Below, piece after piece: positions 1-64,000 of a stretch of 64,000 bases of DNA. The notes under the pieces are model-generated. The model was not told the DNA's origin. It saw only the letters and a program-made list of their open reading frames with translations, and made no database searches. Origin of the DNA: Blautia sp. Marseille-P3087 (lineage in GTDB: Bacteria > Bacillota > Clostridia > Lachnospirales > Lachnospiraceae). How positions within the stretch are numbered: the stretch's first letter is position 1; every line of letters starts with the position of its first letter. The stretch is taken from positions 1,996,649-2,060,648 of the forward strand of contig NZ_LT635539.1 of the NCBI RefSeq assembly GCF_900120195.1. The letters run 5' to 3'. Position numbers and translations under genes: made by a program.

Positions 1-27
1 GATTTCTCCACTCGATTTCTCTGATTT

Positions 28-1401
28 TTAGCGTCTTCTTCTGTCCATTCCGCATCTAGCGTAATATTGCTTCTTACTCTCATACATTCTTTCATCCGAA
101 GCTTTTGAAATATCCAATATGCTGTTCCACTTGCGCTCCGAACTGAAGACATATCCGTACGAAACCGCCATCGACTCGACAAATTCTCCATGCCAGCTTG
201 CCACTCTCTGCTCAAATGCTCTCAGAAGGTTTTCAAACTGCGGTATATCTTTTGTAATGATGACAACGAACTCGTCACCGCCCACTCTGTATACCTTGCC
301 ATGTTCACTGAAGCTGTTTTTCATACAGTCTGCAGCCGCCCGTATAAGCTCATCTCCTGCTACATGTCCAAAAGAATCATTTGCTCTCTTGAGCCCGTTA
401 AGATCCATGGAAACATATACCCATTCCTTACTAAGATTGAGCTTGTTTATGTCCTCCTCATATGCACGTCTGTTATAACATCTGGTGAGTTCGTCCGTAT
501 TCGATGTATACCGGAATTTTTCTTTTTCATATTTCTCTTTCATGACTTTCGACAACATATACACCATACAGCACGAAGCCAGAATCAAGTATATTCCAAC
601 TATAAGAATAGCCAAAAGGTTTCCCTGATGATAATAAGAATCCTCTACCATTACAGCAACAATATATGCCCCCTCCTGCTTCTCCACGCACCGATAATGC
701 CGCATATCAATACTGTCAATTTTCAGGCCTATTTTACTGCTGTCTGTAGCTCCAGCTACAATCTTTGTATCCGAATCTGCAACCAGTATCTCCATATCTT
801 TATACACCGGCATATTCGCAACTACATTAGAAACCTCATTCTGCTTGGCCTCGTTAAGAAGGCGTTTCGGCTCAATGCCGACCTGGATCATTTTGTTTCC
901 CGCTTCATTCCAGGTGATTGCATACATCATTTCTTTAGCCTCGGAGGTATTCGGCGTAACGTCCTGGCACATGGTAAGCTTCTTATCCTTAAGCATTGGT
1001 TTAAAATATGCCATCTGCTCTCCGGAATCAAAGCTATAACCAAAATATTTTGGCACAGAACCGCTGTAAATATAACCTTTTGTGTCAAACAAATGTATCT
1101 CATCCACAGATATCAACGCCGCAATCTTCTGTAACTCGTCGACATCATATTCTACCTCTGGTTTTGCATCGATAATATAAGAAACCGCCTTAGCTCTTAC
1201 TATATAATCGTCTTTCAGCGATTTGATAAGTGCTTCTTCACTCTCATCATTTTTATCGAGTACGGTGATAACACGATCCAGAAGTACCTTTGACGTCCGG
1301 TCCGCGTTTCTGTCATTAACATACTTTAGAATAAATCCTTCCAACAATAACGCCGCAGCGATTATCGTGATGGCAAGAATTATAAGTTTTCTCTTTTTCA
1401 T
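28..1401 (-). CDS. Membrane-anchored GGDEF diguanylate cyclase
   Basis: Predicted to make cyclic di-GMP from two GTP at the inner face of the membrane. A transmembrane helix lies at about residues 7-27, followed by an extracytoplasmic sensor region (about 28-262), a second helix (about 265-287) and a C-terminal GGDEF domain from about 297. The active-site signature RVGGDEF is at about 372-378. The usual RxxD inhibitory site just before the signature is absent, so product inhibition through that site is not expected. The sensor region looks like an extracellular Cache-type fold, but the ligand cannot be told. It is the only cyclase in the window; a c-di-GMP riboswitch lies 27 kb away at 28247-28324. 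Confidence 0.93.
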   Translation of the reverse strand: MKKRKLIILAITIIAAALLLEGFILKYVNDRNADRTSKVLLDRVITVLDKNDESEEALIKSLKDDYIVRAKAVSYIIDAKPEVEYDVDELQKIAALISVDEIHLFDTKGYIYSGSVPKYFGYSFDSGEQMAYFKPMLKDKKLTMCQDVTPNTSEAKEMMYAITWNEAGNKMIQVGIEPKRLLNEAKQNEVSNVVANMPVYKDMEILVADSDTKIVAGATDSSKIGLKIDSIDMRHYRCVEKQEGAYIVAVMVEDSYYHQGNLLAILIVGIYLILASCCMVYMLSKVMKEKYEKEKFRYTSNTDELTRCYNRRAYEEDINKLNLSKEWVYVSMDLNGLKRANDSFGHVAGDELIRAAADCMKNSFSEHGKVYRVGGDEFVVIITKDIPQFENLLRAFEQRVASWHGEFVESMAVSYGYVFSSERKWNSILDISKASDERMYESKKQYYARCGMDRRRR

Positions 1402-1402
1402 A

Positions 1403-1927
1403 TCATAAGTTTTTTCCGATATCCTCCAGTTCTTTCAATGAATTTTCATCTTTCGCAAGATCTGTTTTTTCACTGGCATAATATGATTTCTGAAAAAGCA
1501 TATCCCATGACAGATAATCAGCCATGCAGTCGAACTGTTTGTTGATCAGCTCATACTGTATGCTGTCAACCGGTGAACCTCCAACAGCAATCACACCGAC
1601 TTTCTTGTTTTTCAACTGCAGTCCACGGCAATAGCATTTGTCGATCACAAGCTTCAGCTGCGCCGACATCCCCCACCAATATACAGGTGTTGTAAAGAGA
1701 ATCATATCAGCTGCTGCAATCTTATCAATTGTTGGATTTGTATCATCATTATCTACACATCCCTTATGGCATTGACAGGCACCACAACCCTTGCACGGAG
1801 CTATCTGCAGTTTATCCGGCTCGATTACTTCAATTTCATTCTTCTCAGAAGCACCTTTTATAAATGCATTGATTGCTGTTAATGTATTTCCTTTTCTGGC
1901 GCTTCCATTAATAATTATAATTTTCAT
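1403..1927 (-). CDS. NADPH-dependent FMN reductase / flavodoxin-family oxidoreductase
   Basis: A 174-residue flavoprotein of the flavodoxin-like NAD(P)H oxidoreductase family. It opens with the phosphate-binding loop INGSARKGNT and carries a cysteine-rich stretch (CKGCGACQCHKGC, about residues 46-58) as in iron-sulfur flavoproteins, then a PVYWWGMS flavin-contact loop. The start at 1927 is preferred over the longer frame to 2032 because GGGAGG precedes it closely and the family begins here. It sits directly upstream of the cyclase gene, with one base between stop and start. The electron acceptor is unknown. Confidence 0.85.
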   Translation of the reverse strand: MKIIIINGSARKGNTLTAINAFIKGASEKNEIEVIEPDKLQIAPCKGCGACQCHKGCVDNDDTNPTIDKIAAADMILFTTPVYWWGMSAQLKLVIDKCYCRGLQLKNKKVGVIAVGGSPVDSIQYELINKQFDCMADYLSWDMLFQKSYYASEKTDLAKDENSLKELEDIGKNL

Positions 1928-2040
1928 ATACGTCCTCCCGTTTTTTACAATTTTATATGCTATGATGATTATATCATTCCTATAATGAATTGTATCATAA
2001 AAACGAAATTTCCGATTATTCCTTTTTTTCACGGAATTTG

Positions 2041-3030
2041 TCAGTCCATATAGTTCTGAATCGCATTTTGCAGGTACTCTTTATACTGCTGCCGTACATC
2101 TTCCGGTCCGACAATCCGCATCCCGGATCCGATGCCGGTAATCCAGCCAAAGAACTGTGAGCTTACCGCCACTGGCACTCTGGCTCTGAAATGATCTTCT
2201 CCATGAGGACACATCCGTACATCATGACCAAAGCGATCGATCACAACACCGGCCAATTCATTTCTGCATTCCAGAGTAACTTCCGCATCAACACCGCCAT
2301 ACATACCAAACGTTTTCTTAGCAAATGCAGCCAGATCAAAATTTTTGAAGGACTCTTCTCCTTTACGATCAGCCTCCAGAATCTCAGCATCGCGCATTTT
2401 ATCTACGCGATAATGCTTGATGATTCCGGCTGCTGCATCATAAGCAACCAAATAGTAGTTTTCATCATCCCATGTCAATGCCCACGGACTGACAACATAG
2501 AAAGCGCCATTCTTTTTAAATTTCAGCTCCTTCTTAACTGTCCATTCCGCATAATGGAATTTGATCTGTTTATTCTCGTAAATAGCCGTGTGAATATAAT
2601 CTACGTTATAATACACCGTTTCATTCTCTGTCTTCGGCCGGTTTACGATGAAGACATATCTGGAAAGCATTTCGGCATCTGTCTTACAGCAGAGCTTCTC
2701 CAGTTTCTGTATCAATTCCTTGGATTTCTTTTCTGTGATAAATTTAGAAGACTGAACTGCATCCACCAGGAGCTTCAACTCCGGCAGTTCAAAATCCCTG
2801 GCACCAATATAATAGCCCGGACACTTGCCTTTCTTCTGCTGAATATCCAGTCCGAATTTTTCAAGGATTTCCATCTCTGTATAAATTGTTCTTCGGTCCG
2901 TACTGATCCCATATTCCTGATCCAGAATCGTGCATAACTCCGATGCATTTAACATATGTTCATCATCGGTACGTTCCAGCAGAATTTCCATCAGATATAA
3001 CGTACGGAGCTTCTGATCAAAAGAAGCCAT
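2041..3030 (-). CDS. WYL-domain transcriptional regulator (HTH_11 type)
   Basis: A 329-residue regulator with an N-terminal winged helix (about 1-75, starting MASFDQKLRTLYLMEIL) and a C-terminal WYL domain that probably binds a nucleotide or other small ligand. The start at 3030 is chosen because GGAGGTAACC lies just upstream; the open frame continues to 3129 but the extra residues are unlike the family. Members of this family often control DNA-damage or defence genes; here it lies next to a YolD/Y-polymerase pair, which would fit, but no operator was identified. Confidence 0.87.
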   Translation of the reverse strand: MASFDQKLRTLYLMEILLERTDDEHMLNASELCTILDQEYGISTDRRTIYTEMEILEKFGLDIQQKKGKCPGYYIGARDFELPELKLLVDAVQSSKFITEKKSKELIQKLEKLCCKTDAEMLSRYVFIVNRPKTENETVYYNVDYIHTAIYENKQIKFHYAEWTVKKELKFKKNGAFYVVSPWALTWDDENYYLVAYDAAAGIIKHYRVDKMRDAEILEADRKGEESFKNFDLAAFAKKTFGMYGGVDAEVTLECRNELAGVVIDRFGHDVRMCPHGEDHFRARVPVAVSSQFFGWITGIGSGMRIVGPEDVRQQYKEYLQNAIQNYMD

Positions 3031-3103
3031 CGTGGTTACCTCCACTTTCTGTCTCAACTTTTTCCAGTGAAACATTCTATATTCTTTGTATCTGTTTTTA
3101 CAT

Positions 3104-3517
3104 TTACCACTCTTCACATTTAATATCACTTATCTGTTCAATTGGAATGACTGTTTGATCTGTCATAATTATGGTATGCTCATATTCGTCTATCTTTTTT
3201 ACAATACCAGAATACGTAACATAGGATCCGCCGGTTTTTTTTGCATCGGGAACAAAATAAGTTATCAATACATTCTGTTCTATACCGATATTATTTCTGA
3301 TTATATTGATTTTTTCGTTCAGCTGAGCAATCACTTCCTCACTCAGTTCCAATCTTTCATCGGTTAATCTTGCTGTTTCTTTTATCGCAGCATCATGTCC
3401 GGTCAAGGCTGCAAAAGGAGCAAACTGCGCTGCCCGATCCCGAAGTGGCATTTGCGGATGATTCTTAGCGACCGGATGTGGTAAATTGATGATATCATCA
3501 TAAGAATTATTTTTCAT
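3104..3517 (-). CDS. YolD-like protein
   Basis: A 137-residue protein resembling the YolD family that accompanies UvrX-type polymerases in Firmicutes. Visible features are the N-terminal block MPLRDRAAQFAPFAALTGHD and a C-terminal beta-rich half (from about residue 85). It starts 15 bases after the polymerase stop on the same strand, so the two are probably co-transcribed. The biochemical role of YolD proteins is not established; the assignment rests on the conserved N-terminal block and the neighbour. Confidence 0.75.
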   Translation of the reverse strand: MKNNSYDDIINLPHPVAKNHPQMPLRDRAAQFAPFAALTGHDAAIKETARLTDERLELSEEVIAQLNEKINIIRNNIGIEQNVLITYFVPDAKKTGGSYVTYSGIVKKIDEYEHTIIMTDQTVIPIEQISDIKCEEW

Positions 3518-3532
3518 CCTCTTCCAACTCCT

Positions 3533-5062
3533 TTACGCCTTATGTCCGCCAATCTGTTCATTTCTGTCCCTGGCGGTTGCACCTTCCTGAAGATTCATCC
3601 CCTTCAGCACAGCGTTTTTTCCAAATTTCTTTTTAATACTGAGCATTGCTTCCTGCATACGTTTTTCACGATCCAGAGCCACTTCTTCCTCTTCCTGCTT
3701 TTTCCTTTGCGCCTCATAATCCGTAAAAAGATCCAGCTGCTCATATGCTTCTTCTTTCTTTAGTGAACCTTCATCCACAAGCCTGTTCGCTGTAATATTG
3801 ATTCTTCGGATAAGCAAATTTCTGTCAACGATCCTGTCATATAACTCTATTACTGCATCCGTTATCATTTTGGTTGAGGAAGTCTGCCGTTTCAGATTGG
3901 TAGTTCCATGTGCGTGTTTCGGAATTCTTCTTCCATAACGGTCGATAGTAATCTCTCCATGGTATTTCTTTCTCCGATCAGGATTGTTCAGATTCTCAAT
4001 ATCATAACCAACTGTCAACACGATCTGATCCGTTACAAGCTTCTTATCCACCAAATCCAAAACCATCTGGTCCATCATCTCTTTGACGACTAATTTTGCT
4101 TTTTCAAAATCATAAGGGCAATGAAGTACCTGCCCGGAACAAACACTGTTCGTTTCCGGCTTATAAGCCTTGACCATTTCCATGGTACAGGGCTCATATC
4201 CCCAGGCATGATCGATCAGCAGCTCTGCATTAACGCCAAACAGCTTATATAACAGATCTTCGTTGTATAATTCATTCTCTTTTCCGATGGAGCATCTTGC
4301 AATATCGCCCATTGTATAAAGCCCGTATTCTTCCAGCTTCTTTGCATATCCCTTTCCGACTCTCCAGAAATCAGTAAGAGGTCTGTGGCTCCAGAGTTTC
4401 CTTCGGTATGACATTTCATCCAGTTCTGCAATTCGAACACCATCTTTATCTGCTTTAATATGCTTCGCCACGATATCCATCGCAATCTTACACAGATACA
4501 TATTTGTTCCGATTCCTGCAGTTGCCGTTATACCTGTCGTTTTCAGCACATCCTGTATCATGGTCATTGCAAGTTCTCTTGCTGTCATATTATAAGTATG
4601 CAGATAATTCGTTACATCCATAAATACTTCGTCAATCGAATACGGAAAAATATCTTCCGGCGCAATATATTTCAGATAAATGCTGTAAATTCTGGTGCTG
4701 TATTCCAGATAGAGAGCCATCCGGGGTGGAGCAACAATATAATCAATCTCCAGTGCAGGATTGCTATTTAATTCTGTACTGTCATCAGAGGCTCCGATAA
4801 ATGTTCTGTTCGGCGCTTTCCATCTGCGGGTGCTGTTGGCTTCTTTTACTTTTTGAACAACCTCAAATAAACGAGCTCTTCCTGGTATCCCATAACACTT
4901 TAATGCTGGAGATACCGCAAGACAGATGGTTTTTTCTGTTCTGCTTTTATCCGCAACCACAAGATTGGTCGTCAAAGGATCCCTATTTCGTTCTTTACAT
5001 TCCACAGACGCATAGAATGACTTAAGATCGATTGCAATATAGGTTCTTTTCTTTTCCATCAT
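3533..5062 (-). CDS. Y-family DNA polymerase (UvrX/UmuC-like)
   Basis: A 509-residue translesion polymerase. The palm motif DLKSFYASVEC (about 12-22) and the catalytic SIDEVFMDV (about 142-150) are intact. Helix-hairpin-helix and little-finger regions follow, and a charged C-terminal tail with a QLDLF-like beta-clamp binding segment (YEQLDLFTDY, about 440-449). The start follows GGGAGG. The upstream position over YolD suggests an SOS-type operon, but I could not identify a convincing LexA box. The product is expected to extend primers past damaged bases. Confidence 0.92.
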   Translation of the reverse strand: MMEKKRTYIAIDLKSFYASVECKERNRDPLTTNLVVADKSRTEKTICLAVSPALKCYGIPGRARLFEVVQKVKEANSTRRWKAPNRTFIGASDDSTELNSNPALEIDYIVAPPRMALYLEYSTRIYSIYLKYIAPEDIFPYSIDEVFMDVTNYLHTYNMTARELAMTMIQDVLKTTGITATAGIGTNMYLCKIAMDIVAKHIKADKDGVRIAELDEMSYRRKLWSHRPLTDFWRVGKGYAKKLEEYGLYTMGDIARCSIGKENELYNEDLLYKLFGVNAELLIDHAWGYEPCTMEMVKAYKPETNSVCSGQVLHCPYDFEKAKLVVKEMMDQMVLDLVDKKLVTDQIVLTVGYDIENLNNPDRRKKYHGEITIDRYGRRIPKHAHGTTNLKRQTSSTKMITDAVIELYDRIVDRNLLIRRINITANRLVDEGSLKKEEAYEQLDLFTDYEAQRKKQEEEEVALDREKRMQEAMLSIKKKFGKNAVLKGMNLQEGATARDRNEQIGGHKA

Positions 5063-5101
5063 TCTACACCTCCCGATTCTCCTGTGTTCTGTTTCTAATT
5101 T

Positions 5102-5244
5102 TTATTTATCCTGACCGGAAATCTTTCTCATCATAACAATCCGCTCAAGGATTTCCTGCCTGAATTTTTCTACATCGTTCGTCCGCTTGCGCACACCAGC
5201 TGCTGCAGCATGTCCACCTCCGCCAAACGTCTGCAGAAGTTTCT
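5102..5244 (-). pseudogene. C-terminal fragment of a DHH-family phosphoesterase
   Basis: The minus strand reads KKLLQTFGGGGHAAAAG and continues to a stop at 5102. FGGGGHAAAAG is the DHHA1 signature of DHH phosphoesterases (nanoRNase/pAp phosphatase type). Only the last 47 or so codons remain and they are fused out of context to the broken DUF188 gene upstream, so this is a remnant. Confidence 0.7.
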
Positions 5245-5668
5245 TGGTCCTCTTAAGTGATTCTTTCCGGATGCCCTTCGTGCTTTCTTATTCAGATGCC
5301 GTTCCATAAGCATCTGGTCAATATTCTCATTGGTATACCATTTCCCAGACTGATGAATCGCATAAGGTCTACGCTCCGCTTCGGTCGGCTCAAAGCCAAG
5401 GTCCACTGGACCTTGTGAGCCCCTTTCCAAGTGCCATTGCCGCAACTCCATAATCCTGTTATACAACAATATCGCCTTTATGGCAAATGCTGATCAGTTT
5501 ATAATCCACGGCATCTGCTCCGGCTCCAACTACGATTACTTCACTGTAATCAGATGATAACACATGATTGGTATCACACAACAACGTTACAGGAAGATTG
5601 TGCTCTTTTGCAACTTTTTCAACAATACCAACTACCGGACAGGCATCTGCATCAGCAAAAATCTGCAT
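5245..5668 (-). pseudogene. DUF188 (YaiI/YqxD) pseudogene
   Basis: A broken copy of the gene that is intact at 29436-29891. It begins MQIFADADACPVV like the intact copy. A TCA codon has become TAA just after the CHKGDIVV block, a roughly 59-bp structured element is inserted at 5365-5423 and shifts the frame, and the C-terminus after GKNHLRGP is lost where the DHH fragment begins. The family is a PIN-like predicted nuclease fold of unknown substrate. The same upstream neighbour (VOC protein) is also broken here. Confidence 0.88.
5365..5423 (-). repeat. Small structured insertion element, copy 1
   Basis: About 59 bp present here and absent from the intact paralogue near 29640. On the minus strand it forms a hairpin (GGCTCA...TGAGCC outside AGGTCC...GGACCT) followed by the tail GACCGAAGCGGAGCG. 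A related copy with compensating stem changes is at 46126-46179. Confidence 0.75.
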
Positions 5669-5678
5669 ATCTTCTCCT

Positions 5679-5864
5679 TTAATTAGACATAAATGGCGTA
5701 CGAACCTCAATGAGATTACCGCTCGGATCATATAGTCTTACAAGCTTCTGTCCACCTGCAAGTTCTGTTAGTTCAGTGGCATATCGGATGAAATACTTAC
5801 CTGATTCATATTTTGCAAGCAATCCATCTATATCATCTACCACAATCAGTACGTTTTTTAACAT
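5679..5864 (-). pseudogene. VOC/glyoxalase-fold protein with internal deletion
   Basis: An internally deleted copy of the VOC gene at 29902-30270. The first 13 or so residues (MLKNVLIVVDDI) are joined directly to the last 40 or so, removing 61 codons (183 bp) in frame. In the intact copy the sequence GATATAGA occurs at both edges of the missing segment, so slipped pairing or recombination at an 8-bp repeat explains it. The remaining piece lacks half of the fold and is unlikely to work. Confidence 0.85.
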
Positions 5865-5953
5865 GTCAGACACCTCGCAATCTGCTTTGGTTATATGATT
5901 TTTCCAGACATTCCCGGCTGAATATCTGTATTTATTTCATCCAATATATTTGT

Positions 5954-6103
5954 TCAGTCATGTGAGATCCACCAATCCAACACTATATCCATCTTATGCC
6001 AGGCTTCACCGCCCCACACAGAATCGCCGATCTCATGATTCTTAAAACCAAATTTCTTATACATCTCAACCTTATCCGGAAGGCAGGTCAGAATCAACTT
6101 CTT
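5954..6103 (-). pseudogene. C-terminal fragment of a GNAT acetyltransferase
   Basis: The frame ending at 5954 carries KKLILTCLPDKVEMYKKFGF followed by a short tail, the typical last beta-strand/helix of a GNAT acetyltransferase (YEKFGF-type motif). The N-terminal acetyl-CoA site is missing; residues upstream of about 6103 do not continue the family. Confidence 0.6.
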
Positions 6104-6288
6104 TCTTCCCTTTGTAGCTGATCCTTCGCAGAATACTGATGCAAACGAGCGCAATAACACATATCTTGAAAGATTTGCAAATGATGATATGGCATTTTCC
6201 GGATACCGCGTGTATGAAAAACGTGGACATAAAGTTGGCAAAGACCTTTATGAAGCTAAAAACACCACAAGAGCTCTATCCGTCGAAC

Positions 6289-7230
6289 TTAAAATGGTCG
6301 CCAGATCGGCGACCATTTCAGACTGTAGACAAACTTGGTGTTGGGTGTTATGCCCAGCACCATTTTTCTTTTAAAACTTCTTTTCTTTTTATTTTCTTCA
6401 AAATCAACAAAAATCTGGCTGTGTTCCAACCTCGTTTTTCCAGGATCTTTGCTTTCTGTGCATTTTGAAAGATATTGACATTCAGCACAATGCTCACCGC
6501 AGCTTTTATACTCTTTATATCCATTTCTGTTTGTTGTACTATATGTCAATATATGTGCTCCCGGACATATATAACAATTATAGTATTCATCATATGCGAA
6601 GTCGTGTTTTCCGAAAAAGCCTTCTTTGGTCTTAGGACGGGTATACGGAAAAAGTGGTTGAATTCCATCTTCCAACAGCCGATGGGCGATTGCCGGAGTT
6701 TTATATCCTGCATCTGCAACTACCATCTACGGATTCAGTTTAGATATCTTATCGTATAATGCTTTAAAAGTACGACTGTCATGCTCATTACCAGGATGTA
6801 CTGTATATCCAAGGATCCAGCCATGTTTATCACAGGCAGTTTCTACTGCATATGCAAAAACGTGTTTATGTTCACCCTTTCGAAACCATCCACTTTCCGG
6901 ATCGCTGATGCTACATTTTTGTGTTTTCACATCTTCAGGAAGTTCTTCAGATATAGAATCCTTATCATTTCCGGTTCCACCGGATGCAGGTGGCTGGTTA
7001 TCATCTTTTTTCTTTAATGGCTTTTTTCCATGTGCCAGACGATCTTTTTCAATCTCTTTATTTAATTCCTCTTCATACCAGAGAGCCTGTTCGTATGCAA
7101 CCCGCTTACGCATTTTTTTACTGTTTGCACAGGCTTTTACATGTGTTGCATCCACGAAGATCTGTTCTGTATTTACAAGTTTATATTTCATACAATCTTC
7201 CAGAATCTTTGAAAAGATCTGCTCAAAAAG
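6289..7230 (-). pseudogene. IS1182-family transposase, dead
   Basis: Two in-frame pieces read as one DDE transposase: EQIFVDATHVKACANSKK (catalytic strand region) to KISKLNP, then a TAG at 6727-6729, then MVVADAGYKTPAIAHRLLE and the Cys-rich CGEHCAECQYLSKC block. The N-terminal part is gone beyond about 7230 and the C-terminus after KRKMVLGI is lost. The element therefore has an internal amber codon and both ends eroded. It separates the broken GNAT fragment from the MATE gene. Confidence 0.85.
6292..6318. terminator. Perfect 11-bp inverted repeat at the broken IS end
   Basis: AAATGGTCGCC, 5 bases, then GGCGACCATTT. It lies exactly where the IS1182 transposase frame stops matching its family, and could be a terminator-like hairpin or a remnant of the element end. 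There is no strong T tract. Confidence 0.4.
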
Positions 7231-7270
7231 GCAGTTCCAGGAGACCTATTTAAAGAGATTGAATTTTTAA

Positions 7271-8623
7271 TTACATCTGTGGTGTTTTCTCAAATCCATA
7301 TACCCATTTTCCTCGCAGGAACATAAACAGAAAGATTACGGAGCTGATACTCCAGGTCAATGGGTATGCCCAAAAGATCACACGGATATCCGGGATGATA
7401 CGAACTGCAACGGTGATATAGCTTACACGGAACAAGCACCAGTCACAGAGCATAACGATCATCGGAACAGATGCGTGGCCGGAACCACGGAGTACTGCTG
7501 CAATACAATGAGAAAACGCCAGCAGACAATAAAATAATGCAATTGTTCTTGACTGCATCACGCCATAATGTACAACATCGGGATCTCTGTTAAATGCTGC
7601 GATCAGCACCGGTGCGGCAGCATATATGATCACGCCGATCAATTCTGCAATAATGATCGAACAGAGAACCCCAAATCTTGCTCCCTTTTTCGCCCGGTCA
7701 TACTGTTTTGCGCCAAGATTCTGACTGACAAATGTTGTCAGTGCCATCGTAAAACAAGTAACCGGCAAAAAGGCGAATCCCTCAATCTTAGAATAAGATC
7801 CACATCCTGCCATCGCCATTTTTCCAAATGCATTAATATTTGACTGTACAAAAACATTCGCGATCGCGATGACTGAATTCTGAAAGCCAGACGGCACACC
7901 ATTCTGAATAATCTGCTTCAACATAATGCTGTCAAAACGAATTTCCCGCAGTTCCAGGCGATATTCTTCTTCCACACGCATCAGATGAACCATACAGAGA
8001 ATCGCACTGACAAACTGGGAAATAGCAGTTGCGAGCGCTGCTGAACCAACTCCCATGCCAAGACCTGCGATAAAGAAAATATCCAGAACAACATTGACAC
8101 AGGATGAAATGATCAGATAGATCACTGGATGACGTCCATCACCAACCGACTGCAGAACTCCAACAAAAATGTTGTACATGACAACACCCATAGAACCTGC
8201 AAAGTATGTACGAAAATATATAATGGATTCCAGGAGGACATCCGCAGGAGTCCCCATCAGCACCAAGATCTTTGGCGCCAGAAACATTCCCAAAACAGTC
8301 AGGACCGCACCGGCCGCAAGACCAAATGCAACGGTTGTATGGATTGCCTTTTGCAGGCTGTCTCTTTTTTTGGCACCGTAATATCTGGCAATAACTACAC
8401 CCGCACCCATGGCAATACCGTTAATAAAACCTACCATCAAAAAGATCAGATTTCCAGATGAACTGACCGCCGCCAGTGCATTGCTTCCTAAAAAATTTCC
8501 CACGATCAGAGAATCCGCAGTATTGTACAACTGCTGAAACAGGTTCCCCAGAAACAATGGAATGGCAAAAAAAATGATCTTTTTAGAGATACTTCCCTCT
8601 GTCATTCTCAAACTCTTTTTCAT
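7271..8623 (-). CDS. MATE-family efflux transporter
   Basis: A 450-residue multidrug and toxin extrusion protein with about 12 hydrophobic helices. The N-terminal pattern IPLFLGNLFQQLYNTADSL is characteristic of the DinF/NorM-like branch common in Clostridia. It is expected to export cationic compounds using a Na+ or H+ gradient. It begins 8 bases after the stop of the anchored sugar-binding sensor and so is probably the last gene of that operon. A second MATE lies at 23306-24646. Confidence 0.92.
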   Translation of the reverse strand: MKKSLRMTEGSISKKIIFFAIPLFLGNLFQQLYNTADSLIVGNFLGSNALAAVSSSGNLIFLMVGFINGIAMGAGVVIARYYGAKKRDSLQKAIHTTVAFGLAAGAVLTVLGMFLAPKILVLMGTPADVLLESIIYFRTYFAGSMGVVMYNIFVGVLQSVGDGRHPVIYLIISSCVNVVLDIFFIAGLGMGVGSAALATAISQFVSAILCMVHLMRVEEEYRLELREIRFDSIMLKQIIQNGVPSGFQNSVIAIANVFVQSNINAFGKMAMAGCGSYSKIEGFAFLPVTCFTMALTTFVSQNLGAKQYDRAKKGARFGVLCSIIIAELIGVIIYAAAPVLIAAFNRDPDVVHYGVMQSRTIALFYCLLAFSHCIAAVLRGSGHASVPMIVMLCDWCLFRVSYITVAVRIIPDIRVIFWAYPLTWSISSVIFLFMFLRGKWVYGFEKTPQM

Positions 8624-8631
8624 GTCTACAA

Positions 8632-9588
8632 TTACTCTTTCCTTTCCGCTCCTCCCTGAAGAATCAATTCCGGCTGGATAATAATATTTTTCTCAATCTT
8701 ATTTCCCTCAAGAAGTTTTCTTGCAATTTCATAAGAAAGTCCACCAAAGTCCGGTGTCTGTATCGTTGCATCCAGTACACCTTTGTCTACCAGACTCAGC
8801 CCTGCACTTTCTCCTTCAAACCCATCCACACCTATCAGATGCACCTTGCCCTCAATCCTGTACTGCTGACAGGCCTGATATGCACCATATGCCATATCAT
8901 CATTAAAAGCGAAAACTATATCAGCAGAATCATACGAGATCAGATAGTCTTTCATCCTGAGCTCTGCCCGATCCCGGAGCCAGTCGCCACAGTAATAAGT
9001 GATATCTTCTTCCGGTATTGTACCCTGAACAGAATCCTGAAAACCCTTTAGTCTCTGTTTGGATACCGGGGATTCTTCAACCCCCTGAAAGACCACGATC
9101 TTTTTATTCTTTTCATAAAGATTATTCAGAATATATTCTCCTGCAAGCCTGCCAATCTTCTGATCATCTGATTTGATAAGACATGTATAATCCTCTGTCC
9201 CTGCACCAACACCTGTCAGAATGACCGGTATCTTCTGAAAAGCCTCCGAAAGAACAGAAGAAAGGCTGTCACTTCCATCAGGAGAGACAATCAGAATATC
9301 TATCCCGTACTCCATCAACGTCTCAATATCCTGAATCTGTTTTTCCGAATTTCCAGCTGCATCTCGAAAAATTACATTTATTTTTTTATCCTGGGATACT
9401 TTTTCTGTAAATACGTCAACAAAATTATTTAGCCACGGTTCTATTACATTTGGAAGACTAACACCGATCAGATACTGATAACTATCTGTAGATATCTCTT
9501 CTTTTTTGCTATACTGTGTACTGATCGTAAGTAAGACTGTTGCTGCCACAACCAGTATCACTGTCCATACTTTCCATATTTTCTTCAT
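8632..9588 (-). CDS. Membrane-anchored sugar-binding sensor protein (XylFII-like)
   Basis: A 318-residue periplasmic-binding-protein fold of the ribose/galactose type (peripla_BP_4) with an uncleaved-looking N-terminal helix at about 8-24 and no lipobox cysteine, so it is probably anchored and not released. It starts 2 bases after the YesN stop, behind the LytS kinase gene. In Clostridium beijerinckii an anchored binding protein (XylFII) with LytS and YesN forms a three-component system that senses xylose and activates the adjacent transporter. The gene set here matches, but the sugar is not known. Conserved binding-fold segments include NVIFRDAAGNSEKQ and DIVFAFNDDMAYGAY. Confidence 0.85.
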   Translation of the reverse strand: MKKIWKVWTVILVVAATVLLTISTQYSKKEEISTDSYQYLIGVSLPNVIEPWLNNFVDVFTEKVSQDKKINVIFRDAAGNSEKQIQDIETLMEYGIDILIVSPDGSDSLSSVLSEAFQKIPVILTGVGAGTEDYTCLIKSDDQKIGRLAGEYILNNLYEKNKKIVVFQGVEESPVSKQRLKGFQDSVQGTIPEEDITYYCGDWLRDRAELRMKDYLISYDSADIVFAFNDDMAYGAYQACQQYRIEGKVHLIGVDGFEGESAGLSLVDKGVLDATIQTPDFGGLSYEIARKLLEGNKIEKNIIIQPELILQGGAERKE

Positions 9589-9590
9589 AG

Positions 9591-10808
9591 TTATAATCCG
9601 TTTCTGTCAATCTGCAGCATATTTTTACGGAATTCTGAGGGCGACATACCCTGACAGTTTTTAAATGCAGCAGAAAAATAGTGCTGGTTGCTGTACCCTA
9701 CCTTTTCTGCAATCTGATTAATCGACAATTCCCGATCTTCCATAAGCCGCATTGCCTGACTGATACGAAGCCTTGTAAGAAAATCTTTAAAAGATATCCC
9801 CAATTCCTGTTTCATAATCCTGCTAATATAAGAAGAATTACAGCCAATTGCATGTGACACCTGTCTGAGATCCAGATTTCTGTCCTGATAATTGGCATAA
9901 ATATATTTTCTTGCGTCCTGGACAATTGGTCTGCATTCCTGCATTTTCTGCACTTCCCGGCGCATCTCACGGCTAATATCAGGCAATGTTTCAAAAGTAC
10001 ATTCTCTTGCCGTAATAAAACACTTTCCACCCATTTTTTCTTCTGTCTGCAGCTGAAGATCTGCACTGAACTCCTGAAAATTTTCCGGCAGCTTTTCCAT
10101 AACAATCGCTACATCCTCATACTTACTGGAAAACACACTTACCGTATGATATGGCTCCATAAGTTCTCTGATAATCTTTTCAAGAGTGATCTTATATATT
10201 TCCTCAGTCACCGTACCTTTATCAATTTTCTTGTCATAACTGGACTGAACTGACACAAGTATGAGAATCATATTATCCGGAAAATCCATATCAAGAAATC
10301 TTGCCTGTTCTTCCCATTCGAATCTAGATAATTTTCCTTCCATCCATTCATTGAAAAACACATCTCTCAGATAATCCTGATTCTGAATCATCTGTTGTTT
10401 CACAAGTTCCATGAATTTTTCAGATTTTCGCTTCTGCTTTATCTCTTCAGTCACCTTCACGACCGCAGCTTGAAGTTCTTCCTCTGCGATAGGTTTCAAA
10501 AGATATTCGGAAACCCCAAGCTTAATTGCCTGTTTTGCATAGGAAAACTCATTAAATCCGGAGATTACGATTACCGGACAGTTTTTATCCAGCTTTCTCA
10601 ATTCCTCCAGAAACTGTATACCACTCAACTTAGGCATACAGATATCCATCAGAATAAAATCCGGTTGAAACTGCTCAATTTTTTCTAATGCTTCCATTCC
10701 ATTCCGTGCTTCTGCACAGACTGTGATCGGAAGTTTCATTTCCTCCAATACACTTTTTAATCCCTGACGAATTTTCGGTTCGTCATCAGCAATCAAAACT
10801 TTCCACAT
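9591..10808 (-). CDS. YesN-type response regulator (REC + AraC HTH)
   Basis: A 405-residue regulator. The receiver domain (about 1-120) has the acidic pair DDE at 8-10, the phospho-acceptor Asp in LMDICMPKLSG (about 54-55) and the Lys in EYLLKPI (about 105). Two AraC helix-turn-helix motifs occupy about 300-400 (ISRIMKQELGISFKDFL and INQIAEKVGYSNQHYFS). Its start overlaps the end of the kinase gene by 16 bases, so translation is coupled. It probably activates the ABC transporter at 12744-16316. Confidence 0.93.
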   Translation of the reverse strand: MWKVLIADDEPKIRQGLKSVLEEMKLPITVCAEARNGMEALEKIEQFQPDFILMDICMPKLSGIQFLEELRKLDKNCPVIVISGFNEFSYAKQAIKLGVSEYLLKPIAEEELQAAVVKVTEEIKQKRKSEKFMELVKQQMIQNQDYLRDVFFNEWMEGKLSRFEWEEQARFLDMDFPDNMILILVSVQSSYDKKIDKGTVTEEIYKITLEKIIRELMEPYHTVSVFSSKYEDVAIVMEKLPENFQEFSADLQLQTEEKMGGKCFITARECTFETLPDISREMRREVQKMQECRPIVQDARKYIYANYQDRNLDLRQVSHAIGCNSSYISRIMKQELGISFKDFLTRLRISQAMRLMEDRELSINQIAEKVGYSNQHYFSAAFKNCQGMSPSEFRKNMLQIDRNGL

Positions 10809-12598
10809 ACTTCTTTCTGCAGCCGTTTGAGCCTTACAACAGCCACGGTACCTCCTCCCGTTCTCTTTTCATAATGAAGTCCGTATTCGTCACCGTAAGC
10901 GATCTTTATGCGGTCATTTACATTCAACGTTCCATAGGCTTTTACTTCTTCTCCACGTTCTTTCAGTTTCAGCCAGGAATTCAATTGATCTATTCTTTCC
11001 TGACTCATGCCAGCACCATCATCTTCTACCTTAAGTATGATCGAATCCTCTGACTCTGAAAAAGCACGGATCCATATAGTTCCTCTGTCCTGATCAGATT
11101 CCTTTATCCCATGATAAAGAGCATTTTCCACAAGCGGCTGAAGACAGATTTTTAATACCATATAATTTCCTAGTCCTTCTTCAATCTCTGTTTTATATTC
11201 AAACAGATCCTCATACCGTACTTTCTGGATGTCCAGATAATTCTTTACCATTAAAACTTCCTGTTCCAATGTAATAAATTCTTTTCCCTGACTCAGACTG
11301 ATACGGAAAAATCCTGACAAAGCAAGCACCAGATCAACAATATCCAGCGCATGGTACTGCTTTGCCATCCACTGTATCGTATCAAGTGTATTATAAAGAA
11401 AGTGCGGCTTAATCTGCTCATGAAGAATCTTAAGCTCTGCTTCTCTTTTATTTTTCTGTTCTTTGTATACAACGCCAAGAAGTTCATTAATTTTTTCTAC
11501 CATTGCATTAAAAGAATCTCCCAGCTGCCCTATTTCACCTTTATAATGATTTACAAAACGAACCGTCATATCTCCGGTCTGCGCTTTTTTCATAAGTTTT
11601 GAAAGCGTCGAAATAGGCCTTGTAATGGATGCCGAAAAAATAACCGTTGCTCCTGCCGCAAAGATCATTATTATAACTGCAATCCATTTCGAAACTGTCC
11701 TTGCTCTGGAAATGCCTTCGATAGTTTTCCCCCAGTCAAATACTCCAACTGCAGTCAGGTCTGTATATTTTGAATGACTATATATGACATTGTAATCTTT
11801 TCCCTTTATGCGACATCTGACACGTCCACTCTCTCCGTCCGTGACCCAGTTTGGATTCATCCGGTATACAACTTCATTTTGGGGTGCATAGAGCACATGC
11901 CCCTGACTATCCTGTATATAACCAAATCCAGTCTGTCCCATTGTAATATCTTCAACAAGATTCTGAATACTCTTCAAATCCAAATCTATAAGGATCACAC
12001 CAATCCCCGCAGACGTCTGTCTGTCACAAATTAATTTAACTGTGCTGACATAATTGTCTGTACTGTAGTTTTTCCAGGCTTTTAAATTTCGTCCCAGACT
12101 GGTAGGACTTAAAACCAGTTCTCCATTTGCCAGAACCGCATCCTGATACCATTTTTCTTCCGTAAGCGGAAGCTTTTTGACTCGGTATGAATCATTAGAA
12201 AGATACTGGCCTTTCTCACTGACAACAACAATATTCAAATATTCACTGTATATTCTGGAATAATCCAGAAGAAGGTCTCGCACCTGTCTTTCCAATTCTA
12301 CACGGCTTGCCTGCTGATTTTCAGCATCTACTTTTAAATACTCTTGTACTTCCGGATAATTTCCCAAAGCCTCAACATTATCCTCTACGGATTTAAAAAT
12401 CAGATCAAGCGATTTCAACACCTGATTCTGGATTTCCATTGTGTTTGCATAGGATCTTTCTGCAATAGATTCCTCATATATATAGTTTCCAGCAGCTGTA
12501 AGGACCAATGTAACTAACAAAAGCAGGCCACAGTTCAGTATGATCATTTTGAACAGCATATTTTCCGGATGCAGAATTCTTTTCAGTTTACTGAACAT
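10793..12598 (-). CDS. LytS/YesM-type sensor histidine kinase
   Basis: A 601-residue kinase with a transmembrane helix at about 17-40, a dCache-like extracellular region, a second helix at about 294-314, a HAMP linker (about 315-368) and a His_kinase domain whose phospho-acceptor His is in HEQIKPHFLYNTLD (about 394-407). The ATPase GxGx boxes follow (DDGAGMS; GTLNVNDRI). Its partner is the overlapping YesN gene. The extracellular domain may be read by the anchored sugar-binding protein encoded downstream. A terminator upstream (12662-12697) separates it from the binding-protein gene, so it probably has its own promoter or depends on read-through. Confidence 0.93.
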   Translation of the reverse strand: MFSKLKRILHPENMLFKMIILNCGLLLLVTLVLTAAGNYIYEESIAERSYANTMEIQNQVLKSLDLIFKSVEDNVEALGNYPEVQEYLKVDAENQQASRVELERQVRDLLLDYSRIYSEYLNIVVVSEKGQYLSNDSYRVKKLPLTEEKWYQDAVLANGELVLSPTSLGRNLKAWKNYSTDNYVSTVKLICDRQTSAGIGVILIDLDLKSIQNLVEDITMGQTGFGYIQDSQGHVLYAPQNEVVYRMNPNWVTDGESGRVRCRIKGKDYNVIYSHSKYTDLTAVGVFDWGKTIEGISRARTVSKWIAVIIMIFAAGATVIFSASITRPISTLSKLMKKAQTGDMTVRFVNHYKGEIGQLGDSFNAMVEKINELLGVVYKEQKNKREAELKILHEQIKPHFLYNTLDTIQWMAKQYHALDIVDLVLALSGFFRISLSQGKEFITLEQEVLMVKNYLDIQKVRYEDLFEYKTEIEEGLGNYMVLKICLQPLVENALYHGIKESDQDRGTIWIRAFSESEDSIILKVEDDGAGMSQERIDQLNSWLKLKERGEEVKAYGTLNVNDRIKIAYGDEYGLHYEKRTGGGTVAVVRLKRLQKEVCGKF

Positions 12599-12661
12599 AT
12601 TATCCTCCTTTTATCTGTCTATTCTCCCATGATATAGTAAGTATCTCTTCATGTCAAACAG

Positions 12662-12697
12662 AAAGAAAAAACAGGAACAGCCTAAGCCATTCCCGTT
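12662..12697 (-). terminator. Rho-independent terminator after the sugar-binding protein gene
   Basis: On the minus strand AACGGGAATGGC, a 4-base loop, GCTGTTCCTGTT, then TTTTTCTTTC. The 12-bp stem includes G-U pairs. It lies between the transporter genes and the kinase gene and probably lowers expression of the regulatory genes relative to the transporter. Confidence 0.8.
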
Positions 12698-12743
12698 TCT
12701 TCGCATCGTACTATATTTCATTTTTATAATTTTTCAAATCTGA

Positions 12744-13718
12744 TTATTCTGCAGATCCGCCGTATTTTGCAAGGAGTTCTTCTGCATTATCCGGGACAAC
12801 GATTTCAGAAGTAAGAGTCAGAGTTTTATCAAGCTCTTTACCTTCAACAAGCAGCTGATAAGCACTTTCGATTGCTTCTGTACCACCTGTAGGATAAACC
12901 TGAGTCATGCTGAGTCTTCCGTCCATAACGCTTCGGATTCCACCATCAGGTGTAGGAAGTCCATCAAATCCAACGAAAAGGATGTCTCCTTCTTTTCCTG
13001 CATTCTTAGCAGCAATATATGCACCTTCTGCCATCGGGTCATTTAACGCCAGGAAAAGATCAATCTCATCATTTGTCTGAAGCATTTCTTCTGCAACTGT
13101 GATTGCTTTTTCACGAAGCCAGTCTGCATTGTTTACAGCTACGATTTCAATCTTGTCATTTTTCTTGATTCCTTCACGGAAACCGTTATCTCTGTCGATT
13201 CCACCAGAAGTTCCTTCAAGACCTTTGATCTCACAAACTTTACCACCGTCAGGAAGAAGTGTATCTGCAACATATTCTCCTGCGATACGTCCCATATCTA
13301 CGTTGTCTGCACCGATAAACTGAGTATACTTGTCTCCGTCAATCTTTCTATCAAGAAGAATAACCGGGATTCCTGCATCATAAGCTGCACTGACTGCATT
13401 AGTAAGTGGTGTAGCTTCGTTAGGAGATGTAATGATGAGGTCTACACCCATCTGTACAAAGTTTTCAATATCTGCAATCTGTTTGGAGTTATCCTGAGCA
13501 GCATCTGCAAAAATAACCTCAAATTCCGGATGTTTTTCTGCTGCCATTGCAATCTGATCATTCATAGCTACACGCCATGGTTCACCAAGATTACACTGTG
13601 ACATTCCGATCACATATTTGTCCTTTTTCTCTGCTGCACTGACTGTAACTGTGCCTGCTGCCAGAACAGAAACACCCATAGCTGCTGTTAAGAGGATACT
13701 GATCGCTTTTTTATTCAT
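12744..13718 (-). CDS. ABC sugar transporter substrate-binding protein (RbsB-like)
   Basis: A 324-residue extracellular solute-binding protein of the ribose/galactose group (peripla_BP_4). A signal peptide covers about 1-28 (ILLTAAMGVSVLAAGTVTVSA). Ligand-fold segments include IGMSQCNLGEPWR and LFLALNDPMAEGAY. There is no lipobox cysteine at the cleavage region, which is unusual for a Gram-positive binding protein, so it may stay attached through its signal segment. It is the third gene of the ATPase-permease-binding protein operon. The sugar is not identifiable; pentose or galactose-type ligands are typical of the group. Confidence 0.9.
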   Translation of the reverse strand: MNKKAISILLTAAMGVSVLAAGTVTVSAAEKKDKYVIGMSQCNLGEPWRVAMNDQIAMAAEKHPEFEVIFADAAQDNSKQIADIENFVQMGVDLIITSPNEATPLTNAVSAAYDAGIPVILLDRKIDGDKYTQFIGADNVDMGRIAGEYVADTLLPDGGKVCEIKGLEGTSGGIDRDNGFREGIKKNDKIEIVAVNNADWLREKAITVAEEMLQTNDEIDLFLALNDPMAEGAYIAAKNAGKEGDILFVGFDGLPTPDGGIRSVMDGRLSMTQVYPTGGTEAIESAYQLLVEGKELDKTLTLTSEIVVPDNAEELLAKYGGSAE

Positions 13719-13810
13719 ACTTACCTTCTTTCTCCGGCATCGCTTTTATTTATTATTTTATTCCCCGGTCCTGCTGCCGGACAGAACCTGAGAATTATTT
13801 TCTTTTATTA

Positions 13811-14794
13811 TCAATCACTCACTTTATCTGCCTGCATAAATACTGCAATAATGATGAGAAATCCTTTAACCATCAGCTGAAGATTTGAATTGACGCCTTT
13901 AAGACCAAGAACATTATCCAGCATACCAAGGATAAGTGCTCCAATCAGTGTACCAAAAACAGTTCCTTTGCCGCCTGCAAGACTTGTTCCTCCAATGGCA
14001 CAGGCTGCAACTGCGTTAAGTTCATAGCCCTGACCTTCGTTCGGTCCACCCTGGCTGATCTGAGCTGCGTGAATCATAGCAGCAACAGATGAAAGCATTG
14101 CGCAGATCATAAATGCATAGATCTTAATTCTGTCTACTTTGATACCTGAAAGATATGCAGCATTCTTATTTCCACCAATCGCATATACCTGTCTTCCAAA
14201 TCTTGTTTTACTCAGAATGATCTGAAAAACAATCAGAAGAACAATAAAGATGATTGCCGGTACAGGTACGATTCCCCAGAGACGCATCTGAAGTACTTCA
14301 AATGCCGGTGGAGCCATTCCTTCACCTTTACCATATGCAAGCGGGATCCCGATTCCGTTTGCCCAGAATCTTGCAAGTCCTCTCGCGATATTCATAGATG
14401 CAAGGGTAACGATAAAAGCCTGAAGTCTCAGCTTTGTGATACATAATCCATTAAACAGTCCAAACAGTGCTCCGATTCCAAGACTTACAAGAATAGCCGG
14501 TACAAATCCCAGACCACTCTTTACCATCAGATATGCACATCCTGTTGAGATAAGACCTACAACAGAACCTACAGAAAGATCAATATCGCCAAGGATCAGA
14601 ATAATCGTCATACCAATTGCAATGATTCCATTTTCTGATACGGCTCTCAGCACGTTCATCAGGTTTCTTATGTCCAGAAAGTTATTTCTGCCATCCTTAA
14701 TGCAGATTGTAGATGCGACCACAAAGATAATAACCAGTGCAATTACACTCTGCATCTGCTTGATCATAGCTTTCATTTTCTTTTTGTTATCCAT
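13811..14794 (-). CDS. ABC sugar transporter permease (RbsC-like)
   Basis: A 327-residue BPD_transp_2 permease with about 8-10 membrane helices and the coupling-region signature GDIDLSVGSVVGL (about residues 64-76) and IGGTSLAGGKGTVFGTLIGA near the C-terminus. The start at 14794 is chosen because AAGGAGGG precedes it; the stop codon of the ATPase gene lies inside that ribosome site. Forms the membrane channel of the sugar importer. Confidence 0.93.
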   Translation of the reverse strand: MDNKKKMKAMIKQMQSVIALVIIFVVASTICIKDGRNNFLDIRNLMNVLRAVSENGIIAIGMTIILILGDIDLSVGSVVGLISTGCAYLMVKSGLGFVPAILVSLGIGALFGLFNGLCITKLRLQAFIVTLASMNIARGLARFWANGIGIPLAYGKGEGMAPPAFEVLQMRLWGIVPVPAIIFIVLLIVFQIILSKTRFGRQVYAIGGNKNAAYLSGIKVDRIKIYAFMICAMLSSVAAMIHAAQISQGGPNEGQGYELNAVAACAIGGTSLAGGKGTVFGTLIGALILGMLDNVLGLKGVNSNLQLMVKGFLIIIAVFMQADKVSD

Positions 14795-14807
14795 CTGTCC
14801 ACCCTCC

Positions 14808-16316
14808 TTATTTTGTTGCACTCTGAAGAAGTTTTTCCTGTGTAGCTTCTTCCTGGAGATATTCACCCGTCAGTTCTCCCTCACAGAAAGTAACGATTCT
14901 GTCTGAAATACCGATTACTTCCGGAAGCTCTGAGGATACTACAATAATCGCCATCCCCTGTTTCGCAAGATTGTTGATCAACTGGTATATTTCTGCTTTT
15001 GCACCTACGTCAATTCCTCGAGTAGGTTCATCCAGAAGAAGAATTTTCGGTTCCGTCATCAACCATCTTCCAAGTACAACCTTCTGCTGATTTCCTCCGG
15101 AAAGCGCACTGGCGAGAGTCTTCGTTCCAGGAGCTTTTATTCTGAGAGTTTCCATCTGTTTGTTCCATTCTTTTTTCTCTTCCCCGGATTTCATAAAAAA
15201 TGTCGGACTGAATTTTTTCAGAAGAGGAAGAGACATATTCTCTCCAATGGATCTCTGCAAAACAAGACCCGTTCCCTTTCTGTCTTCAGTTGCAAAAGAA
15301 ATGCCCGCTTTGATCGCATCTGCAGGATTTTTTATAATTACTTCTTTACCATCGATAAAAATCTTTGCTGTGGTATCTTTGTAATGCACACCTGCCAGAC
15401 ATTCGAAAAGTTCAGACCTTCCTGCACCTGCAAGTCCTGCGATTCCAAGAACTTCACCATGTCTTACATACAGGGAAATATTCTTGAGTGATCTTCGGAA
15501 ACTTCCTTCTGGTGGAGTGTATGTGAGGTTTTCTACTTTAAGAGCAATCTCGCCTTTTTCAGTAGGATCTTTAGGATACTGCTCGCTCATATCACGTCCG
15601 ACCATCATCTTTATGATCTCATCTTTTGAGGTCTCAGAGGCCTTTACGGTACCTATATACGTTCCATCACGCATTACAGTAAGTCTGTCTGCGATCTGGA
15701 AAATTTCTTCCATTCGATGTGTGATGTATATAATTCCCTTTCCCTCTGAACGAAGCTTTCGAATAATTGTAAACAGCTTTTCGGCTTCTTTTTCACTAAT
15801 AGCAGAAGTCGGTTCGTCCATGATAATAATTTCAGAATTCAAAGATATCGCCTTTGCGATCTCAACAAGCTGCTGCTCTCCGATTCTTAAATCTTTTAAT
15901 TTTGTTGCCGGATCAACATGTACATCCAACATCTCCAGATATTTACGAGCCTCTGTAGCCATAGTCTTAAAGTCAACCGATCCACCCTTTTTCTTCATCC
16001 ATCTGCCGAGAAAAATGTTTTCTGCCACGCTCAATTCCGGAACAATCTGGAGTTCCTGATGAATTTTAGAAATTCCTAGTTTTTTGGCTGCGATCGGTCC
16101 CGGGACCGTTACTTTTTCACCTTTCAGATAAATTTCACCTTTTGTAGGCTGAAGGGAGCCACTGAGAATGTTCATCAGTGTAGATTTTCCTGCTCCGTTT
16201 TCTCCCATCAGAGCAAGTACTTCACCTGCATAAAGGTCCAGAGAAACTTCTTTTAATGCCTGCACACTTCCGAAAGTTTTGCTTATGGCCTTCATATTCA
16301 GTAATACTTTTTCCAT
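14808..16316 (-). CDS. ABC sugar transporter ATP-binding protein (RbsA/MglA-like)
   Basis: A 502-residue tandem ATPase. The first nucleotide-binding domain has Walker A GENGAGKST, signature region LRIGEQQLVEIAKA and Walker B IIIMDEPTSAI. The second has the degenerate Walker A GLAGAGRSE, signature LSGGNQQKVVLGR and ILLLDEPTRGID, as usual for carbohydrate-type CUT2 importers. The start at 16316 follows AGGAGG. It is the first gene of the operon, with a TATAAT-like box about 37-42 bases upstream. Confidence 0.94.
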   Translation of the reverse strand: MEKVLLNMKAISKTFGSVQALKEVSLDLYAGEVLALMGENGAGKSTLMNILSGSLQPTKGEIYLKGEKVTVPGPIAAKKLGISKIHQELQIVPELSVAENIFLGRWMKKKGGSVDFKTMATEARKYLEMLDVHVDPATKLKDLRIGEQQLVEIAKAISLNSEIIIMDEPTSAISEKEAEKLFTIIRKLRSEGKGIIYITHRMEEIFQIADRLTVMRDGTYIGTVKASETSKDEIIKMMVGRDMSEQYPKDPTEKGEIALKVENLTYTPPEGSFRRSLKNISLYVRHGEVLGIAGLAGAGRSELFECLAGVHYKDTTAKIFIDGKEVIIKNPADAIKAGISFATEDRKGTGLVLQRSIGENMSLPLLKKFSPTFFMKSGEEKKEWNKQMETLRIKAPGTKTLASALSGGNQQKVVLGRWLMTEPKILLLDEPTRGIDVGAKAEIYQLINNLAKQGMAIIVVSSELPEVIGISDRIVTFCEGELTGEYLQEEATQEKLLQSATK

Positions 16317-16352
16317 AGTTCCTCCTTTTCTTCCTTCATTCATGATGTGTCT

Positions 16353-16402
16353 ATTATACACAAAAAATCGCCGATTGTATTTCTAATAATCGGCGATTTT
16401 TT
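16353..16402 (-). promoter_or_regulatory. Promoter region of the sugar operon with a 15-bp hairpin
   Basis: On the minus strand TATAAT is at 16353-16358. Immediately upstream lies a perfect 15-bp inverted repeat (AAAAAATCGCCGATT, 11 bases, AATCGGCGATTTTTT; 16362-16402). It can terminate transcription in either direction and also covers the place where a -35 box would be, so it may double as a regulator binding site. Which role applies cannot be decided from sequence. Confidence 0.6.
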
Positions 16403-16514
16403 TATAGTTTTTTTACTTTTGTATATTGATATTGTGATTATTGTATATTTTTTCTCTCTTTAAACGGTACTCTACGCAAAATATTGATAACTGTTCTGTT
16501 CTCCGATGCTCTCT

Positions 16515-16961
16515 TCAATGCCTGCAACACCTGGTGTTCCGTCTCGGCATCCAGGTTTGTAGTAATCTCATCCAGAAGCAGAATCTCCGATTCTGCCACG
16601 ACTGCTCTTCCGTGATCGACTCATCGTATAAAGTAATCTGATCTCTAATCGTTCCCGGCACCATGTGATAAGACTGCTCCACGTAGCCAAACCATTTTCG
16701 TCTTTCTTTTTCGGTCAGCTGCCCGGCAGGGATTCCACCGACCAGTACTTCTCCCTCCTGCGGTTCATATAGTCCAAGCAGAAGTTTAAAAAGCGTACTC
16801 TTTCCCGCTCCTGTGTCAAAGACTTCCGTCGTAAATTTTCGCATTCCCTCTACGCACTCATCCACATCGAGGATTGCTTTGGTCGTGATATCGCCCTCGC
16901 CTTCTTCTCGAAGGCTTGGTCTGCTCTTTCCTACCAGATTTCCATACAGAATCCTTTTCAT
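16515..16961 (-). pseudogene. ABC exporter ATPase remnant
   Basis: Pieces of an MsbA-type exporter ATPase are visible: TGAGKSTLFKLLLGLYEPQ (Walker A, first residues altered by a deletion) and GYVEQSYHMVPGTIRDQITLYD (Q-loop region). After EEQS the frame shifts and the Walker B (SEILLLDEITTNLD) is read in another frame. The membrane domain is missing. Not functional. Confidence 0.8.
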
Positions 16962-17404
16962 TCTGCGATTGACATTATTTGCAAAACGATGTACATAAAA
17001 ACGCTTGATGTATGTCTTACCAACATCGCAACATTAAAAACGTTGTATCTTTCTATTTCTCCATCATCACTAAATACCGGAAGAGCAAATCTTGAATCAT
17101 ATGAATACCAACCATATTTAGCATCTTTACTATGCTTCTCCTTACGATTATCTTCATAAACCTCGTTCGTTGCTATTTTAAGCAATTCCGGTAATCCCTG
17201 TGCAGCATTCGCTTTTGCTTTCGCATTTGCTCCTTTTAAAATCCGAGTGTAATTTGAGTGCATATACTCATCAGGAAGATCCGATCCAATATAAATCATC
17301 CTATTGCAATCTTCTATCTGATAGAATTCTCCTGCTTCCCAATCTTGAATGGTACGATACGGAATACCATAGTAGTCACTAAATTCACGTCTGTTCATTC
17401 CCAT
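16958..17404 (-). pseudogene. HTH protein fused to a fragment of an element-encoded protein
   Basis: The N-terminus MNRREFSDYYGIPYRTIQDW looks like a small helix-turn-helix DNA-binding protein. From about residue 70 the sequence changes to LPELLKIATNEVYEDNRK and YDSRFALPVFSDDGEIERYN, a block seen in large mobile-element or phage proteins. The end after LVRH is unrelated. A frame change also separates it from an upstream MSRGKEVKTNKR start. Taken together this is a composite remnant; no function is proposed. Confidence 0.5.
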
Positions 17405-17535
17405 TTTTTCTCTTATTTGTTTTTACTTCTTTTCCTCTACTCATGATTAAACTCTCCTATAAAATAACGCATTGTCTTCGCTCCATAAGCTCCATTTTCA
17501 TTTCTATATTTGACTTCATTCGTTGAATCCTCCTC

Positions 17536-17787
17536 TTAAAAATCAAACTCATCCGGATCCAATCCTGCATCCTCCAACACTTCTCTTCTTTCATCCGGAT
17601 CCATAAATTCCAACTCATCATAATCGAGTCCGGCATCACCGAAAACGTCTGCTTCATCTTCGTTAAAATCAGAACTGCTGTGATCTTCCTTCAACATATC
17701 GTCCATGAACTGAAACTGTACAGCACGTTCCAAGCTATCCAATTTCCCGTCTCTGTTAAAATCAAACATCTTATCAAAGCCAAACAT
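17536..17787 (-). CDS. Small acidic protein with an EF-hand loop, copy A
   Basis: 83 residues, about a third Asp/Glu. A textbook EF-hand calcium loop DFNRDGKLDSLE sits at about 9-20 (Asp 1, Asn 3, Asp 5, Asp 9, Glu 12 of the loop). The C-terminal half repeats LDYDELEFMDPDERRE and ends LDPDEFDF. No signal peptide, so it is cytoplasmic. It differs from copy B (31543-31794) by one residue (Asn for Asp). It lies in a fixed unit with a HIRAN gene and a 33-residue ORF. I do not recognise a characterised family. Confidence 0.75.
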   Translation of the reverse strand: MFGFDKMFDFNRDGKLDSLERAVQFQFMDDMLKEDHSSSDFNEDEADVFGDAGLDYDELEFMDPDERREVLEDAGLDPDEFDF

Positions 17788-17810
17788 AACTTTTCCTCCC
17801 TCGGATTTCT

Positions 17811-18116
17811 TTATTTTTCAATTTCTGTTTCAGATTTCTTAACCTTCTTTTGATTATCCAGAAGACTCTTCTTGCTGATGCTGCAGATTGTTCCGTGATC
17901 TGTGACAAGCGCCACTTTTGCTTTTGCCTTCTTTCCGATTTTGTCATAGATTCTTCCGGCACTCATGGAATCTCCGAGCACTGTATAGGAACTGTTTGCT
18001 ACATATCCAATTTTTCCCAGACCTTCGTAAGTTACTTTAATTGCTTCCTTGTCATATTCATTGCCCTTCTTCCTCTTAATCTTCCATAAACTCGAAATAT
18101 TCCTGTTCACTGGCAA
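17811..18116 (-). pseudogene. HIRAN-domain protein, 5' end deleted
   Basis: From NEYDKEAIKVTYEGLGKIGY to the end it matches the intact HIRAN protein at 31818-32168. The first 40 or so codons are replaced by unrelated residues because 100 bp are missing: the intact copy has TCATTG at both edges of the missing segment (32065-32070 and 32165-32170), one copy of which remains here. The start codon and the first HIRAN strand are lost. Confidence 0.85.
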
Positions 18117-18177
18117 ATAAAATGTATTTGCCTTCTACATATCCCATATATCCGTTGCTTGTGTTATAACCTTTCAT
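18076..18177 (-). CDS. 33-residue conserved small ORF, copy A
   Basis: Reads MKGYNTSNGYMGYVEGKY then ILFASEQEYFEFMED and stop. GGAGG lies upstream of the ATG with good spacing. Small ORFs of this MKGYNT..GYMGYV type are frequent in mobile and accessory DNA of Lachnospiraceae. The identical protein is encoded at 32183-32284, in the same place next to the HIRAN gene. Function unknown. Confidence 0.7.
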   Translation of the reverse strand: MKGYNTSNGYMGYVEGKYILFASEQEYFEFMED

Positions 18178-18324
18178 CTGCCAGTCCTCCTTGGATTTTT
18201 TTGATGTTATCATTTTATAGCAAATGACTGTACAAAAATCCCGACAACCAAGAACAAAGCGGACAAGTCCGCTTCAAACTCCCTGAATCCCTCAATCTTT
18301 GATGGACTTGTTACGCTTTGCGCG

Positions 18325-18368
18325 CCAGATGCAGTCTGCTTCAGCAGACATGTTCCTCATGCATCTGG
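18325..18368. repeat. Nested inverted repeat
   Basis: CCAGATGCA (18325-18333) pairs with TGCATCTGG (18360-18368) around an inner hairpin GTCTGC-TTCA-GCAGAC (18334-18349). The spacer from 18178 to 18490 holds no gene; it has this structure, a short AGCGGACAAGTCCGCT palindrome near 18258, the hairpin at 18387-18434 and a terminator. It could be the end or transfer origin of a lost element. Confidence 0.5.
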
Positions 18369-18386
18369 TCGCGTCCTCGCGGAGCG

Positions 18387-18434
18387 TTTTTATGTAATAG
18401 GAACATTACGGAGTAATTTCCTATTACATAAAAA
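18387..18434. repeat. 17-bp perfect hairpin with an inner 5-bp stem
   Basis: TTTTTATGTAATAGGAA pairs with TTCCTATTACATAAAAA, and the 14-base loop itself contains ATTAC-GGA-GTAAT. Almost the whole 48 bp is palindromic. It could be a site-specific recombination or element-end sequence, or a bidirectional terminator. Confidence 0.55.
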
Positions 18435-18459
18435 AAGACACCAACCGAGGTCAGTGTCT
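18429..18459 (-). terminator. Terminator of the AEC transporter gene
   Basis: Minus strand: AGACACTGAC, loop CTCG, GTTGGTGTCT, then TTTTTT. It lies 32 bases after the stop of the gene at 18491. Confidence 0.85.
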
Positions 18460-18490
18460 CTTCTGTCATTTCTTCAATCTTTCTATTCTC

Positions 18491-19423
18491 TCACACAAAC
18501 ATCTCATACATTCCCACCATCACTGGCATGGTCACAATTGACAGCAGTGTCGTAAGTACATACAATGAGCTCGCATATGCCGCATCTTTATCATATAGTT
18601 GCGCCATGGATGTCACAGTTGCGCAGGCAGGTGTTATGGATGCAATATACACAGTCAGGAGAATCTGTTTGGAATCATTCACTCCCGCAAATGTATTAAT
18701 CATTTTCATTAAAATCAATATAAATATTGGATAAATAATCAATCTCAATACTGTCGAAACATAGTTCCTTTTTTTAGTAAATACAGTCTTAAGAGGTACA
18801 TCCGCAATAACCATTCCGGCAAGCAGCATACCGATCGGACCAATCATATTATTCATCATATCCAGGACATCCTGCATGCCTGAAGGCAACTGGATTCTGC
18901 AGATAAACAATATCACTCCTACTATGATTGAAATAATATTTACGTTCAGAAATACTTTTTTCCACTCTAATCTATCTTCTTCGCAAAGCATATTTTTGCA
19001 GTGTGTCCAGATCAGAATCAGCTGTACCGCAATATAAGCACTGGAGTAAATAACGTACTCCTGTCCAAGCAAATCCTGTACCAGCGGAATTACCAGTATC
19101 CCGGCATTTGAATAAATAACAGTTGCACGCTCAATCGTATCCAGCTGTAATGCTTGTTTTAATATTGTGGTAAGTATCAGAAATAAAACATGTACCAGAA
19201 CTGCTGCTGCACATGCCAGGAACAATCCTTTTTTTACATCTGCTGTATAGTCCACCTGAAATGCGTCGATAATCACGCATGGAATAACCAGATAAACCAT
19301 GACTACAGATATGCTTTTACTCTCCGACGACTTCATAAGTCCAGCTTTTACAACCGCATATCCCATAAGCATGATCGCAAAAAGCTTTGCAATCTCTTCC
19401 ATTAGTAATAAACTGATCTGCAT
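18491..19423 (-). CDS. AEC-family (auxin efflux carrier-like) transporter
   Basis: A 310-residue membrane protein with about 10 helices arranged as two halves, typical of AEC transporters that in bacteria move malate or other dicarboxylates. It begins LLLMEEIAKLFAIMLMGY and has the conserved N-rich helix IYSNAGILVIPLVQDLLG. Its terminator is at 18429-18459. No co-transcribed gene suggests a substrate. Confidence 0.88.
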   Translation of the reverse strand: MQISLLLMEEIAKLFAIMLMGYAVVKAGLMKSSESKSISVVMVYLVIPCVIIDAFQVDYTADVKKGLFLACAAAVLVHVLFLILTTILKQALQLDTIERATVIYSNAGILVIPLVQDLLGQEYVIYSSAYIAVQLILIWTHCKNMLCEEDRLEWKKVFLNVNIISIIVGVILFICRIQLPSGMQDVLDMMNNMIGPIGMLLAGMVIADVPLKTVFTKKRNYVSTVLRLIIYPIFILILMKMINTFAGVNDSKQILLTVYIASITPACATVTSMAQLYDKDAAYASSLYVLTTLLSIVTMPVMVGMYEMFV

Positions 19424-19608
19424 ATTTTGTCCCTTCTTTTCTGATGTCTACTGTCAGTAATTATAGCACACCGTCTACATTATGCTTAATTAAATTTTTT
19501 TATCTCCGAATTTTCTTTTTCAATAGATTCATTGATTTCCTGTTTGTTCATAATGCCCTTTCTGTAACCTCTCTTTCACTCTTTTTGACTTCATGTTCAT
19601 TATTGAGC

Positions 19609-19637
19609 TTGTTGTTAATAGATAATTCAAGTATAAT
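19609..19637 (+). promoter_or_regulatory. Sigma-A-type promoter for the XRE gene
   Basis: TTGTTG (19609-19614), 17 bases, TATAAT (19632-19637), on the plus strand 88 bases before the ATG at 19725. Confidence 0.65.
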
Positions 19638-19724
19638 AAACTCTATACGAGAAATACACGTCTTGCATGAGGACTTAAATATTGATAATCCTCATGTTTA
19701 GCCATATACAGGGAGGAAATTCTC

Positions 19725-20240
19725 ATGGGTAAGCAATCCACCAGGGAAAACAAAACAATTTACCAGCTTTGCCGAGAAGCGGCAGGACTTACAAGAGCAG
19801 AGGCCAGTGAAAAAATGGATGCTGTCTCTGATTCAAAAATTGAAAAATTTGAATATGAAACACAAAAACCTACGCCTTATGATATCCTCCAGATGGCAGA
19901 TGCCTATAAAAGACCAGAGCTTTGCAATTATTATTGCTCTCACAAATGCGAAATCGGCTATCGTTATGTTCCTGAAGTAGAAGTGACCGATCTGTCAAAT
20001 ATCATTTTGGAGACAATTGCCAGTTTAAATGAAATCAATCCTCTTACCGGTCGTCTGATCCAGATTGCCCGTGACGGTAAGATCAGCGATGATGAAATAA
20101 AAGATTTTGCTTATATCAGTAAAAAACTTGATGAGATTTCTTTAGCTATAGACTCTTTGAATCTTTGGGTAGATAAGACAGCCGGAGAACAGGGGCTTAA
20201 TCTTGAACTCTTAAATGCCGAAAAAGAAAAATTAAAATAA
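19725..20240 (+). CDS. XRE-like helix-turn-helix protein
   Basis: 171 residues. The N-terminal half (about 10-65) is an XRE-type helix-turn-helix (IYQLCREAAGLTRAEASEKM). A cluster YYCSHKCEIGY (about 65-75) follows, and the C-terminal half (about 85-171) is a helical region (DFAYISKKLDEISLAIDSLN). The last 53 or so codons are nearly identical to the end of the MobC-like chimera at 32734-33117. The start follows GGGAGG. Probably a regulator from a mobilizable element; its target is unknown. Confidence 0.8.
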   Translation: MGKQSTRENKTIYQLCREAAGLTRAEASEKMDAVSDSKIEKFEYETQKPTPYDILQMADAYKRPELCNYYCSHKCEIGYRYVPEVEVTDLSNIILETIASLNEINPLTGRLIQIARDGKISDDEIKDFAYISKKLDEISLAIDSLNLWVDKTAGEQGLNLELLNAEKEKLK

Positions 20241-20257
20241 TCCATAACGCCAAGAAA

Positions 20258-20308
20258 GGCAATGAACCATTTCTGACTCATTGCCCGAGACTTTTTCTCA
20301 CAGTCTCG
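20258..20308 (+). terminator. Double hairpin after the XRE gene
   Basis: GGCAATGA...TCATTGCC (20258-20285) followed directly by CGAGACT...AGTCTCG (20286-20308). The first stem is shared with the terminator at 33131-33166. Confidence 0.6.
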
Positions 20309-20446
20309 CGTTATTAATTGTGATTATTTTATTTTCTTTACTAAAATGAACCTCTTGTCATCTCTGCAAATTTTTCAATTCTTTTCAATTCCATCTGGCA
20401 TATGATCTTTCTCAGTTATTTTTCGAATGACCCGGCATGGATTTCC
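20309..20446. repeat. 138-bp direct repeat, copy A
   Basis: Identical by eye to 34741-34878. It holds the last 20 codons of the acetyltransferase gene and its downstream region. In copy B it is attached to an unrelated coding fragment. Confidence 0.85.
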
Positions 20447-20992
20447 AACTGCCAAACTATACGGCGGAATATCTTTTGTTACAACACTCCCTGCACCAAT
20501 TACACACCCTTCTCCTATGGTGACACCACCGCAAACAACCACATTGGATGCCAGCCAGCAATTATCTTTTATAGTTATTGGTTTCGCATATTCAAGATTA
20601 TAAAGGCTGCCATCTTCTCTCATCCTGATATTGCGTTCTTCAGGTAATAATGGATGCATAGGAGTTGCCAATGTAACATTTGGACCAATCATCACATTAT
20701 CGCCTATATGTATTTCACAGACATCTAAACATGTAAAATTAAAATTAGCAGAACTGAATTTTCCAAAGAACGTATTACATCCGTAGTCAAAATAAACAGG
20801 CGCCTGTAAATAGGGAAGTTCCTCTGTTGCTGGCAATAATTCCCTCAATATCTGTGCTTGTTCTTCTTGGTCATCTTCATCTGTCGAATTGTATTTTCTT
20901 GCTAATTTACGTGCATTCACGCGTAATTGCTCCAATTCTTTATCCGTTGGATCGTACAACTCTCCACTTAGCATTTTTTCTCTTTCAGTCAT
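20375..20992 (-). CDS. Maltose/galactoside O-acetyltransferase family protein
   Basis: A 205-residue left-handed beta-helix acetyltransferase that transfers acetyl from acetyl-CoA to a sugar hydroxyl. The N-terminal Mac domain begins TEREKMLSGELYDPTDKELE, and hexapeptide repeats follow (IHIGDNVMIGPNVTLATPMHP, with the catalytic His in TPMHP, then VVVCGGVTIGEGCVIGAGSVVTKDI in two blocks). Length and motifs are complete. It cuts into the 138-bp repeat at its 3' end. Confidence 0.92.
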   Translation of the reverse strand: MTEREKMLSGELYDPTDKELEQLRVNARKLARKYNSTDEDDQEEQAQILRELLPATEELPYLQAPVYFDYGCNTFFGKFSSANFNFTCLDVCEIHIGDNVMIGPNVTLATPMHPLLPEERNIRMREDGSLYNLEYAKPITIKDNCWLASNVVVCGGVTIGEGCVIGAGSVVTKDIPPYSLAVGNPCRVIRKITEKDHMPDGIEKN

Positions 20993-21172
20993 TTCCGATA
21001 GCCTCCCAATTCCGATTAGCGTATCAAATCATTTTCTTCATTCTATCACAGCCTCTATTATTCCACCATCAATCTTTCAAACCAGGTATCCATAGCAAGA
21101 ATGAACTGACCTACATCTCCTTGACAAACTTGTTTGGAGAGGCTACGATACGCCCTGTGATCGCACTAAACT

Positions 21173-21862
21173 TCATAATTCTTCTCCTTTTGCACATTCT
21201 GTGTTTTTAATACGTGATTTATATTGCGGATATTCCGTAATAAACCGCTTAATTACATTGGCATCATTCCAGTAATGCATTGGAAAAATGACATTGCAAT
21301 CTACATTTTTAAGGAAATACAGGATCCCGTCGGCATAGTGATTTCCCTGTCTCGGATCTAAGGGGACAAATGCAGCATCAAAATGCATACCCTTGATTTT
21401 CCTGATCTCCGCACGATATGCTGAAGTAAGTCTCTGGTTATCAGCGTTTGGCTCACCATCCCAATACCAGTCATTTAAGTCACCGGCATGATAAATGGTG
21501 CCTTCCTTTGTTTTGACAATAAATGCTACACCACTATCGTTAGATAGCAATGTATCGACTTGGGTGCCATTATCCAGATTATAAGTCTGATCATGATAAA
21601 CATATGTGATCTTCATATCTGGCAAATGTTTTCTTTTGCGTATATCTTTCGCCAAAATTGCCTGATATGTCATGCTCATATCATCAAGGATCTCAAAAAT
21701 CACAGGATTAAAATGATCCTTATGAAAATGACTGCAAAAAACAATTACTTCTTTTTTCTTGTCAAGAAGTGGTAATTCACCCTTATAATAGTCAAAAATA
21801 TAGTAGCAATCTTTAGTTTCAATTAAAAATCCACTGTGGTTAATGTAAGTAATTTTCATCAT
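21173..21862 (-). CDS. Metallo-beta-lactamase-fold hydrolase
   Basis: A 229-residue MBL-fold protein of the UlaG/YycJ-like branch (beta-lactamase superfamily 3). The metal motif is SHFHKDHFNP (about 44-53), then YHAGDLNDW (about 124-132) and FPMHYW (about 194-199). It opens ITYINHSGFLIET. The substrate is unknown. The start is either of two adjacent ATG codons; the ribosome site is weak. It starts 6 bases after the stop of the flavin protein gene upstream. Confidence 0.85.
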   Translation of the reverse strand: MMKITYINHSGFLIETKDCYYIFDYYKGELPLLDKKKEVIVFCSHFHKDHFNPVIFEILDDMSMTYQAILAKDIRKRKHLPDMKITYVYHDQTYNLDNGTQVDTLLSNDSGVAFIVKTKEGTIYHAGDLNDWYWDGEPNADNQRLTSAYRAEIRKIKGMHFDAAFVPLDPRQGNHYADGILYFLKNVDCNVIFPMHYWNDANVIKRFITEYPQYKSRIKNTECAKGEEL

Positions 21863-21868
21863 ATTCTG

Positions 21869-22345
21869 TTAAGCTTTCGATCTTGATTTGGCTGTGAACT
21901 CTGAGATAAAAACTTTGATGACCTCTACTGTCGATGCCATCTCTTCATTGATATTGAATTCACGACCCGTCTGATTTTTCATAAAGAGCGAAAGGCCTCG
22001 TATTTTCTCCTGCACATCCTCTGTTAATTCTGCACGGCCACGCCCAATCACAGATGCAAATGTTGCTCCGTATTTGCAAGCTACATCTCCGCCGGATATA
22101 AGTTCAACATCACTTTCTACCTCGATGCACACATTTGGATTACTTCTGATCAGATCCAGCTTATGCCCTTCTTTTGCGCAGTGCATGTAGAAAATCAAGA
22201 TACCCTCTGTATATTCGTATCCGTAGTGAAGTGGAACGATGTAGGGATAATCAGCATCAAACAAAGCAAGATGCAGGACTTTCGCTTTTTCAATAATCTG
22301 CAGAATTTCAATAATATTTGTTACTTCTCGATCTTTTCTTCTCAT
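21869..22345 (-). CDS. Pyridoxamine 5'-phosphate oxidase-like flavin protein (NimA-type)
   Basis: A 158-residue split-barrel flavin-binding protein. The start at 22345 gives the family N-terminus MRRKDREVTNIIEILQIIEK; ALFDADYPYIVPLHYGYEY is the usual FMN-contact region. NimA-like members have been tied to nitro-drug reduction, but most are uncharacterised. Followed closely by the MBL-fold gene. Confidence 0.85.
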   Translation of the reverse strand: MRRKDREVTNIIEILQIIEKAKVLHLALFDADYPYIVPLHYGYEYTEGILIFYMHCAKEGHKLDLIRSNPNVCIEVESDVELISGGDVACKYGATFASVIGRGRAELTEDVQEKIRGLSLFMKNQTGREFNINEEMASTVEVIKVFISEFTAKSRSKA

Positions 22346-22402
22346 AGATAAATACCTAAAGAATCGTACTAGATTCCTCCTTTTTTTAATTTCAAAATTA
22401 TA

Positions 22403-22416
22403 CGATCTGGAAGTTG
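22403..22416 (-). repeat. Core-like boundary motif
   Basis: CGATCTGGAAGTTG, 5 bases after the stop of the 59-residue gene. A weaker member of the motif family discussed in the findings. Confidence 0.4.
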
Positions 22417-22421
22417 TATCA

Positions 22422-22601
22422 TCATTTATCTTTATCTTTTTTTGAAAAAATAAGACTGCCAGATGTTCCAAAAGATATACCCAGACATATTCCAATTCCA
22501 ATTCCAGCCATGCTATTTAATACGTTTATAAAAACAGCGCTCCAAAGTATTGCTGCGCTTATTCCAATAGTGACTCCTATAATTATCTTTTTGCTGTTCA
22601 T
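22422..22601 (-). CDS. 59-residue hydrophobic protein
   Basis: Reads MNSKKIIIGVTIGISAAILW, a glycine-rich hydrophobic middle, and a charged end FSKKDKDK. Two short membrane helices are likely. GGAGG lies upstream of the ATG. No family recognised. It lies between two copies of the boundary motif and upstream of it is a DUF6809-like fragment. Confidence 0.6.
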   Translation of the reverse strand: MNSKKIIIGVTIGISAAILWSAVFINVLNSMAGIGIGICLGISFGTSGSLIFSKKDKDK

Positions 22602-22614
22602 CAGCTTTATCCTC

Positions 22615-22627
22615 CAAATTCAGATTT
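22615..22627 (-). repeat. Boundary core motif (CAAATTCAGATTT)
   Basis: Overlaps the stop of the DUF6809-like fragment. The copy of that fragment at 63075 has the same motif at the same place but a different gene beyond it. Confidence 0.6.
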
Positions 22628-22797
22628 CACGACATCGTTTCTAATACAGATTTTACCGTACTTTTTAATCTCAGTCCATCCTTTATCACTAGGCGATAGG
22701 AAAACTCTTCTGTCTCTGCTCCGCTGGCAAATATTTCATAGCAATACTTCGTAAGCACTTCCTCTTGTTCCGGAGACAGTGTTTGCAAAAGATTCAT
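22627..22797 (-). CDS. DUF6809-like small protein, possibly a fragment
   Basis: 56 residues, MNLLQTLSPEQEEVLTKYC then EIFASGAETEEFSYRL and a basic end. It resembles the helical C-terminal part of the DUF6809 group, but an N-terminal portion may be missing. No good ribosome site is visible. A close relative at 63075-63200 lacks the start. Confidence 0.45.
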   Translation of the reverse strand: MNLLQTLSPEQEEVLTKYCYEIFASGAETEEFSYRLVIKDGLRLKSTVKSVLETMS

Positions 22798-22947
22798 GTT
22801 AAGAAAAGCAGAGCAAGATTACGCAACTCTCTTAATTTAAATATATGTATTTAATAATGAAAAATTTCAAACATTTTCTAATTCACTTTTCCTCATATAA
22901 CTCCAATTTCCATTTTCATAAATTCCGAGTTATCAAGTTAATCCACA

Positions 22948-23169
22948 TTGAGAAACCGCTCCTTGAAAGGGACTTATACCACAGAACAATTACTTCACAC
23001 TTTAAAAGACATAAAATTTACGGATATAGAAGAACATGGCTTCATGCCGGTATATGAACGTCAGGAAATCACTGATGATCTCCATGAAACCTGCGGATTC
23101 AAAACAGACTATCAATTCATAACAAAACGGAAAATGAAAGGAATTCAGAAAAAAAGTAAGCGGAGATAA
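22948..23169 (+). pseudogene. C-terminal fragment of a DDE transposase
   Basis: Reads LKGTYTTEQLLHTLKDIKFT and LHETCGFKTDYQFITKRKMK. The block LHE.FGF.TDYQ..T is the C-terminal end of an IS4-superfamily (IS1634-like) transposase. Only about 65 residues remain; nothing of the catalytic core is seen upstream (22801-22945 holds no gene). Confidence 0.6.
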
Positions 23170-23197
23170 AACATTACTATATTTCGTGTATGCAGAT

Positions 23198-23242
23198 AAA
23201 AGTGCCACACCCCCTTGTATTTACAGGGATTGTGGCACTTTT
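23198..23242 (+). terminator. Bidirectional terminator
   Basis: AAAAGTGCCACA, 21 bases, TGTGGCACTTTT followed by TT. A perfect 12-bp stem with A and T tracts on both sides; it can serve the transposase remnant and the MATE gene from the other direction. Confidence 0.85.
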
Positions 23243-23305
23243 TTAACTAATCAACTGTCAAAGAAGAGATTATATAGAGAAACGGCTGTTTTGTCAAATT
23301 ATATA

Positions 23306-24646
23306 TCAAATTGAATCCACCTTATCAATCGGCCATAATTTTCTGAGTGCCGCATAAGAAATCAAAAAGTTTGCGAGCCATCCAGCCGGTACAGCAAGCC
23401 AGACAAATGCAATACCAAAACGAGGGGCACAGATTAAGGCAACTGACAATCTTATTGCAAGATTTACCATATTTGCAATAAGAAATGGCCTCATGATTCC
23501 AAGCCCACGAAGGACTCCATCTGTTGCCATCTTGATACCCATGAAAATGAAAAAGTAGCCTAGCCATCTCATATAATCCCCTGATACCTGATAAGCTAAA
23601 GCAGTTCCGTCTTTTCCTAAGAATAACGAAGAAATTTGCGTATGCAATGTCTCAATAACTATAAAAGCAAGAACTGCAAAACATAAATCTAACACCAGTG
23701 CAGCATGATATCCTTTTTTGATACGTTCGATTTTCTTTGCACCAAGATTTTGGGAAACATACGGTGAAACTGCATTTCCAATAGATACAAATATCAGTGA
23801 AAATACATTCTCTACTCTCATCGTTGCCGAATAACCCGCTAGTGCCTGTGTACCAAATGGATTTACAACCGCCTGTACAATCATCATCCCAATTGACACT
23901 GTAGACTGCTGAAGAACCGAAGGTACAGCAATTCGAAGCATTGAACGTAACTCCTGCCCGTCAAACCAGCTAAAGTGACTTTTATATCGGCGCATCCGCC
24001 TAAAGAAAATCAAAAGTGACAATACTGCAGAAATTCCTTGTGCAATAAGAGTCGCAAGGGCTGCACCAAACACGCCAAGACCAAGTCCAGCCACCATCCA
24101 AAGGTCCATAAATATATTTAAAACCGAAGAAAATATTAAAAGACCTAACGGAATCTTTGATTCGCCGATTGAAGTGAACATCGTTGAAAGGATATTGTAC
24201 ATAAACAGAAACGGAAATCCCACAAAATACACTCGAAGGTACAGTACCGCTTCATCCAATATATCAGCAGGTGTCTGTAATAAACTCATCATTGGATGGG
24301 AAAAGCAAAATCCAAACAGACCCAGAAGTATACTTAAAATCAGAAAACTAATTAATGATGTCGACACAATCGTTTTCATTTTGCTATAATCCCGGGCACC
24401 AAAATAACGGCTTACAAGAACCCCTGCACCTACACCTGCACCCAATGCTACACAAATGAATACATTCGTAAGTGCGGCGCAGGCACCAACTGCAGCAAGT
24501 GCAGATGAGCCAACAAACTGACCAACAATAATAGAATCAGCCATATTATATACTTGTTGAAAAAAACTGCCCAGAATCATAGGCATTGCAAAAACAGTCA
24601 GCGCTTTAAGAGGCGCATCTGTAATTAAATATTCATCTTTTGACAT
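23306..24646 (-). CDS. MATE-family efflux transporter
   Basis: 446 residues with about 12 membrane helices. It opens ALTVFAMPMILGSFFQQVYN, a variant of the NLFQQLYN motif of clostridial MATE exporters. It is a distant paralogue of the protein at 7271-8623. Stands alone; the hybrid kinase gene ends 158 bases away. Confidence 0.92.
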   Translation of the reverse strand: MSKDEYLITDAPLKALTVFAMPMILGSFFQQVYNMADSIIVGQFVGSSALAAVGACAALTNVFICVALGAGVGAGVLVSRYFGARDYSKMKTIVSTSLISFLILSILLGLFGFCFSHPMMSLLQTPADILDEAVLYLRVYFVGFPFLFMYNILSTMFTSIGESKIPLGLLIFSSVLNIFMDLWMVAGLGLGVFGAALATLIAQGISAVLSLLIFFRRMRRYKSHFSWFDGQELRSMLRIAVPSVLQQSTVSIGMMIVQAVVNPFGTQALAGYSATMRVENVFSLIFVSIGNAVSPYVSQNLGAKKIERIKKGYHAALVLDLCFAVLAFIVIETLHTQISSLFLGKDGTALAYQVSGDYMRWLGYFFIFMGIKMATDGVLRGLGIMRPFLIANMVNLAIRLSVALICAPRFGIAFVWLAVPAGWLANFLISYAALRKLWPIDKVDSI

Positions 24647-24803
24647 TGTCTTATTCTCTTTCTATAGAGATTGATTTTATATCCAGAAGTTGTCTTTCTG
24701 CCATGGACTGCGGTTGCTTCGGAAATATATATATTTAGTTTCTGTCATAACAAAACCCTCTCTATGTTTCCTAGCTGCTTTTCCCATGCATCCAGGAAGG
24801 CAA

Positions 24804-27800
24804 TTACAGGCAGTTTTCCAGAATATCATTCAGCTTATTCATATCCAGCGGTTTCGCGATATGTCCATTCATGCCTGTATTTTTGGCCAACTGTACATCT
24901 TCTGCAAAAGCATTGGCAGTCATGGCAACAATAGGCAGTTTTCCCTTTTCACCCGGAAGACTCCTGATTGCCGCTGTTGCCTCATAACCATTCATAACAG
25001 GCATTTGGATATCCATAAAAATAAGATCATACGAACCTTTCGGAGAAGCTTCCACTTTCTCAACTGCAATTTTCCCATTTTCTGCCGTTTCCACTTTTGC
25101 ACCTGTCATCTGCAAAATTTCACCAGCAATTTCTCTGTTCAACTCATTATCCTCAACCAGCAGAATCCTTTTTCCCGTGTAGTCTGATTCTGACAGCTTC
25201 TCCAGATAATTTCTTGCTGTTTTTTCTTTTCTTCCTGAAGTAAACTGCCGTAGTGTTGCCGTCAGCCGGGAACGGAACAGCGGTTTTGCAATAAAAGCAT
25301 CTACACCTGCAGCCTTTGCTTCTTCTTCAATTTCGCTGAATTCATAGGATGTCAATACAATGATGGTGATCTCTTTTCCTATCCGTTTCCGGATCTGTCT
25401 GGCAGTCTCTATACCATCCATATCCGGCATCTTCCAGTCTAAAATAACAGCAAAGTAATCATCTTTCAACTCATGCCGTGCATAACAGCGCTCAACCGCT
25501 TCCCTGCCAGAGAGAACCCATTCACCCATAATACCGATTTCCTTCAGTGTGGCAACTGTACTTTCACAGCATGTCTTATCATCATCCACTACCAGAACCG
25601 GCAGATTCATCAGATTTTTGTCCTGTTCTTTTTCTTTTTCCTGAAGCTCCAGATAAATTGTTACTGTGATTTTAGTTCCCTTGTGCAAGGTACTGTCCAC
25701 TTTAATAGTGCCATTCATCAGGTTCACAATATTTCTGCTGATTGCCATTCCCAGACCAGTTCCCTGGACTCTGGTTGTCCGGTGGTCATCCGCACGGCTG
25801 AACGGATCAAACATGATTTTCTGGAATTCCGGTGACATACCGATCCCATTATCCTCAATCGTAAATTCATAGCATCCAAGTTCTGAAAATCCATTTGGCT
25901 TTTCCTCTATGGAAAAAATAATATTCCCACCATCCGGTGTATACTTGATCGCATTACTCATCAGATTCACAAATACCTGCTGAATCCTCAGGCTGTCACC
26001 ACAGACAGCCTCATGTTCAATATGATTGATGTGTATATCAAAATTATGTTTATGTTCATCAAGCACCGGTTTCGTAAGTGTAATAAGATTATCTACCAGA
26101 TCTGACAGATTGAAATCTTCCTGTGCCAGCGTCATTTTTCCGCTCTCGATACGTGCCATATCCAGCACTTCATTGATCAGTCCCAGCAGATGACGGCTTG
26201 ATTCTGTAATCTTGCTGAGACATTCAATAACTCTGTCCTGACTCTCAATATTTGCTCCTGCGATTGCCGTCAGACCCACAATGGCATTCATTGGTGTCCG
26301 GATATCATGGGACATATTGGAAAGGAATTCTGTTTTCGCACGATTTGCATTTTCTGCGGACCGGTAAGCCTCTTTCAGTGCCTGACGGGATTCAATCTCT
26401 GCTTTCTTCTCCTGTGTCACATCCATGGATGCCAGCAATACCTTTTCCAGCTTTCCATTCTTCCATTCCAAGGGAATATAAGAAGCGATTTTATAAGTCT
26501 TTTCATCCAGGCTGCAATACTCAAACTTATAAATATCATTTTCACTTTTCAGTTTTTTCCGAATATTATCCGGGGCTATCAGGATATCTATAGCTTCCAA
26601 TGGTTCCAGTGTCTTATATTTTTCAAGAACCTGCATCTGAAAATCATGATAAAATCCCAGAGGTTTATATATCATCTGTCCATTCAGATTGTAGAATTCA
26701 TATCTGTCATTTTCCAGATCACAGACAACAAAGCGGTCAACCAGACGCACAATACTCTGAATCAGCTGCTCCATGGAAGCATTATCCGCTGCCATCTGCA
26801 GATGCCGTGCGCTCTCTACCTTTGCCTCTGTGATATCACGCAGAAAGATCATGGCATATTCTGAATCCTCTATTTCGCCACGTATGACCACATTGCGGAC
26901 CCATCGTTCTTCTCCATTCAGAGTGATACGGCACTCTAAAGCCAATTCGCTTTCCAGACCCTTCAGCCTTTCTGCAATATAACCACGGTCGTAAAAAGAG
27001 GATACCGCCTTCTTATCTGTCTCCACAACATAGGAATCCACAAAATGCCGGATCAATTCATCCCACGTATGACTCTGTTCAAAGACGGTCATCAGGGACG
27101 GTTCAACCTTAAAGGTATCAAAAGTATTCGCTTCCAGATTCACATAATACTCGCACAGATCTGCTTTCGTAAAAGCCCGGTGGAAAGCAGCAGATTTTTG
27201 TGCCTGCATGGTTTCTTTTTTCTCCGCATCAATGTTAATAAAAATCCCGGCAATCCTGCTGGCAGAACCATCCAGACGGCGTATTACTTCTGCCGATGCC
27301 CGAAACCACTGGTATTGATTATCCTTCATTCTCATACGATACTCTACCTGGTATTTTATCTGGTTCGTCTTATCCTTAATTGCCGCCTGAAGCTGCACCA
27401 TTACTCTTTCTTTATCCTGTGGATGCAGAAGATCTGACCAGGATTCCAGTTTATTCGGAAAGTCCAGAGTGTCATGATAGCCAAGCATTTTTCGGAATTC
27501 ATGATTCCAGTTTGCATTCACAATCTCACTGTTTTCGTCACAGTCAAAATACCAGAAGCCGGAACAGATAGCCTCATTGAGCAGTGCCAAATTTACATGA
27601 TCCCAGTTGACCTGTACGGACATAACCCAGATCTGTCTGCCCGCCTCATCTGTCGCATCCTCTTTACAAAGCCGTACATTATTCACTGTACCGTCTGCTG
27701 CAAGGATCTGTGCTTCCCCTGTTCCGTGAAGCTGCAAAAAACGGTCCCGCTCCAGTATATCTTCCTCGTCATAAAAGAAGTTTCTCAATGAGCCTTTTGT

Positions 27801-28010
27801 CTGTTCCATGAAAGTATCGAATGTATATCCTGTACTATGCAACAGCAGATTATCCACAGACAAAATAGACAGGTTTTGGTCATAAGATCCTGTCATTATA
27901 CCTACCCCGCCATTATTTTCCAGTGTTTTCTGTACGGCCTGTGACATGGCCTGTGTCTGTCCCGTTACAGTCTCACCTAAGGAATATATTTTGTCTTCAT
28001 AATTTTTCAT
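24804..28010 (-). CDS. Soluble hybrid histidine kinase with two receiver domains
   Basis: A 1068-residue kinase without membrane helices. PAS-type sensory regions fill about 40-550 (one contains SGFWYFDCDENSEIVNANWN). HisKA has FLSNMSHDIRTPMNAIVGL (about 558-576) with the phospho-acceptor His; HATPase boxes are IEDNGIGMS and GTGLGMAIS. Receiver 1 has DDD and LDWKMPDMDG (about 795-910); receiver 2 has EDN and MDIQMPVMNG (about 950-1066). There is no output domain in the chain, so a separate phosphotransfer protein or regulator is expected. A c-di-GMP-I riboswitch and terminator precede it on the same strand, so expression is likely tuned by c-di-GMP. Confidence 0.94.
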   Translation of the reverse strand: MKNYEDKIYSLGETVTGQTQAMSQAVQKTLENNGGVGIMTGSYDQNLSILSVDNLLLHSTGYTFDTFMEQTKGSLRNFFYDEEDILERDRFLQLHGTGEAQILAADGTVNNVRLCKEDATDEAGRQIWVMSVQVNWDHVNLALLNEAICSGFWYFDCDENSEIVNANWNHEFRKMLGYHDTLDFPNKLESWSDLLHPQDKERVMVQLQAAIKDKTNQIKYQVEYRMRMKDNQYQWFRASAEVIRRLDGSASRIAGIFINIDAEKKETMQAQKSAAFHRAFTKADLCEYYVNLEANTFDTFKVEPSLMTVFEQSHTWDELIRHFVDSYVVETDKKAVSSFYDRGYIAERLKGLESELALECRITLNGEERWVRNVVIRGEIEDSEYAMIFLRDITEAKVESARHLQMAADNASMEQLIQSIVRLVDRFVVCDLENDRYEFYNLNGQMIYKPLGFYHDFQMQVLEKYKTLEPLEAIDILIAPDNIRKKLKSENDIYKFEYCSLDEKTYKIASYIPLEWKNGKLEKVLLASMDVTQEKKAEIESRQALKEAYRSAENANRAKTEFLSNMSHDIRTPMNAIVGLTAIAGANIESQDRVIECLSKITESSRHLLGLINEVLDMARIESGKMTLAQEDFNLSDLVDNLITLTKPVLDEHKHNFDIHINHIEHEAVCGDSLRIQQVFVNLMSNAIKYTPDGGNIIFSIEEKPNGFSELGCYEFTIEDNGIGMSPEFQKIMFDPFSRADDHRTTRVQGTGLGMAISRNIVNLMNGTIKVDSTLHKGTKITVTIYLELQEKEKEQDKNLMNLPVLVVDDDKTCCESTVATLKEIGIMGEWVLSGREAVERCYARHELKDDYFAVILDWKMPDMDGIETARQIRKRIGKEITIIVLTSYEFSEIEEEAKAAGVDAFIAKPLFRSRLTATLRQFTSGRKEKTARNYLEKLSESDYTGKRILLVEDNELNREIAGEILQMTGAKVETAENGKIAVEKVEASPKGSYDLIFMDIQMPVMNGYEATAAIRSLPGEKGKLPIVAMTANAFAEDVQLAKNTGMNGHIAKPLDMNKLNDILENCL

Positions 28011-28110
28011 TTTATAAAAGTCCTCTCTCCGTCTTATGCCTTCTTCATCCTGCTTTTATCTGTATACAGAAAACCTGTCCCTGCTAGTTTTGTTACCCAT
28101 TTTTGCATAC

Positions 28111-28143
28111 AAAAAGGACACTTGCCAAAATCTGCCAGTGTCC
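28111..28143 (-). terminator. Expression-platform terminator upstream of the hybrid kinase
   Basis: Minus strand: GGACACT, 14 bases, AGTGTCC, then TTTTTG. It lies between the riboswitch aptamer (28247-28324) and the kinase start, as expected for control by termination. Confidence 0.75.
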
Positions 28144-28246
28144 CTACTATATTTTTTTAAAATCACACATCTATATAGTATAAAAGGTATCGGAATCTCT
28201 TCTGTTCACACATCTTTTCCATATATTATGATGATATGGAAACAGT

Positions 28247-28324
28247 GGCAACCGGCTGACATGGCCAAGCTTTCTGACTTTAGTCCCTTCTGGCTTTGCG
28301 ACCCTGCCTTTCAACAGGTTTGCC
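28247..28324 (-). ncRNA. Cyclic di-GMP-I (GEMM) riboswitch
   Basis: The minus strand shows the class I layout: GGCAAACC, hairpin CCTG..GAAA..CAGG with a GNRA loop, then GTCGCAAAGCC (the tetraloop-receptor region), a second arm, and the closing CAGCCGGTTGCC that pairs back to GGCAA. Order and spacing match the GEMM consensus. It is 237 bases upstream of the hybrid kinase, with a promoter just before it and a terminator after it. Confidence 0.85.
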
Positions 28325-28352
28325 TTTAAAATAATCTCTTTTTTTTTTAAAA

Positions 28353-28381
28353 AACATACCATGTGGTTTTCCTCACGTCAA
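28353..28381 (-). promoter_or_regulatory. Promoter of the riboswitch-kinase transcript
   Basis: Minus strand TTGACG (28376-28381), 17 bases, TATGTT (28353-28358). The aptamer begins about 28 bases downstream of the -10 box. Confidence 0.7.
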
Positions 28382-28492
28382 TAATTTTTTTAAAAATCTA
28401 CACATATTTTACTCCTATTTTTGCGGATATTCGATCTGTGCCAGGCACAGCTGTACCCCCGCCGCCTTTGCTTCCTCTGCCAGGTTTCCAGA

Positions 28493-29033
28493 TCAGCAAA
28501 GAATTTTGGAAGCTTTCTTTGATTTATGCTTTGGTACCGTTGCTTTAAATGCCGGATTCTTCTCCATCAGATCCCACTTCACAGCCTGATTAAAACAACT
28601 CTTCAGCAACTTATGTACATCACAGATTACACTGGTAGATACGAACTCGCTTCTGACATTTCCGTTCAAGTCTGGAACGGATGCCCTTAAAGAAATCACT
28701 TACTGACGCATCACTATAGATCTTCATACCAGCACTATGTGAAGTAGCTTCATCCATGTGCAACGCCCAGTCGATGATATGCACATGTGAACCAAACCGC
28801 TCTTCAAACTCTTTTTTCAACTCTTCGAAAATTTCCACAAGTATTTCTGCCGAGGCATGTTTATCCAAAGTTCCGAGCTGATAGAGAGTTTCTTCCGGAC
28901 AAGTCTTTTTGTTATATCGAACATTGAGTCCAGTACGGATCATGGAACCATAATCAAACTGGAAGTCTGTCATGATATCCGGATTGAAAGTCTCATATAA
29001 AATCTGCAGTCTTGCCAGAACGTCAATAACAAC
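28493..29033 (-). pseudogene. Composite remnant: relaxase fragment joined to integrase fragment
   Basis: One frame (from about 29033) carries MIRTGLNVRYNKKTCPEETL and HVHIIDWALHMDEAT, a mobilization/recombination (MobV/Pre-like) protein with its metal-binding HMDEATPH motif, cut just after HMDEAT. It is joined to KIYSDASVSDFF, and another frame (28493-28699) gives VSTSVICDVHKLLKSC and AVKWDLMEKNPA, the core-binding domain of a Tn916-type tyrosine integrase. No catalytic residues remain. Confidence 0.7.
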
Positions 29034-29055
29034 TATAGGAAAGAGGTGGTAGTAC

Positions 29056-29184
29056 ATGGGAATAATTAAATATTTTAGAAAAAAATACTGGAAAAATGCA
29101 ATTTTCAGAGGTGGGCAGCGCATACCATTTAGCTACGATGGCTTGACAGATATACCCTATAAAGCCTATGCACTGTTTACGTAA
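29056..29184 (+). CDS. 42-residue ORF, possibly decayed
   Basis: Reads MGIIKYFRKKYWKNAIFRGG and ends PYKAYALFT, with AGAGGTGG upstream. After the TAA the same frame continues KELETIYNDRNEFYKKL before another stop, so it may once have been longer. No family recognised. Confidence 0.35.
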   Translation: MGIIKYFRKKYWKNAIFRGGQRIPFSYDGLTDIPYKAYALFT

Positions 29185-29222
29185 AAAGAATTAGAAACAA
29201 TTTACAACGATAGAAATGAATT

Positions 29223-29429
29223 TTATAAGAAGCTAATGCAGATATCGTATAGTCTGGCACATGTTTTATAAGGCGGATACAATGCCTGATAAATCACCAG
29301 CTTCTTACCATTTTCTGTATGCTGCGCAAAAGCCAGTATCCGGTACAAGTACTCCGCTGTTTCCAGATTTACATTTTCCCGTTTAAAATGCTGGACTACA
29401 TCACCAATATGAAATCTACATTCTTCCAT
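29223..29429 (-). CDS. DUF1653 domain protein
   Basis: 68 residues. GDVVQHFKREN, YLYRILAFAQHTENG and KLVIYQALYPP follow the DUF1653 pattern (a small SH3-like fold of unknown role). The last 10 or so residues differ from the usual RPYEMFMSEVD ending, so the 3' end may be slightly truncated. It precedes the DUF188 stop by 6 bases in the reverse direction. Confidence 0.75.
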   Translation of the reverse strand: MEECRFHIGDVVQHFKRENVNLETAEYLYRILAFAQHTENGKKLVIYQALYPPYKTCARLYDICISFL

Positions 29430-29435
29430 TTCGAA

Positions 29436-29891
29436 CTAGTTCTCCTTATCCATTGCCATATGTATCATTCTCTCGAAGGATTCTCTGAAATGCTCATCAT
29501 CCTCCGATGTTCGTTTTCTTGGTCCTTTTAAATGATTCTTTCCGGATGCCCTTCGTGCCTTCTTATTCAGATGCCGTTCCATAAGCATCTGATCAATATT
29601 CTCATTCGTATACCATTTCCCGGATTGATGAATCGCATATGCATTTTTTCCAAGTGCCATTGCCGCCACACCGTAGTCCTGTGATACAACAATATCGCCT
29701 TTATGACAAATACTGATCAGTTTATAATCCACTGCATCTGCACCGACTCCAACTACAACCACCTCACTGTAGTCAGAAGACAACACATGATTTGTATCAC
29801 ACAATAACGTTACCGGAACATTGTGCTCTTTTGCAACTTTTTCAACAATACCAACTACCGGACAGGCATCTGCATCAACAAAAATCTGCAT
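29436..29891 (-). CDS. DUF188 family protein (YaiI/YqxD)
   Basis: 151 residues, intact. It starts MQIFVDADACPVVGIVEKVA (start chosen by AAAGGAG just upstream) and keeps DTNHVLSSDYSEVVVVG, CHKGDIVVSQDYGVAAMAL and the basic block RHLNKKARRASGK. The family has a PIN-like nuclease fold with acidic residues in DADACPV, but activity is not established. It begins 10 bases after the VOC gene stop, so the two are co-transcribed, and a broken copy of the same pair exists at 5245-5864. Confidence 0.9.
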   Translation of the reverse strand: MQIFVDADACPVVGIVEKVAKEHNVPVTLLCDTNHVLSSDYSEVVVVGVGADAVDYKLISICHKGDIVVSQDYGVAAMALGKNAYAIHQSGKWYTNENIDQMLMERHLNKKARRASGKNHLKGPRKRTSEDDEHFRESFERMIHMAMDKEN

Positions 29892-29901
29892 ATTTTCTCC
29901 T

Positions 29902-30270
29902 TTAATTGCAACTAAATGGCGTACGAACCTCAATAAGATTACCGCTGGGATCATAGAGTCTTACAAGCATCTGCCCACCTGCAAGTTCTGTCAGTTCTGT
30001 GGCATATCGAACGAAATACTTACCTGATTCATATTTCGCAAGCAATCCATCTATATCAAAGTCCTCGAAATACAGTTCCATCATGTTATTGAATGGCGTA
30101 GAAGTTTCATTCAATGTTTTCCCCCATACATCGGCATCCTGCAAAACAAGTCCCTCAGATAAGATCACATTACCTTCATTCTGAAGAATCACTTGCAGTC
30201 CAAATAAGTCCTTATAAAACTCTATGGATTTTTCTATATCATCTACCACGATCAGTACGTTTTTCAGCAT
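29902..30270 (-). CDS. VOC/glyoxalase-fold protein
   Basis: 122 residues, one paired beta-alpha-beta-beta-beta module set. It begins MLKNVLIVVDDIEKSIEFYK (start at 30270 by GAGGTGA) and ends YDPSGNLIEVRTPF, the usual closing strand. Such proteins include lactoylglutathione lyases, dioxygenases and antibiotic-binding proteins; the specific role is not known. Lies upstream of DUF188. Confidence 0.88.
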   Translation of the reverse strand: MLKNVLIVVDDIEKSIEFYKDLFGLQVILQNEGNVILSEGLVLQDADVWGKTLNETSTPFNNMMELYFEDFDIDGLLAKYESGKYFVRYATELTELAGGQMLVRLYDPSGNLIEVRTPFSCN

Positions 30271-30326
30271 ATCCGTCACCTCACAATCCACTTTGAGTCA
30301 AGCGAATATTCGCAATCCGCATGCAG

Positions 30327-30737
30327 TTAAATAATCTTTCCAGACAAATGATCAATTTCATGCTGGCAAATCTGTGCTGTCCATCCTGACAATTTCTGGC
30401 GCTGTTTTTTCCAGTTGAAGTCATAATATTCTACTTCTATTTCCTGGTATCTGGTCGTCTTACGAACACCGTCAAGGGACAGACAACCTTCTTCTGTCTC
30501 ATACATGTCATGCTTTGAAACAATCACCGGATTGAACATCACTACATCTATGAATCCCATATTCACAATGATGATATTCTTCCTTACACCAATCATGTTT
30601 GCAGCCATACCAACACACCGTTCCCGGTTTGCCTGCAACGTATCCTGCAGATCCTTTCCAACCTGGATATCAGCTTTCGTGGCTGGTTCGGATGGCTGAC
30701 CTAAAAAGAAAATGTCTCTTACAATTTGCTTTACCAT
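30327..30737 (-). CDS. def: Peptide deformylase-like protein
   Basis: 136 residues, shorter than most deformylases. Motif 2 EEGCLS (about 83-88) and motif 3 QHEIDHLSG (about 124-132) keep the metal-binding Cys and His and the catalytic Glu. Motif 1 reads GMAANMIG where G.GLAAPQ is usual, so the conserved Gln is missing. It would remove formyl from N-terminal Met, but with the altered motif 1 and short length it may be a secondary form. Confidence 0.82.
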   Translation of the reverse strand: MVKQIVRDIFFLGQPSEPATKADIQVGKDLQDTLQANRERCVGMAANMIGVRKNIIIVNMGFIDVVMFNPVIVSKHDMYETEEGCLSLDGVRKTTRYQEIEVEYYDFNWKKQRQKLSGWTAQICQHEIDHLSGKII

Positions 30738-30757
30738 TTACTTTCTCCCTGTAGCTT

Positions 30758-30973
30758 TCATTCTACTTTTTCCAATTTATTATTTACATCGAGACAAACT
30801 TTGTCTCCTTCATTGATATTACGCTCATAGAGCCTGGCGTCCTCCGCTTTTACTGTCACTTCTTTTCCTGAAGAATCCACAAGAGTCACTATTGCCATGA
30901 CTGGTGCATCATCCGGTCGTTCTTCACAACCAAAATTCAGGTCTTCATCGATTCGTTTTACTGTGTACATCAT
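30758..30973 (-). CDS. 71-residue protein of unknown function
   Basis: A small beta-rich protein beginning MYTVKRIDEDLNFGCEERPD and containing VMAIVTLVDSSGKEVTV and INEGDKVCLDVNN. It is upstream of the deformylase gene by 20 bases and probably in its operon. No family recognised. Confidence 0.6.
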   Translation of the reverse strand: MMYTVKRIDEDLNFGCEERPDDAPVMAIVTLVDSSGKEVTVKAEDARLYERNINEGDKVCLDVNNKLEKVE

Positions 30974-31050
30974 AACTCAATTTCTCTGGAGATAATATTA
31001 AGAATCAGTTTTCTACATACCTTCTCCGATAATATTCCATCGTACGATAC

Positions 31051-31221
31051 TCAATAATATCTTTCATTATCGCCATGTTGCGAACTAATGAAAACCTTAA
31101 TTTTGTGGTTTGATTTGATTCTTAAGGAAGGTGTCGTTTCTTTAACCGTATTCTTTTTGTCTATATATTCCCACTCTGCACCTATAACAGGCGTACTAAG
31201 TCCAGTTAATCTAATTCCCAT
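31051..31221 (-). pseudogene. N-terminal fragment of a DUF4062-type protein
   Basis: Reads MGIRLTGLSTPVIGAEWEYI and then KIKVFISSQHGDN before a stop. KVFISS is the start of the DUF4062 (TIR/NTPase-associated) domain; the rest of the usually long protein is absent. The remaining spacer 31222-31542 holds no gene; a TGAACCTCTTGTTCA palindrome is at about 31381. Confidence 0.5.
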
Positions 31222-31542
31222 ATTCCTTCTTCCTCTACATAAATACTACTAAGGTAAAGCATACTCACTATTCCAAAGATTCTGGAAATAACACTTAAGC
31301 CGCTTTTCAATTCATTGATTACATTCGCATCTACTGATCTAATTCTTCTTTATTTTAAATTTCTCAAATGCCTATTTAAATGAACCTCTTGTTCATTATT
31401 ATACCTTACCTGTAATAAATTGTCATAAATAACTTTCCGTATTTTGTTGCTTTCCTTGTTTCTTTATTATCCTTCCATTCAGCCAAATCAAATAGCCGAG
31501 ACCCTAATCAGCCTCAGCTATTCTAAACTATATCATTCAGTT

Positions 31543-31794
31543 TCAAAAATCAAACTCATCCGGATCCAATCCTGCATCTTCCAACACTTCTCTTCTTTCA
31601 TCTGGATCCATAAATTCCAACTCATCATAATCGAGTCCGGCATCACCGAAAACGTCTGCTTCATCTTCGTCAAAATCAGAACTGCTGTGATCTTCCTTCA
31701 ACATATCGTCCATGAACTGAAACTGTACAGCACGTTCCAAGCTATCCAATTTCCCGTCTCTGTTAAAATCAAACATCTTATCAAATCCAAACAT
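31543..31794 (-). CDS. Small acidic protein with an EF-hand loop, copy B
   Basis: 83 residues, identical to copy A (17536-17787) except for one Asp/Asn difference. Contains the EF-hand loop DFNRDGKLDSLE. The DNA is nearly identical too, including the spacer to the HIRAN gene. Start follows GGGAGG. Confidence 0.75.
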   Translation of the reverse strand: MFGFDKMFDFNRDGKLDSLERAVQFQFMDDMLKEDHSSSDFDEDEADVFGDAGLDYDELEFMDPDERREVLEDAGLDPDEFDF

Positions 31795-31817
31795 AATTTT
31801 TCCTCCCTAAGATTTCC

Positions 31818-32168
31818 TTATTTTTCAACTTCTACTTCAAATTTCTTAACCTTCTTTTGATTATCCAGAAGGCTCTTCTTACTGATGCTACAGATTGTTC
31901 CGTGATCTGTGACAAGCGCCACTTTTGCTTTTGCCTTCTTTCCGATTTTGTCATAGATTCTTCCGGCACTCATGGAATCTCCGATCACTGTATAGGAACT
32001 GTTTGCTACATATCCAATTTTTCCCAGACCTTCGTAAGTTACTTTAATTGCTTCCTTGTCATATTCATTGTCTGGTTCTTTTTCTAAGCGGATCTTCGTT
32101 CCTTTTTTCAGAAATTCTTTTCCAAAATAATGATTTGTTCCTGTCAGTGTGAAATAAATTTTACTCAT
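31818..32168 (-). CDS. HIRAN-domain protein
   Basis: 116 residues. The HIRAN fold is indicated by YFTLTGTNHYFGKEFLKKG, KEPDNEYDKEAIKVTY and KIGYVANSSYTV; in helicases this domain binds 3' DNA ends. Here it stands alone, with a basic C-terminal tail. Genes on either side (acidic EF-hand protein, 33-residue ORF) recur with a truncated copy at 17536-18177. Confidence 0.8.
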   Translation of the reverse strand: MSKIYFTLTGTNHYFGKEFLKKGTKIRLEKEPDNEYDKEAIKVTYEGLGKIGYVANSSYTVIGDSMSAGRIYDKIGKKAKAKVALVTDHGTICSISKKSLLDNQKKVKKFEVEVEK

Positions 32169-32182
32169 TGCCCGTCCTCCTC

Positions 32183-32284
32183 TTAATCTTCCATAAACTC
32201 GAAATATTCCTGCTCACTGGCAAATAAAATGTATTTGCCTTCTACATACCCCATATATCCGTTGCTTGTGTCATAACCTTTCAT
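32183..32284 (-). CDS. 33-residue conserved small ORF, copy B
   Basis: Same product as at 18076-18177 (MKGYNTSNGYMGYV...EYFEFMED), with GGAGG upstream. It begins the three-gene unit with HIRAN and the acidic protein. Confidence 0.7.
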   Translation of the reverse strand: MKGYDTSNGYMGYVEGKYILFASEQEYFEFMED

Positions 32285-32474
32285 TTGCCAGTCCTCCTTG
32301 GATTTTTTCTTCTTTTTTGATGTTATCATCTTACAATAAATGGCTGTGCAAAAATCCCGACATCCAACCGGTCCTATAGCTAATTAAAGGCCCTTAATTG
32401 AATTTTCAAACGCTAATTTTTGCCCTTAATTGCTATTTTAAATGCTTTAATTGCTAAACTTCCCGGATCATTTT

Positions 32475-32730
32475 TGTATTTAATAGCTGAGAGATAGAGA
32501 ATAGCAAGGACAGGAAGTGTCATGACATTCCACTTCCGGGCATTCGCCACAAGACCGGGACCCTACCCAATCTTCACGCAAACTACAAGCTTTGCGAAGA
32601 CAATCTGAATGTACATTGAAAGCTTGCTTACAATTGTACAAATCAGGTTGGCTTCATACGGCGACAGCCGTGACCGAGATGAAGCGAAGCGCAATCGAGA
32701 TTGAAAGCTATATCTTTCAGGAAGGAGACT
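32475..32730 (+). other. Putative transfer-origin region upstream of a mobC-like gene
   Basis: A gene-free stretch dense in imperfect inverted repeats: GGAAGTG/CATTCC (about 32511-32532), TCTTCACGCAAA/TTTGCGAAGA (32570-32600), and GTACATTG/CAATTGTAC (about 32611-32639). Such a region just upstream of mobC is where oriT lies in mobilizable elements. No nic consensus that I recognise is present. 32285-32474 shows nothing recognisable. Confidence 0.45.
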
Positions 32731-32733
32731 TAT

Positions 32734-33117
32734 ATGGCTAACAGAACAAGAGATATACCTATCCAGTTTTTTGTAACTTCTGAAGAGAAAAAGATGATCC
32801 GTAAGAAAATGATTTTATCAAAAACCGCAAACATGGGAGCCTATCTTCGTAAGATGGCAATCGACGGAATCATCATAAATACTGATACGACGTACCTTGA
32901 GAAACAGTTTTTTGAAATGCATAAGATTGATGTAAATGTAAATCAGCTGGCAAGACTTGCCAGCGATGATGAAATGAAAGATTTTGCTTATATTAGTAAA
33001 AAACTTGATGAAATTTCTTTAGTCATAGACTCTTTGAATCTTTGGGTAGATAAGACCGCCGGAGAACAGGGGCTTAATCTCGATCTCTTAAATGCCGAAA
33101 AAGAAAAATTAAAATAA
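32734..33117 (+). pseudogene. Chimera of a MobC-like relaxosome protein and an XRE-protein tail
   Basis: Residues 1 to about 75 (MANRTRDIPIQFFVTSEEKK ... MGAYLRKMAIDG ... NVNQLARLA) are the N-terminus of a MobC/ribbon-helix-helix mobilization accessory protein. From SDDEMKDFAYISKKLDEIS on, the sequence is the tail of the XRE-like protein at 19725-20240. The fusion is in frame and has a good ribosome site (GGAAGGAG), so it may be expressed, but MobC is truncated and no relaxase gene follows. Confidence 0.75.
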
Positions 33118-33130
33118 TCCATAACGCGCC

Positions 33131-33166
33131 AAAAGGCAATGAACCATTTCTGACTCATTGCCTTTT
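33131..33166 (+). terminator. Terminator after the MobC/XRE chimera
   Basis: AAAAGGCAATGA, 12 bases, TCATTGCCTTTT, then CCTTT. A 12-bp stem with a T-rich tail, related to the hairpin at 20258. Confidence 0.8.
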
Positions 33167-33222
33167 CCTTTACATACGCTGTAATTGATTGACGATACTT
33201 TCTGTTTGCTCCTCCTGATCCA

Positions 33223-33480
33223 TTATGAATGTGACGTCACCAATGCTATAATGCCACCGACAATCAACAATGGAAAAGCAATGTACATCAGTCCACCTAT
33301 AACCATACCAATCAATATCACCGGGAAGAAAATAACTGTACAAAGTAATTTCATAATTCCCCAGGATGCTTTTAATCCAAATATAAAAAATTTTCCAACA
33401 AACCAAATCATACAAATTGTAAATAATAACGATAACATTTTTTTCTCCTTCTGAAACTCATTTTGATATGCGTCTTTCAT
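33223..33480 (-). CDS. Small membrane protein, 85 residues (or 71 from an internal start)
   Basis: Two hydrophobic segments: LLFTICMIWFVGKFFIFGL and VIFFPVILIGMVIGGLMYIA. Two starts are possible: 33480, where ATGA overlaps the stop of the 42-residue ORF, and 33438 (MLSLLFTICM), which has AGAAGGAG upstream. The second is better supported by its ribosome site. Function unknown. Confidence 0.6.
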   Translation of the reverse strand: MKDAYQNEFQKEKKMLSLLFTICMIWFVGKFFIFGLKASWGIMKLLCTVIFFPVILIGMVIGGLMYIAFPLLIVGGIIALVTSHS

Positions 33481-33605
33481 TTTTTCTGTTCTTTCTCTGA
33501 TAAATATTCAGATGTATTCTTTATACCAAGCTTATTACCGAATGCCGGATTTTTCTCCATCTTTTCTATAATCCGGATTAATCGAATTCTCTGTGCTGCT
33601 TCCAT
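33477..33605 (-). CDS. 42-residue basic ORF
   Basis: Reads MEAAQRIRLIRIIEKMEKNP and NKLGIKNTSEYLSEKEQKK. GGGGTGAT precedes the ATG. Its stop overlaps a possible start of the membrane protein gene (ATGA). Part of the accessory block near the HIRAN unit; no family recognised. Confidence 0.5.
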   Translation of the reverse strand: MEAAQRIRLIRIIEKMEKNPAFGNKLGIKNTSEYLSEKEQKK

Positions 33606-33839
33606 CTGATCACCCCATTTATATTCTGCTTTTTTGTTGATATTGTCACTATAACAAATTTATTTTTCATAATACACATCCACCATGAGGAATTGCAACT
33701 TTATATTTCTCGAATTTTGAGAATTCTGTCTTTATATTTCTCTGCACGAATTGTTTTCTATCTATGCTGACTCATTTATAATAAACATATCCGAGTAACA
33801 CTATGAATTATTATTAAAGGTAAAGGAGTCAGTAGTAAT

Positions 33840-34676
33840 ATGCGAATTGAAAACTTACAAAATGAAAACAGAAAATTTGCGAAAAGCATCGGAAACTTCC
33901 ATGTGCTTGAATATGTGCAGGATGCCAGCGTTTCACCTATGAATGCAATGAATGAGTATTTCATGAGTAAAATGAATGTCAGAAGAAGACAGGTTGTTAT
34001 TGATATTGATAAAGACCATTCAGCTGTTATCCAGGCTGGTTCCATGCAGTGGATGGGTGGTAATGTACAAGCCACATCTGGTGTAAAAGGCATCGGAGAT
34101 TTCCTTGGAAAGGCACTCAAGGGTGCGGTTACAAAAGAAACTGCAGTTAAGCCAGAATATGTTGGTGAAGGCTGCCTGGTACTGGAACCGACATACAAAT
34201 ACATTATCCTTGCAGACATTGGAAAATGGGGTTCTGCCGGAATGACAATTGAAGATGGCATGTTCCTGGCTTGTGATGCAAATATAAAAAGTAAAGTTGT
34301 AGCCAGAAAGAACCTTTCATCAGCAGTATTAGGTAGCGAAGACCTGTTTAATCTGAGTTTGCAGGGAAATGGTGTAGCTGCACTGGAGTCTAATGTTCCC
34401 GAAGATGAATTGATTGAAGTTATATTGGAAAATGATGAACTGAAAATTGATGGAAACCTTGCCGTATGCTGGTCATCAAACCTTGAATTTACCGTAGAAC
34501 GATCAACCAAAACACTTGTCGGATCTGCAGTTAGCGGAGAGGGTCTGGTAAATGTTTACCGCGGAACAGGACGGGTACTGATGTGTCCGGTTGCACCGAC
34601 AACTTCCTTGTTCGAGTCCACTAACACCATGGCAGCTAAAGCTGCTGCTAAATCCAGCAATACATTTGGAAAATAA
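33840..34676 (+). CDS. AIM24 family protein
   Basis: 278 residues with the double-psi beta-helix-like AIM24/DUF124 fold: GSMQWMGGNVQATSGVKG, GEGCLVLEPTYKYIILADIG and VYRGTGRVLMCP are family blocks. Bacterial members are of unknown function. It is one of the few plus-strand genes here. AAAGGAG precedes the start; TATAAT at 33777-33782 is a likely -10 box. Confidence 0.85.
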   Translation: MRIENLQNENRKFAKSIGNFHVLEYVQDASVSPMNAMNEYFMSKMNVRRRQVVIDIDKDHSAVIQAGSMQWMGGNVQATSGVKGIGDFLGKALKGAVTKETAVKPEYVGEGCLVLEPTYKYIILADIGKWGSAGMTIEDGMFLACDANIKSKVVARKNLSSAVLGSEDLFNLSLQGNGVAALESNVPEDELIEVILENDELKIDGNLAVCWSSNLEFTVERSTKTLVGSAVSGEGLVNVYRGTGRVLMCPVAPTTSLFESTNTMAAKAAAKSSNTFGK

Positions 34677-34705
34677 GCGTAAAACACATTCTCACGTAAA
34701 CAACA

Positions 34706-34744
34706 AACGCCGGTATAAGATTATAAAAATCCTGCATCGGCGTT
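34706..34744 (+). terminator. Terminator after AIM24
   Basis: AACGCCGG...ATCGGCGTT followed by ATT. The 3' arm runs into the 138-bp repeat. Confidence 0.6.
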
Positions 34745-34878
34745 ATTAATTGTGATTATTTTATTTTCTTTACTAAAATGAACCTCTTGTCATCTCTGCA
34801 AATTTTTCAATTCTTTTCAATTCCATCTGGCATATGATCTTTCTCAGTTATTTTTCGAATGACCCGGCATGGATTTCC
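34741..34878. repeat. 138-bp direct repeat, copy B
   Basis: Identical by eye to 20309-20446. Carries the last codons of a maltose acetyltransferase gene whose body is absent here. Confidence 0.85.
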
Positions 34879-35250
34879 GACCATCTGAACACCTTCTTCA
34901 TAGGTAATACGATATATTGAACTGCTCCCATCTGATTTACATAATGTCTGGTGATTATATTGATCAAGCAAAAGCAATGCTTCTGTATATTCATTTACAG
35001 CTCTAAGCACATCCGATTCCTCTATATCAAGCGCATCAGCAAGCATTCTGCTCTGTATATCAACTGTCTTTTCTAATGCTAGAAGACGCCTTTCATTAAT
35101 AGCATAACCTTTTATAATATATTGCTTAAGAACATTATTTGCCCATTTTCTAAAAGCTATACCTCTTTTAGAATTAACACGATATCCAACAGACAAAATC
35201 ATATCCAGGTTATATATATTCGGTTTTCTTGCTTCTGTGTCAATAAGACC
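34807..35250 (-). pseudogene. RhuM-like fragment fused to an acetyltransferase tail
   Basis: MILSVGYRVNSKRGIAFRKW and NNVLKQYIIKGYAINERRL are from a RhuM (virulence RhuM/Bro-N related) protein. The reading frame then passes at GNPCRVIRKITEKDHMPDG into the last 20 residues of the acetyltransferase at 20375. The N-terminus is cut at about 35250, where YccF-gene sequence begins. Not likely functional. Confidence 0.75.
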
Positions 35251-35259
35251 TCACATATT

Positions 35260-35622
35260 CTACCCTATTACACTCGCCCCAAATGGCATAAAAGAGAGTC
35301 TTGCTATCTTGAAAAACTGCTTTCCAAATGGAATTCCAACTATCGTAATGCACCAAATGCAACCCACTATCAGGTTTCCAAGTGCCATTTCCCAGCCAAA
35401 AAATATAATCCATATAAGATTTACCAGAAACGAAAACATGCCATTTCCATACACGATTTCTTTTCCAAACGGCCAGAATGCCAGGGTCGCAAATTTAAAA
35501 CACTGCAAGCCTACCGGAATTCCAATAATTGTAATACACCATATGCATCCTGCAAAAACCCAAGCCAGGCCGCCCAGTAATCCTCCAAATATAAACCAAA
35601 GGATATTACCTATAGTTCTCAT
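35260..35622 (-). CDS. YccF domain-containing membrane protein
   Basis: 120 residues made of two similar halves, each with a helix pair and the repeat CIWCITIIGIPVGLQCFKFA / CIWCITIVGIPFGKQFFKIA. This is the YccF (DUF307) inner-membrane fold. Role unknown. Confidence 0.9.
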   Translation of the reverse strand: MRTIGNILWFIFGGLLGGLAWVFAGCIWCITIIGIPVGLQCFKFATLAFWPFGKEIVYGNGMFSFLVNLIWIIFFGWEMALGNLIVGCIWCITIVGIPFGKQFFKIARLSFMPFGASVIG

Positions 35623-35648
35623 GACAACACATCCTCCTTATCCAATGT

Positions 35649-35867
35649 TTAATATTCTTTTGCAATTTCCTCTGTTATCTCATATATCTCTTTGAATTTT
35701 TCTAAGTCCTCTGGAGATCTGATCAGCATGATCTCTTCGATTTTTCCAGTCCGTATGTCTTTGAACCCTGCTACTTCTTCTCCGCTACAAATGCTTGCAC
35801 GAATAACTGGTTTCATATGTTCTCGGTCATATGTTTTTTTCACGATTTTCTTTTTGAATAATCCCAT
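35649..35867 (-). CDS. 72-residue hypothetical protein
   Basis: Basic N-terminus MGLFKKKIVKKTYDREHMKP, then VIRASICSGEEVAGFKDIRTG and an acidic end. A good ribosome site (GGATGAAG...) precedes it. Similar small proteins occur widely in Lachnospiraceae, but no function is known to me. Confidence 0.6.
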   Translation of the reverse strand: MGLFKKKIVKKTYDREHMKPVIRASICSGEEVAGFKDIRTGKIEEIMLIRSPEDLEKFKEIYEITEEIAKEY

Positions 35868-35907
35868 GCTTCATCCTCCAAATAATTATAGTAACAAGAT
35901 CAACTAT

Positions 35908-36378
35908 TTAATTTCTGGAACATTTTTCTGCATCAATCGCAAGTACAAACATCAAAGCGTCCAACGCATTTCCCGAATTCTGTACATCAATAACATAAGT
36001 ATCTGTCATATGAAACAGTTCTTTACTAACCCGTGCAATTGAATAACCGCTTCGATCAAGAATGCTATAGTCCCATTCCATAAAGGTTCCATCAATATGC
36101 CATCCATTGTAATCAATATTATAATGTGGCGTCAGAAATGAGAATTCTTTGCTCAGGCATCCAATATAACTGCCATTTTTATAAATCTCAAATTTAGGAA
36201 GAAAAGTAAGTACTTTCTGAACAACCATTCCTACTTCGTTTCCATAGGCATCATAAATTACAAGTTTATGTCCCCAGGACAGCTGACCTTTTACTACATA
36301 AACAGTGTTGCCTGCTTCATCATAGATATCATAGCTGTCAAACCATGAAAACAACCTTTGTTTAAACAATAACTTCAT
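35908..36378 (-). CDS. LURP-one-related / YxjI-like protein
   Basis: 156 residues, all-beta with a repeating Y-D-x-x-G-N pattern (DSYDIYDEAGNTVYVVKG, LVIYDAYGNEVG, EFSFLTPHYNIDYNGWHIDG). This is the tubby-like LOR fold (DUF567), function unknown in bacteria. Its first 8 codons and promoter region fall in a 271-bp repeat that is duplicated at 38151-38422. Confidence 0.8.
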   Translation of the reverse strand: MKLLFKQRLFSWFDSYDIYDEAGNTVYVVKGQLSWGHKLVIYDAYGNEVGMVVQKVLTFLPKFEIYKNGSYIGCLSKEFSFLTPHYNIDYNGWHIDGTFMEWDYSILDRSGYSIARVSKELFHMTDTYVIDVQNSGNALDALMFVLAIDAEKCSRN

Positions 36379-36627
36379 AACTTTTCACCACTCTCTCCAA
36401 CAGATATAATTGATTCTTTATAAGTACCATAATACCATGCCGGAACACCTTAAAAAATATGTAAATCGAAGAATTAACCCATCTTATTTCACGGATTATG
36501 ATAAAACACATATTACCAGCTATAAATCTCTACTCGTTCACAAAAGATATAAAAAAGACCATCTACTGCTTGTTTACGGTAAATGATCTTTTCATTGCAA
36601 TATTTAATTAAATATCATACTGAGCCG
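36357..36627. repeat. 271-bp direct repeat, copy 1
   Basis: Holds the first codons of the LURP-like gene, its upstream region and a hairpin (AAAAGACCAT...ATGATCTTTT) that can terminate minus-strand transcripts. Near-identical to 38151-38422; the two copies enclose 1.5 kb containing the M20 gene and a PLD fragment. Confidence 0.9.
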
Positions 36628-36640
36628 CTTGTCGTCCCTG

Positions 36641-36653
36641 CAAACTTGAATTT
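36641..36653 (-). repeat. Boundary core motif (CAAACTTGAATTT)
   Basis: Exact match to the motifs at 45536 and 63648. Lies just beyond the 271-bp repeat. 36654-36718 holds nothing recognisable. Confidence 0.55.
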
Positions 36654-36718
36654 GTCTGGCTCTTTACATAAATGGAGTTTCATTTTCACATCAGCCATAC
36701 AGATTATCTCTTCAATTT

Positions 36719-36903
36719 TTATACATTCTGATTTGAATTTTTAGAACCAGTTATAAAATATTGTTCTTCGGGGTTATTACAATCTATTTCAAACAGCCGA
36801 TCTAATTCATAGTTGTTTAAATATGCCGTTTTACTTATATTGGACGAGCCAATAATTACAAAGGCTTTATTATCATTAGCAATGTAATAAAACTTACCAT
36901 GAT
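36719..36903 (-). pseudogene. C-terminal fragment of a phospholipase D-like protein
   Basis: Reads PFYHGKFYYIANDNKAFVII then GSSNISKTAYLNNYELD and a stop at 36719. HGK...GSSN is an HKD-type phosphodiesterase motif of PLD-fold nucleases or helicase-associated domains. Only the last motif is left; its upstream side joins the M20 gene. Confidence 0.65.
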
Positions 36904-38129
36904 AAAAAGGTTTGAGCTGATAATTCTTTTAACACGTCACAAAGCAGTTCAAAACCGGTCTGTATATCCGCTACAGCGGTGGCTTCTGCCGGATTATGGC
37001 TGATACCTCCGATACTCGGCACGAAGATCATCGCGGTCGGGAAATGCTTTCCGAATACCATCGAGTCGTGTCCGGCGCCGCTGTTCATATGCTTATACGC
37101 GAGATGTTTCTCTTCACAGTGCCGCTCGATCACCCGAATCACGTTCGGATCCATCTGTACGGACTCCAGCCAGTCATTCTGTCGAAGCCGGGTCTGAAAG
37201 CCCTTGCGTTCGATGGATTCCAGTACACGTTTCAGAAGAACCACATCTTGAAGCAGTTCCTCATTGCTACCATCGCGCAGATCGATGAGCAGATTCACTC
37301 GATCTGCAATGACATTCTGCATTCCAGGAAATACCTGTATCGCGCCATAGGTAAGGGTGGCAGAAGGAGCCTGCGCCATCATCTGACGGGTAGACTCTGT
37401 GATAAATTCCGCAGCAGCTACCACAGGATCGTGCCGTAAAGACATCGAGGTGGTACCTGCATGGTTCTGGCTTCCCTGAATGGTCAGCTCATAGTTGACG
37501 ATACCGACGATACTGTCCACAATACCGATCTGCTTCTGCTCGCTTTCAAGCACCGGTCCCTGTTCGATATGCAGTTCTACGATTGCTCGAATATCGTCAC
37601 GTTTCACGTTTTTCAGCGTTTCCGTCTGATACCCGGCAGATACCAGTGCTTCACGAAGTGTGACGCCATCACGGCTGAGCTCCTCGAGATCCTCTTCTTT
37701 CAGCGTGCCACAGATTGCGCGGCTCCCCTGACAGCCGGATGGAAAACGACTGCCCTCTTCTTCCATCAGACCCCCCACTTCCAGGCTGTGTTTCGGAACG
37801 AAGCCCGACTGTTTGAGGTATCCCAGCGCTGCCACACCAGTCACAACGCCCAGTGCGCCATCATATTTTCCACCGTTCTTTACGGTATCCAGGTGGGATC
37901 CCGTCAATATGGTTCCAGGTTCTGTCCCCGGAAGCCGTCCATACACGTTACCGATCGCGTCCTCTCTGTATTCAAGCCCCAGCTCCTCGATCCACTCACG
38001 CAGGATGTTCTTCGCGATTTTGTCTTCCAGAGTATACGCTGCACGCCAGATCTCTCCGTCGATGCGCGTCGCATCGGCCAGCTGACACAGCATTTCTTCG
38101 ATTCTTACTCCCGCTTCGTTTTTCATCAT
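36894..38129 (-). CDS. M20-family amidohydrolase (allantoate/N-carbamoyl-amino acid hydrolase)
   Basis: About 411 residues. Zinc-ligand motifs are TGSHLDTVKNGGKYDGALGV in part (SHLDTV; GGKYDG), EEEGSRF, and ELHIEQGPVLE; the C-terminal MNSGAGHDSM is also typical. It would hydrolyse allantoate, ureidoglycolate or N-carbamoyl-amino acids. The start at 38129 follows TGAGGTGA. The stop lies inside the PLD fragment, so the last few residues (TFLSW) are not native. The gene is visibly richer in G+C than its neighbours and sits between two 271-bp repeats, which suggests recent acquisition. Confidence 0.9.
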   Translation of the reverse strand: MMKNEAGVRIEEMLCQLADATRIDGEIWRAAYTLEDKIAKNILREWIEELGLEYREDAIGNVYGRLPGTEPGTILTGSHLDTVKNGGKYDGALGVVTGVAALGYLKQSGFVPKHSLEVGGLMEEEGSRFPSGCQGSRAICGTLKEEDLEELSRDGVTLREALVSAGYQTETLKNVKRDDIRAIVELHIEQGPVLESEQKQIGIVDSIVGIVNYELTIQGSQNHAGTTSMSLRHDPVVAAAEFITESTRQMMAQAPSATLTYGAIQVFPGMQNVIADRVNLLIDLRDGSNEELLQDVVLLKRVLESIERKGFQTRLRQNDWLESVQMDPNVIRVIERHCEEKHLAYKHMNSGAGHDSMVFGKHFPTAMIFVPSIGGISHNPAEATAVADIQTGFELLCDVLKELSAQTFLSW

Positions 38130-38150
38130 AAATGTCACCTCATTTCATAG

Positions 38151-38422
38151 TTTGTTTAAATAATAGCTTCATAATTTTTCACCACTCTCTCCAACAGATA
38201 TAATTGGTTCTTTATAAGTACCATAATACCATGCCGGAACACCTTAAAAAATATGTAAATCGAAGAATTAACCCATCTTATTTCACGGATTATGATAAAA
38301 CATAGATTTCCGGCTATAAATCTCTACTTGTTCACAAAAAGATATAAAAAAGACCATCTACTGCTTGTTTACGGTAAATGATCTTTTCATTGCAATATTT
38401 AATTAAATATCATACTGAGCCG
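38151..38422. repeat. 271-bp direct repeat, copy 2
   Basis: Copy of 36357-36627 with one extra A and a few substitutions. It places the promoter and first codons of the LURP-like gene (MKLLFKQT) directly upstream of the M20 gene. Confidence 0.9.
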
Positions 38423-38470
38423 ATTGTTCACGTATCAATTTACATGTTTCTCATTGTATTGCTCGCCCTA

Positions 38471-39226
38471 TTATAAATACAATTTATTTTCCTTCCTACC
38501 GGAACAAACCTTCTTCATTTTCAGTCCAGCGATAAAACTGACAAGCTTACTGTAATTTCGTGCTTTCTTCGGACAGACTGCTACACAGTGCATACAAGAA
38601 ATGCACTTATCCTTATCGGTCATCTTTGGATTTTCCAACGGAATGGCACCTGCCGGGCATTCTTTTGCGCACAGACCGCAGGAAGTGCATTTTCCATTTG
38701 CAACAGGTTTGAGCGGAACACCACCATATTCTCGATATGGTCTGTTTCCCGGAAATGCAGGTGTACTTTGTGCTTCGCTGTTTTGCATAATCTTTGCGGC
38801 AAATTCCAGCAATTCCTTTTCATCCTGCCGATCCGGGCGTCCGGTTCCAAATTGGTGCATCAGGGAATGCTCTGCGACAGCCTCCATTCCTGCGATACAT
38901 ACAAATCCTGATGCCTCCAGAACATCCTGTAGTTCCAATAGAGTATCATCAATCATACGGTTTCCAAATACTGCCACAAGAATTGCTTTCGTACCATCTG
39001 CCTTTACTTTGCGGAACATATCCGTTACAACTGATGGAATGCGTCCACCGTAAGACGGTACAGCAACCAAACATAGGTCCTTTTTTTCAAATTTCACCTT
39101 CATGAGTTTATCTGGTTCTTTAATTAGATCGATTTCTTCAGCATCCAGCTTCGTCCCTTTCGCAACAATATCTGCTACTTTCTCTGTGCCCCCTGTCGGG
39201 CTGAAAAATATGTTATAAAATCTCAT
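38471..39226 (-). CDS. EFR1-type flavodoxin/ferredoxin fusion
   Basis: 251 residues. The N-terminal flavodoxin-like domain begins with FFSPTGGTEKVADIVAKG and has VAVPSYGGRIP; the C-terminal part has two 4Fe-4S motifs, CTSCGLCAKECP and CISCMHCVAVCP. EFR1 proteins are thought to pass electrons between flavin and iron-sulfur centres; the partner is unknown. It starts after AGGAGG, preceded by the boundary motif at 39240-39252. A frameshifted copy is at 61728-62482. Confidence 0.9.
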   Translation of the reverse strand: MRFYNIFFSPTGGTEKVADIVAKGTKLDAEEIDLIKEPDKLMKVKFEKKDLCLVAVPSYGGRIPSVVTDMFRKVKADGTKAILVAVFGNRMIDDTLLELQDVLEASGFVCIAGMEAVAEHSLMHQFGTGRPDRQDEKELLEFAAKIMQNSEAQSTPAFPGNRPYREYGGVPLKPVANGKCTSCGLCAKECPAGAIPLENPKMTDKDKCISCMHCVAVCPKKARNYSKLVSFIAGLKMKKVCSGRKENKLYL

Positions 39227-39239
39227 AATGATCCTCCTA

Positions 39240-39252
39240 CTGATTCCGATTT
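39240..39252 (-). repeat. Boundary core motif (CTGATTCCGATTT)
   Basis: Just upstream of the EFR1 ribosome site. Similarity with the second EFR1 copy begins here and not further upstream. Confidence 0.55.
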
Positions 39253-39298
39253 GTTTATTGTCCTTTTATAACGGTTGACCAATTGTTTTCAATAGTCT

Positions 39299-40126
39299 TT
39301 ATATGTTTGAAAGGAATTCTTCTATCAAACTATTTATCATCTCCGGTTTATCTGTATTAGAATTATGACCAGCCCCTTCAATCCACTTTAAAAGAATTTT
39401 CGTTTTTCGATGCCATTCTCTGTTATACCTTATGCATGAACCGGCATGATCCTTTGTACCACATATCAACAGGGAAGAACATTTGATTTCATATGGCAGA
39501 TCCTTTTCCATTGCCTCTGCCAGAATACGAAACCCATGCCCGGCAATTTGGGCATAACGATGCTGATCACCATCATAGACTAGCATCATTTCCTTCATCA
39601 GATTTCTGCCATAATCAGAAGTTGCAACTCCCTCGGTTCCGGATTTCAAAAGCAACTTCCATGGGTAATGTGCATATACTGGTTCCATTCTTTTCAGAAG
39701 CCAGATCTCCACTGCTGTCACATAGTTTCTCTGGAGCGGTGCTGAATCAATGGAAATAAAACCTGCCAGCCGGTCAGGATACAATTGTGCATAAGCCTGT
39801 CCCACATATCCTCCCATTGATTGACCGATTATAATTGGTTTTATGATTTCTTCTTTTTCAAGAATCCCATTCAGCCATTTTGCCTTATCAAACAGATCAA
39901 ATTCAAACCGAAACGGCCAGGAAGAGGCATGAGCCGGTGCATCCCATACAATAATATTATATTTTTCCACGAAATGCTCAACCTGTTTATCAAACAGTCT
40001 ATGGTCAGCAGTCAGCCCCGGAAGAAATACAAGCGTCGTTGTATCCAAACTCAGAATACTTGACCAATAGTGGATCGTTCCACAAGGAGTTTGATATGTA
40101 CTTTCTTTCAACAAGTTCACCTCCAC
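39299..40126 (-). CDS. Alpha/beta hydrolase
   Basis: 275 residues. The nucleophile elbow is GQSMGGYVG (about 108-116), an acid residue follows in LICGTKDHAG, and the catalytic His is in EGAGHNSNTD near the end. It begins LKESTYQTPCGTIHYW. Substrate unknown. An acidic coding fragment precedes it in the reverse direction at 40142. Confidence 0.87.
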   Translation of the reverse strand: MEVNLLKESTYQTPCGTIHYWSSILSLDTTTLVFLPGLTADHRLFDKQVEHFVEKYNIIVWDAPAHASSWPFRFEFDLFDKAKWLNGILEKEEIIKPIIIGQSMGGYVGQAYAQLYPDRLAGFISIDSAPLQRNYVTAVEIWLLKRMEPVYAHYPWKLLLKSGTEGVATSDYGRNLMKEMMLVYDGDQHRYAQIAGHGFRILAEAMEKDLPYEIKCSSLLICGTKDHAGSCIRYNREWHRKTKILLKWIEGAGHNSNTDKPEMINSLIEEFLSNI

Positions 40127-40141
40127 AATTTCCTTGCATTA

Positions 40142-40305
40142 TTAATTCCCGTAGTTCTCCTCCCAGTAATCATAAGCATCATCATATCCGCCATCATAAT
40201 TTCCTCCACCAAATTCCTCAGCCCAGTCATCAGCGAAATCATCCGGATCATCATAATTATAAACATCATAGGAATCGTTTATCCGGGATGAATAAGAAAC
40301 TAAAA
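40142..40305 (-). pseudogene. Asp/Tyr-rich C-terminal coding fragment
   Basis: Directly after the DUF1016 stop and in the same frame, the minus strand reads YSSRINDSYDVYNYDDPDDF, then ADDWAEEFGGGNYDGG and YWEENYGN before a stop. There is no start codon in this frame. It looks like the acidic tail of an unknown protein. Confidence 0.45.
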
Positions 40306-40306
40306 A

Positions 40307-41386
40307 TTATTCATTTAATTCAGCCTCAATCTCTTCAATAGTAGGCATACTACCTCTAAACTCTTCTGGTATAAGTTTTGATAATTCATAGCTAGAAATA
40401 CCAAGTGGCTGGCTAGTAGATTCTAATGCATACTGGGCTTCTACTTTATCCATATCTTTGCAAATCAGAAGTCCCAATGTAGGATTATCGGCTTCTGTTT
40501 TCATCTGATGATTAACAGCCACAACATAAGTTCCCAATTGACCTGCATAAGAAGAATCAAATTTTCCTGTTTTTATTTCTACAACAACATAGCAATGCCT
40601 TTGAGTATTGTAAAATAGCATGTCTATAAATTTTTCAGTATCTCCGACCTCAATTCTCACTTCCCTGCCCATATAAGCAAAGCCAGTACCTAACTCCATA
40701 AGAAAATTATTAACTTTCTCTATAAGCGCATCCTTTAGTTCCTTTTCATCATACCTTTCACGCAAAGTCAAAAAATCAAAATTATATGGATCCTTCGTAA
40801 TTGCTTGTGCTAAATCACTCTGTTCTATCGGAAGTGTATTAGAAAAGTTAGTTATTGCCTTGCCCTGGCGTTCATATAAATCCGTTCCTAAGAAGTTTAG
40901 TAAAACATCTCTTGACCAATTGTTTTCAATAGTCTTTCTGATATAAAACAATGCCTTTGCAGAATTTCCTTTGCATTTATCAAGTATTATTTTGTTATGT
41001 CCCCATGGTATTCTAAAAATGATTTGTAAATCATCCCCAACTTGGGGACGATTTGCATCTGTAATCAATTCGTCCTCAACTTGAGAACAAATTACTGCGT
41101 CAGGATACATCTCATAAAAGTATCTCATATATTTCAAGTTAGTTGGAGAAAATGATTTCACATCTGGCAAAATAGATTTCAAATCGTCACTCACCGTTTT
41201 ATAAAATCTTGTTCCATATCCAAACTGTTCACTCATAGATGAAATGCCCTTACCAAGTTTCCAATAAAATCTTAGCATCTCATCATTTATCTTCATAGAA
41301 GCCCTGATTTGGCTTCTTCTAAAATCAGTGGATATTCCGGCAATCCACTCTTTATATTCATTATCAGCCTTAAACAATTCACTCAT
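40307..41386 (-). CDS. DUF1016 / PDDEXK nuclease-domain protein (YhcG-like)
   Basis: 359 residues. The N-terminal DUF1016_N begins IAGISTDFRRSQIRASMKIN; the C-terminal PDDEXK-type core has FIDMLFYNTQRHCYVVVEIK (Asp and E-x-K) and GQLGTYVVAVN. Members are predicted nucleases often found with restriction systems or alone in defence regions. No methylase or partner is present here. Confidence 0.85.
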   Translation of the reverse strand: MSELFKADNEYKEWIAGISTDFRRSQIRASMKINDEMLRFYWKLGKGISSMSEQFGYGTRFYKTVSDDLKSILPDVKSFSPTNLKYMRYFYEMYPDAVICSQVEDELITDANRPQVGDDLQIIFRIPWGHNKIILDKCKGNSAKALFYIRKTIENNWSRDVLLNFLGTDLYERQGKAITNFSNTLPIEQSDLAQAITKDPYNFDFLTLRERYDEKELKDALIEKVNNFLMELGTGFAYMGREVRIEVGDTEKFIDMLFYNTQRHCYVVVEIKTGKFDSSYAGQLGTYVVAVNHQMKTEADNPTLGLLICKDMDKVEAQYALESTSQPLGISSYELSKLIPEEFRGSMPTIEEIEAELNE

Positions 41387-41427
41387 ATATAATCCTTTCT
41401 ACTGTGTCAGTTCGACAATTGTCGAGT

Positions 41428-42060
41428 TTACAGTTTCTTTATAGGATGTCTAATGACCGTTTTCCATTTTTCTGGGGCAACCTTTCTTGCATCAGACAGA
41501 TATATTTCATGATGTAATCTTCCCATATTCATATCATTAACATATCCATTCTGCTCCAAATACGCATCCATAAGTGCAACAGTTGCCGGTTCATCATCAA
41601 ATGCTCCCAAGTGCATTATTTGAACACACAATCCCTCGTCAATGGTCACAAACTCTGCAGATGAACAATTTATTTTTTTCTTTTTGGTTGCTGTTTCAAC
41701 AGCCCATTCAAAATCCTTTTGATTTACAAAATCAGGCAGGCGTATAACTGAAATCCAATTAAAAGAATCTTTATCTGCATAATTTACACCATATATATTT
41801 TCCTGCCACCAGAATCCTTCAAGTGGTGGAACTACATATTCAAAAAATCCTGCAATTTTATGATCTGTCTTATAACTCATTCTCAAAGTATATGCAACCG
41901 CATATAATACACTAATTGCCTGCTGATATGCTCCACCTTCTTCGTTTGGATTACCCTTTCCTCTGACCGCAATATAATTTGCTTTAGGGACAGTCACGAT
42001 CTCCGGTTTATTTTTAGGCATATAAAACTCTTTATATTCTTTCTTAAAATCAAAAGCCAT
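41428..42060 (-). CDS. GyrI-like small-molecule-binding protein
   Basis: 210 residues beginning MAFDFKKEYKEFYMPKNKPE; KANYIAVRGKGNPNEEGGAY is the typical start of stand-alone GyrI-like (SOUL/effector-binding) proteins, and GLCVQIMHLGAFDDEPATV is the second conserved block. Such proteins bind or hydrolyse hydrophobic cations in some bacteria; the role here is unknown. Just after the stop is a CTCGACAATTGTCGAAC palindrome. Confidence 0.85.
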   Translation of the reverse strand: MAFDFKKEYKEFYMPKNKPEIVTVPKANYIAVRGKGNPNEEGGAYQQAISVLYAVAYTLRMSYKTDHKIAGFFEYVVPPLEGFWWQENIYGVNYADKDSFNWISVIRLPDFVNQKDFEWAVETATKKKKINCSSAEFVTIDEGLCVQIMHLGAFDDEPATVALMDAYLEQNGYVNDMNMGRLHHEIYLSDARKVAPEKWKTVIRHPIKKL

Positions 42061-42083
42061 AACTAACTCCTTAAATTTATAAT

Positions 42084-42762
42084 TTATGAACTCAAATTCG
42101 TTACCAGTGACGAATATCTTTTTGTCTTGTTTTTAATATCTTCCTCAGTAACACCATAATAACTGTATAAATCTCTGGATATTTTCTTAAATTTTTTCAT
42201 TACCGCCTTATTTCCTGAATAAGACATTCCAAATATATTCCAAGTATAATCTATCTCCATTTCAAGAAAATCATCATCGATTCTTATTTTATACAAATGA
42301 AAATCCATAGGAATTATACTATCGGGCATTTCAGCAATCATTTCATTTCGAGTCTTTATTTTACCCAAATACTCTTTGACGGATGCTTCATTAGAAAAAT
42401 CCGGTACCGAAATATCCTTCATTTCACCCAAAAGTTCTGGTTCATATTGCAAAATCAAACTCTCTTTTAGACATTTTATTTGTTCAATATATTCTCTATC
42501 AGCGGGAGCAGTTTCGGTCAATTCGTATTTATCTTTTGCATACTGCACTGTTTCAGAAAGAGAATGCGGATTTGCAACTATTGTCTTCTCTACTTTTTTT
42601 TCTCTTATATCTATATATGCTATTTTTAATTCTAATCTTTAATGGTTGCTTTTTTGAATGTCCTGCTATAAAAATGCTTGTAGGACCATCTGCACCACCT
42701 ATGATTGAAATCGCATTTTTACTTTTTTGTTTCATTCGCCTTTTCATTCGCCTTTTCCTCAC
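42084..42762 (-). pseudogene. Protein with an ADGPTSIF motif, frameshifted at a poly-A run
   Basis: The first part (42762 to about 42590) reads NAISIIGGADGPTSIFIAG and IYRYKRKK, the second (from about 42590) reads KKVEKTIVANPHSLSETVQY and continues for 154 residues. They join if a run of eight A (about 42594-42601) had seven. The ADGPTSIF motif also occurs in sodium-pumping decarboxylase beta subunits, but this protein is otherwise soluble and is not that subunit. It is broken, phase-variable, or a sequencing error. Confidence 0.7.
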
Positions 42763-42774
42763 AAATCCCGATTT
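42762..42774 (-). repeat. Boundary core motif (CAAATCCCGATTT)
   Basis: Immediately after the GNAT stop codon (42775) and just before the ribosome site of the next gene. Confidence 0.65.
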
Positions 42775-43200
42775 CTATTTTTGTTTCCATAGCATGGTGT
42801 ACTCTTTTTCACCAGTAGCTTCATCCAAACCTTCACATTGAATAATGAACCCTTCTCTTTGGTAAAAAGAAATTGCTCTGGCATTCTTCTGATATACATT
42901 TAATCGTAAGCTGACTTTTTTATCCTTAATATAATCCAATAAAAGCTTACCTATGCCACATGACTGCATTTCATCAGAGACAAAAATACCTTCGATATAT
43001 TCATCATTTAGTCCTACAAATCCTTGTATCATTTTATCTGCTTCAAACACATAGACTTCGGATTGTGACAGCATTTCTTTTACTAATTCATAATTACTTT
43101 TCCAGTATTGATTGGAAATAAAATAATGTGCTTTCAGATTTGTCTTTAACCATATGTCAGCAACTCTATCGATATCTCCGTTCAGCAACTTTCTAATCAT
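42775..43200 (-). CDS. GNAT-family N-acetyltransferase
   Basis: 141 residues. The acetyl-CoA loop is QSCGIGKLLLDY (about 77-88), preceded by EGIFVSDEMQ; the end has NARAISFYQREGFI (YxxxGF). The start at 43200 follows GGAGAATA. Likely acetylates a small amine; the substrate is unknown. Confidence 0.88.
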   Translation of the reverse strand: MIRKLLNGDIDRVADIWLKTNLKAHYFISNQYWKSNYELVKEMLSQSEVYVFEADKMIQGFVGLNDEYIEGIFVSDEMQSCGIGKLLLDYIKDKKVSLRLNVYQKNARAISFYQREGFIIQCEGLDEATGEKEYTMLWKQK

Positions 43201-43397
43201 AACAAATATTCTCCACAACTACATCCTTTATGCATTTTCTCTTTTTTCCATTCTATCACAAGCTCACCATTAATCATCAATTTTTTGATATTTTTTCTTT
43301 TCCCCCACTGTAAAACAGCCTCTGAACGTTTCGTTATATAGAGGGATACAAATAAGAGCAAGATCCACCCATGTTTAACAGTATTGCCGTTTGGCAT
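43197..43397 (-). CDS. Possible 66-residue ORF, probably an element remnant
   Basis: Reads MPNGNTVKHGWILLLFVSLYITKRSEAVLQWG in two blocks and ends CSCGEYLL, overlapping the GNAT start. AGGAGAAC precedes the ATG. No family recognised. The upstream DNA (43398-43540) has a TATGGGGAGATCCCCAT palindrome and GGGGGTGTAGCC, of a kind often seen next to mobilization genes. Confidence 0.3.
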   Translation of the reverse strand: MPNGNTVKHGWILLLFVSLYITKRSEAVLQWGKRKNIKKLMINGELVIEWKKEKMHKGCSCGEYLL

Positions 43398-43544
43398 CCT
43401 GTTCTCCTATGGGATTTATCTTGATGGGGATCTCCCCATACCCTCTCAATAACAGACGTTTCACTTGTGGATCCTTAACAAACTTACCGAAGAAGAAAAT
43501 TAATAATATATTTGGTGGCTACACCCCCAAGCCCCTGTAGAATA

Positions 43545-43591
43545 AATAACGCCAGTACTGGATATCAAAAATCCCGCACCGGCGTTATTTA
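43545..43591 (-). terminator. Bidirectional terminator
   Basis: AAATAACGCC, 27 bases, GGCGTTATTT, a perfect 10-bp stem. It lies 18 bases after the DUF6219 stop. Confidence 0.75.
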
Positions 43592-43608
43592 TTAAAATAT
43601 TTTGTTTT

Positions 43609-43818
43609 TTAATCTTCAACACTCTCTACTGAAACTTCTTTTTTCTTCCTACTTTTACCAGAAATCATCTTGTGTCCTGTATAAATAGCCATAATCATGC
43701 AAAGCAAAGAACTTGCTGCAAAGTACTTATGGCCTTCTTTTGATCCCTTATAACCTGTATAAAAAGTTCCAAGCATTGTAATCAGTGCACCGATAGACCA
43801 ATATTTATGTGATTTCAT
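43609..43818 (-). CDS. DUF6219-like small membrane protein
   Basis: 69 residues with two helices (IGALITMLGTFYTGYKG and YFAASSLLCMIMAIYTGHK) and a lysine-rich C-terminus. AGGAGGTATC precedes the start. Common in clostridial accessory DNA; function unknown. Confidence 0.7.
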   Translation of the reverse strand: MKSHKYWSIGALITMLGTFYTGYKGSKEGHKYFAASSLLCMIMAIYTGHKMISGKSRKKKEVSVESVED

Positions 43819-43870
43819 TCAGATACCTCCTGCCGTTTTTCTTAATCATATACCTTTTAAAAGATATATA

Positions 43871-43884
43871 CAAACTGGAAGTTG
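43871..43884 (-). repeat. Boundary core-like motif (CAAACTGGAAGTTG)
   Basis: Ends at the base before the stop codon of the 131-residue membrane protein. Confidence 0.55.
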
Positions 43885-44280
43885 TTATTCTTTTACGATT
43901 TTATCAATGCAGAAATAAACAGCTATCATAATTAAAGATATTACCAATCCAACATAAAACTCTGGAAAAGCAAATTCGATACTATTATGAATACTCATTT
44001 TCCCTGTTATATTCATTATGTGCCAAGTAAAGAAATTGTATATTTCAGAAATCACAATTCCTACTACTCCTAATCCACCAAAAATTTTATTGATTTTTTT
44101 ATTTTTAAATGGAATCCATACGCCTATAATAAAAAATAACACAGATATAATGCCTATTGGATTATACAAGTTAATTAAACCACTAATCTCTTGTACACCT
44201 TTCATTCCACCATATTGGTTTGATAACATTGGTAATAAACTAATAACAAATGCTATTGTTAATATAATCTTCTTTTTCAT
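43885..44280 (-). CDS. Four-helix membrane protein of unknown function
   Basis: 131 residues with helices at about 5-20, 40-56, 70-88 and 106-125 (last is GLVISLIMIAVYFCIDKI). GTGAGATG lies upstream of the ATG. No family recognised; stands alone between two boundary motifs. Confidence 0.65.
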   Translation of the reverse strand: MKKKIILTIAFVISLLPMLSNQYGGMKGVQEISGLINLYNPIGIISVLFFIIGVWIPFKNKKINKIFGGLGVVGIVISEIYNFFTWHIMNITGKMSIHNSIEFAFPEFYVGLVISLIMIAVYFCIDKIVKE

Positions 44281-44328
44281 AAAATACATCTCACTTTCAA
44301 ATTACGACTTATCGTTATGTTCACTTTT

Positions 44329-44838
44329 TCAGACAAGAAATTTCAAAACTAAATCATTAAAATCTTTTGCTTCTTCAAAAGCACCATGACCATATTTTTC
44401 ATAGATTTTAAGCTTGCAATCAGAAATATTCTCAGCTAGCTCATATGCTGCCTTATTTCCGACAATATAATCCCGTTCTCCGCCAACAATAAGGGTTGGT
44501 ACTTGAATCTTTCCAAGCCAGGGCCGTGCATCATGTGCCATACAAGCATTTCCCTGTATAATAAACCTTTCTAAACTCCTTGGTTCACTCATTTTTAATA
44601 ATATTCCATAAAATCGTCGGTATGTTTTTAATTTCTGTTCAGAGTATGTTTTCTCAGCAGTATCAATAAATATATCTTTAAAATCACCTTGCTTGGCCAT
44701 ATCAATCCATGTACCAACAACCGTTTTAATGACATCATTTGCATATGGTGCCGTATTGGCAAGAACCAACTTGGTTACAAGCTCTGGATATTTTGCTGCA
44801 AGATGCATAGATATCACTCCACCCTGTGATACACCCAT
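44329..44838 (-). pseudogene. Alpha/beta hydrolase lacking its N-terminal third
   Basis: Starts at the nucleophile elbow MGVSQGGVISMHLA and continues normally: LIVGGERDYIVG (acid) and YGHGAFEEA (His). The roughly 90 residues that should precede the elbow are absent; upstream sequence reads into the palindromic motif at 44862. Probably inactive. Confidence 0.8.
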
Positions 44839-44861
44839 GACACATATTTTTCTCCACGATA

Positions 44862-44875
44862 CAACTTTGAAGTTG
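44862..44875 (-). repeat. Boundary core-like motif (CAACTTTGAAGTTG)
   Basis: An almost perfect palindrome immediately after the stop codon of the 207-residue hydrolase (44876), and the point at which the truncated hydrolase upstream sequence begins. Confidence 0.6.
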
Positions 44876-45499
44876 TCAGATACTTTTATAAAACTCTCGC
44901 AATAAGGAGGCTAATTCTTCCGGAGATTCCAAATTCACTTCGTGACCGGTTCTCGGAATTTCTTTGAATTGGGAATGCTTCATAATATCTGCAAGTTCGA
45001 TAGATGCTCTTTTGTTGGTTTTATCTTTTTCTCCACAAACGACCAATACAGGACAGGAGACTTGGTTCAATGAATCACTAAAATCAAGTGCCACCATGGT
45101 GTCACACAGACTTATAAAATCGAGTTTTCCAAAGCCGGTTTGTTGAAACATCGACTGTGGCATAAAACGAAATAGTGCATTTTGCAGTTTTAATAATCTC
45201 TTTGGCATCTTATACTGCGTTGCAATCAAAACTAATGCCTTTACTTTTTGGGGATAGTCTATCGCATAGTTAAGTGCCAACACTCCACCCAAGGAAAGAC
45301 CACACAAAATGATTTCCTCATTTTCTGCATCACACAATTCCACAAAAGCAGAGTAGAGGGTGGAATATGTTGCCGCTTTGCCTTTGACCATTTCCGACAA
45401 ATCCAAGCATACGCTATGATCCAACACTTCTGTTGCTTCTATCGCCTTGTTCCAACTGCCTGCATTTTGTCCCAATCCATGCAAGTATAAGTATTTCAT
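44876..45499 (-). CDS. Alpha/beta hydrolase
   Basis: 207 residues. It opens YLYLHGLGQNAGSW (oxyanion HG), has the nucleophile elbow CGLSLGGVLAL (about 84-94), the acid in VVCGEKDKTNK and the His in RTGHEVNLE. The start at 45499 is set by AGGAGAG. Substrate unknown. Bounded by motifs at 44862 and 45512. Confidence 0.88.
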   Translation of the reverse strand: MKYLYLHGLGQNAGSWNKAIEATEVLDHSVCLDLSEMVKGKAATYSTLYSAFVELCDAENEEIILCGLSLGGVLALNYAIDYPQKVKALVLIATQYKMPKRLLKLQNALFRFMPQSMFQQTGFGKLDFISLCDTMVALDFSDSLNQVSCPVLVVCGEKDKTNKRASIELADIMKHSQFKEIPRTGHEVNLESPEELASLLREFYKSI

Positions 45500-45511
45500 C
45501 TGTTCTCTCCT

Positions 45512-45524
45512 CAACTTCCGATTT
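45512..45524 (-). repeat. Boundary core motif (CAACTTCCGATTT)
   Basis: Between SdpI and the hydrolase start, directly before its ribosome site. Confidence 0.6.
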
Positions 45525-45535
45525 TCTCAATTCTC

Positions 45536-45548
45536 CAAACTTGAATTT
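45536..45548 (-). repeat. Boundary core motif (CAAACTTGAATTT)
   Basis: Overlaps the stop codon of the SdpI gene (45547-45549). Confidence 0.6.
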
Positions 45549-45924
45549 ATCGTCTTGTTCCATTCTTATCAAAATTCTTTTTTAATGCTATTTCTGTTGG
45601 GAGAATAGATCCAATTAAAGGAATAAGTTGAACACCACAGATAATTCCTCCTATACTCCCAACACAATCTTCATTTTTTCCAATTACTAAAAGCATGAAT
45701 ATTACTGTTATCGGCAACATAACCATTCCACAGACATACCAAACTTTACCACAATATTTATGAGCAAATTCCCATGTGTCTTTGTTCTTCATAGACATCG
45801 AAGTCCGATATCCAAATACTGAATTTATTTCCTTTGGAGCCTTTTTCATAAAATATCTTCCAAAACCAATCATCGTAAATGGAAGAAGCAAATCCATAAT
45901 CAACATAAAAATCCAAAACCCCAT
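45547..45924 (-). CDS. SdpI family protein
   Basis: 125 residues with three to four helices and the family core NSVFGYRTSMSMKNKDTWEFAH (blocks NSVFGYRTS and KDTWEFAHKYCG). SdpI in Bacillus gives immunity to the SdpC toxin; most homologues are uncharacterised. It stands alone here between two boundary motifs (45536, 45942), with no toxin gene beside it. Confidence 0.88.
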   Translation of the reverse strand: MGFWIFMLIMDLLLPFTMIGFGRYFMKKAPKEINSVFGYRTSMSMKNKDTWEFAHKYCGKVWYVCGMVMLPITVIFMLLVIGKNEDCVGSIGGIICGVQLIPLIGSILPTEIALKKNFDKNGTRR

Positions 45925-45941
45925 TGTAAACCTCCTTTACT

Positions 45942-45954
45942 ACAACTTCCGATT
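45942..45954 (-). repeat. Boundary core motif / orphan att site (ACAACTTCCGATT)
   Basis: Upstream of the SdpI gene, and the first base of similarity to the IME left end. Confidence 0.65.
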
Positions 45955-46125
45955 GAGATTTCACCTGTTTTAAGAGATTTAATAACTGTTATATTTTGTT
46001 ATTAAATTCTCTGTAAACCCTTGAAAACACTGGATTTGTCGCAGGTGAGCTTTCCCTTATTGTTTCCCTTGTGTTATATCGTCCCGCCAGTGTTTACAAA
46101 CTCTGATAAGGGAAAATACAAGGGC

Positions 46126-46179
46126 ACAAGATGTCCGGTGGACATCTGCTCTGTGCCGACCGAAGCGGCAGCGGAGACC
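46126..46179 (+). repeat. Small structured insertion element, copy 2
   Basis: 54 bp absent from the otherwise collinear sequence at 54220-54235. Folds as GGCACA...TGTGCC around GATGTCC...GGACATC, then GACCGAAGCGGCAGCGG. Related to 5365-5423. Confidence 0.8.
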
Positions 46180-46293
46180 AAGAAAATCATATAAAACAGT
46201 ATAACACAAAATAAAAGTGACATGGTGAACTGATTGAAATGCTTCTGATTTTTGTAACTGATGATTTATTGATCGATAAGGAGATAAGATACG

Positions 46294-46530
46294 ATGAGAA
46301 CAATATTTGCAGAATATAATCCACAATGCAACAGTATTGATGTTTATACCAGTGCCGGCTATATGCTTCGCATTGACTGCTGGGAAGCTGAGAAGGACTT
46401 AAAAACCACGCCTGGATCAGACTGTGCATTAAATACACTTGCTATTGACGAACCACTGGAATATGCAAGATTATATCTTGATGGAAATTTACAGATGTGG
46501 GTTGATGCAGAAGATTCACTTGAACTTTAA
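46294..46530 (+). CDS. DUF6061-like small protein, orphan copy
   Basis: 78 residues, MRTIFAEYNPQCNSIDVYTS ... EPLEYARLYLDGNLQMW. About 90% identical to the gene in the intact IME (54341-54577). AAGGAGAT precedes the start. Of unknown function; appears to be a standard IME gene. Confidence 0.75.
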   Translation: MRTIFAEYNPQCNSIDVYTSAGYMLRIDCWEAEKDLKTTPGSDCALNTLAIDEPLEYARLYLDGNLQMWVDAEDSLEL

Positions 46531-46581
46531 TATTTCCTGTTAAAAATTGAGTAGGAGGCAGTGACTAACCGCCGTCCTCTC

Positions 46582-46620
46582 AGTGGACAGCCCCCAATTG
46601 GTGAACTGTCCACTTTTTTT
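46582..46620 (+). terminator. Terminator after the orphan IME gene
   Basis: AGTGGACAG, 15 bases, CTGTCCACT, then TTTTTT. Confidence 0.85.
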
Positions 46621-46730
46621 AATAATATTCTCGTTCTTCCCACCAGTCGTTCACTTAACATCGGATTCCAATATAAATCACATTCTCAGGCAGTAACAGT
46701 ACAATAAGATTTATCGGATATTTCAACAAA
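46619..46730 (-). pseudogene. 3' tip of the IME membrane-protein gene
   Basis: Aligns with the last 35 or so codons of the gene at 55993-56964 (DWREERGYY end; here ...EREYY). A further tip is at 50752-50818. Confidence 0.75.
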
Positions 46731-46733
46731 CGC

Positions 46734-47510
46734 TTATAACAATCCACTGTATATTTTTAAATCTTCATCTTTAAACACATTAAAGATTACCTTTTTTATT
46801 CTGCTGTCTTTGTTAAGATACTGCTTTACAGTGTTCGTTGCAATCTCGGCAGCTCGTTGCTGTGGAAAACGGAATACACCTGTAGACAAACAACAGAATG
46901 CAATAGATTCCACACCAGTATCAGCTGCAAGCTTTAGGCACTCTGTGTAGCAGTTTGCCAACAGGTCTTCATCTTCTTTTGTGACTTTCCATTGTATAAT
47001 AGGTCCTACCGTATGAAGAATATATTTTGTCGGAAGATTGTATCCCGAGGTTATCTTTGCTTTGCCGGTCTCTTCTTCATGCCCCTGCTTTGCCATAATT
47101 TCATGCATTTTCAGACGAAGTTCCATTCCAGCATAAGTATGAATAAAGTTATCAATACAGGCATGCATCGGTGAAAAACAACCAAGCATCTGTGAGTTAC
47201 ACGCATTCACGATCGCATCACATTTCAAAGTGGTAATATCCCCCTGCCAGATATATAATCTCGAATCGGATTTTACAGGTGCAAGCGTGTCAACATCTGT
47301 GATTCCACGCTCTATATTTCTTTCTGTAAGATACTCATCCTGTATTTTCAAAAAATCATTACTGATTGGTCTTGGCGGTCTGACATTCATAAGTGAGCGG
47401 AGCAGATTTTCCTGCCCCTGCTTATCCGTAGGAATGTTCTGTCTGCCAAACGGTATTTCTTCTTTTAAAAGATACTGAATCAGATATTCTCTTCGCTCAT
47501 CCTGTGTCAT
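46734..47510 (-). CDS. Zinc-dependent macrodomain ADP-ribosyl hydrolase
   Basis: 258 residues. An N-terminal helical extension (1 to about 80) precedes a macrodomain: LYIWQGDITTLKCDAIVNAC (ADP-ribose loop), then GCFSPMHACIDNFIH with the Cys and His pattern of the zinc-binding macrodomains found beside class M sirtuins, and CCLSTGVFRFP (phosphate loop). Such enzymes remove ADP-ribose placed on proteins by the neighbouring sirtuin. Its start overlaps the sirtuin stop by 4 bases. Confidence 0.92.
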   Translation of the reverse strand: MTQDERREYLIQYLLKEEIPFGRQNIPTDKQGQENLLRSLMNVRPPRPISNDFLKIQDEYLTERNIERGITDVDTLAPVKSDSRLYIWQGDITTLKCDAIVNACNSQMLGCFSPMHACIDNFIHTYAGMELRLKMHEIMAKQGHEEETGKAKITSGYNLPTKYILHTVGPIIQWKVTKEDEDLLANCYTECLKLAADTGVESIAFCCLSTGVFRFPQQRAAEIATNTVKQYLNKDSRIKKVIFNVFKDEDLKIYSGLL

Positions 47511-48451
47511 AATACCAGCCCCCTTATATCAGTAATTGCCTTTGCCATATCACCGCCAATACCGATTGCACGTTCCCCGAAGCTTTCCGGAACTACCGCT
47601 TCATCCATATTCAGGCGTATCAAACTATAAGACGAGTTCTCCCTCACCATCTTTTCAAAAGGGAAACGTATAATAATCGGCGTATTAAATCCAACTCCAA
47701 GTTCCAAAAGAACAACCTTTTTATCTTTATGCTGTTCCAGAAACCCCGCATACCTGTCGGCTGCCTCATGCCACGCTTCATCTTCCACAAAATAATTATC
47801 ACAACGGAGATTCATAGCCATATTGCCGCCACACACCGGACATTTTGGTACAAGTTCTGATGGAATCAGGCAGTCTCTTCTTGCTTTATCCATTTTACGA
47901 AACAGGTCTTTTGCATCGTAAGTCTTTGGATGACAGGCTTTCTGGCACTGGATTTTCCCATAATCTCCCTGTGTTGCAAATATTCTTTTTTCATCGAATC
48001 CCGCTTTATAAAACTGATGATCCACATTGGTTGTAAGTACAAAATATTCTTTGTTCTTTACAATATCATAAAGCTCTGTATAAAGCGGCAATGCCGGAGG
48101 ATCAAAGCGGTTCATCAATGCATGTTTTGACCAGTATCCCCACTTTGCCTCCTCAGACGGATATGGATAAAATCCGGCTGCATACATATCTGTCATGTAG
48201 TACTCACCGTATTTTTTTATAAATTCTGCAAAATTGTCTGTAAACCTTTTACCACCATATTGGATTCCCGCAGCTGTCGATGCCCCGGCTCCTGCCCCGA
48301 TTATAACACAGTCTGTATTTCTTATATTCTTTGCTGCCCTGTCAATCTGGTCTTCATATGCATCCTTTTGGAATACATAATCCCTTGCCGGAGTACTACA
48401 TAAAAAGTTTCTCCAGTCAGCATGCCCTTTTCTGATTTTCTTAAAAATCAT
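47507..48451 (-). CDS. Class M sirtuin (SirTM), protein ADP-ribosyltransferase
   Basis: 314 residues with a Sir2 fold: VIIGAGAGASTAAGIQYGG (NAD loop), LTTNVDHQF (about 150-158) and the zinc ribbon C-x3-C ... CPVCGG. Where classical sirtuins have the catalytic His, this reads TQGDYG with Gln, as in class M enzymes that ADP-ribosylate proteins instead of deacetylating them. In other bacteria the target is a lipoylated GcvH-like carrier; no such gene or lipoate ligase is seen here. Overlaps both neighbours by 4 bases (ATGA). Confidence 0.92.
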   Translation of the reverse strand: MIFKKIRKGHADWRNFLCSTPARDYVFQKDAYEDQIDRAAKNIRNTDCVIIGAGAGASTAAGIQYGGKRFTDNFAEFIKKYGEYYMTDMYAAGFYPYPSEEAKWGYWSKHALMNRFDPPALPLYTELYDIVKNKEYFVLTTNVDHQFYKAGFDEKRIFATQGDYGKIQCQKACHPKTYDAKDLFRKMDKARRDCLIPSELVPKCPVCGGNMAMNLRCDNYFVEDEAWHEAADRYAGFLEQHKDKKVVLLELGVGFNTPIIIRFPFEKMVRENSSYSLIRLNMDEAVVPESFGERAIGIGGDMAKAITDIRGLVL

Positions 48452-49062
48452 AATGAACCTCTTTTCTCAATACACTGCTTCGGACAAATTTCTGCACATC
48501 TTCCACAATGCAGACAATGATTCTGGTTGATAGTAACCGGAACTGAAGATATATCAATGCATTTTTGCGGACATACAGAGTAACACAGTTTGCATCCAAT
48601 ACATTCTTTTCCAATAAAATACCCTGTCTGAACTGCCTCGGTTTTTCCAATTGTTATAGTATCCCTCACAATATTTGATGGATTGCTGATATCAAAATAC
48701 TCTCCCTGTGCCTCATACAGCCGAAACACTTCGATTGCGTCTTTCGTATCTCCCGGATAGATTTTCTTCATATATGGATTTTTTTCAAACATAATATCAA
48801 GATTCTTTTTTTCGATGTTCTTTATTTTTCCACGCAGAGACACCGCAATTTTGTCTTTTGTTGCGGATATTGCCACATACTGCTGCTCCATTAACTGGTC
48901 ATAAAATGCTTTTCCCTTTGCTGTAAGGAAATACACACCTTCTTCATCATAGTACATCATATCTATGATTCTTGTCTGAGGATGTCCATCTGAACCTATC
49001 GTTGCAACTGTTGTTGAATGAATTTCATCCACCAGAAGTTCAAGATAATCCATTTTTGTCAT
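48448..49062 (-). CDS. Flavin split-barrel protein fused to a two-cluster ferredoxin domain
   Basis: 204 residues. The N-terminal part (1 to about 130) is a pyridoxamine phosphate oxidase-like FMN barrel (STTVATIGSDGHPQTRIID). The C-terminal part has two 4Fe-4S motifs, CIGCKLCYSVCPQKC and CLHCGRCAEICPKQC. It can thus link a flavin to low-potential electrons. Its ATG overlaps the stop of the riboflavin-transporter gene and its stop overlaps the sirtuin ATG. The FMN riboswitch upstream fits a flavin enzyme. Confidence 0.9.
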   Translation of the reverse strand: MTKMDYLELLVDEIHSTTVATIGSDGHPQTRIIDMMYYDEEGVYFLTAKGKAFYDQLMEQQYVAISATKDKIAVSLRGKIKNIEKKNLDIMFEKNPYMKKIYPGDTKDAIEVFRLYEAQGEYFDISNPSNIVRDTITIGKTEAVQTGYFIGKECIGCKLCYSVCPQKCIDISSVPVTINQNHCLHCGRCAEICPKQCIEKRGSL

Positions 49063-49349
49063 TTCAAAGTCTCTCCTTTCAGTATCGGTGTAAGTTTTTT
49101 ATATATCATCATGGCAATTGCTCCAATCACCAAGCCTTTTAAGATATTAAACGGCAATGCATTGAATAGCACAACGTCCAGCTTTGTCTTAATAAATGGC
49201 AGAAATTCGCCAAATGATGGACTCAAAGGAACCGGAAACTCTAAAAATGCCAACACATATGATATAGCTGCCAGTAGAGCTGTCATTGTTATCGTCCTTG
49301 TGGAAACTAAATTTTTTCTTGTTTTAATAGTTGCTGTATTGTTACTCAT
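49059..49349 (-). CDS. ribU: Shortened ECF riboflavin transporter S-component (RibU-like)
   Basis: 96 residues, about half the normal 190. The start (TITMTALLAAISYVLAFLEF) and the end (FNALPFNILKGLVIGAIAMM, IYKKLTPILKG) match RibU, but the middle four helices are missing, apparently by an in-frame deletion after PVPLSPSFG. It lies directly behind an FMN riboswitch. It probably cannot bind riboflavin in this form, but it still carries the translation-coupled start of the operon. Confidence 0.8.
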   Translation of the reverse strand: MSNNTATIKTRKNLVSTRTITMTALLAAISYVLAFLEFPVPLSPSFGEFLPFIKTKLDVVLFNALPFNILKGLVIGAIAMMIYKKLTPILKGETLK

Positions 49350-49377
49350 AAATCTCCTTTTTGTGAGATATGCCTGA

Positions 49378-49413
49378 ATTTAAAACAGCCCGCAGGACGG
49401 GATTCCCTGCGGG
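49378..49413 (-). terminator. FMN riboswitch terminator
   Basis: Minus strand: CCCGCAGG, 9 bases, CCTGCGGG, CTGTTTTA. Immediately follows the aptamer and precedes the ribU start, as in termination-type FMN switches. Confidence 0.85.
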
Positions 49414-49429
49414 ACTTGTTTTATCATAT

Positions 49430-49529
49430 CTTCTCTCATCCGGACTTTACCGTCGGTTATGGAATTGCACCATATCAGCTTTTGCTCGCAGACTATACTG
49501 CCGGTCAGGAATTACACCTTGCCCCGAAG
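49430..49529 (-). ncRNA. FMN riboswitch (RFN element)
   Basis: The minus strand has the RFN landmarks in order: CTTCGGGGCAAGGTGTAATTC in two blocks, ACCGGCAGTATAGTC, GCGAGC, TGGTGCAATTCCA, ACCGACGGTAAAGTCCGGATG, and closing GAGAAG that pairs with the 5' CTTC. High FMN is expected to favour the terminator at 49378-49413 and silence the operon. Confidence 0.95.
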
Positions 49530-49555
49530 ACTGTAATTTTTTCTGTTAATTATCT

Positions 49556-49951
49556 TTAAAATTCATAAGGTGGATTTCCAGAGAAATCTGCGATTAAACC
49601 ATGCGGATTTTCAAGATAGAATACCTCAAAAATAGGATTATCTGCTGTCTGGTACTGTCCCTTAACGATAGGATTGTTCATGCATCCTTCCTTTACACTC
49701 TTGTTGTCCTCAAATACTGCTTTGCCATGAAGGCGAATCCATGCGTATTCAGGGGAAGATACTGATACTTCTACTTCAGGATTTGCTAACATATCTTTGT
49801 AAACATCCTTTGTGTTGTTAGTACAGAACCAAAGCTTTCCGTCCTGCTCAAAACAGAACATGAATGGACGGCATTTTGCCTTTCCATCTCTTCCGACGGT
49901 TGCTAAATACTGAACCGGGTTTTTCTGTAAAAATTCTACTACTTTCTGCAT
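49556..49951 (-). CDS. Pyridoxamine 5'-phosphate oxidase-like flavin protein
   Basis: 131 residues, FMN split barrel: VEFLQKNPVQYLATVGRDGK, KAKCRPFMFCFEQDGKLWFC and AWIRLHGKAVFEDN follow the family. Activity is unknown; relatives reduce flavins or bind quinones and haem. An inverted repeat ATGTAA-N9-TTACAT lies 72 bases upstream and matches one at the Rrf2 gene, so Rrf2 probably controls it. Confidence 0.88.
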   Translation of the reverse strand: MQKVVEFLQKNPVQYLATVGRDGKAKCRPFMFCFEQDGKLWFCTNNTKDVYKDMLANPEVEVSVSSPEYAWIRLHGKAVFEDNKSVKEGCMNNPIVKGQYQTADNPIFEVFYLENPHGLIADFSGNPPYEF

Positions 49952-50022
49952 TTTAAATTACCTCCTCGATATGTTGTAACAATGATTATTACATCTTGTG
50001 GCTATACAATATCATCAGTTTA

Positions 50023-50043
50023 ATGTAATGTCAATAGTTACAT
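50023..50043 (-). promoter_or_regulatory. Putative Rrf2 operator 1
   Basis: ATGTAA, 9 bases, TTACAT, upstream of the flavin protein gene. Same arms and same spacing as 50639-50659. Confidence 0.65.
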
Positions 50044-50103
50044 CAAACTTTTTGTAACTTTTTTTGTTACAACTCCTTTTGAAGATTTTACATTGATTAT
50101 GAA

Positions 50104-50155
50104 AAACAAAAAGGCTCCGGAAATTGTGATGATATAATCACTCATCCGAAACCTT
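50104..50155 (-). terminator. Terminator of the Rrf2 gene
   Basis: Minus strand AAGGTTTCGGA pairs with TCCGGAGCCTT around a loop containing ATCAC/GTGAT, then TTTTTGTTTTT. Confidence 0.7.
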
Positions 50156-50162
50156 CTGTAGA

Positions 50163-50597
50163 CTACTCTTCCTCTGTATACACTGCAATATCTTTTTTCA
50201 CATCAGCAAGTGTCATTTCTGAAAGTTTTTCCTCCATTGCCTTCTGTACTTCTAACAGTCTCTTATCAAGAACATGGTGAATATTCTTTCCTACCGGACA
50301 TTTCTGATTGGGATTCTCATGAAAATGAAACAGTTCTTCATCTGGTACACATTCCACTGCTTTATACACATCAAGGAATGTAATCTGCTCCAATGGTCTG
50401 GTAATTGTCACACCGCCTGTCCCTCTTGCAACTTCAATAAGACCAGCGGCCTTTAATTGTTGCAATATTTTACGAACAATCACCGGATTAGTTCCAATGC
50501 TTGCTGCCATAAAATCACTAGTCATCTTCTGATCCGAAAATGTATCTATACAGGCAAACATATGGATTGCCATTGTAAATCTGCTTGAAATCTGCAT
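50163..50597 (-). CDS. Rrf2-family transcriptional regulator
   Basis: 144 residues starting MQISSRFTMAIHMFACIDTF. The winged helix has MAASIGTNPVIVRKILQQLK and the wing GLIEVARGTGGVTI. Only one Cys lies in the usual cluster region (NQKCPVGKN), so an iron-sulfur cluster of the IscR type is unlikely; it resembles YwnA. Operators of the same form lie upstream of this gene and of the flavin gene, suggesting autoregulation. Confidence 0.9.
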   Translation of the reverse strand: MQISSRFTMAIHMFACIDTFSDQKMTSDFMAASIGTNPVIVRKILQQLKAAGLIEVARGTGGVTITRPLEQITFLDVYKAVECVPDEELFHFHENPNQKCPVGKNIHHVLDKRLLEVQKAMEEKLSEMTLADVKKDIAVYTEEE

Positions 50598-50638
50598 TAT
50601 AAACACCTCTCTTTGACAGTAATCATATCAAAAAACAG

Positions 50639-50659
50639 ATGTAATTTCAATGGTTACAT
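50639..50659 (-). promoter_or_regulatory. Putative Rrf2 operator 2
   Basis: ATGTAA, 9 bases, TTACAT, 42 bases before the Rrf2 start. Confidence 0.65.
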
Positions 50660-50751
50660 TGTTGTTGAAAACTTAATATAAATACAATCAATAGTCTGCT
50701 TTAGAAAAAACAGAAAGATACTTTACAAAATCTTCCTGTTTTCTTTTTGTT

Positions 50752-50818
50752 TTAGTAATATCCTCGTTCCTCCCGCCAGTCTTTCACATAACATCGGATT
50801 CCGATATAGACCACGTAC
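50752..50818 (-). pseudogene. 3' tip of the IME membrane-protein gene
   Basis: Reads IGIRCYVKDWREERGYY-like residues to a stop at 50752, matching the end of the gene at 55993. A third trace of the same kind of element. Confidence 0.7.
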
Positions 50819-50819
50819 C

Positions 50820-50951
50820 AGTCATGCTTCTCATTTTTTCCAAAGCCTCAATCTGCTCCATCTCTTCGTCAGTTAATTCAAAATCATACAACTGCGTGTT
50901 CTCCATGATGTGATCAGGATTGCTTGAACCCGGAATTCCAATTCTGGTGTC
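50820..50951 (-). pseudogene. Aldo/keto reductase C-terminal fragment
   Basis: Reads TRIGIPGSSNPDHIMENTQL and YDFELTDEEMEQIEALEKM, the end of an aldo/keto reductase (IPGS and LT.EE.. motifs). No stop of its own; it joins the IME tip at about 50819. Confidence 0.7.
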
Positions 50952-50973
50952 ACTACTTCCAGTCTCCCAATTT

Positions 50974-52743
50974 CTATTTTATCTGATTGCAAATATCCGC
51001 AATAATCTGAACCGGTGTCATACCAACCTCTTTCAGTAATTCATTTGGGTCATATCGGTCATAAAATTTCTTATCAAGTCCGTAATTTTTCACTTTCATA
51101 TCAGAACTACCATAAAAGGAAGCTATTTTCTCGCCAAAACCGCCGCTTAAAATACCGTCTTCCATGGTTATTACCATCTGATGTCTTTCGGAAAGACTTT
51201 CCAGTAATTCTTTGTCAATACCAGAAGCAAAACGAGGATTGATCAATGTCGGCGTAAAGCCAAATTCTGCTTTTATTTTTGCGCTGAGCTGTTCACCACG
51301 CTGATAAAAATCACCAAGTGCCAGAATTGCAACCTTTTCACCAGCTTCTTCCACTTTAAAATGATTCAGTCTGTTAAAATCCTTATCTGCTTCACGATAG
51401 GTCACCTGATTTCCGGGGATGAGAATCATAACCGGATGTTCCTTCTGATCAACTGACCAATCAAGCATAGCAAGGTATTCATCTTTTGAGGTAGGTGCAA
51501 GCACTACCAGATTCGGAACATTCGTGTAAGCTGCCAGTCCAAAAATTCCAAGATGCGTAACATCTGTCAAACTGTCAAAAGAATTGTAGTTTAAGAGAAT
51601 CGTAACAGAACTATTGTTAATACATACATCATGGGAAATCTGGTCATACGCTCTTTGAATAAAGGTTGTGTTAGTAACCACAAGCGGTTTCGCACCGTTT
51701 TTTGCAGCACCAGATGCCATGGCAACCGCCTGTTCCTCCGCAATCCCTACATCCACATACTGCAATCCAAGCTCCTTTCGCTGTTCCTGATTTAAGCCTG
51801 CACTGCCTGGCATAGCAGGAGTAATCACAAGAAACTCAGAATCACTTTTTGCTTTTTCCATAATATACTCAGCAGTGATAGATGTATAATCTTCTCCATC
51901 TCCAAAAGAAATTGTAGGTTTGCCTGTTTCACGGTCAAATGGCATACACCAATGCCATCCCTCTTTGTCTTTTTCAGCAATCTCATATCCCTTTCCTTTT
52001 TGTGTATGGATATGGACTACGATTGGATGATCCGTATCTTTCACCTTGCGGAATAAGGAAATCAGTGATGCTATGTCATTGCCGTTTTCCTCATATATAT
52101 AATCTAATCCAAACGCTTTGAAGAGATTATTGGAAGCAGTTCCGCCTGTCTCTCTTAGTTCGGCAAGATTTTTATACATTCCGCCATGTACTTCGGCAAT
52201 CGACTGCTCATTATCATTTACTATAATAATTAGATTGGAGTTAATCTCTGATCCGGCTACATTCAATCCCTCTAGTGCTTCACCGCCTGAAAGGGAGCCA
52301 TCACCAATAATTGCAATAATATTTTCTTTATCTCCTTTTATATCTCTCGCTTTAGCCAGACCTGTAGCCAAAGAAACTGAAGTCGAAGTGTGACCTACAT
52401 TGAAGAAGTCATGTTCACTTTCTTCCGGATTTGTATAACCGGAATCCTCTGAAAAGTGCTCATCGGAAATATATCCATTCTTTCTTCCGGTCAGAATCTT
52501 ATGAGGATAACTCTGATGAGATACGTCAAATACAAACTTATCCTTAGGCGAAGAGAAAACATAATGCATGGCAATCTCTGCCTCCACCATACCGAAATTT
52601 GGACCAAAGTGACCGCCGATTTTAGTCAACCGGTTAAACAATGCCTCTCTGATTTCCGAAGCAAGTTCCTTCAGCTGCTCCATAGACAATTTTTTTACAT
52701 CTTCCGGTCCGTTAATTGTTTGAATAATTTTATAATCTGTCAT
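50974..52743 (-). CDS. 1-deoxy-D-xylulose-5-phosphate synthase-like protein
   Basis: 589 residues with transketolase layout. The ThDP motif is GDGSLSGGEALEGLNVAGSE (about 148-167) with the Asn in NDNEQSI; the second half has the catalytic Glu region VDVGIAEEQAVAMASGAAK. It differs from housekeeping DXS in several motifs (DVSHQSYPHKILTGR), and a separate DXS is expected elsewhere in the genome, so it is probably a paralogue with another acceptor. It overlaps the small gene upstream by 14 bases and is transcribed away from a LysR gene. Confidence 0.87.
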   Translation of the reverse strand: MTDYKIIQTINGPEDVKKLSMEQLKELASEIREALFNRLTKIGGHFGPNFGMVEAEIAMHYVFSSPKDKFVFDVSHQSYPHKILTGRKNGYISDEHFSEDSGYTNPEESEHDFFNVGHTSTSVSLATGLAKARDIKGDKENIIAIIGDGSLSGGEALEGLNVAGSEINSNLIIIVNDNEQSIAEVHGGMYKNLAELRETGGTASNNLFKAFGLDYIYEENGNDIASLISLFRKVKDTDHPIVVHIHTQKGKGYEIAEKDKEGWHWCMPFDRETGKPTISFGDGEDYTSITAEYIMEKAKSDSEFLVITPAMPGSAGLNQEQRKELGLQYVDVGIAEEQAVAMASGAAKNGAKPLVVTNTTFIQRAYDQISHDVCINNSSVTILLNYNSFDSLTDVTHLGIFGLAAYTNVPNLVVLAPTSKDEYLAMLDWSVDQKEHPVMILIPGNQVTYREADKDFNRLNHFKVEEAGEKVAILALGDFYQRGEQLSAKIKAEFGFTPTLINPRFASGIDKELLESLSERHQMVITMEDGILSGGFGEKIASFYGSSDMKVKNYGLDKKFYDRYDPNELLKEVGMTPVQIIADICNQIK

Positions 52744-52990
52744 TTACATTCTCCTTATTTTCATTAGATTTCTTTAACGAGTAGATCAAATAATCCAGGC
52801 AATCTATGTTTTCCTGATAATTATGTGTCTGTTCTATTAAATGTTTTCTATACACATACAACTGTGATAACAGCGCTTCTACATTGTTTTCTTGTGCCAG
52901 TTTCATGCAACGCTGGATTGTTTTCTGATTACAGCCTGTGTCCACAAGATTCTGATAAATTCTTCCATATTTGTCATTTGCTTCTGCCAT
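52730..52990 (-). CDS. 86-residue helical protein
   Basis: Reads YGRIYQNLVDTGCNQKTIQR and NYQENIDCLDYLIYSLKK, all helical and without membrane segments. The GCNQKTIQRC part looks like a short DNA- or protein-binding helix pair. It is the first gene of the DXS-like operon and overlaps it by 14 bases. Function unknown. Confidence 0.65.
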   Translation of the reverse strand: MAEANDKYGRIYQNLVDTGCNQKTIQRCMKLAQENNVEALLSQLYVYRKHLIEQTHNYQENIDCLDYLIYSLKKSNENKENVNDRL

Positions 52991-53059
52991 CTGTCTGCAC
53001 CTCCTGCTTTAATTATACATTCTTCAAGCGATATATCTAATACTTATAATTCATATCAC

Positions 53060-53080
53060 GATATTCTTGACAAGAATATC
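53060..53080. promoter_or_regulatory. Perfect 10-1-10 palindrome between divergent genes
   Basis: GATATTCTTG, A, CAAGAATATC. It contains TTGACA (53067-53072, plus strand) and TTGTCA on the other strand, so both divergent promoters would have their -35 box inside it. A T-N11-A type LysR site fits. Confidence 0.8.
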
Positions 53081-53120
53081 ATTTAAGTATAGGATAATAA
53101 AAAATGTTGGAGGTTGTACT

Positions 53121-54002
53121 ATGGAAATTCGTGTACTTCGCTATTTTCTTGAAATTGCACGTGAAGGAAATATGTCAAGGGCTGCTGAAAGACTTCATGT
53201 TACACAGCCAACGCTCTCTAAGCAGATGAAGAATCTGGAACAAGAGCTTGGCAAAAAATTATTTATGCGTGGTAGCACCAGCGTCAGTCTTACTGATGAG
53301 GGTATGCTTCTACGAAAAAGAGCAGAAGATTTACTGGCCTTGGCTGACAAAATCACAAACGAATTTCAGGCAATGGATGATATCACAGGCGGTGATATTT
53401 ATATTGGCTGTGCAGAATCTTATCTTGTAAAGTATCTTGCCCGTGCTGTAAAAAAGTTAAGCAGCATTTATCCCAATATCCATTATCATGTTACCAGCGG
53501 TGATACCGAACAGGTAACGGAACGATTAGACCGTGGTCTTCTGGATATGGCATTTATTGTAGAACCGCCAGATTTATCAAAATACAATTATCTTGAAGTT
53601 CCCGAATACGATACATGGGGTGTTCTGATGAGAAAGGACAATCCATTAGCCACAAAAGAGGCTATTATCTTTGATGACTTATTGGATATTCCTATTTTTT
53701 GTTCTGAACAGTCTGCTAAAATGGATTTACCCCGTTGGTGTTCCGATAACCTTGACCGACTTAATATATTAGCGACATTTAATCTCTGCAATAACGGTGC
53801 CGTTTTTGTCCGTGAAGGGCTGGGGGTTGAGCTTACCTTTGACAAGTTAGTAGAAACAAATGCAGAAAGTGATTTATGCTTCCGTCCGATTACACCGCCC
53901 CTCCATACAAAAATGTATGTTATATGGAAAAAATATCAAATATTCACTCCTGTTGCTAATCTGTTACTGGAAGAAATAAAAAAGATCATCGTTTTACCAT
54001 AA
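53121..54002 (+). CDS. LysR-family transcriptional regulator
   Basis: 293 residues. The N-terminal helix-turn-helix reads MSRAAERLHVTQPTLSKQMK (about 18-37); the effector domain begins at about 90 (GDIYIGCAESYLV). The start at 53121 is set by TTGGAGG. It is divergent from the DXS-like operon with a perfect palindrome between them, the usual setting for a LysR activator and its target. Confidence 0.92.
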   Translation: MEIRVLRYFLEIAREGNMSRAAERLHVTQPTLSKQMKNLEQELGKKLFMRGSTSVSLTDEGMLLRKRAEDLLALADKITNEFQAMDDITGGDIYIGCAESYLVKYLARAVKKLSSIYPNIHYHVTSGDTEQVTERLDRGLLDMAFIVEPPDLSKYNYLEVPEYDTWGVLMRKDNPLATKEAIIFDDLLDIPIFCSEQSAKMDLPRWCSDNLDRLNILATFNLCNNGAVFVREGLGVELTFDKLVETNAESDLCFRPITPPLHTKMYVIWKKYQIFTPVANLLLEEIKKIIVLP

Positions 54003-54023
54003 TCGTGAAACGATGACCTTTTT
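53986..54023 (+). terminator. Terminator of the LysR gene
   Basis: TCATCGTTT, 13 bases, AAACGATGA, CCTTTTT. Confidence 0.85.
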
Positions 54024-54042
54024 GTGATTTGAACACAGCAAG

Positions 54043-54055
54043 ACAAACTCCGATT
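54043..54055. repeat. Left attachment repeat of the IME
   Basis: ACAAACTCCGATT. A close variant (ACAACTTCCGATT) starts the orphan element end at 45942. Confidence 0.8.
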
Positions 54056-54340
54056 GAGATTTCACCTGTTTTAAGAGATTTGATAACTGTTATATCTTGT
54101 TATTAAATTCTCTGCCAACCCTTGAAAACACTGGATTTATCGCAGATGAGCTTTCCCTTATTCTTTCCCTTGTGTTATATCGTCCCATCAGTGTTTACGA
54201 ATTCTGATAAGGGCAAATACAAGGGCAAGAAAATCATATAAAACAGTATAACACAAAATAAAAGTGACATGGTGAACTGATTGAAATGCTTCTGATTTTT
54301 GTATCTGATGATTGATTGAATGATAAGGAGATAGGATACG

Positions 54341-54577
54341 ATGAGAACGATATTTGCAGAATACAATCCACACAGAAACAGTATTGATGTTTATACCAGT
54401 GCTGGCTATATGCTTCGCATTGATTGTTGGGAAGCAGAAAAGAATTTAAAAACCACTCCCGGATCAGACTGTGCATTAACTTCACTTGCAGTTGATGAAC
54501 CACTTGAATATGCAAGATTATATCTTGATGGAAATTTGCAGATGTGGGTGAACGCGGAAGATTCATTAGAGATATAG
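54341..54577 (+). CDS. DUF6061-like small protein of the IME
   Basis: 78 residues: MRTIFAEYNPHRNSIDVYTS, CWEAEKNLKTTPGSDCAL and EPLEYARLYLDGNLQMWVN. AAGGAGAT precedes it. Conserved in the orphan copy at 46294 with most changes being substitutions that keep the protein, so it is under selection. Function unknown. The following 54578-54906 holds no gene, only a long imperfect hairpin at 54763-54804 and a repeated GACACATAGA. Confidence 0.78.
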   Translation: MRTIFAEYNPHRNSIDVYTSAGYMLRIDCWEAEKNLKTTPGSDCALTSLAVDEPLEYARLYLDGNLQMWVNAEDSLEI

Positions 54578-54762
54578 AAATACCTTTTAGAACAAAGTAG
54601 TCTTTCGCCTCTACGAATATAATTGTGAATTAGACGCTTATATCCGAAATAAACAATTGGAACATACCCGACAGGAGAACTTTCTTTGATAAGTCACGAA
54701 AAGAAACAGTCTATCAGAAAATGCAATCTGACACATAGACGGGCTCGACACATAGAATAAAC

Positions 54763-54804
54763 AAGAGGACTTGCAAGGTTTGTGACCTTCTTTCAAGCCC
54801 TCTT
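54763..54804. terminator. Long imperfect hairpin in the IME
   Basis: AAGAGGACTTGCAAGGT pairs with ACCTTCTTTCAAGCCCTCTT with small bulges. No strong T tract; it may be a terminator or a structured RNA. Confidence 0.45.
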
Positions 54805-54906
54805 ATGTATCATTGCGGTACTGGCTGTGTCCGTTCCGTAAAGGACTGCCCTAAGTGTATCGGCTTCACCTTGTTCCTTTACCTCACTATTCACAAATCA
54901 CTTTTG

Positions 54907-55056
54907 CTATTTTCGCAATAATATTGCAAATAAAACAATTAGAACTAATATAATTATCAAAAAAATAAACCTTATTTGACCATGAAATCCTAATCCAATC
55001 CACTGCAATACTATTATTAACGCAAAAACTAATAACGCCCAATACTTTCTTTTCAT
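54907..55056 (-). CDS. 49-residue membrane protein next to the secreted cargo protein
   Basis: Reads MKRKYWALLVFALIIVLQWI and RFIFLIIILVLIVLFAILL, two helices joined by GLGFHGQI. It starts 8 bases after the stop of the secreted protein gene, on the same strand. A short two-helix protein directly behind a secreted hydrophobic protein is what an immunity protein would look like, but there is no sequence match to a known one. Confidence 0.6.
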   Translation of the reverse strand: MKRKYWALLVFALIIVLQWIGLGFHGQIRFIFLIIILVLIVLFAILLRK

Positions 55057-55064
55057 GCAATTTT

Positions 55065-55637
55065 TTAATAAGTCATTCTTACGTTATCTACCACGTAATC
55101 ATACATTGGATCTCCATACATAGTTCCTCTATTCACACAATGTGTGTCAAACTTAAAATATGCTACAGATTTACCCGAATTAAGAAATGATTTTAAATGA
55201 CTAACGTAAGTACTCTCTCCGCCGATAAAATTAAGAATTACAGAAACACTGAGTCCAACAACCGAACCAACAGGACCACCTAAAGCAGCTAGCAGTAAAG
55301 TCCCTAAACTTTTAGTCGCACCCTCTCCCACATTTATTGCTTTAAGAGCTGCCTCTGCTTGACTTCTTGTCATAGAATATGAAAAAGTCTTATTTTTTAC
55401 AGTACAGTATCCAATTCCGCCACCCATTCGTGTTTCTTGAGAAGGAACTATATATAGTTCTCCATCTTCATAAATTATAGTATAACCACCATTGGATAAG
55501 TCAACATCTTCTTTACTACAAGTCCCCTTCGAATTGTCATTTTGATTATACCTTTCACTAGCAAAAGATACTGTTGACATCGAAAATCCTAAAACCATTG
55601 ACAAAATAATTGCTATACAACGTTTAATTTTTTTCAT
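55065..55637 (-). CDS. Secreted protein with a glycine/alanine-rich hydrophobic segment (IME cargo)
   Basis: 190 residues. A signal peptide (about 1-27, IAIILSMVLGFSMSTVSFAS) with cleavage near FASE. Then a polar region, and from about 115 to 150 LGTLLLAALGGPVGSVVGLS and VSVILNFIGG, which resembles the membrane-active part of bacteriocins or pore-forming proteins. Three Cys (CSKED, YCTVK, HCVNR) may pair outside the cell. A 49-residue membrane protein follows. GGAGG precedes the start. No family recognised; the orphan IME copy lacks it. Confidence 0.7.
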   Translation of the reverse strand: MKKIKRCIAIILSMVLGFSMSTVSFASERYNQNDNSKGTCSKEDVDLSNGGYTIIYEDGELYIVPSQETRMGGGIGYCTVKNKTFSYSMTRSQAEAALKAINVGEGATKSLGTLLLAALGGPVGSVVGLSVSVILNFIGGESTYVSHLKSFLNSGKSVAYFKFDTHCVNRGTMYGDPMYDYVVDNVRMTY

Positions 55638-55761
55638 GATTTTCCTCCTTTCTTGAGGAATTTAAGATTTATAGACGACTTTAAAAGAATGCGCATGCTT
55701 TTGTATACACTTAATATATATCACTCTTTAAAAAAATAAAAGACTTGTTTTGAATTATTTT

Positions 55762-55850
55762 TATAGTATCCTATAATAGTGGTGATTTATATAATTTTAA
55801 TGTTTATTTTTAAGATTCTCTAACAAACTTTTATACTATCCTATAAAACG
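55762..55850. promoter_or_regulatory. Two TATAGTATCCTATAA-type boxes 70 bp apart
   Basis: TATAGTATCCTATAATA at 55762 and TATACTATCCTATAAAA at 55832, upstream of the secreted-protein gene. The even spacing and near identity suggest paired regulator sites. The rest of 55638-55992 is A+T-rich without a gene; AACACAGG/CCTGTGTT at 55959-55987 may be a terminator. Confidence 0.45.
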
Positions 55851-55992
55851 GTCAATTTTAAAAATCACGAAATTGCAGGCTTTACAACACTTTGTAACAC
55901 GATATAGGTCTGTCCGATAATCCCTCTCATATAAAAATAATCAATGCTTCATTTTTAACACAGGAAGATAAAGACATCTCCCTGTGTTTTTC

Positions 55993-56964
55993 TTAATAAT
56001 ATCCCCGCTCTTCTCGCCAGTCTTTTACATAACATCGAATTCCAATATAGACCACATATACAAGTAGTAACAGTACAATGAGGTTTATCGGAATGACAGA
56101 TTTTATCCATTCGCCAAAGTAGATTACGATAGCTGTACTCATTATTGCCACCATAATGCTGATGATATCCCAACAATATTTCCGGTAGATTTTTCCCACC
56201 TGATAGCCAATCCCAATTATCAGGAATCCCGTTATAATGAATAAAATTCCCATAACAATAGCCGCGATCAGCCAGTACACAATCCCGGAAACGATACTGT
56301 TTGAGATTCCATTGCTTAACTGTCCGAAAGAATCTGCTCCTGTAACAAATTCTCGAAACAGGTTTATGATTCCTTTACCAATCGTACCGAAAAAGGTGAT
56401 ACAGTCGTTAAGAAAAACCGGAGAAAGGATAGCTGTGAACAGTGTAGTTGCTATGCTGTACCATGCCAACAGGAACATAAGGCTTTCATAACCTGTTGTC
56501 ATTTGTTTATATTTTTTCTCCAACTGAATTTTTCGATTATCGCATTTTTCTTTTGCTTTCTGATAAGCAGTACGGTCACAGTTATCGCATTTCTCATAAG
56601 GCACTTTTTTCTCGACAGGCACCTCTACCGTCTTTTGGTGTGTCTGTGCATAGCGTTTTGCCTGCTCCGCTTTTTCGTACTTAAATTTCCATGCCACGAC
56701 TTCTGCGTCGGCTCTTTTCCTGCTGTCTGTCTCGCTGGTTAATTGTTCCTCTGTTTGCTTTAATTTTGTCCGCAATGCTTCGATATTCTCGGCTCTGTTT
56801 TCGCTGTTCAATTTCTCGTTCAAGGTCAGCGATCTGTTTAGCTGCCTGTTCAGTTCCAGAATTGTCTGGTCTTTCTGATCCAGTTCGTCCTGCATCTGTT
56901 CCGTCATTGCCAGGAGTTCTTCCACCCGCCCGACGTTCTCTAAGTTTACGCATTCGTTCATCAA
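55993..56964 (-). CDS. Coiled-coil membrane protein of the IME (DUF6040-like)
   Basis: 323 residues. The first 95 or so form a coiled coil (LEELLAMTEQMQDELDQ-type heptads), followed by a Cys-containing linker (CDNCDRTAYQKAKEKC) and four helices at about 165-185, 220-255, 262-282 and 286-307. It ends KDWREERGYY. Its first 94 codons overlap the relaxase gene in a different frame. 3' tips of the same gene remain at 46619 and 50752. Probably a standard IME accessory protein; function unknown. Confidence 0.72.
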   Translation of the reverse strand: MMNECVNLENVGRVEELLAMTEQMQDELDQKDQTILELNRQLNRSLTLNEKLNSENRAENIEALRTKLKQTEEQLTSETDSRKRADAEVVAWKFKYEKAEQAKRYAQTHQKTVEVPVEKKVPYEKCDNCDRTAYQKAKEKCDNRKIQLEKKYKQMTTGYESLMFLLAWYSIATTLFTAILSPVFLNDCITFFGTIGKGIINLFREFVTGADSFGQLSNGISNSIVSGIVYWLIAAIVMGILFIITGFLIIGIGYQVGKIYRKYCWDIISIMVAIMSTAIVIYFGEWIKSVIPINLIVLLLLVYVVYIGIRCYVKDWREERGYY

Positions 56965-58381
56965 TATCCCTCGCTTTCTCTATCTGCTGTTTAATGTCAG
57001 TAATAAGCTGTTCTCGTTGTTCAGCTTCTGCGTTAATTCCTGCCATTGCTGATTCTCGTTTTCCAACTGTTCGATTCTGACTTTTTGCTGTTCGATCTGG
57101 GAGAGCAGTTCTTCTGTATCTGGCAAAAGATTCAGAAGCCCGGATAACTCGCTGTTTAAGATCTGCAAACTCTGGTTCTGCTCCTGAAAGGACAGAAGCT
57201 GTCTGTCCCGTTCCTGTAATTCCTGTACCATCTCTGCCATAAGGTTCTGCTGTTCCTCGATCTGGTTTATCATTGACTCCATCATGGGAATGACTTCCCG
57301 GCTTTCTTCTAAGGTCATTTAACCACTCCTTCCACTGTGATAATGCACCAGATACTTTTCCGAAACTGGTCTGTATCTTTTTCAGCAGTGCATTTTGTCT
57401 TTTTATGATCTGGTTTTCCTCTACTTTCCATGAAGCTGTCTGCACCTGTCCACTCTGGAATTTCTCATCAATCTTTCTTGCATCAGCACCCTCATGGATT
57501 GTAGGGATTTCTAATTTTCCCTGTCTTGCATAGGAACGGTGGTCAATCTGTTGTTCTACTGATAAATGGTCATTACAGACTTTCGCCCATTCGCTCCGCC
57601 ATAATTCACAATTCTTTGGATTGTTCCATCCGGTAGCATCGGTCAGCACCCGTTTCCATTGTTTACGGTTCCTTGCACCAACTTTCTGATTACCGTTTTC
57701 GTCCAATACCGGAATTCGGATTCCATGACGGTCAGGATTCTTTTTATCCTGCCACCAGTCCGGGTGGGATTCATCAACCACAATATTTCCGTCAGTATCT
57801 CTGACAAACTCCCAGTCTTTGACTTCTTTGTTTCCCCATGAGTGGTCGGGATTAAAGGGACGCATGGTTACAAGTAAATGCACATGCGGGTTTCCGTCGC
57901 CCTTATCGTGAATGCTCCAATCTGCACACATGCCTTTGTCCACAAAGTTTTTCTGAATATAATCTGTTGTATATTCAATTTGTTCCTGTCGATTCCATTC
58001 TTTTGGAAGTGAGAACTCAAACGATCTGCCAAGCTGTGCGTCTGAACTTTTCTCAATCTTCAAAACTTCATTCCATAAGCACTGTTTCTGAAAAGTAAGT
58101 TTGAATTTCTCCAGTACAACTTCTTTGTTGTCTGCCCTTTTATACCGGACAGATTTCTGAAACCGTTTGATATTTTCGGCAGGTACATTCTGCCATTCCT
58201 GCGGTGCATTTTCACACATCATCAAACTGGTATAAACAACTTCTCTTTTGGAAGTGTAGTAACTGATCCTGCCTGTTTCTTCATTTTTCATTACCTCACC
58301 ATTGAGATAGGCAGACGCTGATATGATGGATTTCCCTTTGCTGCGTCCGACAATCTTTACCGTATAATGAAAGATCGCCAT
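56681..58381 (-). CDS. mobA: MobA/MobL-family (MOBQ) relaxase
   Basis: 566 residues from the start at 58381 (MAIFHYTVKIVGRSKGKSI), chosen because the family starts so. The relaxase domain (1 to about 220) has the histidine cluster GNPHVHLLVTMRPF and the N-terminal Tyr-containing block SASAYLNGEVM. It would nick at the oriT 270 bases upstream and pilot the DNA through a helper conjugation system. The last 210 or so residues are charged coiled coil that share DNA with two other frames. Confidence 0.93.
   Translation of the reverse strand: MAIFHYTVKIVGRSKGKSIISASAYLNGEVMKNEETGRISYYTSKREVVYTSLMMCENAPQEWQNVPAENIKRFQKSVRYKRADNKEVVLEKFKLTFQKQCLWNEVLKIEKSSDAQLGRSFEFSLPKEWNRQEQIEYTTDYIQKNFVDKGMCADWSIHDKGDGNPHVHLLVTMRPFNPDHSWGNKEVKDWEFVRDTDGNIVVDESHPDWWQDKKNPDRHGIRIPVLDENGNQKVGARNRKQWKRVLTDATGWNNPKNCELWRSEWAKVCNDHLSVEQQIDHRSYARQGKLEIPTIHEGADARKIDEKFQSGQVQTASWKVEENQIIKRQNALLKKIQTSFGKVSGALSQWKEWLNDLRRKPGSHSHDGVNDKPDRGTAEPYGRDGTGITGTGQTASVLSGAEPEFADLKQRVIRASESFARYRRTALPDRTAKSQNRTVGKRESAMAGINAEAEQREQLITDIKQQIEKARDIDERMRKLRERRAGGRTPGNDGTDAGRTGSERPDNSGTEQAAKQIADLEREIEQRKQSREYRSIADKIKANRGTINQRDRQQEKSRRRSRGMEI
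56980..57318 (-). CDS. Coiled-coil protein encoded wholly inside the relaxase gene
   Basis: 112 residues: MTLEESREVIPMMESMINQI, then Gln/Glu/Leu heptads and a Leu-Pro break (LLNLLPDTEELL). It lies in the same frame as the gene at 55993 and ends 16 bases before it, while the relaxase is read through the same DNA in the +1 frame relative to it. Its composition is typical of a real coiled coil. No good ribosome site was identified, so translation may be by coupling. Confidence 0.5.
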   Translation of the reverse strand: MTLEESREVIPMMESMINQIEEQQNLMAEMVQELQERDRQLLSFQEQNQSLQILNSELSGLLNLLPDTEELLSQIEQQKVRIEQLENENQQWQELTQKLNNENSLLLTLNSR

Positions 58382-58627
58382 GATCCGTTTCCCCCCTTTC
58401 TGCCGTACCCGGCATTGATTTCCGGCAGTTAACATTTCCTGTAAAAGAGAATGGTATCTGCCGGAACGCCCTCTGCGTAAGAGTGCTCTGTGCATAACAG
58501 CCTGCATGGAATGCGCCCCTCTGGCGAAGAGTGCCTCCTGCGACATGAGCAGGTCTGCATGAAATGCCCGCCGACGGAACGAGCCCGGCAAGCGTTAGCG
58601 CAGACCGGTTGCCACCTGTGGCAAACT

Positions 58628-58664
58628 TATACGGACGACCTCTGGTTGTCCATAAGTGCGCCCT
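58628..58664 (+). other. oriT with an RSF1010-type nic sequence
   Basis: TAAGTGCGCCCT at 58653-58664 is the MOBQ/RSF1010 nic-region sequence (nick expected after TAAGTGCG). Directly before it is GGACGACC-TCT-GGTTGTCC (58632-58650), the inverted repeat expected for relaxase recognition. It lies between the relaxase gene and the DUF3847-like gene. Confidence 0.85.
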
Positions 58665-58681
58665 TCATAAAAAAGCAATGA

Positions 58682-58705
58682 AGGGAATGGAAACTCCACT
58701 CCCTC
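58682..58705 (-). terminator. Terminator after the DUF3847-like gene
   Basis: Minus strand AGGGAGTGGA, GTTT, TCCATTCCCT, then TCATTGCTTTTTT. Confidence 0.7.
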
Positions 58706-58710
58706 CGGCA

Positions 58711-59025
58711 TTACACTTCCTCCGTATTCGCAACCGGCTCTTTTTGCATTGCCTTTGAGAAGAATTTCCCATTTGCTTCCTGCCTTTTTAAGAAGCCGAC
58801 CAGCTTCGGAATATCTTCTTCCTCAATCGCAGAACCAATCACTGATTCCACCGCACCGCCAATCTGACAGAGCCTGTGGGTTCGTTTTTTTGTTTCCACA
58901 TCTTTCTGACGTTTCTTCAGTTCCCGTTTCTGTGCTGCGTACTGTTTCGCTTTTTCAAGGCTTTCCTGTTCTCTTTTTTCCAACTGGAGCAGACGCTCCT
59001 CATAACTCTTTGTTGATCTTGCCAT
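58711..59025 (-). CDS. DUF3847-like relaxosome protein
   Basis: 104 residues from 59025 (MARSTKSYEERLLQLEKREQ), highly basic and helical in the first half, then IGGAVESVIGSAIEEEDIP and LVGFLKRQEANG. Similar proteins (DUF3847) precede MobA/MobL in many clostridial elements and probably help the relaxase at oriT. An ATG 9 bases further upstream is less likely because the ribosome site would be too close. Confidence 0.75.
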   Translation of the reverse strand: MARSTKSYEERLLQLEKREQESLEKAKQYAAQKRELKKRQKDVETKKRTHRLCQIGGAVESVIGSAIEEEDIPKLVGFLKRQEANGKFFSKAMQKEPVANTEEV

Positions 59026-59171
59026 AAATATCATCGTCCTTTCTTTTTTCTACCAAACATAAGTTTCCTGTTGTCTGTCAGACGAAGTACATGGTATAAT
59101 CTGCTTGCGTGTAGGTATATCATGGCTTCGGTCTGATAAAACCTTTGGCGGTTTCTTCGGGAACCGCCTTT

Positions 59172-59402
59172 TTAAGTGGAACCGTTTCTTGTGACGGCTT
59201 TCACATTTCCTTTATCCCTTAAGTCCCTGCCCTCATTGGCTTCCATGAAAAGTTCCAGCATATCCGTTTTAATCAGGACTTTCCTCCCGACCTTTAATAC
59301 CGGAAGTTTCTTCCACTCCACCAGTTTTCTCAGGGTGTTCCTGCCGATTCCCGTATAATCCGCAGCTTCCTCAATAGATAAGGCAATCTTTCTTTGCGTC
59401 AT
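59172..59402 (-). CDS. xis: Excisionase (Tn916 Xis-like)
   Basis: 76 residues, winged helix of the excisionase type: LSIEEAADYTGIGRNTLRKL then KKLPVLKVGRKVLIKTDMLE. It directs the integrase towards excision. Transcribed divergently from the XRE gene with an operator-like palindrome between them. AGGAGGTGGTC precedes the start. Confidence 0.88.
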   Translation of the reverse strand: MTQRKIALSIEEAADYTGIGRNTLRKLVEWKKLPVLKVGRKVLIKTDMLELFMEANEGRDLRDKGNVKAVTRNGST

Positions 59403-59418
59403 GTGACCACCTCCTTAT

Positions 59419-59437
59419 AAATTGCATTATGCAATTT
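59419..59437. promoter_or_regulatory. Operator-like palindrome between xis and the XRE gene
   Basis: AAATTGCATTATGCAATTT, nearly perfect. A related ATTGCATATTGCAAT overlaps the -35 box of the XRE promoter at 59511-59525. Likely binding sites for the XRE protein. Confidence 0.65.
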
Positions 59438-59517
59438 CTTTTGTGCTGTCAGTATAGCGTGTTTATATCATCTTGTCAAGCATTACGAAATTATATTGTT
59501 TATTGTTTAATTGCATA

Positions 59518-59546
59518 TTGCAATATTGTTTGTTATGTGGTATAGT
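59518..59546 (+). promoter_or_regulatory. Promoter of the XRE regulator gene
   Basis: TTGCAA (59518-59523), 17 bases, TATAGT (59541-59546). Confidence 0.75.
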
Positions 59547-59577
59547 AATGACATACCGAAAAAGGAGGCACATCAGC

Positions 59578-60207
59578 ATGAAAGATAAAGAATTACGCAA
59601 GCTGATCGGTAGCAGGGCAAAACAGCGCCGTACAGAATTGAATCTGACACAGCCTTATATCGCTGAAAAGATGGGTGTGACTGCATCTACGATTCAGAGA
59701 TATGAAGCCGGAACGATTGACAATACAAAGAAAATGGTGCTGGAAGGTCTTTCAGAAGCTCTCCATGTATCTGTGGAATGGCTCAGAGGGGAAACGGACG
59801 AATATGAAACCGACATTACGGATAAAAGAGAATTACAGATTCGTGATGCCATGACGGATATTCTCAAACAGTTACCTCTTGACCTTACGAAAACAGAAGA
59901 TGCTTTTTCCAAAGACCTACTGCTGTTAATGTTGAAACAATATGAACTGTTTTTGGATTCGTTCCAGTTCGCCTGCAAGAATTACAAAGGCAATACCAAA
60001 GAAGCGGACATTGCAAAAGTAATGGGGTTTGAATCGAATGATGAATATAACGAGATCATGTTTCTCAGGGAGATCACCCATACTGTCAACGCATTGAATG
60101 ACATGGCAGATATTGTAAGGCTCTATTCCAAGAAACCGGAAACAGCAGAACAACGGCTTGCAAATCTTTTATCCGAAGTTATGTACGAGGATTCTGAATC
60201 GGTATAG
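59578..60207 (+). CDS. XRE-family regulator of the IME
   Basis: 209 residues; the start at 59578 follows AAAGGAGG. Helix-turn-helix at about 10-65 (LNLTQPYIAEKMGVTASTIQ) and a helical C-terminal region (about 85-205). Divergent from the excisionase gene with operator-like palindromes between them, so probably the element's repressor. Confidence 0.88.
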   Translation: MKDKELRKLIGSRAKQRRTELNLTQPYIAEKMGVTASTIQRYEAGTIDNTKKMVLEGLSEALHVSVEWLRGETDEYETDITDKRELQIRDAMTDILKQLPLDLTKTEDAFSKDLLLLMLKQYELFLDSFQFACKNYKGNTKEADIAKVMGFESNDEYNEIMFLREITHTVNALNDMADIVRLYSKKPETAEQRLANLLSEVMYEDSESV

Positions 60208-60293
60208 TAAGATAATCGGAGTTATGATATACTTACACGCAAGAAGCATTTCAGCAGTTCCGATTGTCTGATATCGAAAGGAGACATACGATT

Positions 60294-61589
60294 ATGGCAA
60301 AAGGATCTGTTAGAAAGAAAGGAAAGAAATGGTACTACCGCTTCTATGTAGAGGACGCAAGCGGCAAAATGGTTCAGAAAGAATATGCCGGAACCGAAAG
60401 CAAAAGTGAGACAGAAAAACTTCTCCGCAAGGCACTGGAAGATTACGAAGATAAGAAATTTGTTGCAAAAGCAGATAACCTTACCGTAGGTGAACTTCTG
60501 GACATGTGGGCAGAAGAAGAACTGAAAACCGGAACACTCAGTAATGGCACAGTGGAAAATTATCTCAGTGCAATCCGTTGCACTAAGAAACACCCGATTG
60601 CAGACCGTAAACTGAAAACAGTTACTGCCGAACATTTACAGGCATTTCTTGATCTGCTTACATTCGGTGGCGAATTTCCAGACGGAAAAGTGAGAAAAGG
60701 ATACAGTAAAGATTATATCCATTCTTTTTCCGCAGTGTTGCAGCAGTCATTCCGTTTTGCAGTATTTCCAAAACAGTTAATCAGTTTCAATCCGATGCAG
60801 TATATTAAGCTGAAAAAACAGGCAGAGGAAGTTGACCTCTTTTCCGATGATGAAGTCGAAGATGGCACACAGCCGATTTCACATGAGGATTATGAGCAAC
60901 TTATCAAGTATCTGGAAAAGAAAAATCCACCTGCGATCCTGCCGATTCAGATTGCATATTATGCAGGACTTCGCATCGGTGAAACCTGTGGTCTTACATG
61001 GCAGGACATCAACCTTGAAGATCAATGCCTGACCATTAAAAGAAGTATCCGTTACGACGGTGCAAAGCATAAAAATGTGATTGGAACGACCAAGCGAAAG
61101 AAAGTAAGGATTGTTGATTTTGGAGATACGCTGACTGAAATATTGAAAGCAGCAAGACGGGAACAACTGAAAAGCCGGATGCAGTACGGGGAACTTTACC
61201 ACCGCAACTACTACAAAGAGGTGCATGTGAAAAACAGGGTGTATTATGAATACTATCACCTTGACGGAACACAGGAAGTCCCGGCAGATTATAAAGAAAT
61301 ATCCTTTGTCTGCCTCAGACCGGATGGCAGTCTGGAACTGCCGAGTACACTCGGCATTGCTTGCAGGTCAGTATCAAAAAAGCTGGAAGGATTTGAAGAT
61401 TTTCACTTTCACCAGTTACGACATACCTACACCAGCAACCTGCTCTCGAATGGAGCTGCTCCGAAAGATGTACAGGAACTGTTAGGACATTCCGATGTCA
61501 GTACCACAATGAACATTTACGCTCACTCAACAAGAAAAGCAAAGCGGGATTCCGCAAGACTTCTTGATAAAGTAGCGAGCAACGCTTAA
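60294..61589 (+). CDS. int: Tyrosine integrase (Tn916 type)
   Basis: 431 residues from 60294 (MAKGSVRKKGKKWYYRFYVE). It has an N-terminal arm-binding domain, a core-binding SAM-like domain (about 60-160), and the catalytic set: Arg in YYAGLRIGETCGL, His-x-x-Arg in FHQLRHTYTSN, and the nucleophile Tyr in TTMNIYAHST. GAAAGGAG precedes the start. It should recombine the 13-bp repeats at 54043 and 61716. Confidence 0.95.
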   Translation: MAKGSVRKKGKKWYYRFYVEDASGKMVQKEYAGTESKSETEKLLRKALEDYEDKKFVAKADNLTVGELLDMWAEEELKTGTLSNGTVENYLSAIRCTKKHPIADRKLKTVTAEHLQAFLDLLTFGGEFPDGKVRKGYSKDYIHSFSAVLQQSFRFAVFPKQLISFNPMQYIKLKKQAEEVDLFSDDEVEDGTQPISHEDYEQLIKYLEKKNPPAILPIQIAYYAGLRIGETCGLTWQDINLEDQCLTIKRSIRYDGAKHKNVIGTTKRKKVRIVDFGDTLTEILKAARREQLKSRMQYGELYHRNYYKEVHVKNRVYYEYYHLDGTQEVPADYKEISFVCLRPDGSLELPSTLGIACRSVSKKLEGFEDFHFHQLRHTYTSNLLSNGAAPKDVQELLGHSDVSTTMNIYAHSTRKAKRDSARLLDKVASNA

Positions 61590-61715
61590 ATAAAAATTTC
61601 CCTTATTTCCCTTGCGGATTCCTCACAAGGGTAAAAATAAGGGAAAATACATATCATTTCACTATCTAAGGGGCTAAAAAGCCTGTAAAATAAGGAAAAC
61701 TCAGGAAATCTCTCC

Positions 61716-61728
61716 ACAAACTCCGATT
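61716..61728. repeat. Right attachment repeat of the IME
   Basis: ACAAACTCCGATT, 126 bases past the integrase stop; its last base belongs to the stop codon of the EFR1 pseudogene. Confidence 0.8.
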
Positions 61729-62482
61729 TATAGGTACAATTTGTTTTCCTTCCTGCCGGAACAAACCTTCTTCATTTTCAGTCCAGCGATAAAACTGACA
61801 AGCTTACTGTAATTTCGTGCTTTCTTCGGACAGACTGCTACACAGTGCATACAGGAAATGCACTTATCCTTATCGGTCATCTTCGGATTGTCCAACGGAA
61901 TGGCACCTGCCGGGCATTCTTTTACGCACAGACCGCAGGAAGTGCATTTTCCATTTGCAACAGGTTTGAGCGGAACACCACAATATTCTCGATATGGTCT
62001 GTTTCCCGGAAATGCAGGTGTCCTTTGTGCTTCGCTGTTTTGCATAATCTTTGCGGCAAATCCCAGCAATTCCTTTTCATCCTGCTGATCCGGGCGTCCG
62101 GTTCCAAATTGGTGCATCAGGGAATGCTCTGCGACAGCCTCCATTCCTCCGATACATACAAATCCTGATGCCTCCAGAACATCCTGCAATTCCATAGGGT
62201 ATCATCAATCATACGGTTTCCAAATACTGCCACAAGAATTGCCTTCGTACCATCTGCCTTTACTTTGCGGAACATATCCGTTACAACTGATGGAATGCGT
62301 CCACCGTAAGACGGTACAGCAACCAAACATAGATCCTTTTTTTCAAATTTCACCTTCACGAGTTTATCTGGTTCTTTAATTAGATCGATTTTTTCAGCAT
62401 CCAGCTTCGTCCCTTTCGCAACAATATCTGCTACTTTCTCTGTGCCCCCTGTCGGGCTGAAAAATATATTATAAAATCTCAT
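61728..62482 (-). pseudogene. EFR1 flavodoxin/ferredoxin, frameshifted copy
   Basis: A close copy of 38471-39226. A single T is missing after GATGATACCCTA (near 62199), so the N-terminal half runs out of frame (...DDTLWNCRMF) and the C-terminal half reads from another frame with both ferredoxin motifs (CTSCGLCVKECP, CISCMHCVAVCP) intact. Similarity with the other copy stops at the boundary motifs on each side. Confidence 0.92.
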
Positions 62483-62495
62483 AATGCTCCTCCTG

Positions 62496-62508
62496 CTAAT
62501 ACCGATTT
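62496..62508 (-). repeat. Boundary core motif (CTAATACCGATTT)
   Basis: Just upstream of the EFR1 pseudogene ribosome site; left limit of similarity with the copy at 38471. Confidence 0.55.
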
Positions 62509-62530
62509 ATCCAGTTAGGAAAACTGAAAG

Positions 62531-63049
62531 TTATAGTGCTATCTTTTTCCATTTTCTAATCTTAGTTCTAAATGTTCCGAACGGAGCAACCGTGTTAACA
62601 TGTATAAACTTGTATACTTCCCAGACCGCTGTTTTGGTTGCTTCATCGGCCCACTTTCTCATATGGGGCTCGAATAACTCTTCGTCGCTTAATGAGTCAA
62701 TCATTTCATAAATCGAATTAATATTCTCTTTCAGCATATCTTTCAACTCCTGCAACGACAGATAAGCATATGTATCTGTAAACCATTGATATAATTCGCC
62801 AAGCTGATTCCACTTAAAATCATCCGAAGGAGTCTTGACATGAAGACCATTTCTTTCGTCTGCTTCCCATTTAAGAACAAGAGTTGTCCAGCCAACCTGG
62901 TAAGCAAGATTTTCTGCTGGAGTTCTGTCAACTTCCTCAACTCTCTTATCTTTTAATGATTCCGGAATAATATCAAATTCTGAAATGTACTTTGCAAAAC
63001 TTTTGTTTATCTCGTTCTTAAGTTCATCTTTATTCTCGTATGTTCTCAC
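62531..63049 (-). CDS. ClbS/DfsB family protein (DUF1706)
   Basis: 172 residues, four-helix DinB-like bundle: NKSFAKYISEFDIIPESLKD, TPAENLAYQVGWTTLVLKWE and LYQWFTDTYAYLSLQELKDM fit DUF1706. ClbS itself protects against colibactin by hydrolysing it; other members are uncharacterised. The start codon at 63049 is GTG or the ATG context after GAGGAGATAG; the frame and length fit the family. Lies between two boundary motifs. Confidence 0.87.
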   Translation of the reverse strand: MRTYENKDELKNEINKSFAKYISEFDIIPESLKDKRVEEVDRTPAENLAYQVGWTTLVLKWEADERNGLHVKTPSDDFKWNQLGELYQWFTDTYAYLSLQELKDMLKENINSIYEMIDSLSDEELFEPHMRKWADEATKTAVWEVYKFIHVNTVAPFGTFRTKIRKWKKIAL

Positions 63050-63062
63050 TAGTCTATCTCCT

Positions 63063-63075
63063 CAAATACCAATTT
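63063..63075 (-). repeat. Boundary core motif (CAAATAC CAATTT type)
   Basis: CAAATACCAATTT, overlapping the stop codon of the DUF6809-like fragment, at the same place as in the paralogous fragment at 22615. Confidence 0.6.
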
Positions 63076-63200
63076 CACGACATCATTTCTAATACAGATT
63101 TTACCGTACTTTTTAATCTCAGTCCATCCTTTATACCCAGGCGATAGAAAAACTCTTCTGTTTCTGCTCCGCTGGCAAATATTTCATCACAGTACTTCGT
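63075..63200 (-). pseudogene. DUF6809-like fragment
   Basis: KYCDEIFASGAETEEFFYRL, GIKDGLRLKSTVKSVLEMMS and stop; closely related to 22627-22797 but without a start, beginning right after the small HTH gene stop. Confidence 0.7.
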
Positions 63201-63203
63201 TTT

Positions 63204-63380
63204 TTACTGTTCCAAGTTATCGAGCCAGTCATCGAAACTCTTCTTGGAGATGCGATACTTTCCGCCATCCAACTGGATCCACCGGAATTCCTTTTTCTTC
63301 AAAAGGTTATAAATAGTAGGTCTGCTGACTCCTAAGATTTCCTGTAACTCCTGAACTGTATAACATCTTTTCTCTGACAT
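63204..63380 (-). CDS. Small helix-turn-helix protein (excisionase/MerR type)
   Basis: 58 residues: YTVQELQEILGVSRPTIYNL, then EFRWIQLDGGKYRISKKSFD. This is the winged helix of the DNA-binding excisionase family (HTH_17). AAAGAGGATAAAG precedes the ATG. It may regulate itself through the ACGAGT repeats just upstream (63491-63542). Confidence 0.8.
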   Translation of the reverse strand: MSEKRCYTVQELQEILGVSRPTIYNLLKKKEFRWIQLDGGKYRISKKSFDDWLDNLEQ

Positions 63381-63490
63381 TTCTTTATCCTCTTTTCTTT
63401 GAAATATGAAAGAAAAATTATCCCTTCATATAACGAAACGCTCAGAGCATGTTTTACAGTGGTCAAAAGCAAATTTTTTTACTTTTTTTC

Positions 63491-63542
63491 TTACGAGTCT
63501 TCTTGCGAGTTTTTTTAATACGACTCGTAAGAAACTCGTAAC
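63491..63542. promoter_or_regulatory. Four ACGAGT-type repeats
   Basis: TTACGAGTC (63491), TTGCGAGT (63503), GACTCGTAA (63522) and ACTCGTAAC (63534): two in each orientation. They lie upstream of the small HTH gene and look like operator or recombination sites. Nothing else is seen in 63381-63647. Confidence 0.55.
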
Positions 63543-63647
63543 ATTAGATTTCTACATTTTTCCTGAAATTAAGTAAAGAAAAAGAGCATATGGAATTGAA
63601 TCCATACACTCTATGATTTCTTGAACTTTATTTCATTTTTAATTCAA

Positions 63648-63660
63648 CAAACTTGAATTT
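63648..63660 (-). repeat. Boundary core motif (CAAACTTGAATTT)
   Basis: Five bases after the stop codon of the peptidase E gene. Confidence 0.6.
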
Positions 63661-63665
63661 TCAAA

Positions 63666-64000
63666 TTAGTCTTTGCAAATAACCTTTGAACCTTCACCAT
63701 CAATTACAATTCCCTGACGGTTGTTAATTGGGCATAGATTCAAATCCGAAAACTCAGTCATTATTTTCTCGGTAACTTTCTTAAATGGTGCTGTAAGATA
63801 ATGCGGAAGAACATAGAAATCAATCAAATCAAGCCCTGCATCACCTTCTTGTGAGTAGTCCTCTGGCTTTTTATCCATTTGCTCGATATATTGGATGCTT
63901 GGAGCGCATATAATTGCGCCTGCCGACTCGCCGATCATCAATTTTCCATTTGCCAATTCCTTTTTCAGTAGCCCATCAGCTCCCGTTTTACGGAGCTGGT
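63666..64000 (-). CDS. Peptidase E-like (S51 family) protein, partial
   Basis: The last 111 or so codons, running off the window edge. It reads QLRKTGADGLLKKELANGK and then LMIGESAGAIICAPSI with the nucleophile Ser of GESAGA, and DFYVLPHY. S51 peptidases are class I glutamine-amidotransferase-like Ser hydrolases that cleave N-terminal Asp dipeptides. The N-terminus lies outside the window. Confidence 0.85.
   Translation of the reverse strand, partial: QLRKTGADGLLKKELANGKLMIGESAGAIICAPSIQYIEQMDKKPEDYSQEGDAGLDLIDFYVLPHYLTAPFKKVTEKIMTEFSDLNLCPINNRQGIVIDGEGSKVICKD

Follow-up and report, generated by a model that had tools for sequence, protein, structure and literature searches.

In the window (the whole stretch of DNA under analysis, 64,000 nucleotides of Blautia sp. 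Marseille-P3087), single-ORF units are laid out as in an integron: head to tail, in a common orientation and mostly in one direction relative to a short core that stands at their 3' end (Table 1). A first-pass annotation of this DNA had reported 14 sites of the motif between unrelated genes, and all of them were found again, the one given at 45942 being better set at 45943. Nine (22615, 36641, 42762, 45512, 45536, 54044, 61717, 63063 and 63648) fit CAAAYTYSRATTT with at most one mismatch, and five (39240, 43871, 44862, 45943 and 62496) with two. All nine good sites lie on the plus strand with the genes on the opposite one, and read on the gene strand the motif is AAATYSRARTTTG. The core has the consensus AAAT-YSR-ARTTTG, a near-palindrome of 13 bp with inverted arms (AAAT and TTTG) around a variable centre. 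By count alone the window is mildly unusual and barely above chance, with 9 matches at up to one mismatch where shuffled sequence averages 4.76 (sd 2.12; 2/100 shuffles reach 9) and, at two mismatches, 59 matches against 53.9, which is no excess; the case is carried by position and comparison. Over the whole genome the exact pattern has 14 matches and its reverse one, and AAATTCAAGTTTG has 8 matches against none for the reversed pattern.

Table 1. Genes, cores and mobile-element features of the window (positions are those of the window)
Position	Strand	Feature	Basis
22615..22627	-	Core AAATCTGAATTTG at second DUF6809 fragment, different gene next	homology, junction position
36641..36653	-	Type-1 core AAATTCAAGTTTG in decayed intergenic region	site match
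38471..39226	-	EFR1-family ferredoxin unit (NF038196), copy 1	family match
39240..39252	-	Weak core AAATCGGAATCAG directly before EFR1 RBS; upstream limit of EFR1 duplication	homology
39299..40126	-	Alpha/beta hydrolase gene, common to L024, L029, L086	family match, homology
42762..42774	-	Core AAATCGGGATTTG at GNAT stop; homology with L024 and L026 stops here	homology ends
42775..43218	-	GNAT acetyltransferase unit; copies in L024, L026, L086, L135, L136, L145	homology
43609..43818	-	DUF6219 unit	family match
43871..43883	-	Weak core AACTTCCAGTTTG at stop of 134-aa unit	site match
43885..44289	-	134-aa unit without Pfam family; 65% identical copy in L144	homology
44329..44838	-	Alpha/beta hydrolase unit, N-terminally short	family match
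44862..44874	-	Weak core AACTTCAAAGTTG, two mismatches	site match
44876..45499	-	Alpha/beta hydrolase unit flanked by cores 45512 and 44862	family match
45512..45524	-	Type-2 core AAATCGGAAGTTG, 11 nt after type-1 core, then RBS of next gene	junction alignment
45536..45548	-	Type-1 core AAATTCAAGTTTG over SdpI-family stop; first half of double-core junction	site match, homology
45547..45924	-	SdpI-family gene unit; in L009, L025, L135 with other neighbours	homology
45943..45955	-	Core at distal end (GGTGAAATCTCAATC) of decayed IME, abutting SdpI unit	site match
54044..61729		IME bounded by a core on each side; direct repeat of 12 bp, CAAACTCCGATT	repeat match, gene content
54044..54056	-	IME distal attachment core CAATCGGAGTTTG	site match
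56681..58507	-	IME relaxase, MobA/MobL; best NCBIfam match MobQ, below MobQ cut-off	family match
59172..59402	-	IME excisionase-family DNA-binding protein	family match
60294..61589	+	IME tyrosine integrase, PF00589	family match
61717..61729	-	Integrase-side attachment core AAATCGGAGTTTG, overlaps EFR1 copy 2 stop	site match
61728..62482	-	EFR1 copy 2	homology
62496..62508	-	Weak core AAATCGGTATTAG before EFR1 copy 2 RBS	homology, site match
62531..63049	-	DUF1706 unit, also in L024	homology
63063..63075	-	Core AAATTGGTATTTG; 658-bp peptidase S51 unit at matching place in L024	filled/empty comparison
63076..63647	-	Remnant of Int2 element: 58-aa HTH gene (63204-63380) and DUF6809 3' end	homology
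63648..63660	-	Type-1 core AAATTCAAGTTTG after peptidase S51 stop	homology, junction position
63666..64000	-	Peptidase S51 unit, cut by window end	family match

Within the window, several homologies end at the core. The two EFR1 copies match from 39252 and 62508, at the upstream core, to their stops at 38471 and 61728 with 96.7% identity, as had been noted on first reading; copy 2 is one base shorter (755 vs 756 nt) and reads as two ORFs. The DUF6809 fragments at 22624 and 63072 likewise have the core in common and diverge beyond it, homology to the SdpI copies of L009 and L025 ends at the core at 45536..45548, and the remnant at 63076..63647 is absent between the corresponding neighbours in L024. 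Some junctions have a weak core or none: the surroundings of 36641 are decayed, and EFR1 copy 1 is without a core at its 3' end.

Among 75 junction-like cores from all loci compared, the core completes a TAA stop (offset -2) in 16, a stop falls within 3 nt of it in 20, and a start codon lies 12-19 nt beyond it in 28. The motif had been described as recurring between unrelated single genes, which agrees with the intergenic position of 129 of the 151 strong cores in DNA that is about 80% coding (83 adjoin a same-strand gene and 16 an opposite-strand one). These counts are partly circular, since presence of the motif was the ground for picking the loci and junctions next to same-strand genes served to train the core matrix. 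A TATAAT-like hexamer (at least 5 of 6) stands upstream of 5/11 first-position cores, against 27.5% in shuffled sequence, which is no more than suggestive of a promoter at the start of the array.

This genome was then compared with related ones, one genome standing for each species. Shared DNA ended at a core in both copies in 24 of 438 cases, 19 of them without IME ends, and a shifted-site control, which allows for the choice of motif-containing loci, gave a mean of 0.01 and at most 1 in 200 trials. The count covers loci of at least 7 kb, shared stretches of at least 120 bp and 80% identity, and ends more than 30 bp from the locus edge; the five cases that involve IME ends are L014/L090, L014/L022, L022/window 54043, L088/L090 and L090/L099. 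Filled and empty sites were also encountered. Nine of 48 such rows were core-flanked (core score of 7.5 or higher on both sides of the filled copy), and after dropping two repeats and two long rows (7.6 and 8.0 kb) spanning many genes, five small core-bounded units of 265, 584, 629, 658 and 1072 bp were left that one genome has and another lacks. In one of them, a 75-aa gene lies between two AAATTCCAGTTTG cores in L105 and a single core is found in L086, with flanks 100% and 98% identical; in another, SdpI and a 175-aa gene (1072 bp) are present in L135 where L145 has a single core, with flanks of 98% and 95%. The fourth and fifth cases come from one junction of one locus pair with flanks of 85-93%, a point that was counted against the cassette reading given below. 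A two-gene unit of about 1.5 kb, running from core to core, is 99.7% identical between G000 and G004 at different loci, and the core after S51 in L086 is chimeric, AAATTCTAATTTA being made up of the left half of one core and the right half of a second. The small-gene pool recurs at 80-100% protein identity and in differing orders across species and genera. Shared-DNA ends, filled/empty pairs and gene pool together bear out the expectation that core-bounded units come, go and change places from one species or genus to the next.

The IME at 54044-61729 has a full set of integrase, excisionase, relaxase and direct repeats, and the motif does form the repeat at both of its ends, as first proposed. 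The association of core and integrase extends to other elements. It was examined in 38 loci drawn from two integrase searches (7 and 29 loci) plus L014 and L087, a set that includes the IME of the window and L045 and to which the test was confined among the integrase matches. A core scoring at least 9 lies downstream of the integrase in 33/38 (shuffles 4.1%) and one scoring at least 12 in 25/38 (shuffles 1.05%); 31 of the 33 are placed at +116 to +132 bp past the integrase gene, with a variable centre. At the threshold of 9 the core is missing at five loci, one of them being L045, where the stretch searched beyond the gene measures just 25 bp. Downstream of the integrase of a different element, Int2, a core is found in only 1/18 loci. 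This distribution marks the 13-bp core as the site at which IMEs with tyrosine integrases of this family attach. Close IME integrases are present in 4 of 11 array genomes (G000, G004, G085 and G219) and were not found by the integrase searches in the other seven (G001, G005, G162, G303, G312, G351 and G378), of which G001 keeps an IME end (L022:5011).

Two features that are missing from the first-pass annotation deserve description. One is the Int2 element, which resides within the same arrays and consists of a 58-aa HTH/excisionase-like gene, a larger HTH gene, a 463-aa tyrosine integrase, ParB, ParA and DUF6809. It is intact beside the arrays of L029 and L135, an intact relative (45%) is found in L013, and decayed copies are present in the window, L009, L010, L144 and L145.

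The other is the double-core junction, conserved and attC-like in layout, in which about 11 bp separate the two cores. Counting a few near-palindromic sites that were read once on each strand, 37 pairs were found, 28 of them with a 10-11 nt linker. A large collection of genomes has 12 contigs with the exact double-core pattern, Eubacterium ramulus ATCC 29099 and Butyribacter intestini TF01-11 being among the named carriers. One viral contig also carries a double core. The folded attC model that this layout suggested was rejected. The pairing of the two halves does not covary, real type-1/type-2 partners scoring 9.59 and permuted ones 9.58 of 12 (fraction 0.47), and the linker is not always carried along with the gene: breaks are seen at type-1 cores, and S51 directly adjoins p107. 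The absence of a folded attC had been anticipated at first reading. A model with one core per junction leaves the double core unexplained, which counts against the cassette reading that follows.

The arrays are best read, with a probability of roughly 0.6, as an integron-like mobile gene-cassette system that has neither integron integrase nor folded attC and recombines at double-stranded IME attachment cores. Unit anatomy, boundaries, gain, loss and reordering, and the identity of the core as IME attachment site are apparent from the sequence comparisons. Each unit is a compact gene made of an RBS, one ORF (sometimes two) and a stop often touching the core. An IME-type integrase acting in trans most likely exchanges strands within the centres of two cores, a place of exchange (between AAAT and TTTG) that the chimeric cores predict; the gene would be excised as a circle with one core and inserted at another, expression would come by read-through from an upstream promoter, and the IME would dock at the same cores. 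The initial proposal that the IME-type recombinase, or a relative, moves single genes between cores is supported as regards the core-bounded units and the identity of the attachment site; the IME integrase itself, of which seven array genomes have no close copy, is put forward by inference as the enzyme moving the cassettes. Integrases of this type often need arm sites, and the lack of IME-internal sequence flanking the cassettes was counted against the reading. Somewhat short of even odds is given to the proposal that the dedicated cassette site is the double core (core, 11 nt, core), a counterpart of attC, in an independently evolved cassette economy whose pool is moved across species and genera by IME-type integrases.

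Genes might instead be accreted as passengers whenever an IME end recombines with a core beyond a neighbouring gene, the IME leaving later and the gene staying stranded between cores; the units would be minimal cis-mobilizable ones and cassettes would never move independently. Consistent with this, distal ends of IMEs lie right against cores, with a gene start next (window 45943, L009, L060 and L104), one gene of L060 lies between two IME ends joined at cores, and accretion of CIMEs is described for Firmicutes in PMC5704250. Nevertheless, filled/empty units carry no IME sequence on either side, most array genomes are without a close IME integrase and the common gene order is broken at single genes, and this reading is unlikely. 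Arrays without close IME integrases would be expected if a dedicated recombinase, chromosomal or lost from many genomes, used a full site of type-1 core, 10-11 nt linker and type-2 core in the manner of IntI and attC, the IME exploiting its sites. Such an enzyme fits the recurrence of the double core, and is made quite improbable by the missing covariation and by the linker that does not always move with the gene. No recombinase gene common to all arrays was found in a search beside them, a weak one in which the profile missed Int2 in L029 and L013 and others may have been missed as well.

Int2 itself was considered as a platform for cassette recombination, since it is found next to arrays and genomes with Int2 more often have at least two exact cores (13/48 vs 15/349 without it, p=2e-6). 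Over the 397 genomes the association is significant for both the IME integrase and Int2, but deserves little weight, since mobile-element load confounds it, as do IME ends, which are cores themselves. Of 20 loci in the downstream test 18 were usable, and the single core (shuffles 3.0%) lies at +127 past the Int2 gene of L138; upstream of the small HTH gene, none of nine more diverged loci has a core scoring at least 9 (best 8.3). With cores nearly absent at its ends, the attachment site of Int2 appears to be a different one and the association may reflect mobile-element load. Int2 was discarded as a core-specific recombinase, and its role as platform is very improbable. Hardly any credence is left to the idea that the motif is a common leader or regulatory element and that the genes spread by ordinary homologous recombination. 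Although the core is near-palindromic, often just upstream of an RBS and close to chance in its window counts, homology breaks at it on both the 5' and the 3' side of genes, filled and empty sites are seen and IME ends are formed by the same core, observations that already contradict this idea. Plasmids and phages were rejected as carriers, the matches being one of 51 bp to a phage and two to Eubacterium/Lachnospira eligens plasmid records that cover 149 bp of an IME end.

Textbooks give integrons as the route by which single genes are shuffled, and their typical cargo of acetyltransferases, hydrolases and proteins of unknown families is also that of the present units. R'/R'' boxes of the form GTTRRRY/RYYYAAC are a mark of integrons. 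Unlike integrons, these arrays have a 13-bp near-palindromic core, a folded, covarying site finds no support, and none of the 11 array genomes has an integron integrase over the cut-off (TIGR02249, 265 bits; best 87.3 bits), in agreement with the earlier view of an array without IntI. Integron cassettes and CALIN arrays are alike in their small single-ORF units, common orientation, 3' site and array content differing between related genomes, features that PMC8618304 gives for integrons. No published description of such a cassette system was found among titles and abstract beginnings, a scope outside which fall most subscription papers and all bioRxiv preprints. If the cassette reading is true, a system with another recombinase and another site operates across several genera of gut Clostridia, where it would explain the exchange of small adaptive genes, and cassette arrays can have more than one origin; such genes can be searched for by the short core, which also offers a ready recombination test.

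CIMEs are described in PMC5704250 as DNA that has the attachment sites of an IME integrase on both sides, without an integrase of its own and often adjoining IMEs. CIMEs arise by decay of an ICE or IME and are mobilised in trans by the cognate integrase. The units are CIME-like in being bounded by such a core, and no integrase or relaxase families were found in the proteins scanned from single-gene units; the unit at 63076-63647 is a decayed Int2 element. Unlike CIMEs, they are single genes, arranged in arrays and belonging to a pool common across genera. IMEs that carry one tyrosine integrase and are relaxed in their choice of target resemble the IME of the window in gene content and in a target of conserved arms and variable centre, but here the core also bounds non-IME genes. 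The variable centre of the core resembles the coupling sequences of Tn1549/Tn916. The nearest solved structures to the IME integrase are 6emy, 6emz and 6en0 ('Int protein'), which we take to be Tn1549 Int, a likeness to Tn1549/Tn916-type integrases that is limited to a stretch of 46 residues, and the target differs from theirs in being a defined core and not any AT-rich DNA.

The 14 motif sites named in the first-pass annotation were all found in the window, nine of them within one mismatch of CAAAYTYSRATTT and the other five at two mismatches. By itself, the motif count is weak evidence: shuffled windows gave 4.76 +/- 2.12 matches at one mismatch or fewer and reached the observed nine in 2 of 100 shuffles, and two-mismatch matches in the window showed no excess over shuffles. 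In the whole genome, the exact pattern matched 14 times and its reversed version once. Stronger evidence is provided by the location of the 13-bp core and by what ends there. In gene direction the core reads AAATYSRARTTTG, and it recurs in two forms, type 1 (AAATTCAAGTTTG), placed after a gene and often finishing its TAA stop, and type 2 (AAATCGGAATTTG and variants), placed ahead of a gene. Among 75 junction-like cores, 16 finish a stop codon and 28 are followed by a start 12-19 nt further on; conservation beyond the 13 bp is slight, apart from the RBS and a weak consensus in the linker. The expected placement between genes rather than equally often inside them was observed in a set of 91 loci, where 129 of 151 strong cores fall outside genes despite about 80% coding DNA, with a same-strand gene adjacent for 83 and an opposite-strand gene for 16; many loci were selected for the motif, and junctions with same-strand genes served to train the matrix, so these figures cannot be taken as rates for whole genomes, and some circularity enters the strand ratio. 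Fourteen array-free loci of this set (280 kb, picked once the matches were known) contain five matches, none intergenic.

Comparison of loci lends good support to the view that single-gene units move at the core. Loci of 7 kb or longer, compared all against all, yielded 235 shared stretches; of their 438 usable ends, 24 lie at a core in both copies (IME ends are involved in five and not in 19). Core positions moved at random in 200 trials gave a mean of 0.01 such ends and at most one, and the reversed pattern gave none, but from just 13 sites versus 141. This agrees with the earlier claim that units travel with motif boundaries. A core-to-core two-gene unit shows 99.7% identity between genomes G000 (loci L012/L013) and G004 (L027) with differing flanks; a locus common to G001 and G004, with an adjacent relaxase region 96% identical, carries two genes between its cores in one of the species but a single gene in the other; and the DNA directly past the core of the SdpI gene differs three ways (window, L009 and L025). 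Gain or loss of whole motif-gene-motif units was also looked for between loci. Extra DNA in one locus was listed in 48 rows, with cores at both ends in nine, which after removal of two repeats and two multi-gene spans leave five core-bounded units present in one locus and absent from another (see table). Units 4 and 5 are less tidy than the others because they represent one junction of one locus pair, with a double core (type-1 core, linker, type-2 core) in L024 and a single core in the window. The core past the S51 gene in L086, AAATTCTAATTTA, is chimeric, its left half being of type 1 and its right half of type 2, and therefore argues for strand exchange inside the core centre.

Locations and content of core-bounded units, integrase elements and other features
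Feature	Location	Content	Counterpart	Flank identity
Unit 1	L105 (Butyribacter intestini)	265 bp, 75-aa ORF between two AAATTCCAGTTTG	single AAATTCCAGTTTG in L086	100% and 98%
Unit 2	L135	1072 bp, SdpI and 175-aa gene	one core in L145	98% and 95%
Unit 3	L086	629-bp S51 peptidase unit	absent in L105	100% (392 bp) and 95% (38 bp only)
Unit 4	L024	658-bp S51 unit	absent in window between DUF6809 fragment and DUF1706	87% and 85%
Unit 5	window	584-bp Int2 remnant	absent in L024 between S51 and DUF1706	87% and 93%
IME	window 54044-61729	tyrosine integrase, excisionase-family protein, MobA/MobL relaxase; cores at ends
Decayed second IME and adjoining series of unrelated genes	window 45943-54043	IME distal end at 45943
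IME-like segment	window 46614-46718		window 55988-56092 (IME), 82% alike
Truncated second integrase start	L014:7378-7641; L087:12582-12848	next to intact IME integrase
Int2 element	L029:4103-10106	two HTH genes, 463-aa tyrosine integrase, ParB, ParA, DUF6809
Int2 element	L135:9325-12259	two HTH genes, 463-aa tyrosine integrase
Int2 remnants	window 63076-63647 and 22624-22752
EFR1 copy 2	window 61728-62482	two ORFs; one base fewer than copy 1
Repeats outside the cassette finding	window 17538-20449 and 31545-34881	several, 55-526 bp long, with 87-100% identity; spacing of about 14 kb in most

At the enzyme level, two tyrosine integrases were weighed. When the 260 bp past the integrase gene were scored in 38 loci with related IME integrases, a core was found in 25 at 12 bits or more (shuffles 1.05%) and in 33 at 9 or more (shuffles 4.1%), at +116 to +132 in 31 of these 33 and at +152 and +173 in the remaining two; the core centre is variable among these loci. 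Besides, the distal ends of IMEs, with the sequence GGTGAAATCTCAATC or one close to it, meet a core in several loci, often with a gene start next. Intact copies of the second element, Int2, adjoin arrays in both L029 and L135, and genomes bearing it have more cores than others. However, no good core was found upstream of its small HTH gene in the nine more diverged loci that carry this gene (best score 8.3), and scoring of 300 bp downstream of Int2-family integrases gave a core in one of 18 (shuffles 3.0%), so that Int2 was rejected as the core recombinase. That one, L138:10729-10742, lies at +127, a spacing typical of IMEs. The presence of the core beside 33 of 38 IME integrases versus one of 18 Int2 loci, together with the IME distal ends at cores, therefore identifies it as the attachment site of the IME integrase family, as had been claimed from the cores at both IME ends. 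The enzyme moving the units is probably, we infer, an IME-type integrase. Of the proposal that such a recombinase or a relative moves single genes, the movement at cores stood up to comparison, and the enzyme is less firmly placed: at E<=1e-60 a close IME integrase was found in 45 of 397 family genomes and, among the 11 array genomes, in G000, G004, G085 and G219 only, and not in G001, G005, G162, G303, G312, G351 and G378. The search for further recombinases next to arrays was too low in sensitivity to exclude any. The nearest solved structures to the IME integrase are those of 'Int protein' (6emy/6emz/6en0), over a match limited to 46 residues. L014 carries a 1194-bp tandem duplication, 99.8% identical, and two large replicons of Eubacterium/Lachnospira eligens (NC_012780.1 and NZ_CP085937.1) match the IME distal end region at 86.7%.

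The array had been described as integron-like without IntI or folded attC sites, and neither found support: none of the 11 array genomes exceeded the integron integrase cut-off, and a folded double core was rejected, covariation being absent among 37 instances (linker of 10-11 nt in 28). The system is integron-like in its working and is not an integron by the tests made; with reservations, it can be grouped with att-flanked, trans-mobilizable DNA, as a new form of it. Double-core junctions with the conserved 10-11 nt linker, often NAGAATTNAGA, occur at window 45512-45548, L012:4780-4816, L103-L107 and L111, the linker in L103 being of another kind (TCTGCCC...), and a viral-collection contig (L184, IMGVR_UViG_3300037455_001576) has one double core near its end. 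Between a type-1 and a type-2 core, L086:8008-8112 and L029:50-154 share some 80 bp of nearly identical sequence that includes a TATAAT hexamer and a hairpin resembling a terminator; this segment might be a portable promoter unit.

Various genomes draw on a shared gene pool, defined in one comparison of 30 loci at 80% protein identity or more over at least 60% of length. Its proteins include S51 peptidase, EFR1 ferredoxin, alpha/beta hydrolase, FMN reductase, GNAT, SdpI, DUF1706, DUF3592, DUF3784 and several unnamed families, encoded in differing orders in G000, G001, G004, G005, G085, G162, G219, G303 and G378 and in L104, L105 and L107; PAP2-family and CAT-family proteins are encoded in further core-bounded units. 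Among 84,980 species genomes, the exact double-core pattern was found on 12 contigs, each of which bears the label Clostridia, Lachnospiraceae or Bacillota or that of a member, Eubacterium ramulus and Butyribacter intestini being examples. In NCBI taxonomy, Butyribacter belongs to Lachnospiraceae and E. ramulus to Eubacteriaceae; GTDB assigns E. ramulus to Lachnospiraceae. L084, from G219 (same family as the window), matches an E. ramulus ATCC 29099 contig, a 1-kb stretch of L106 being contained in L084.
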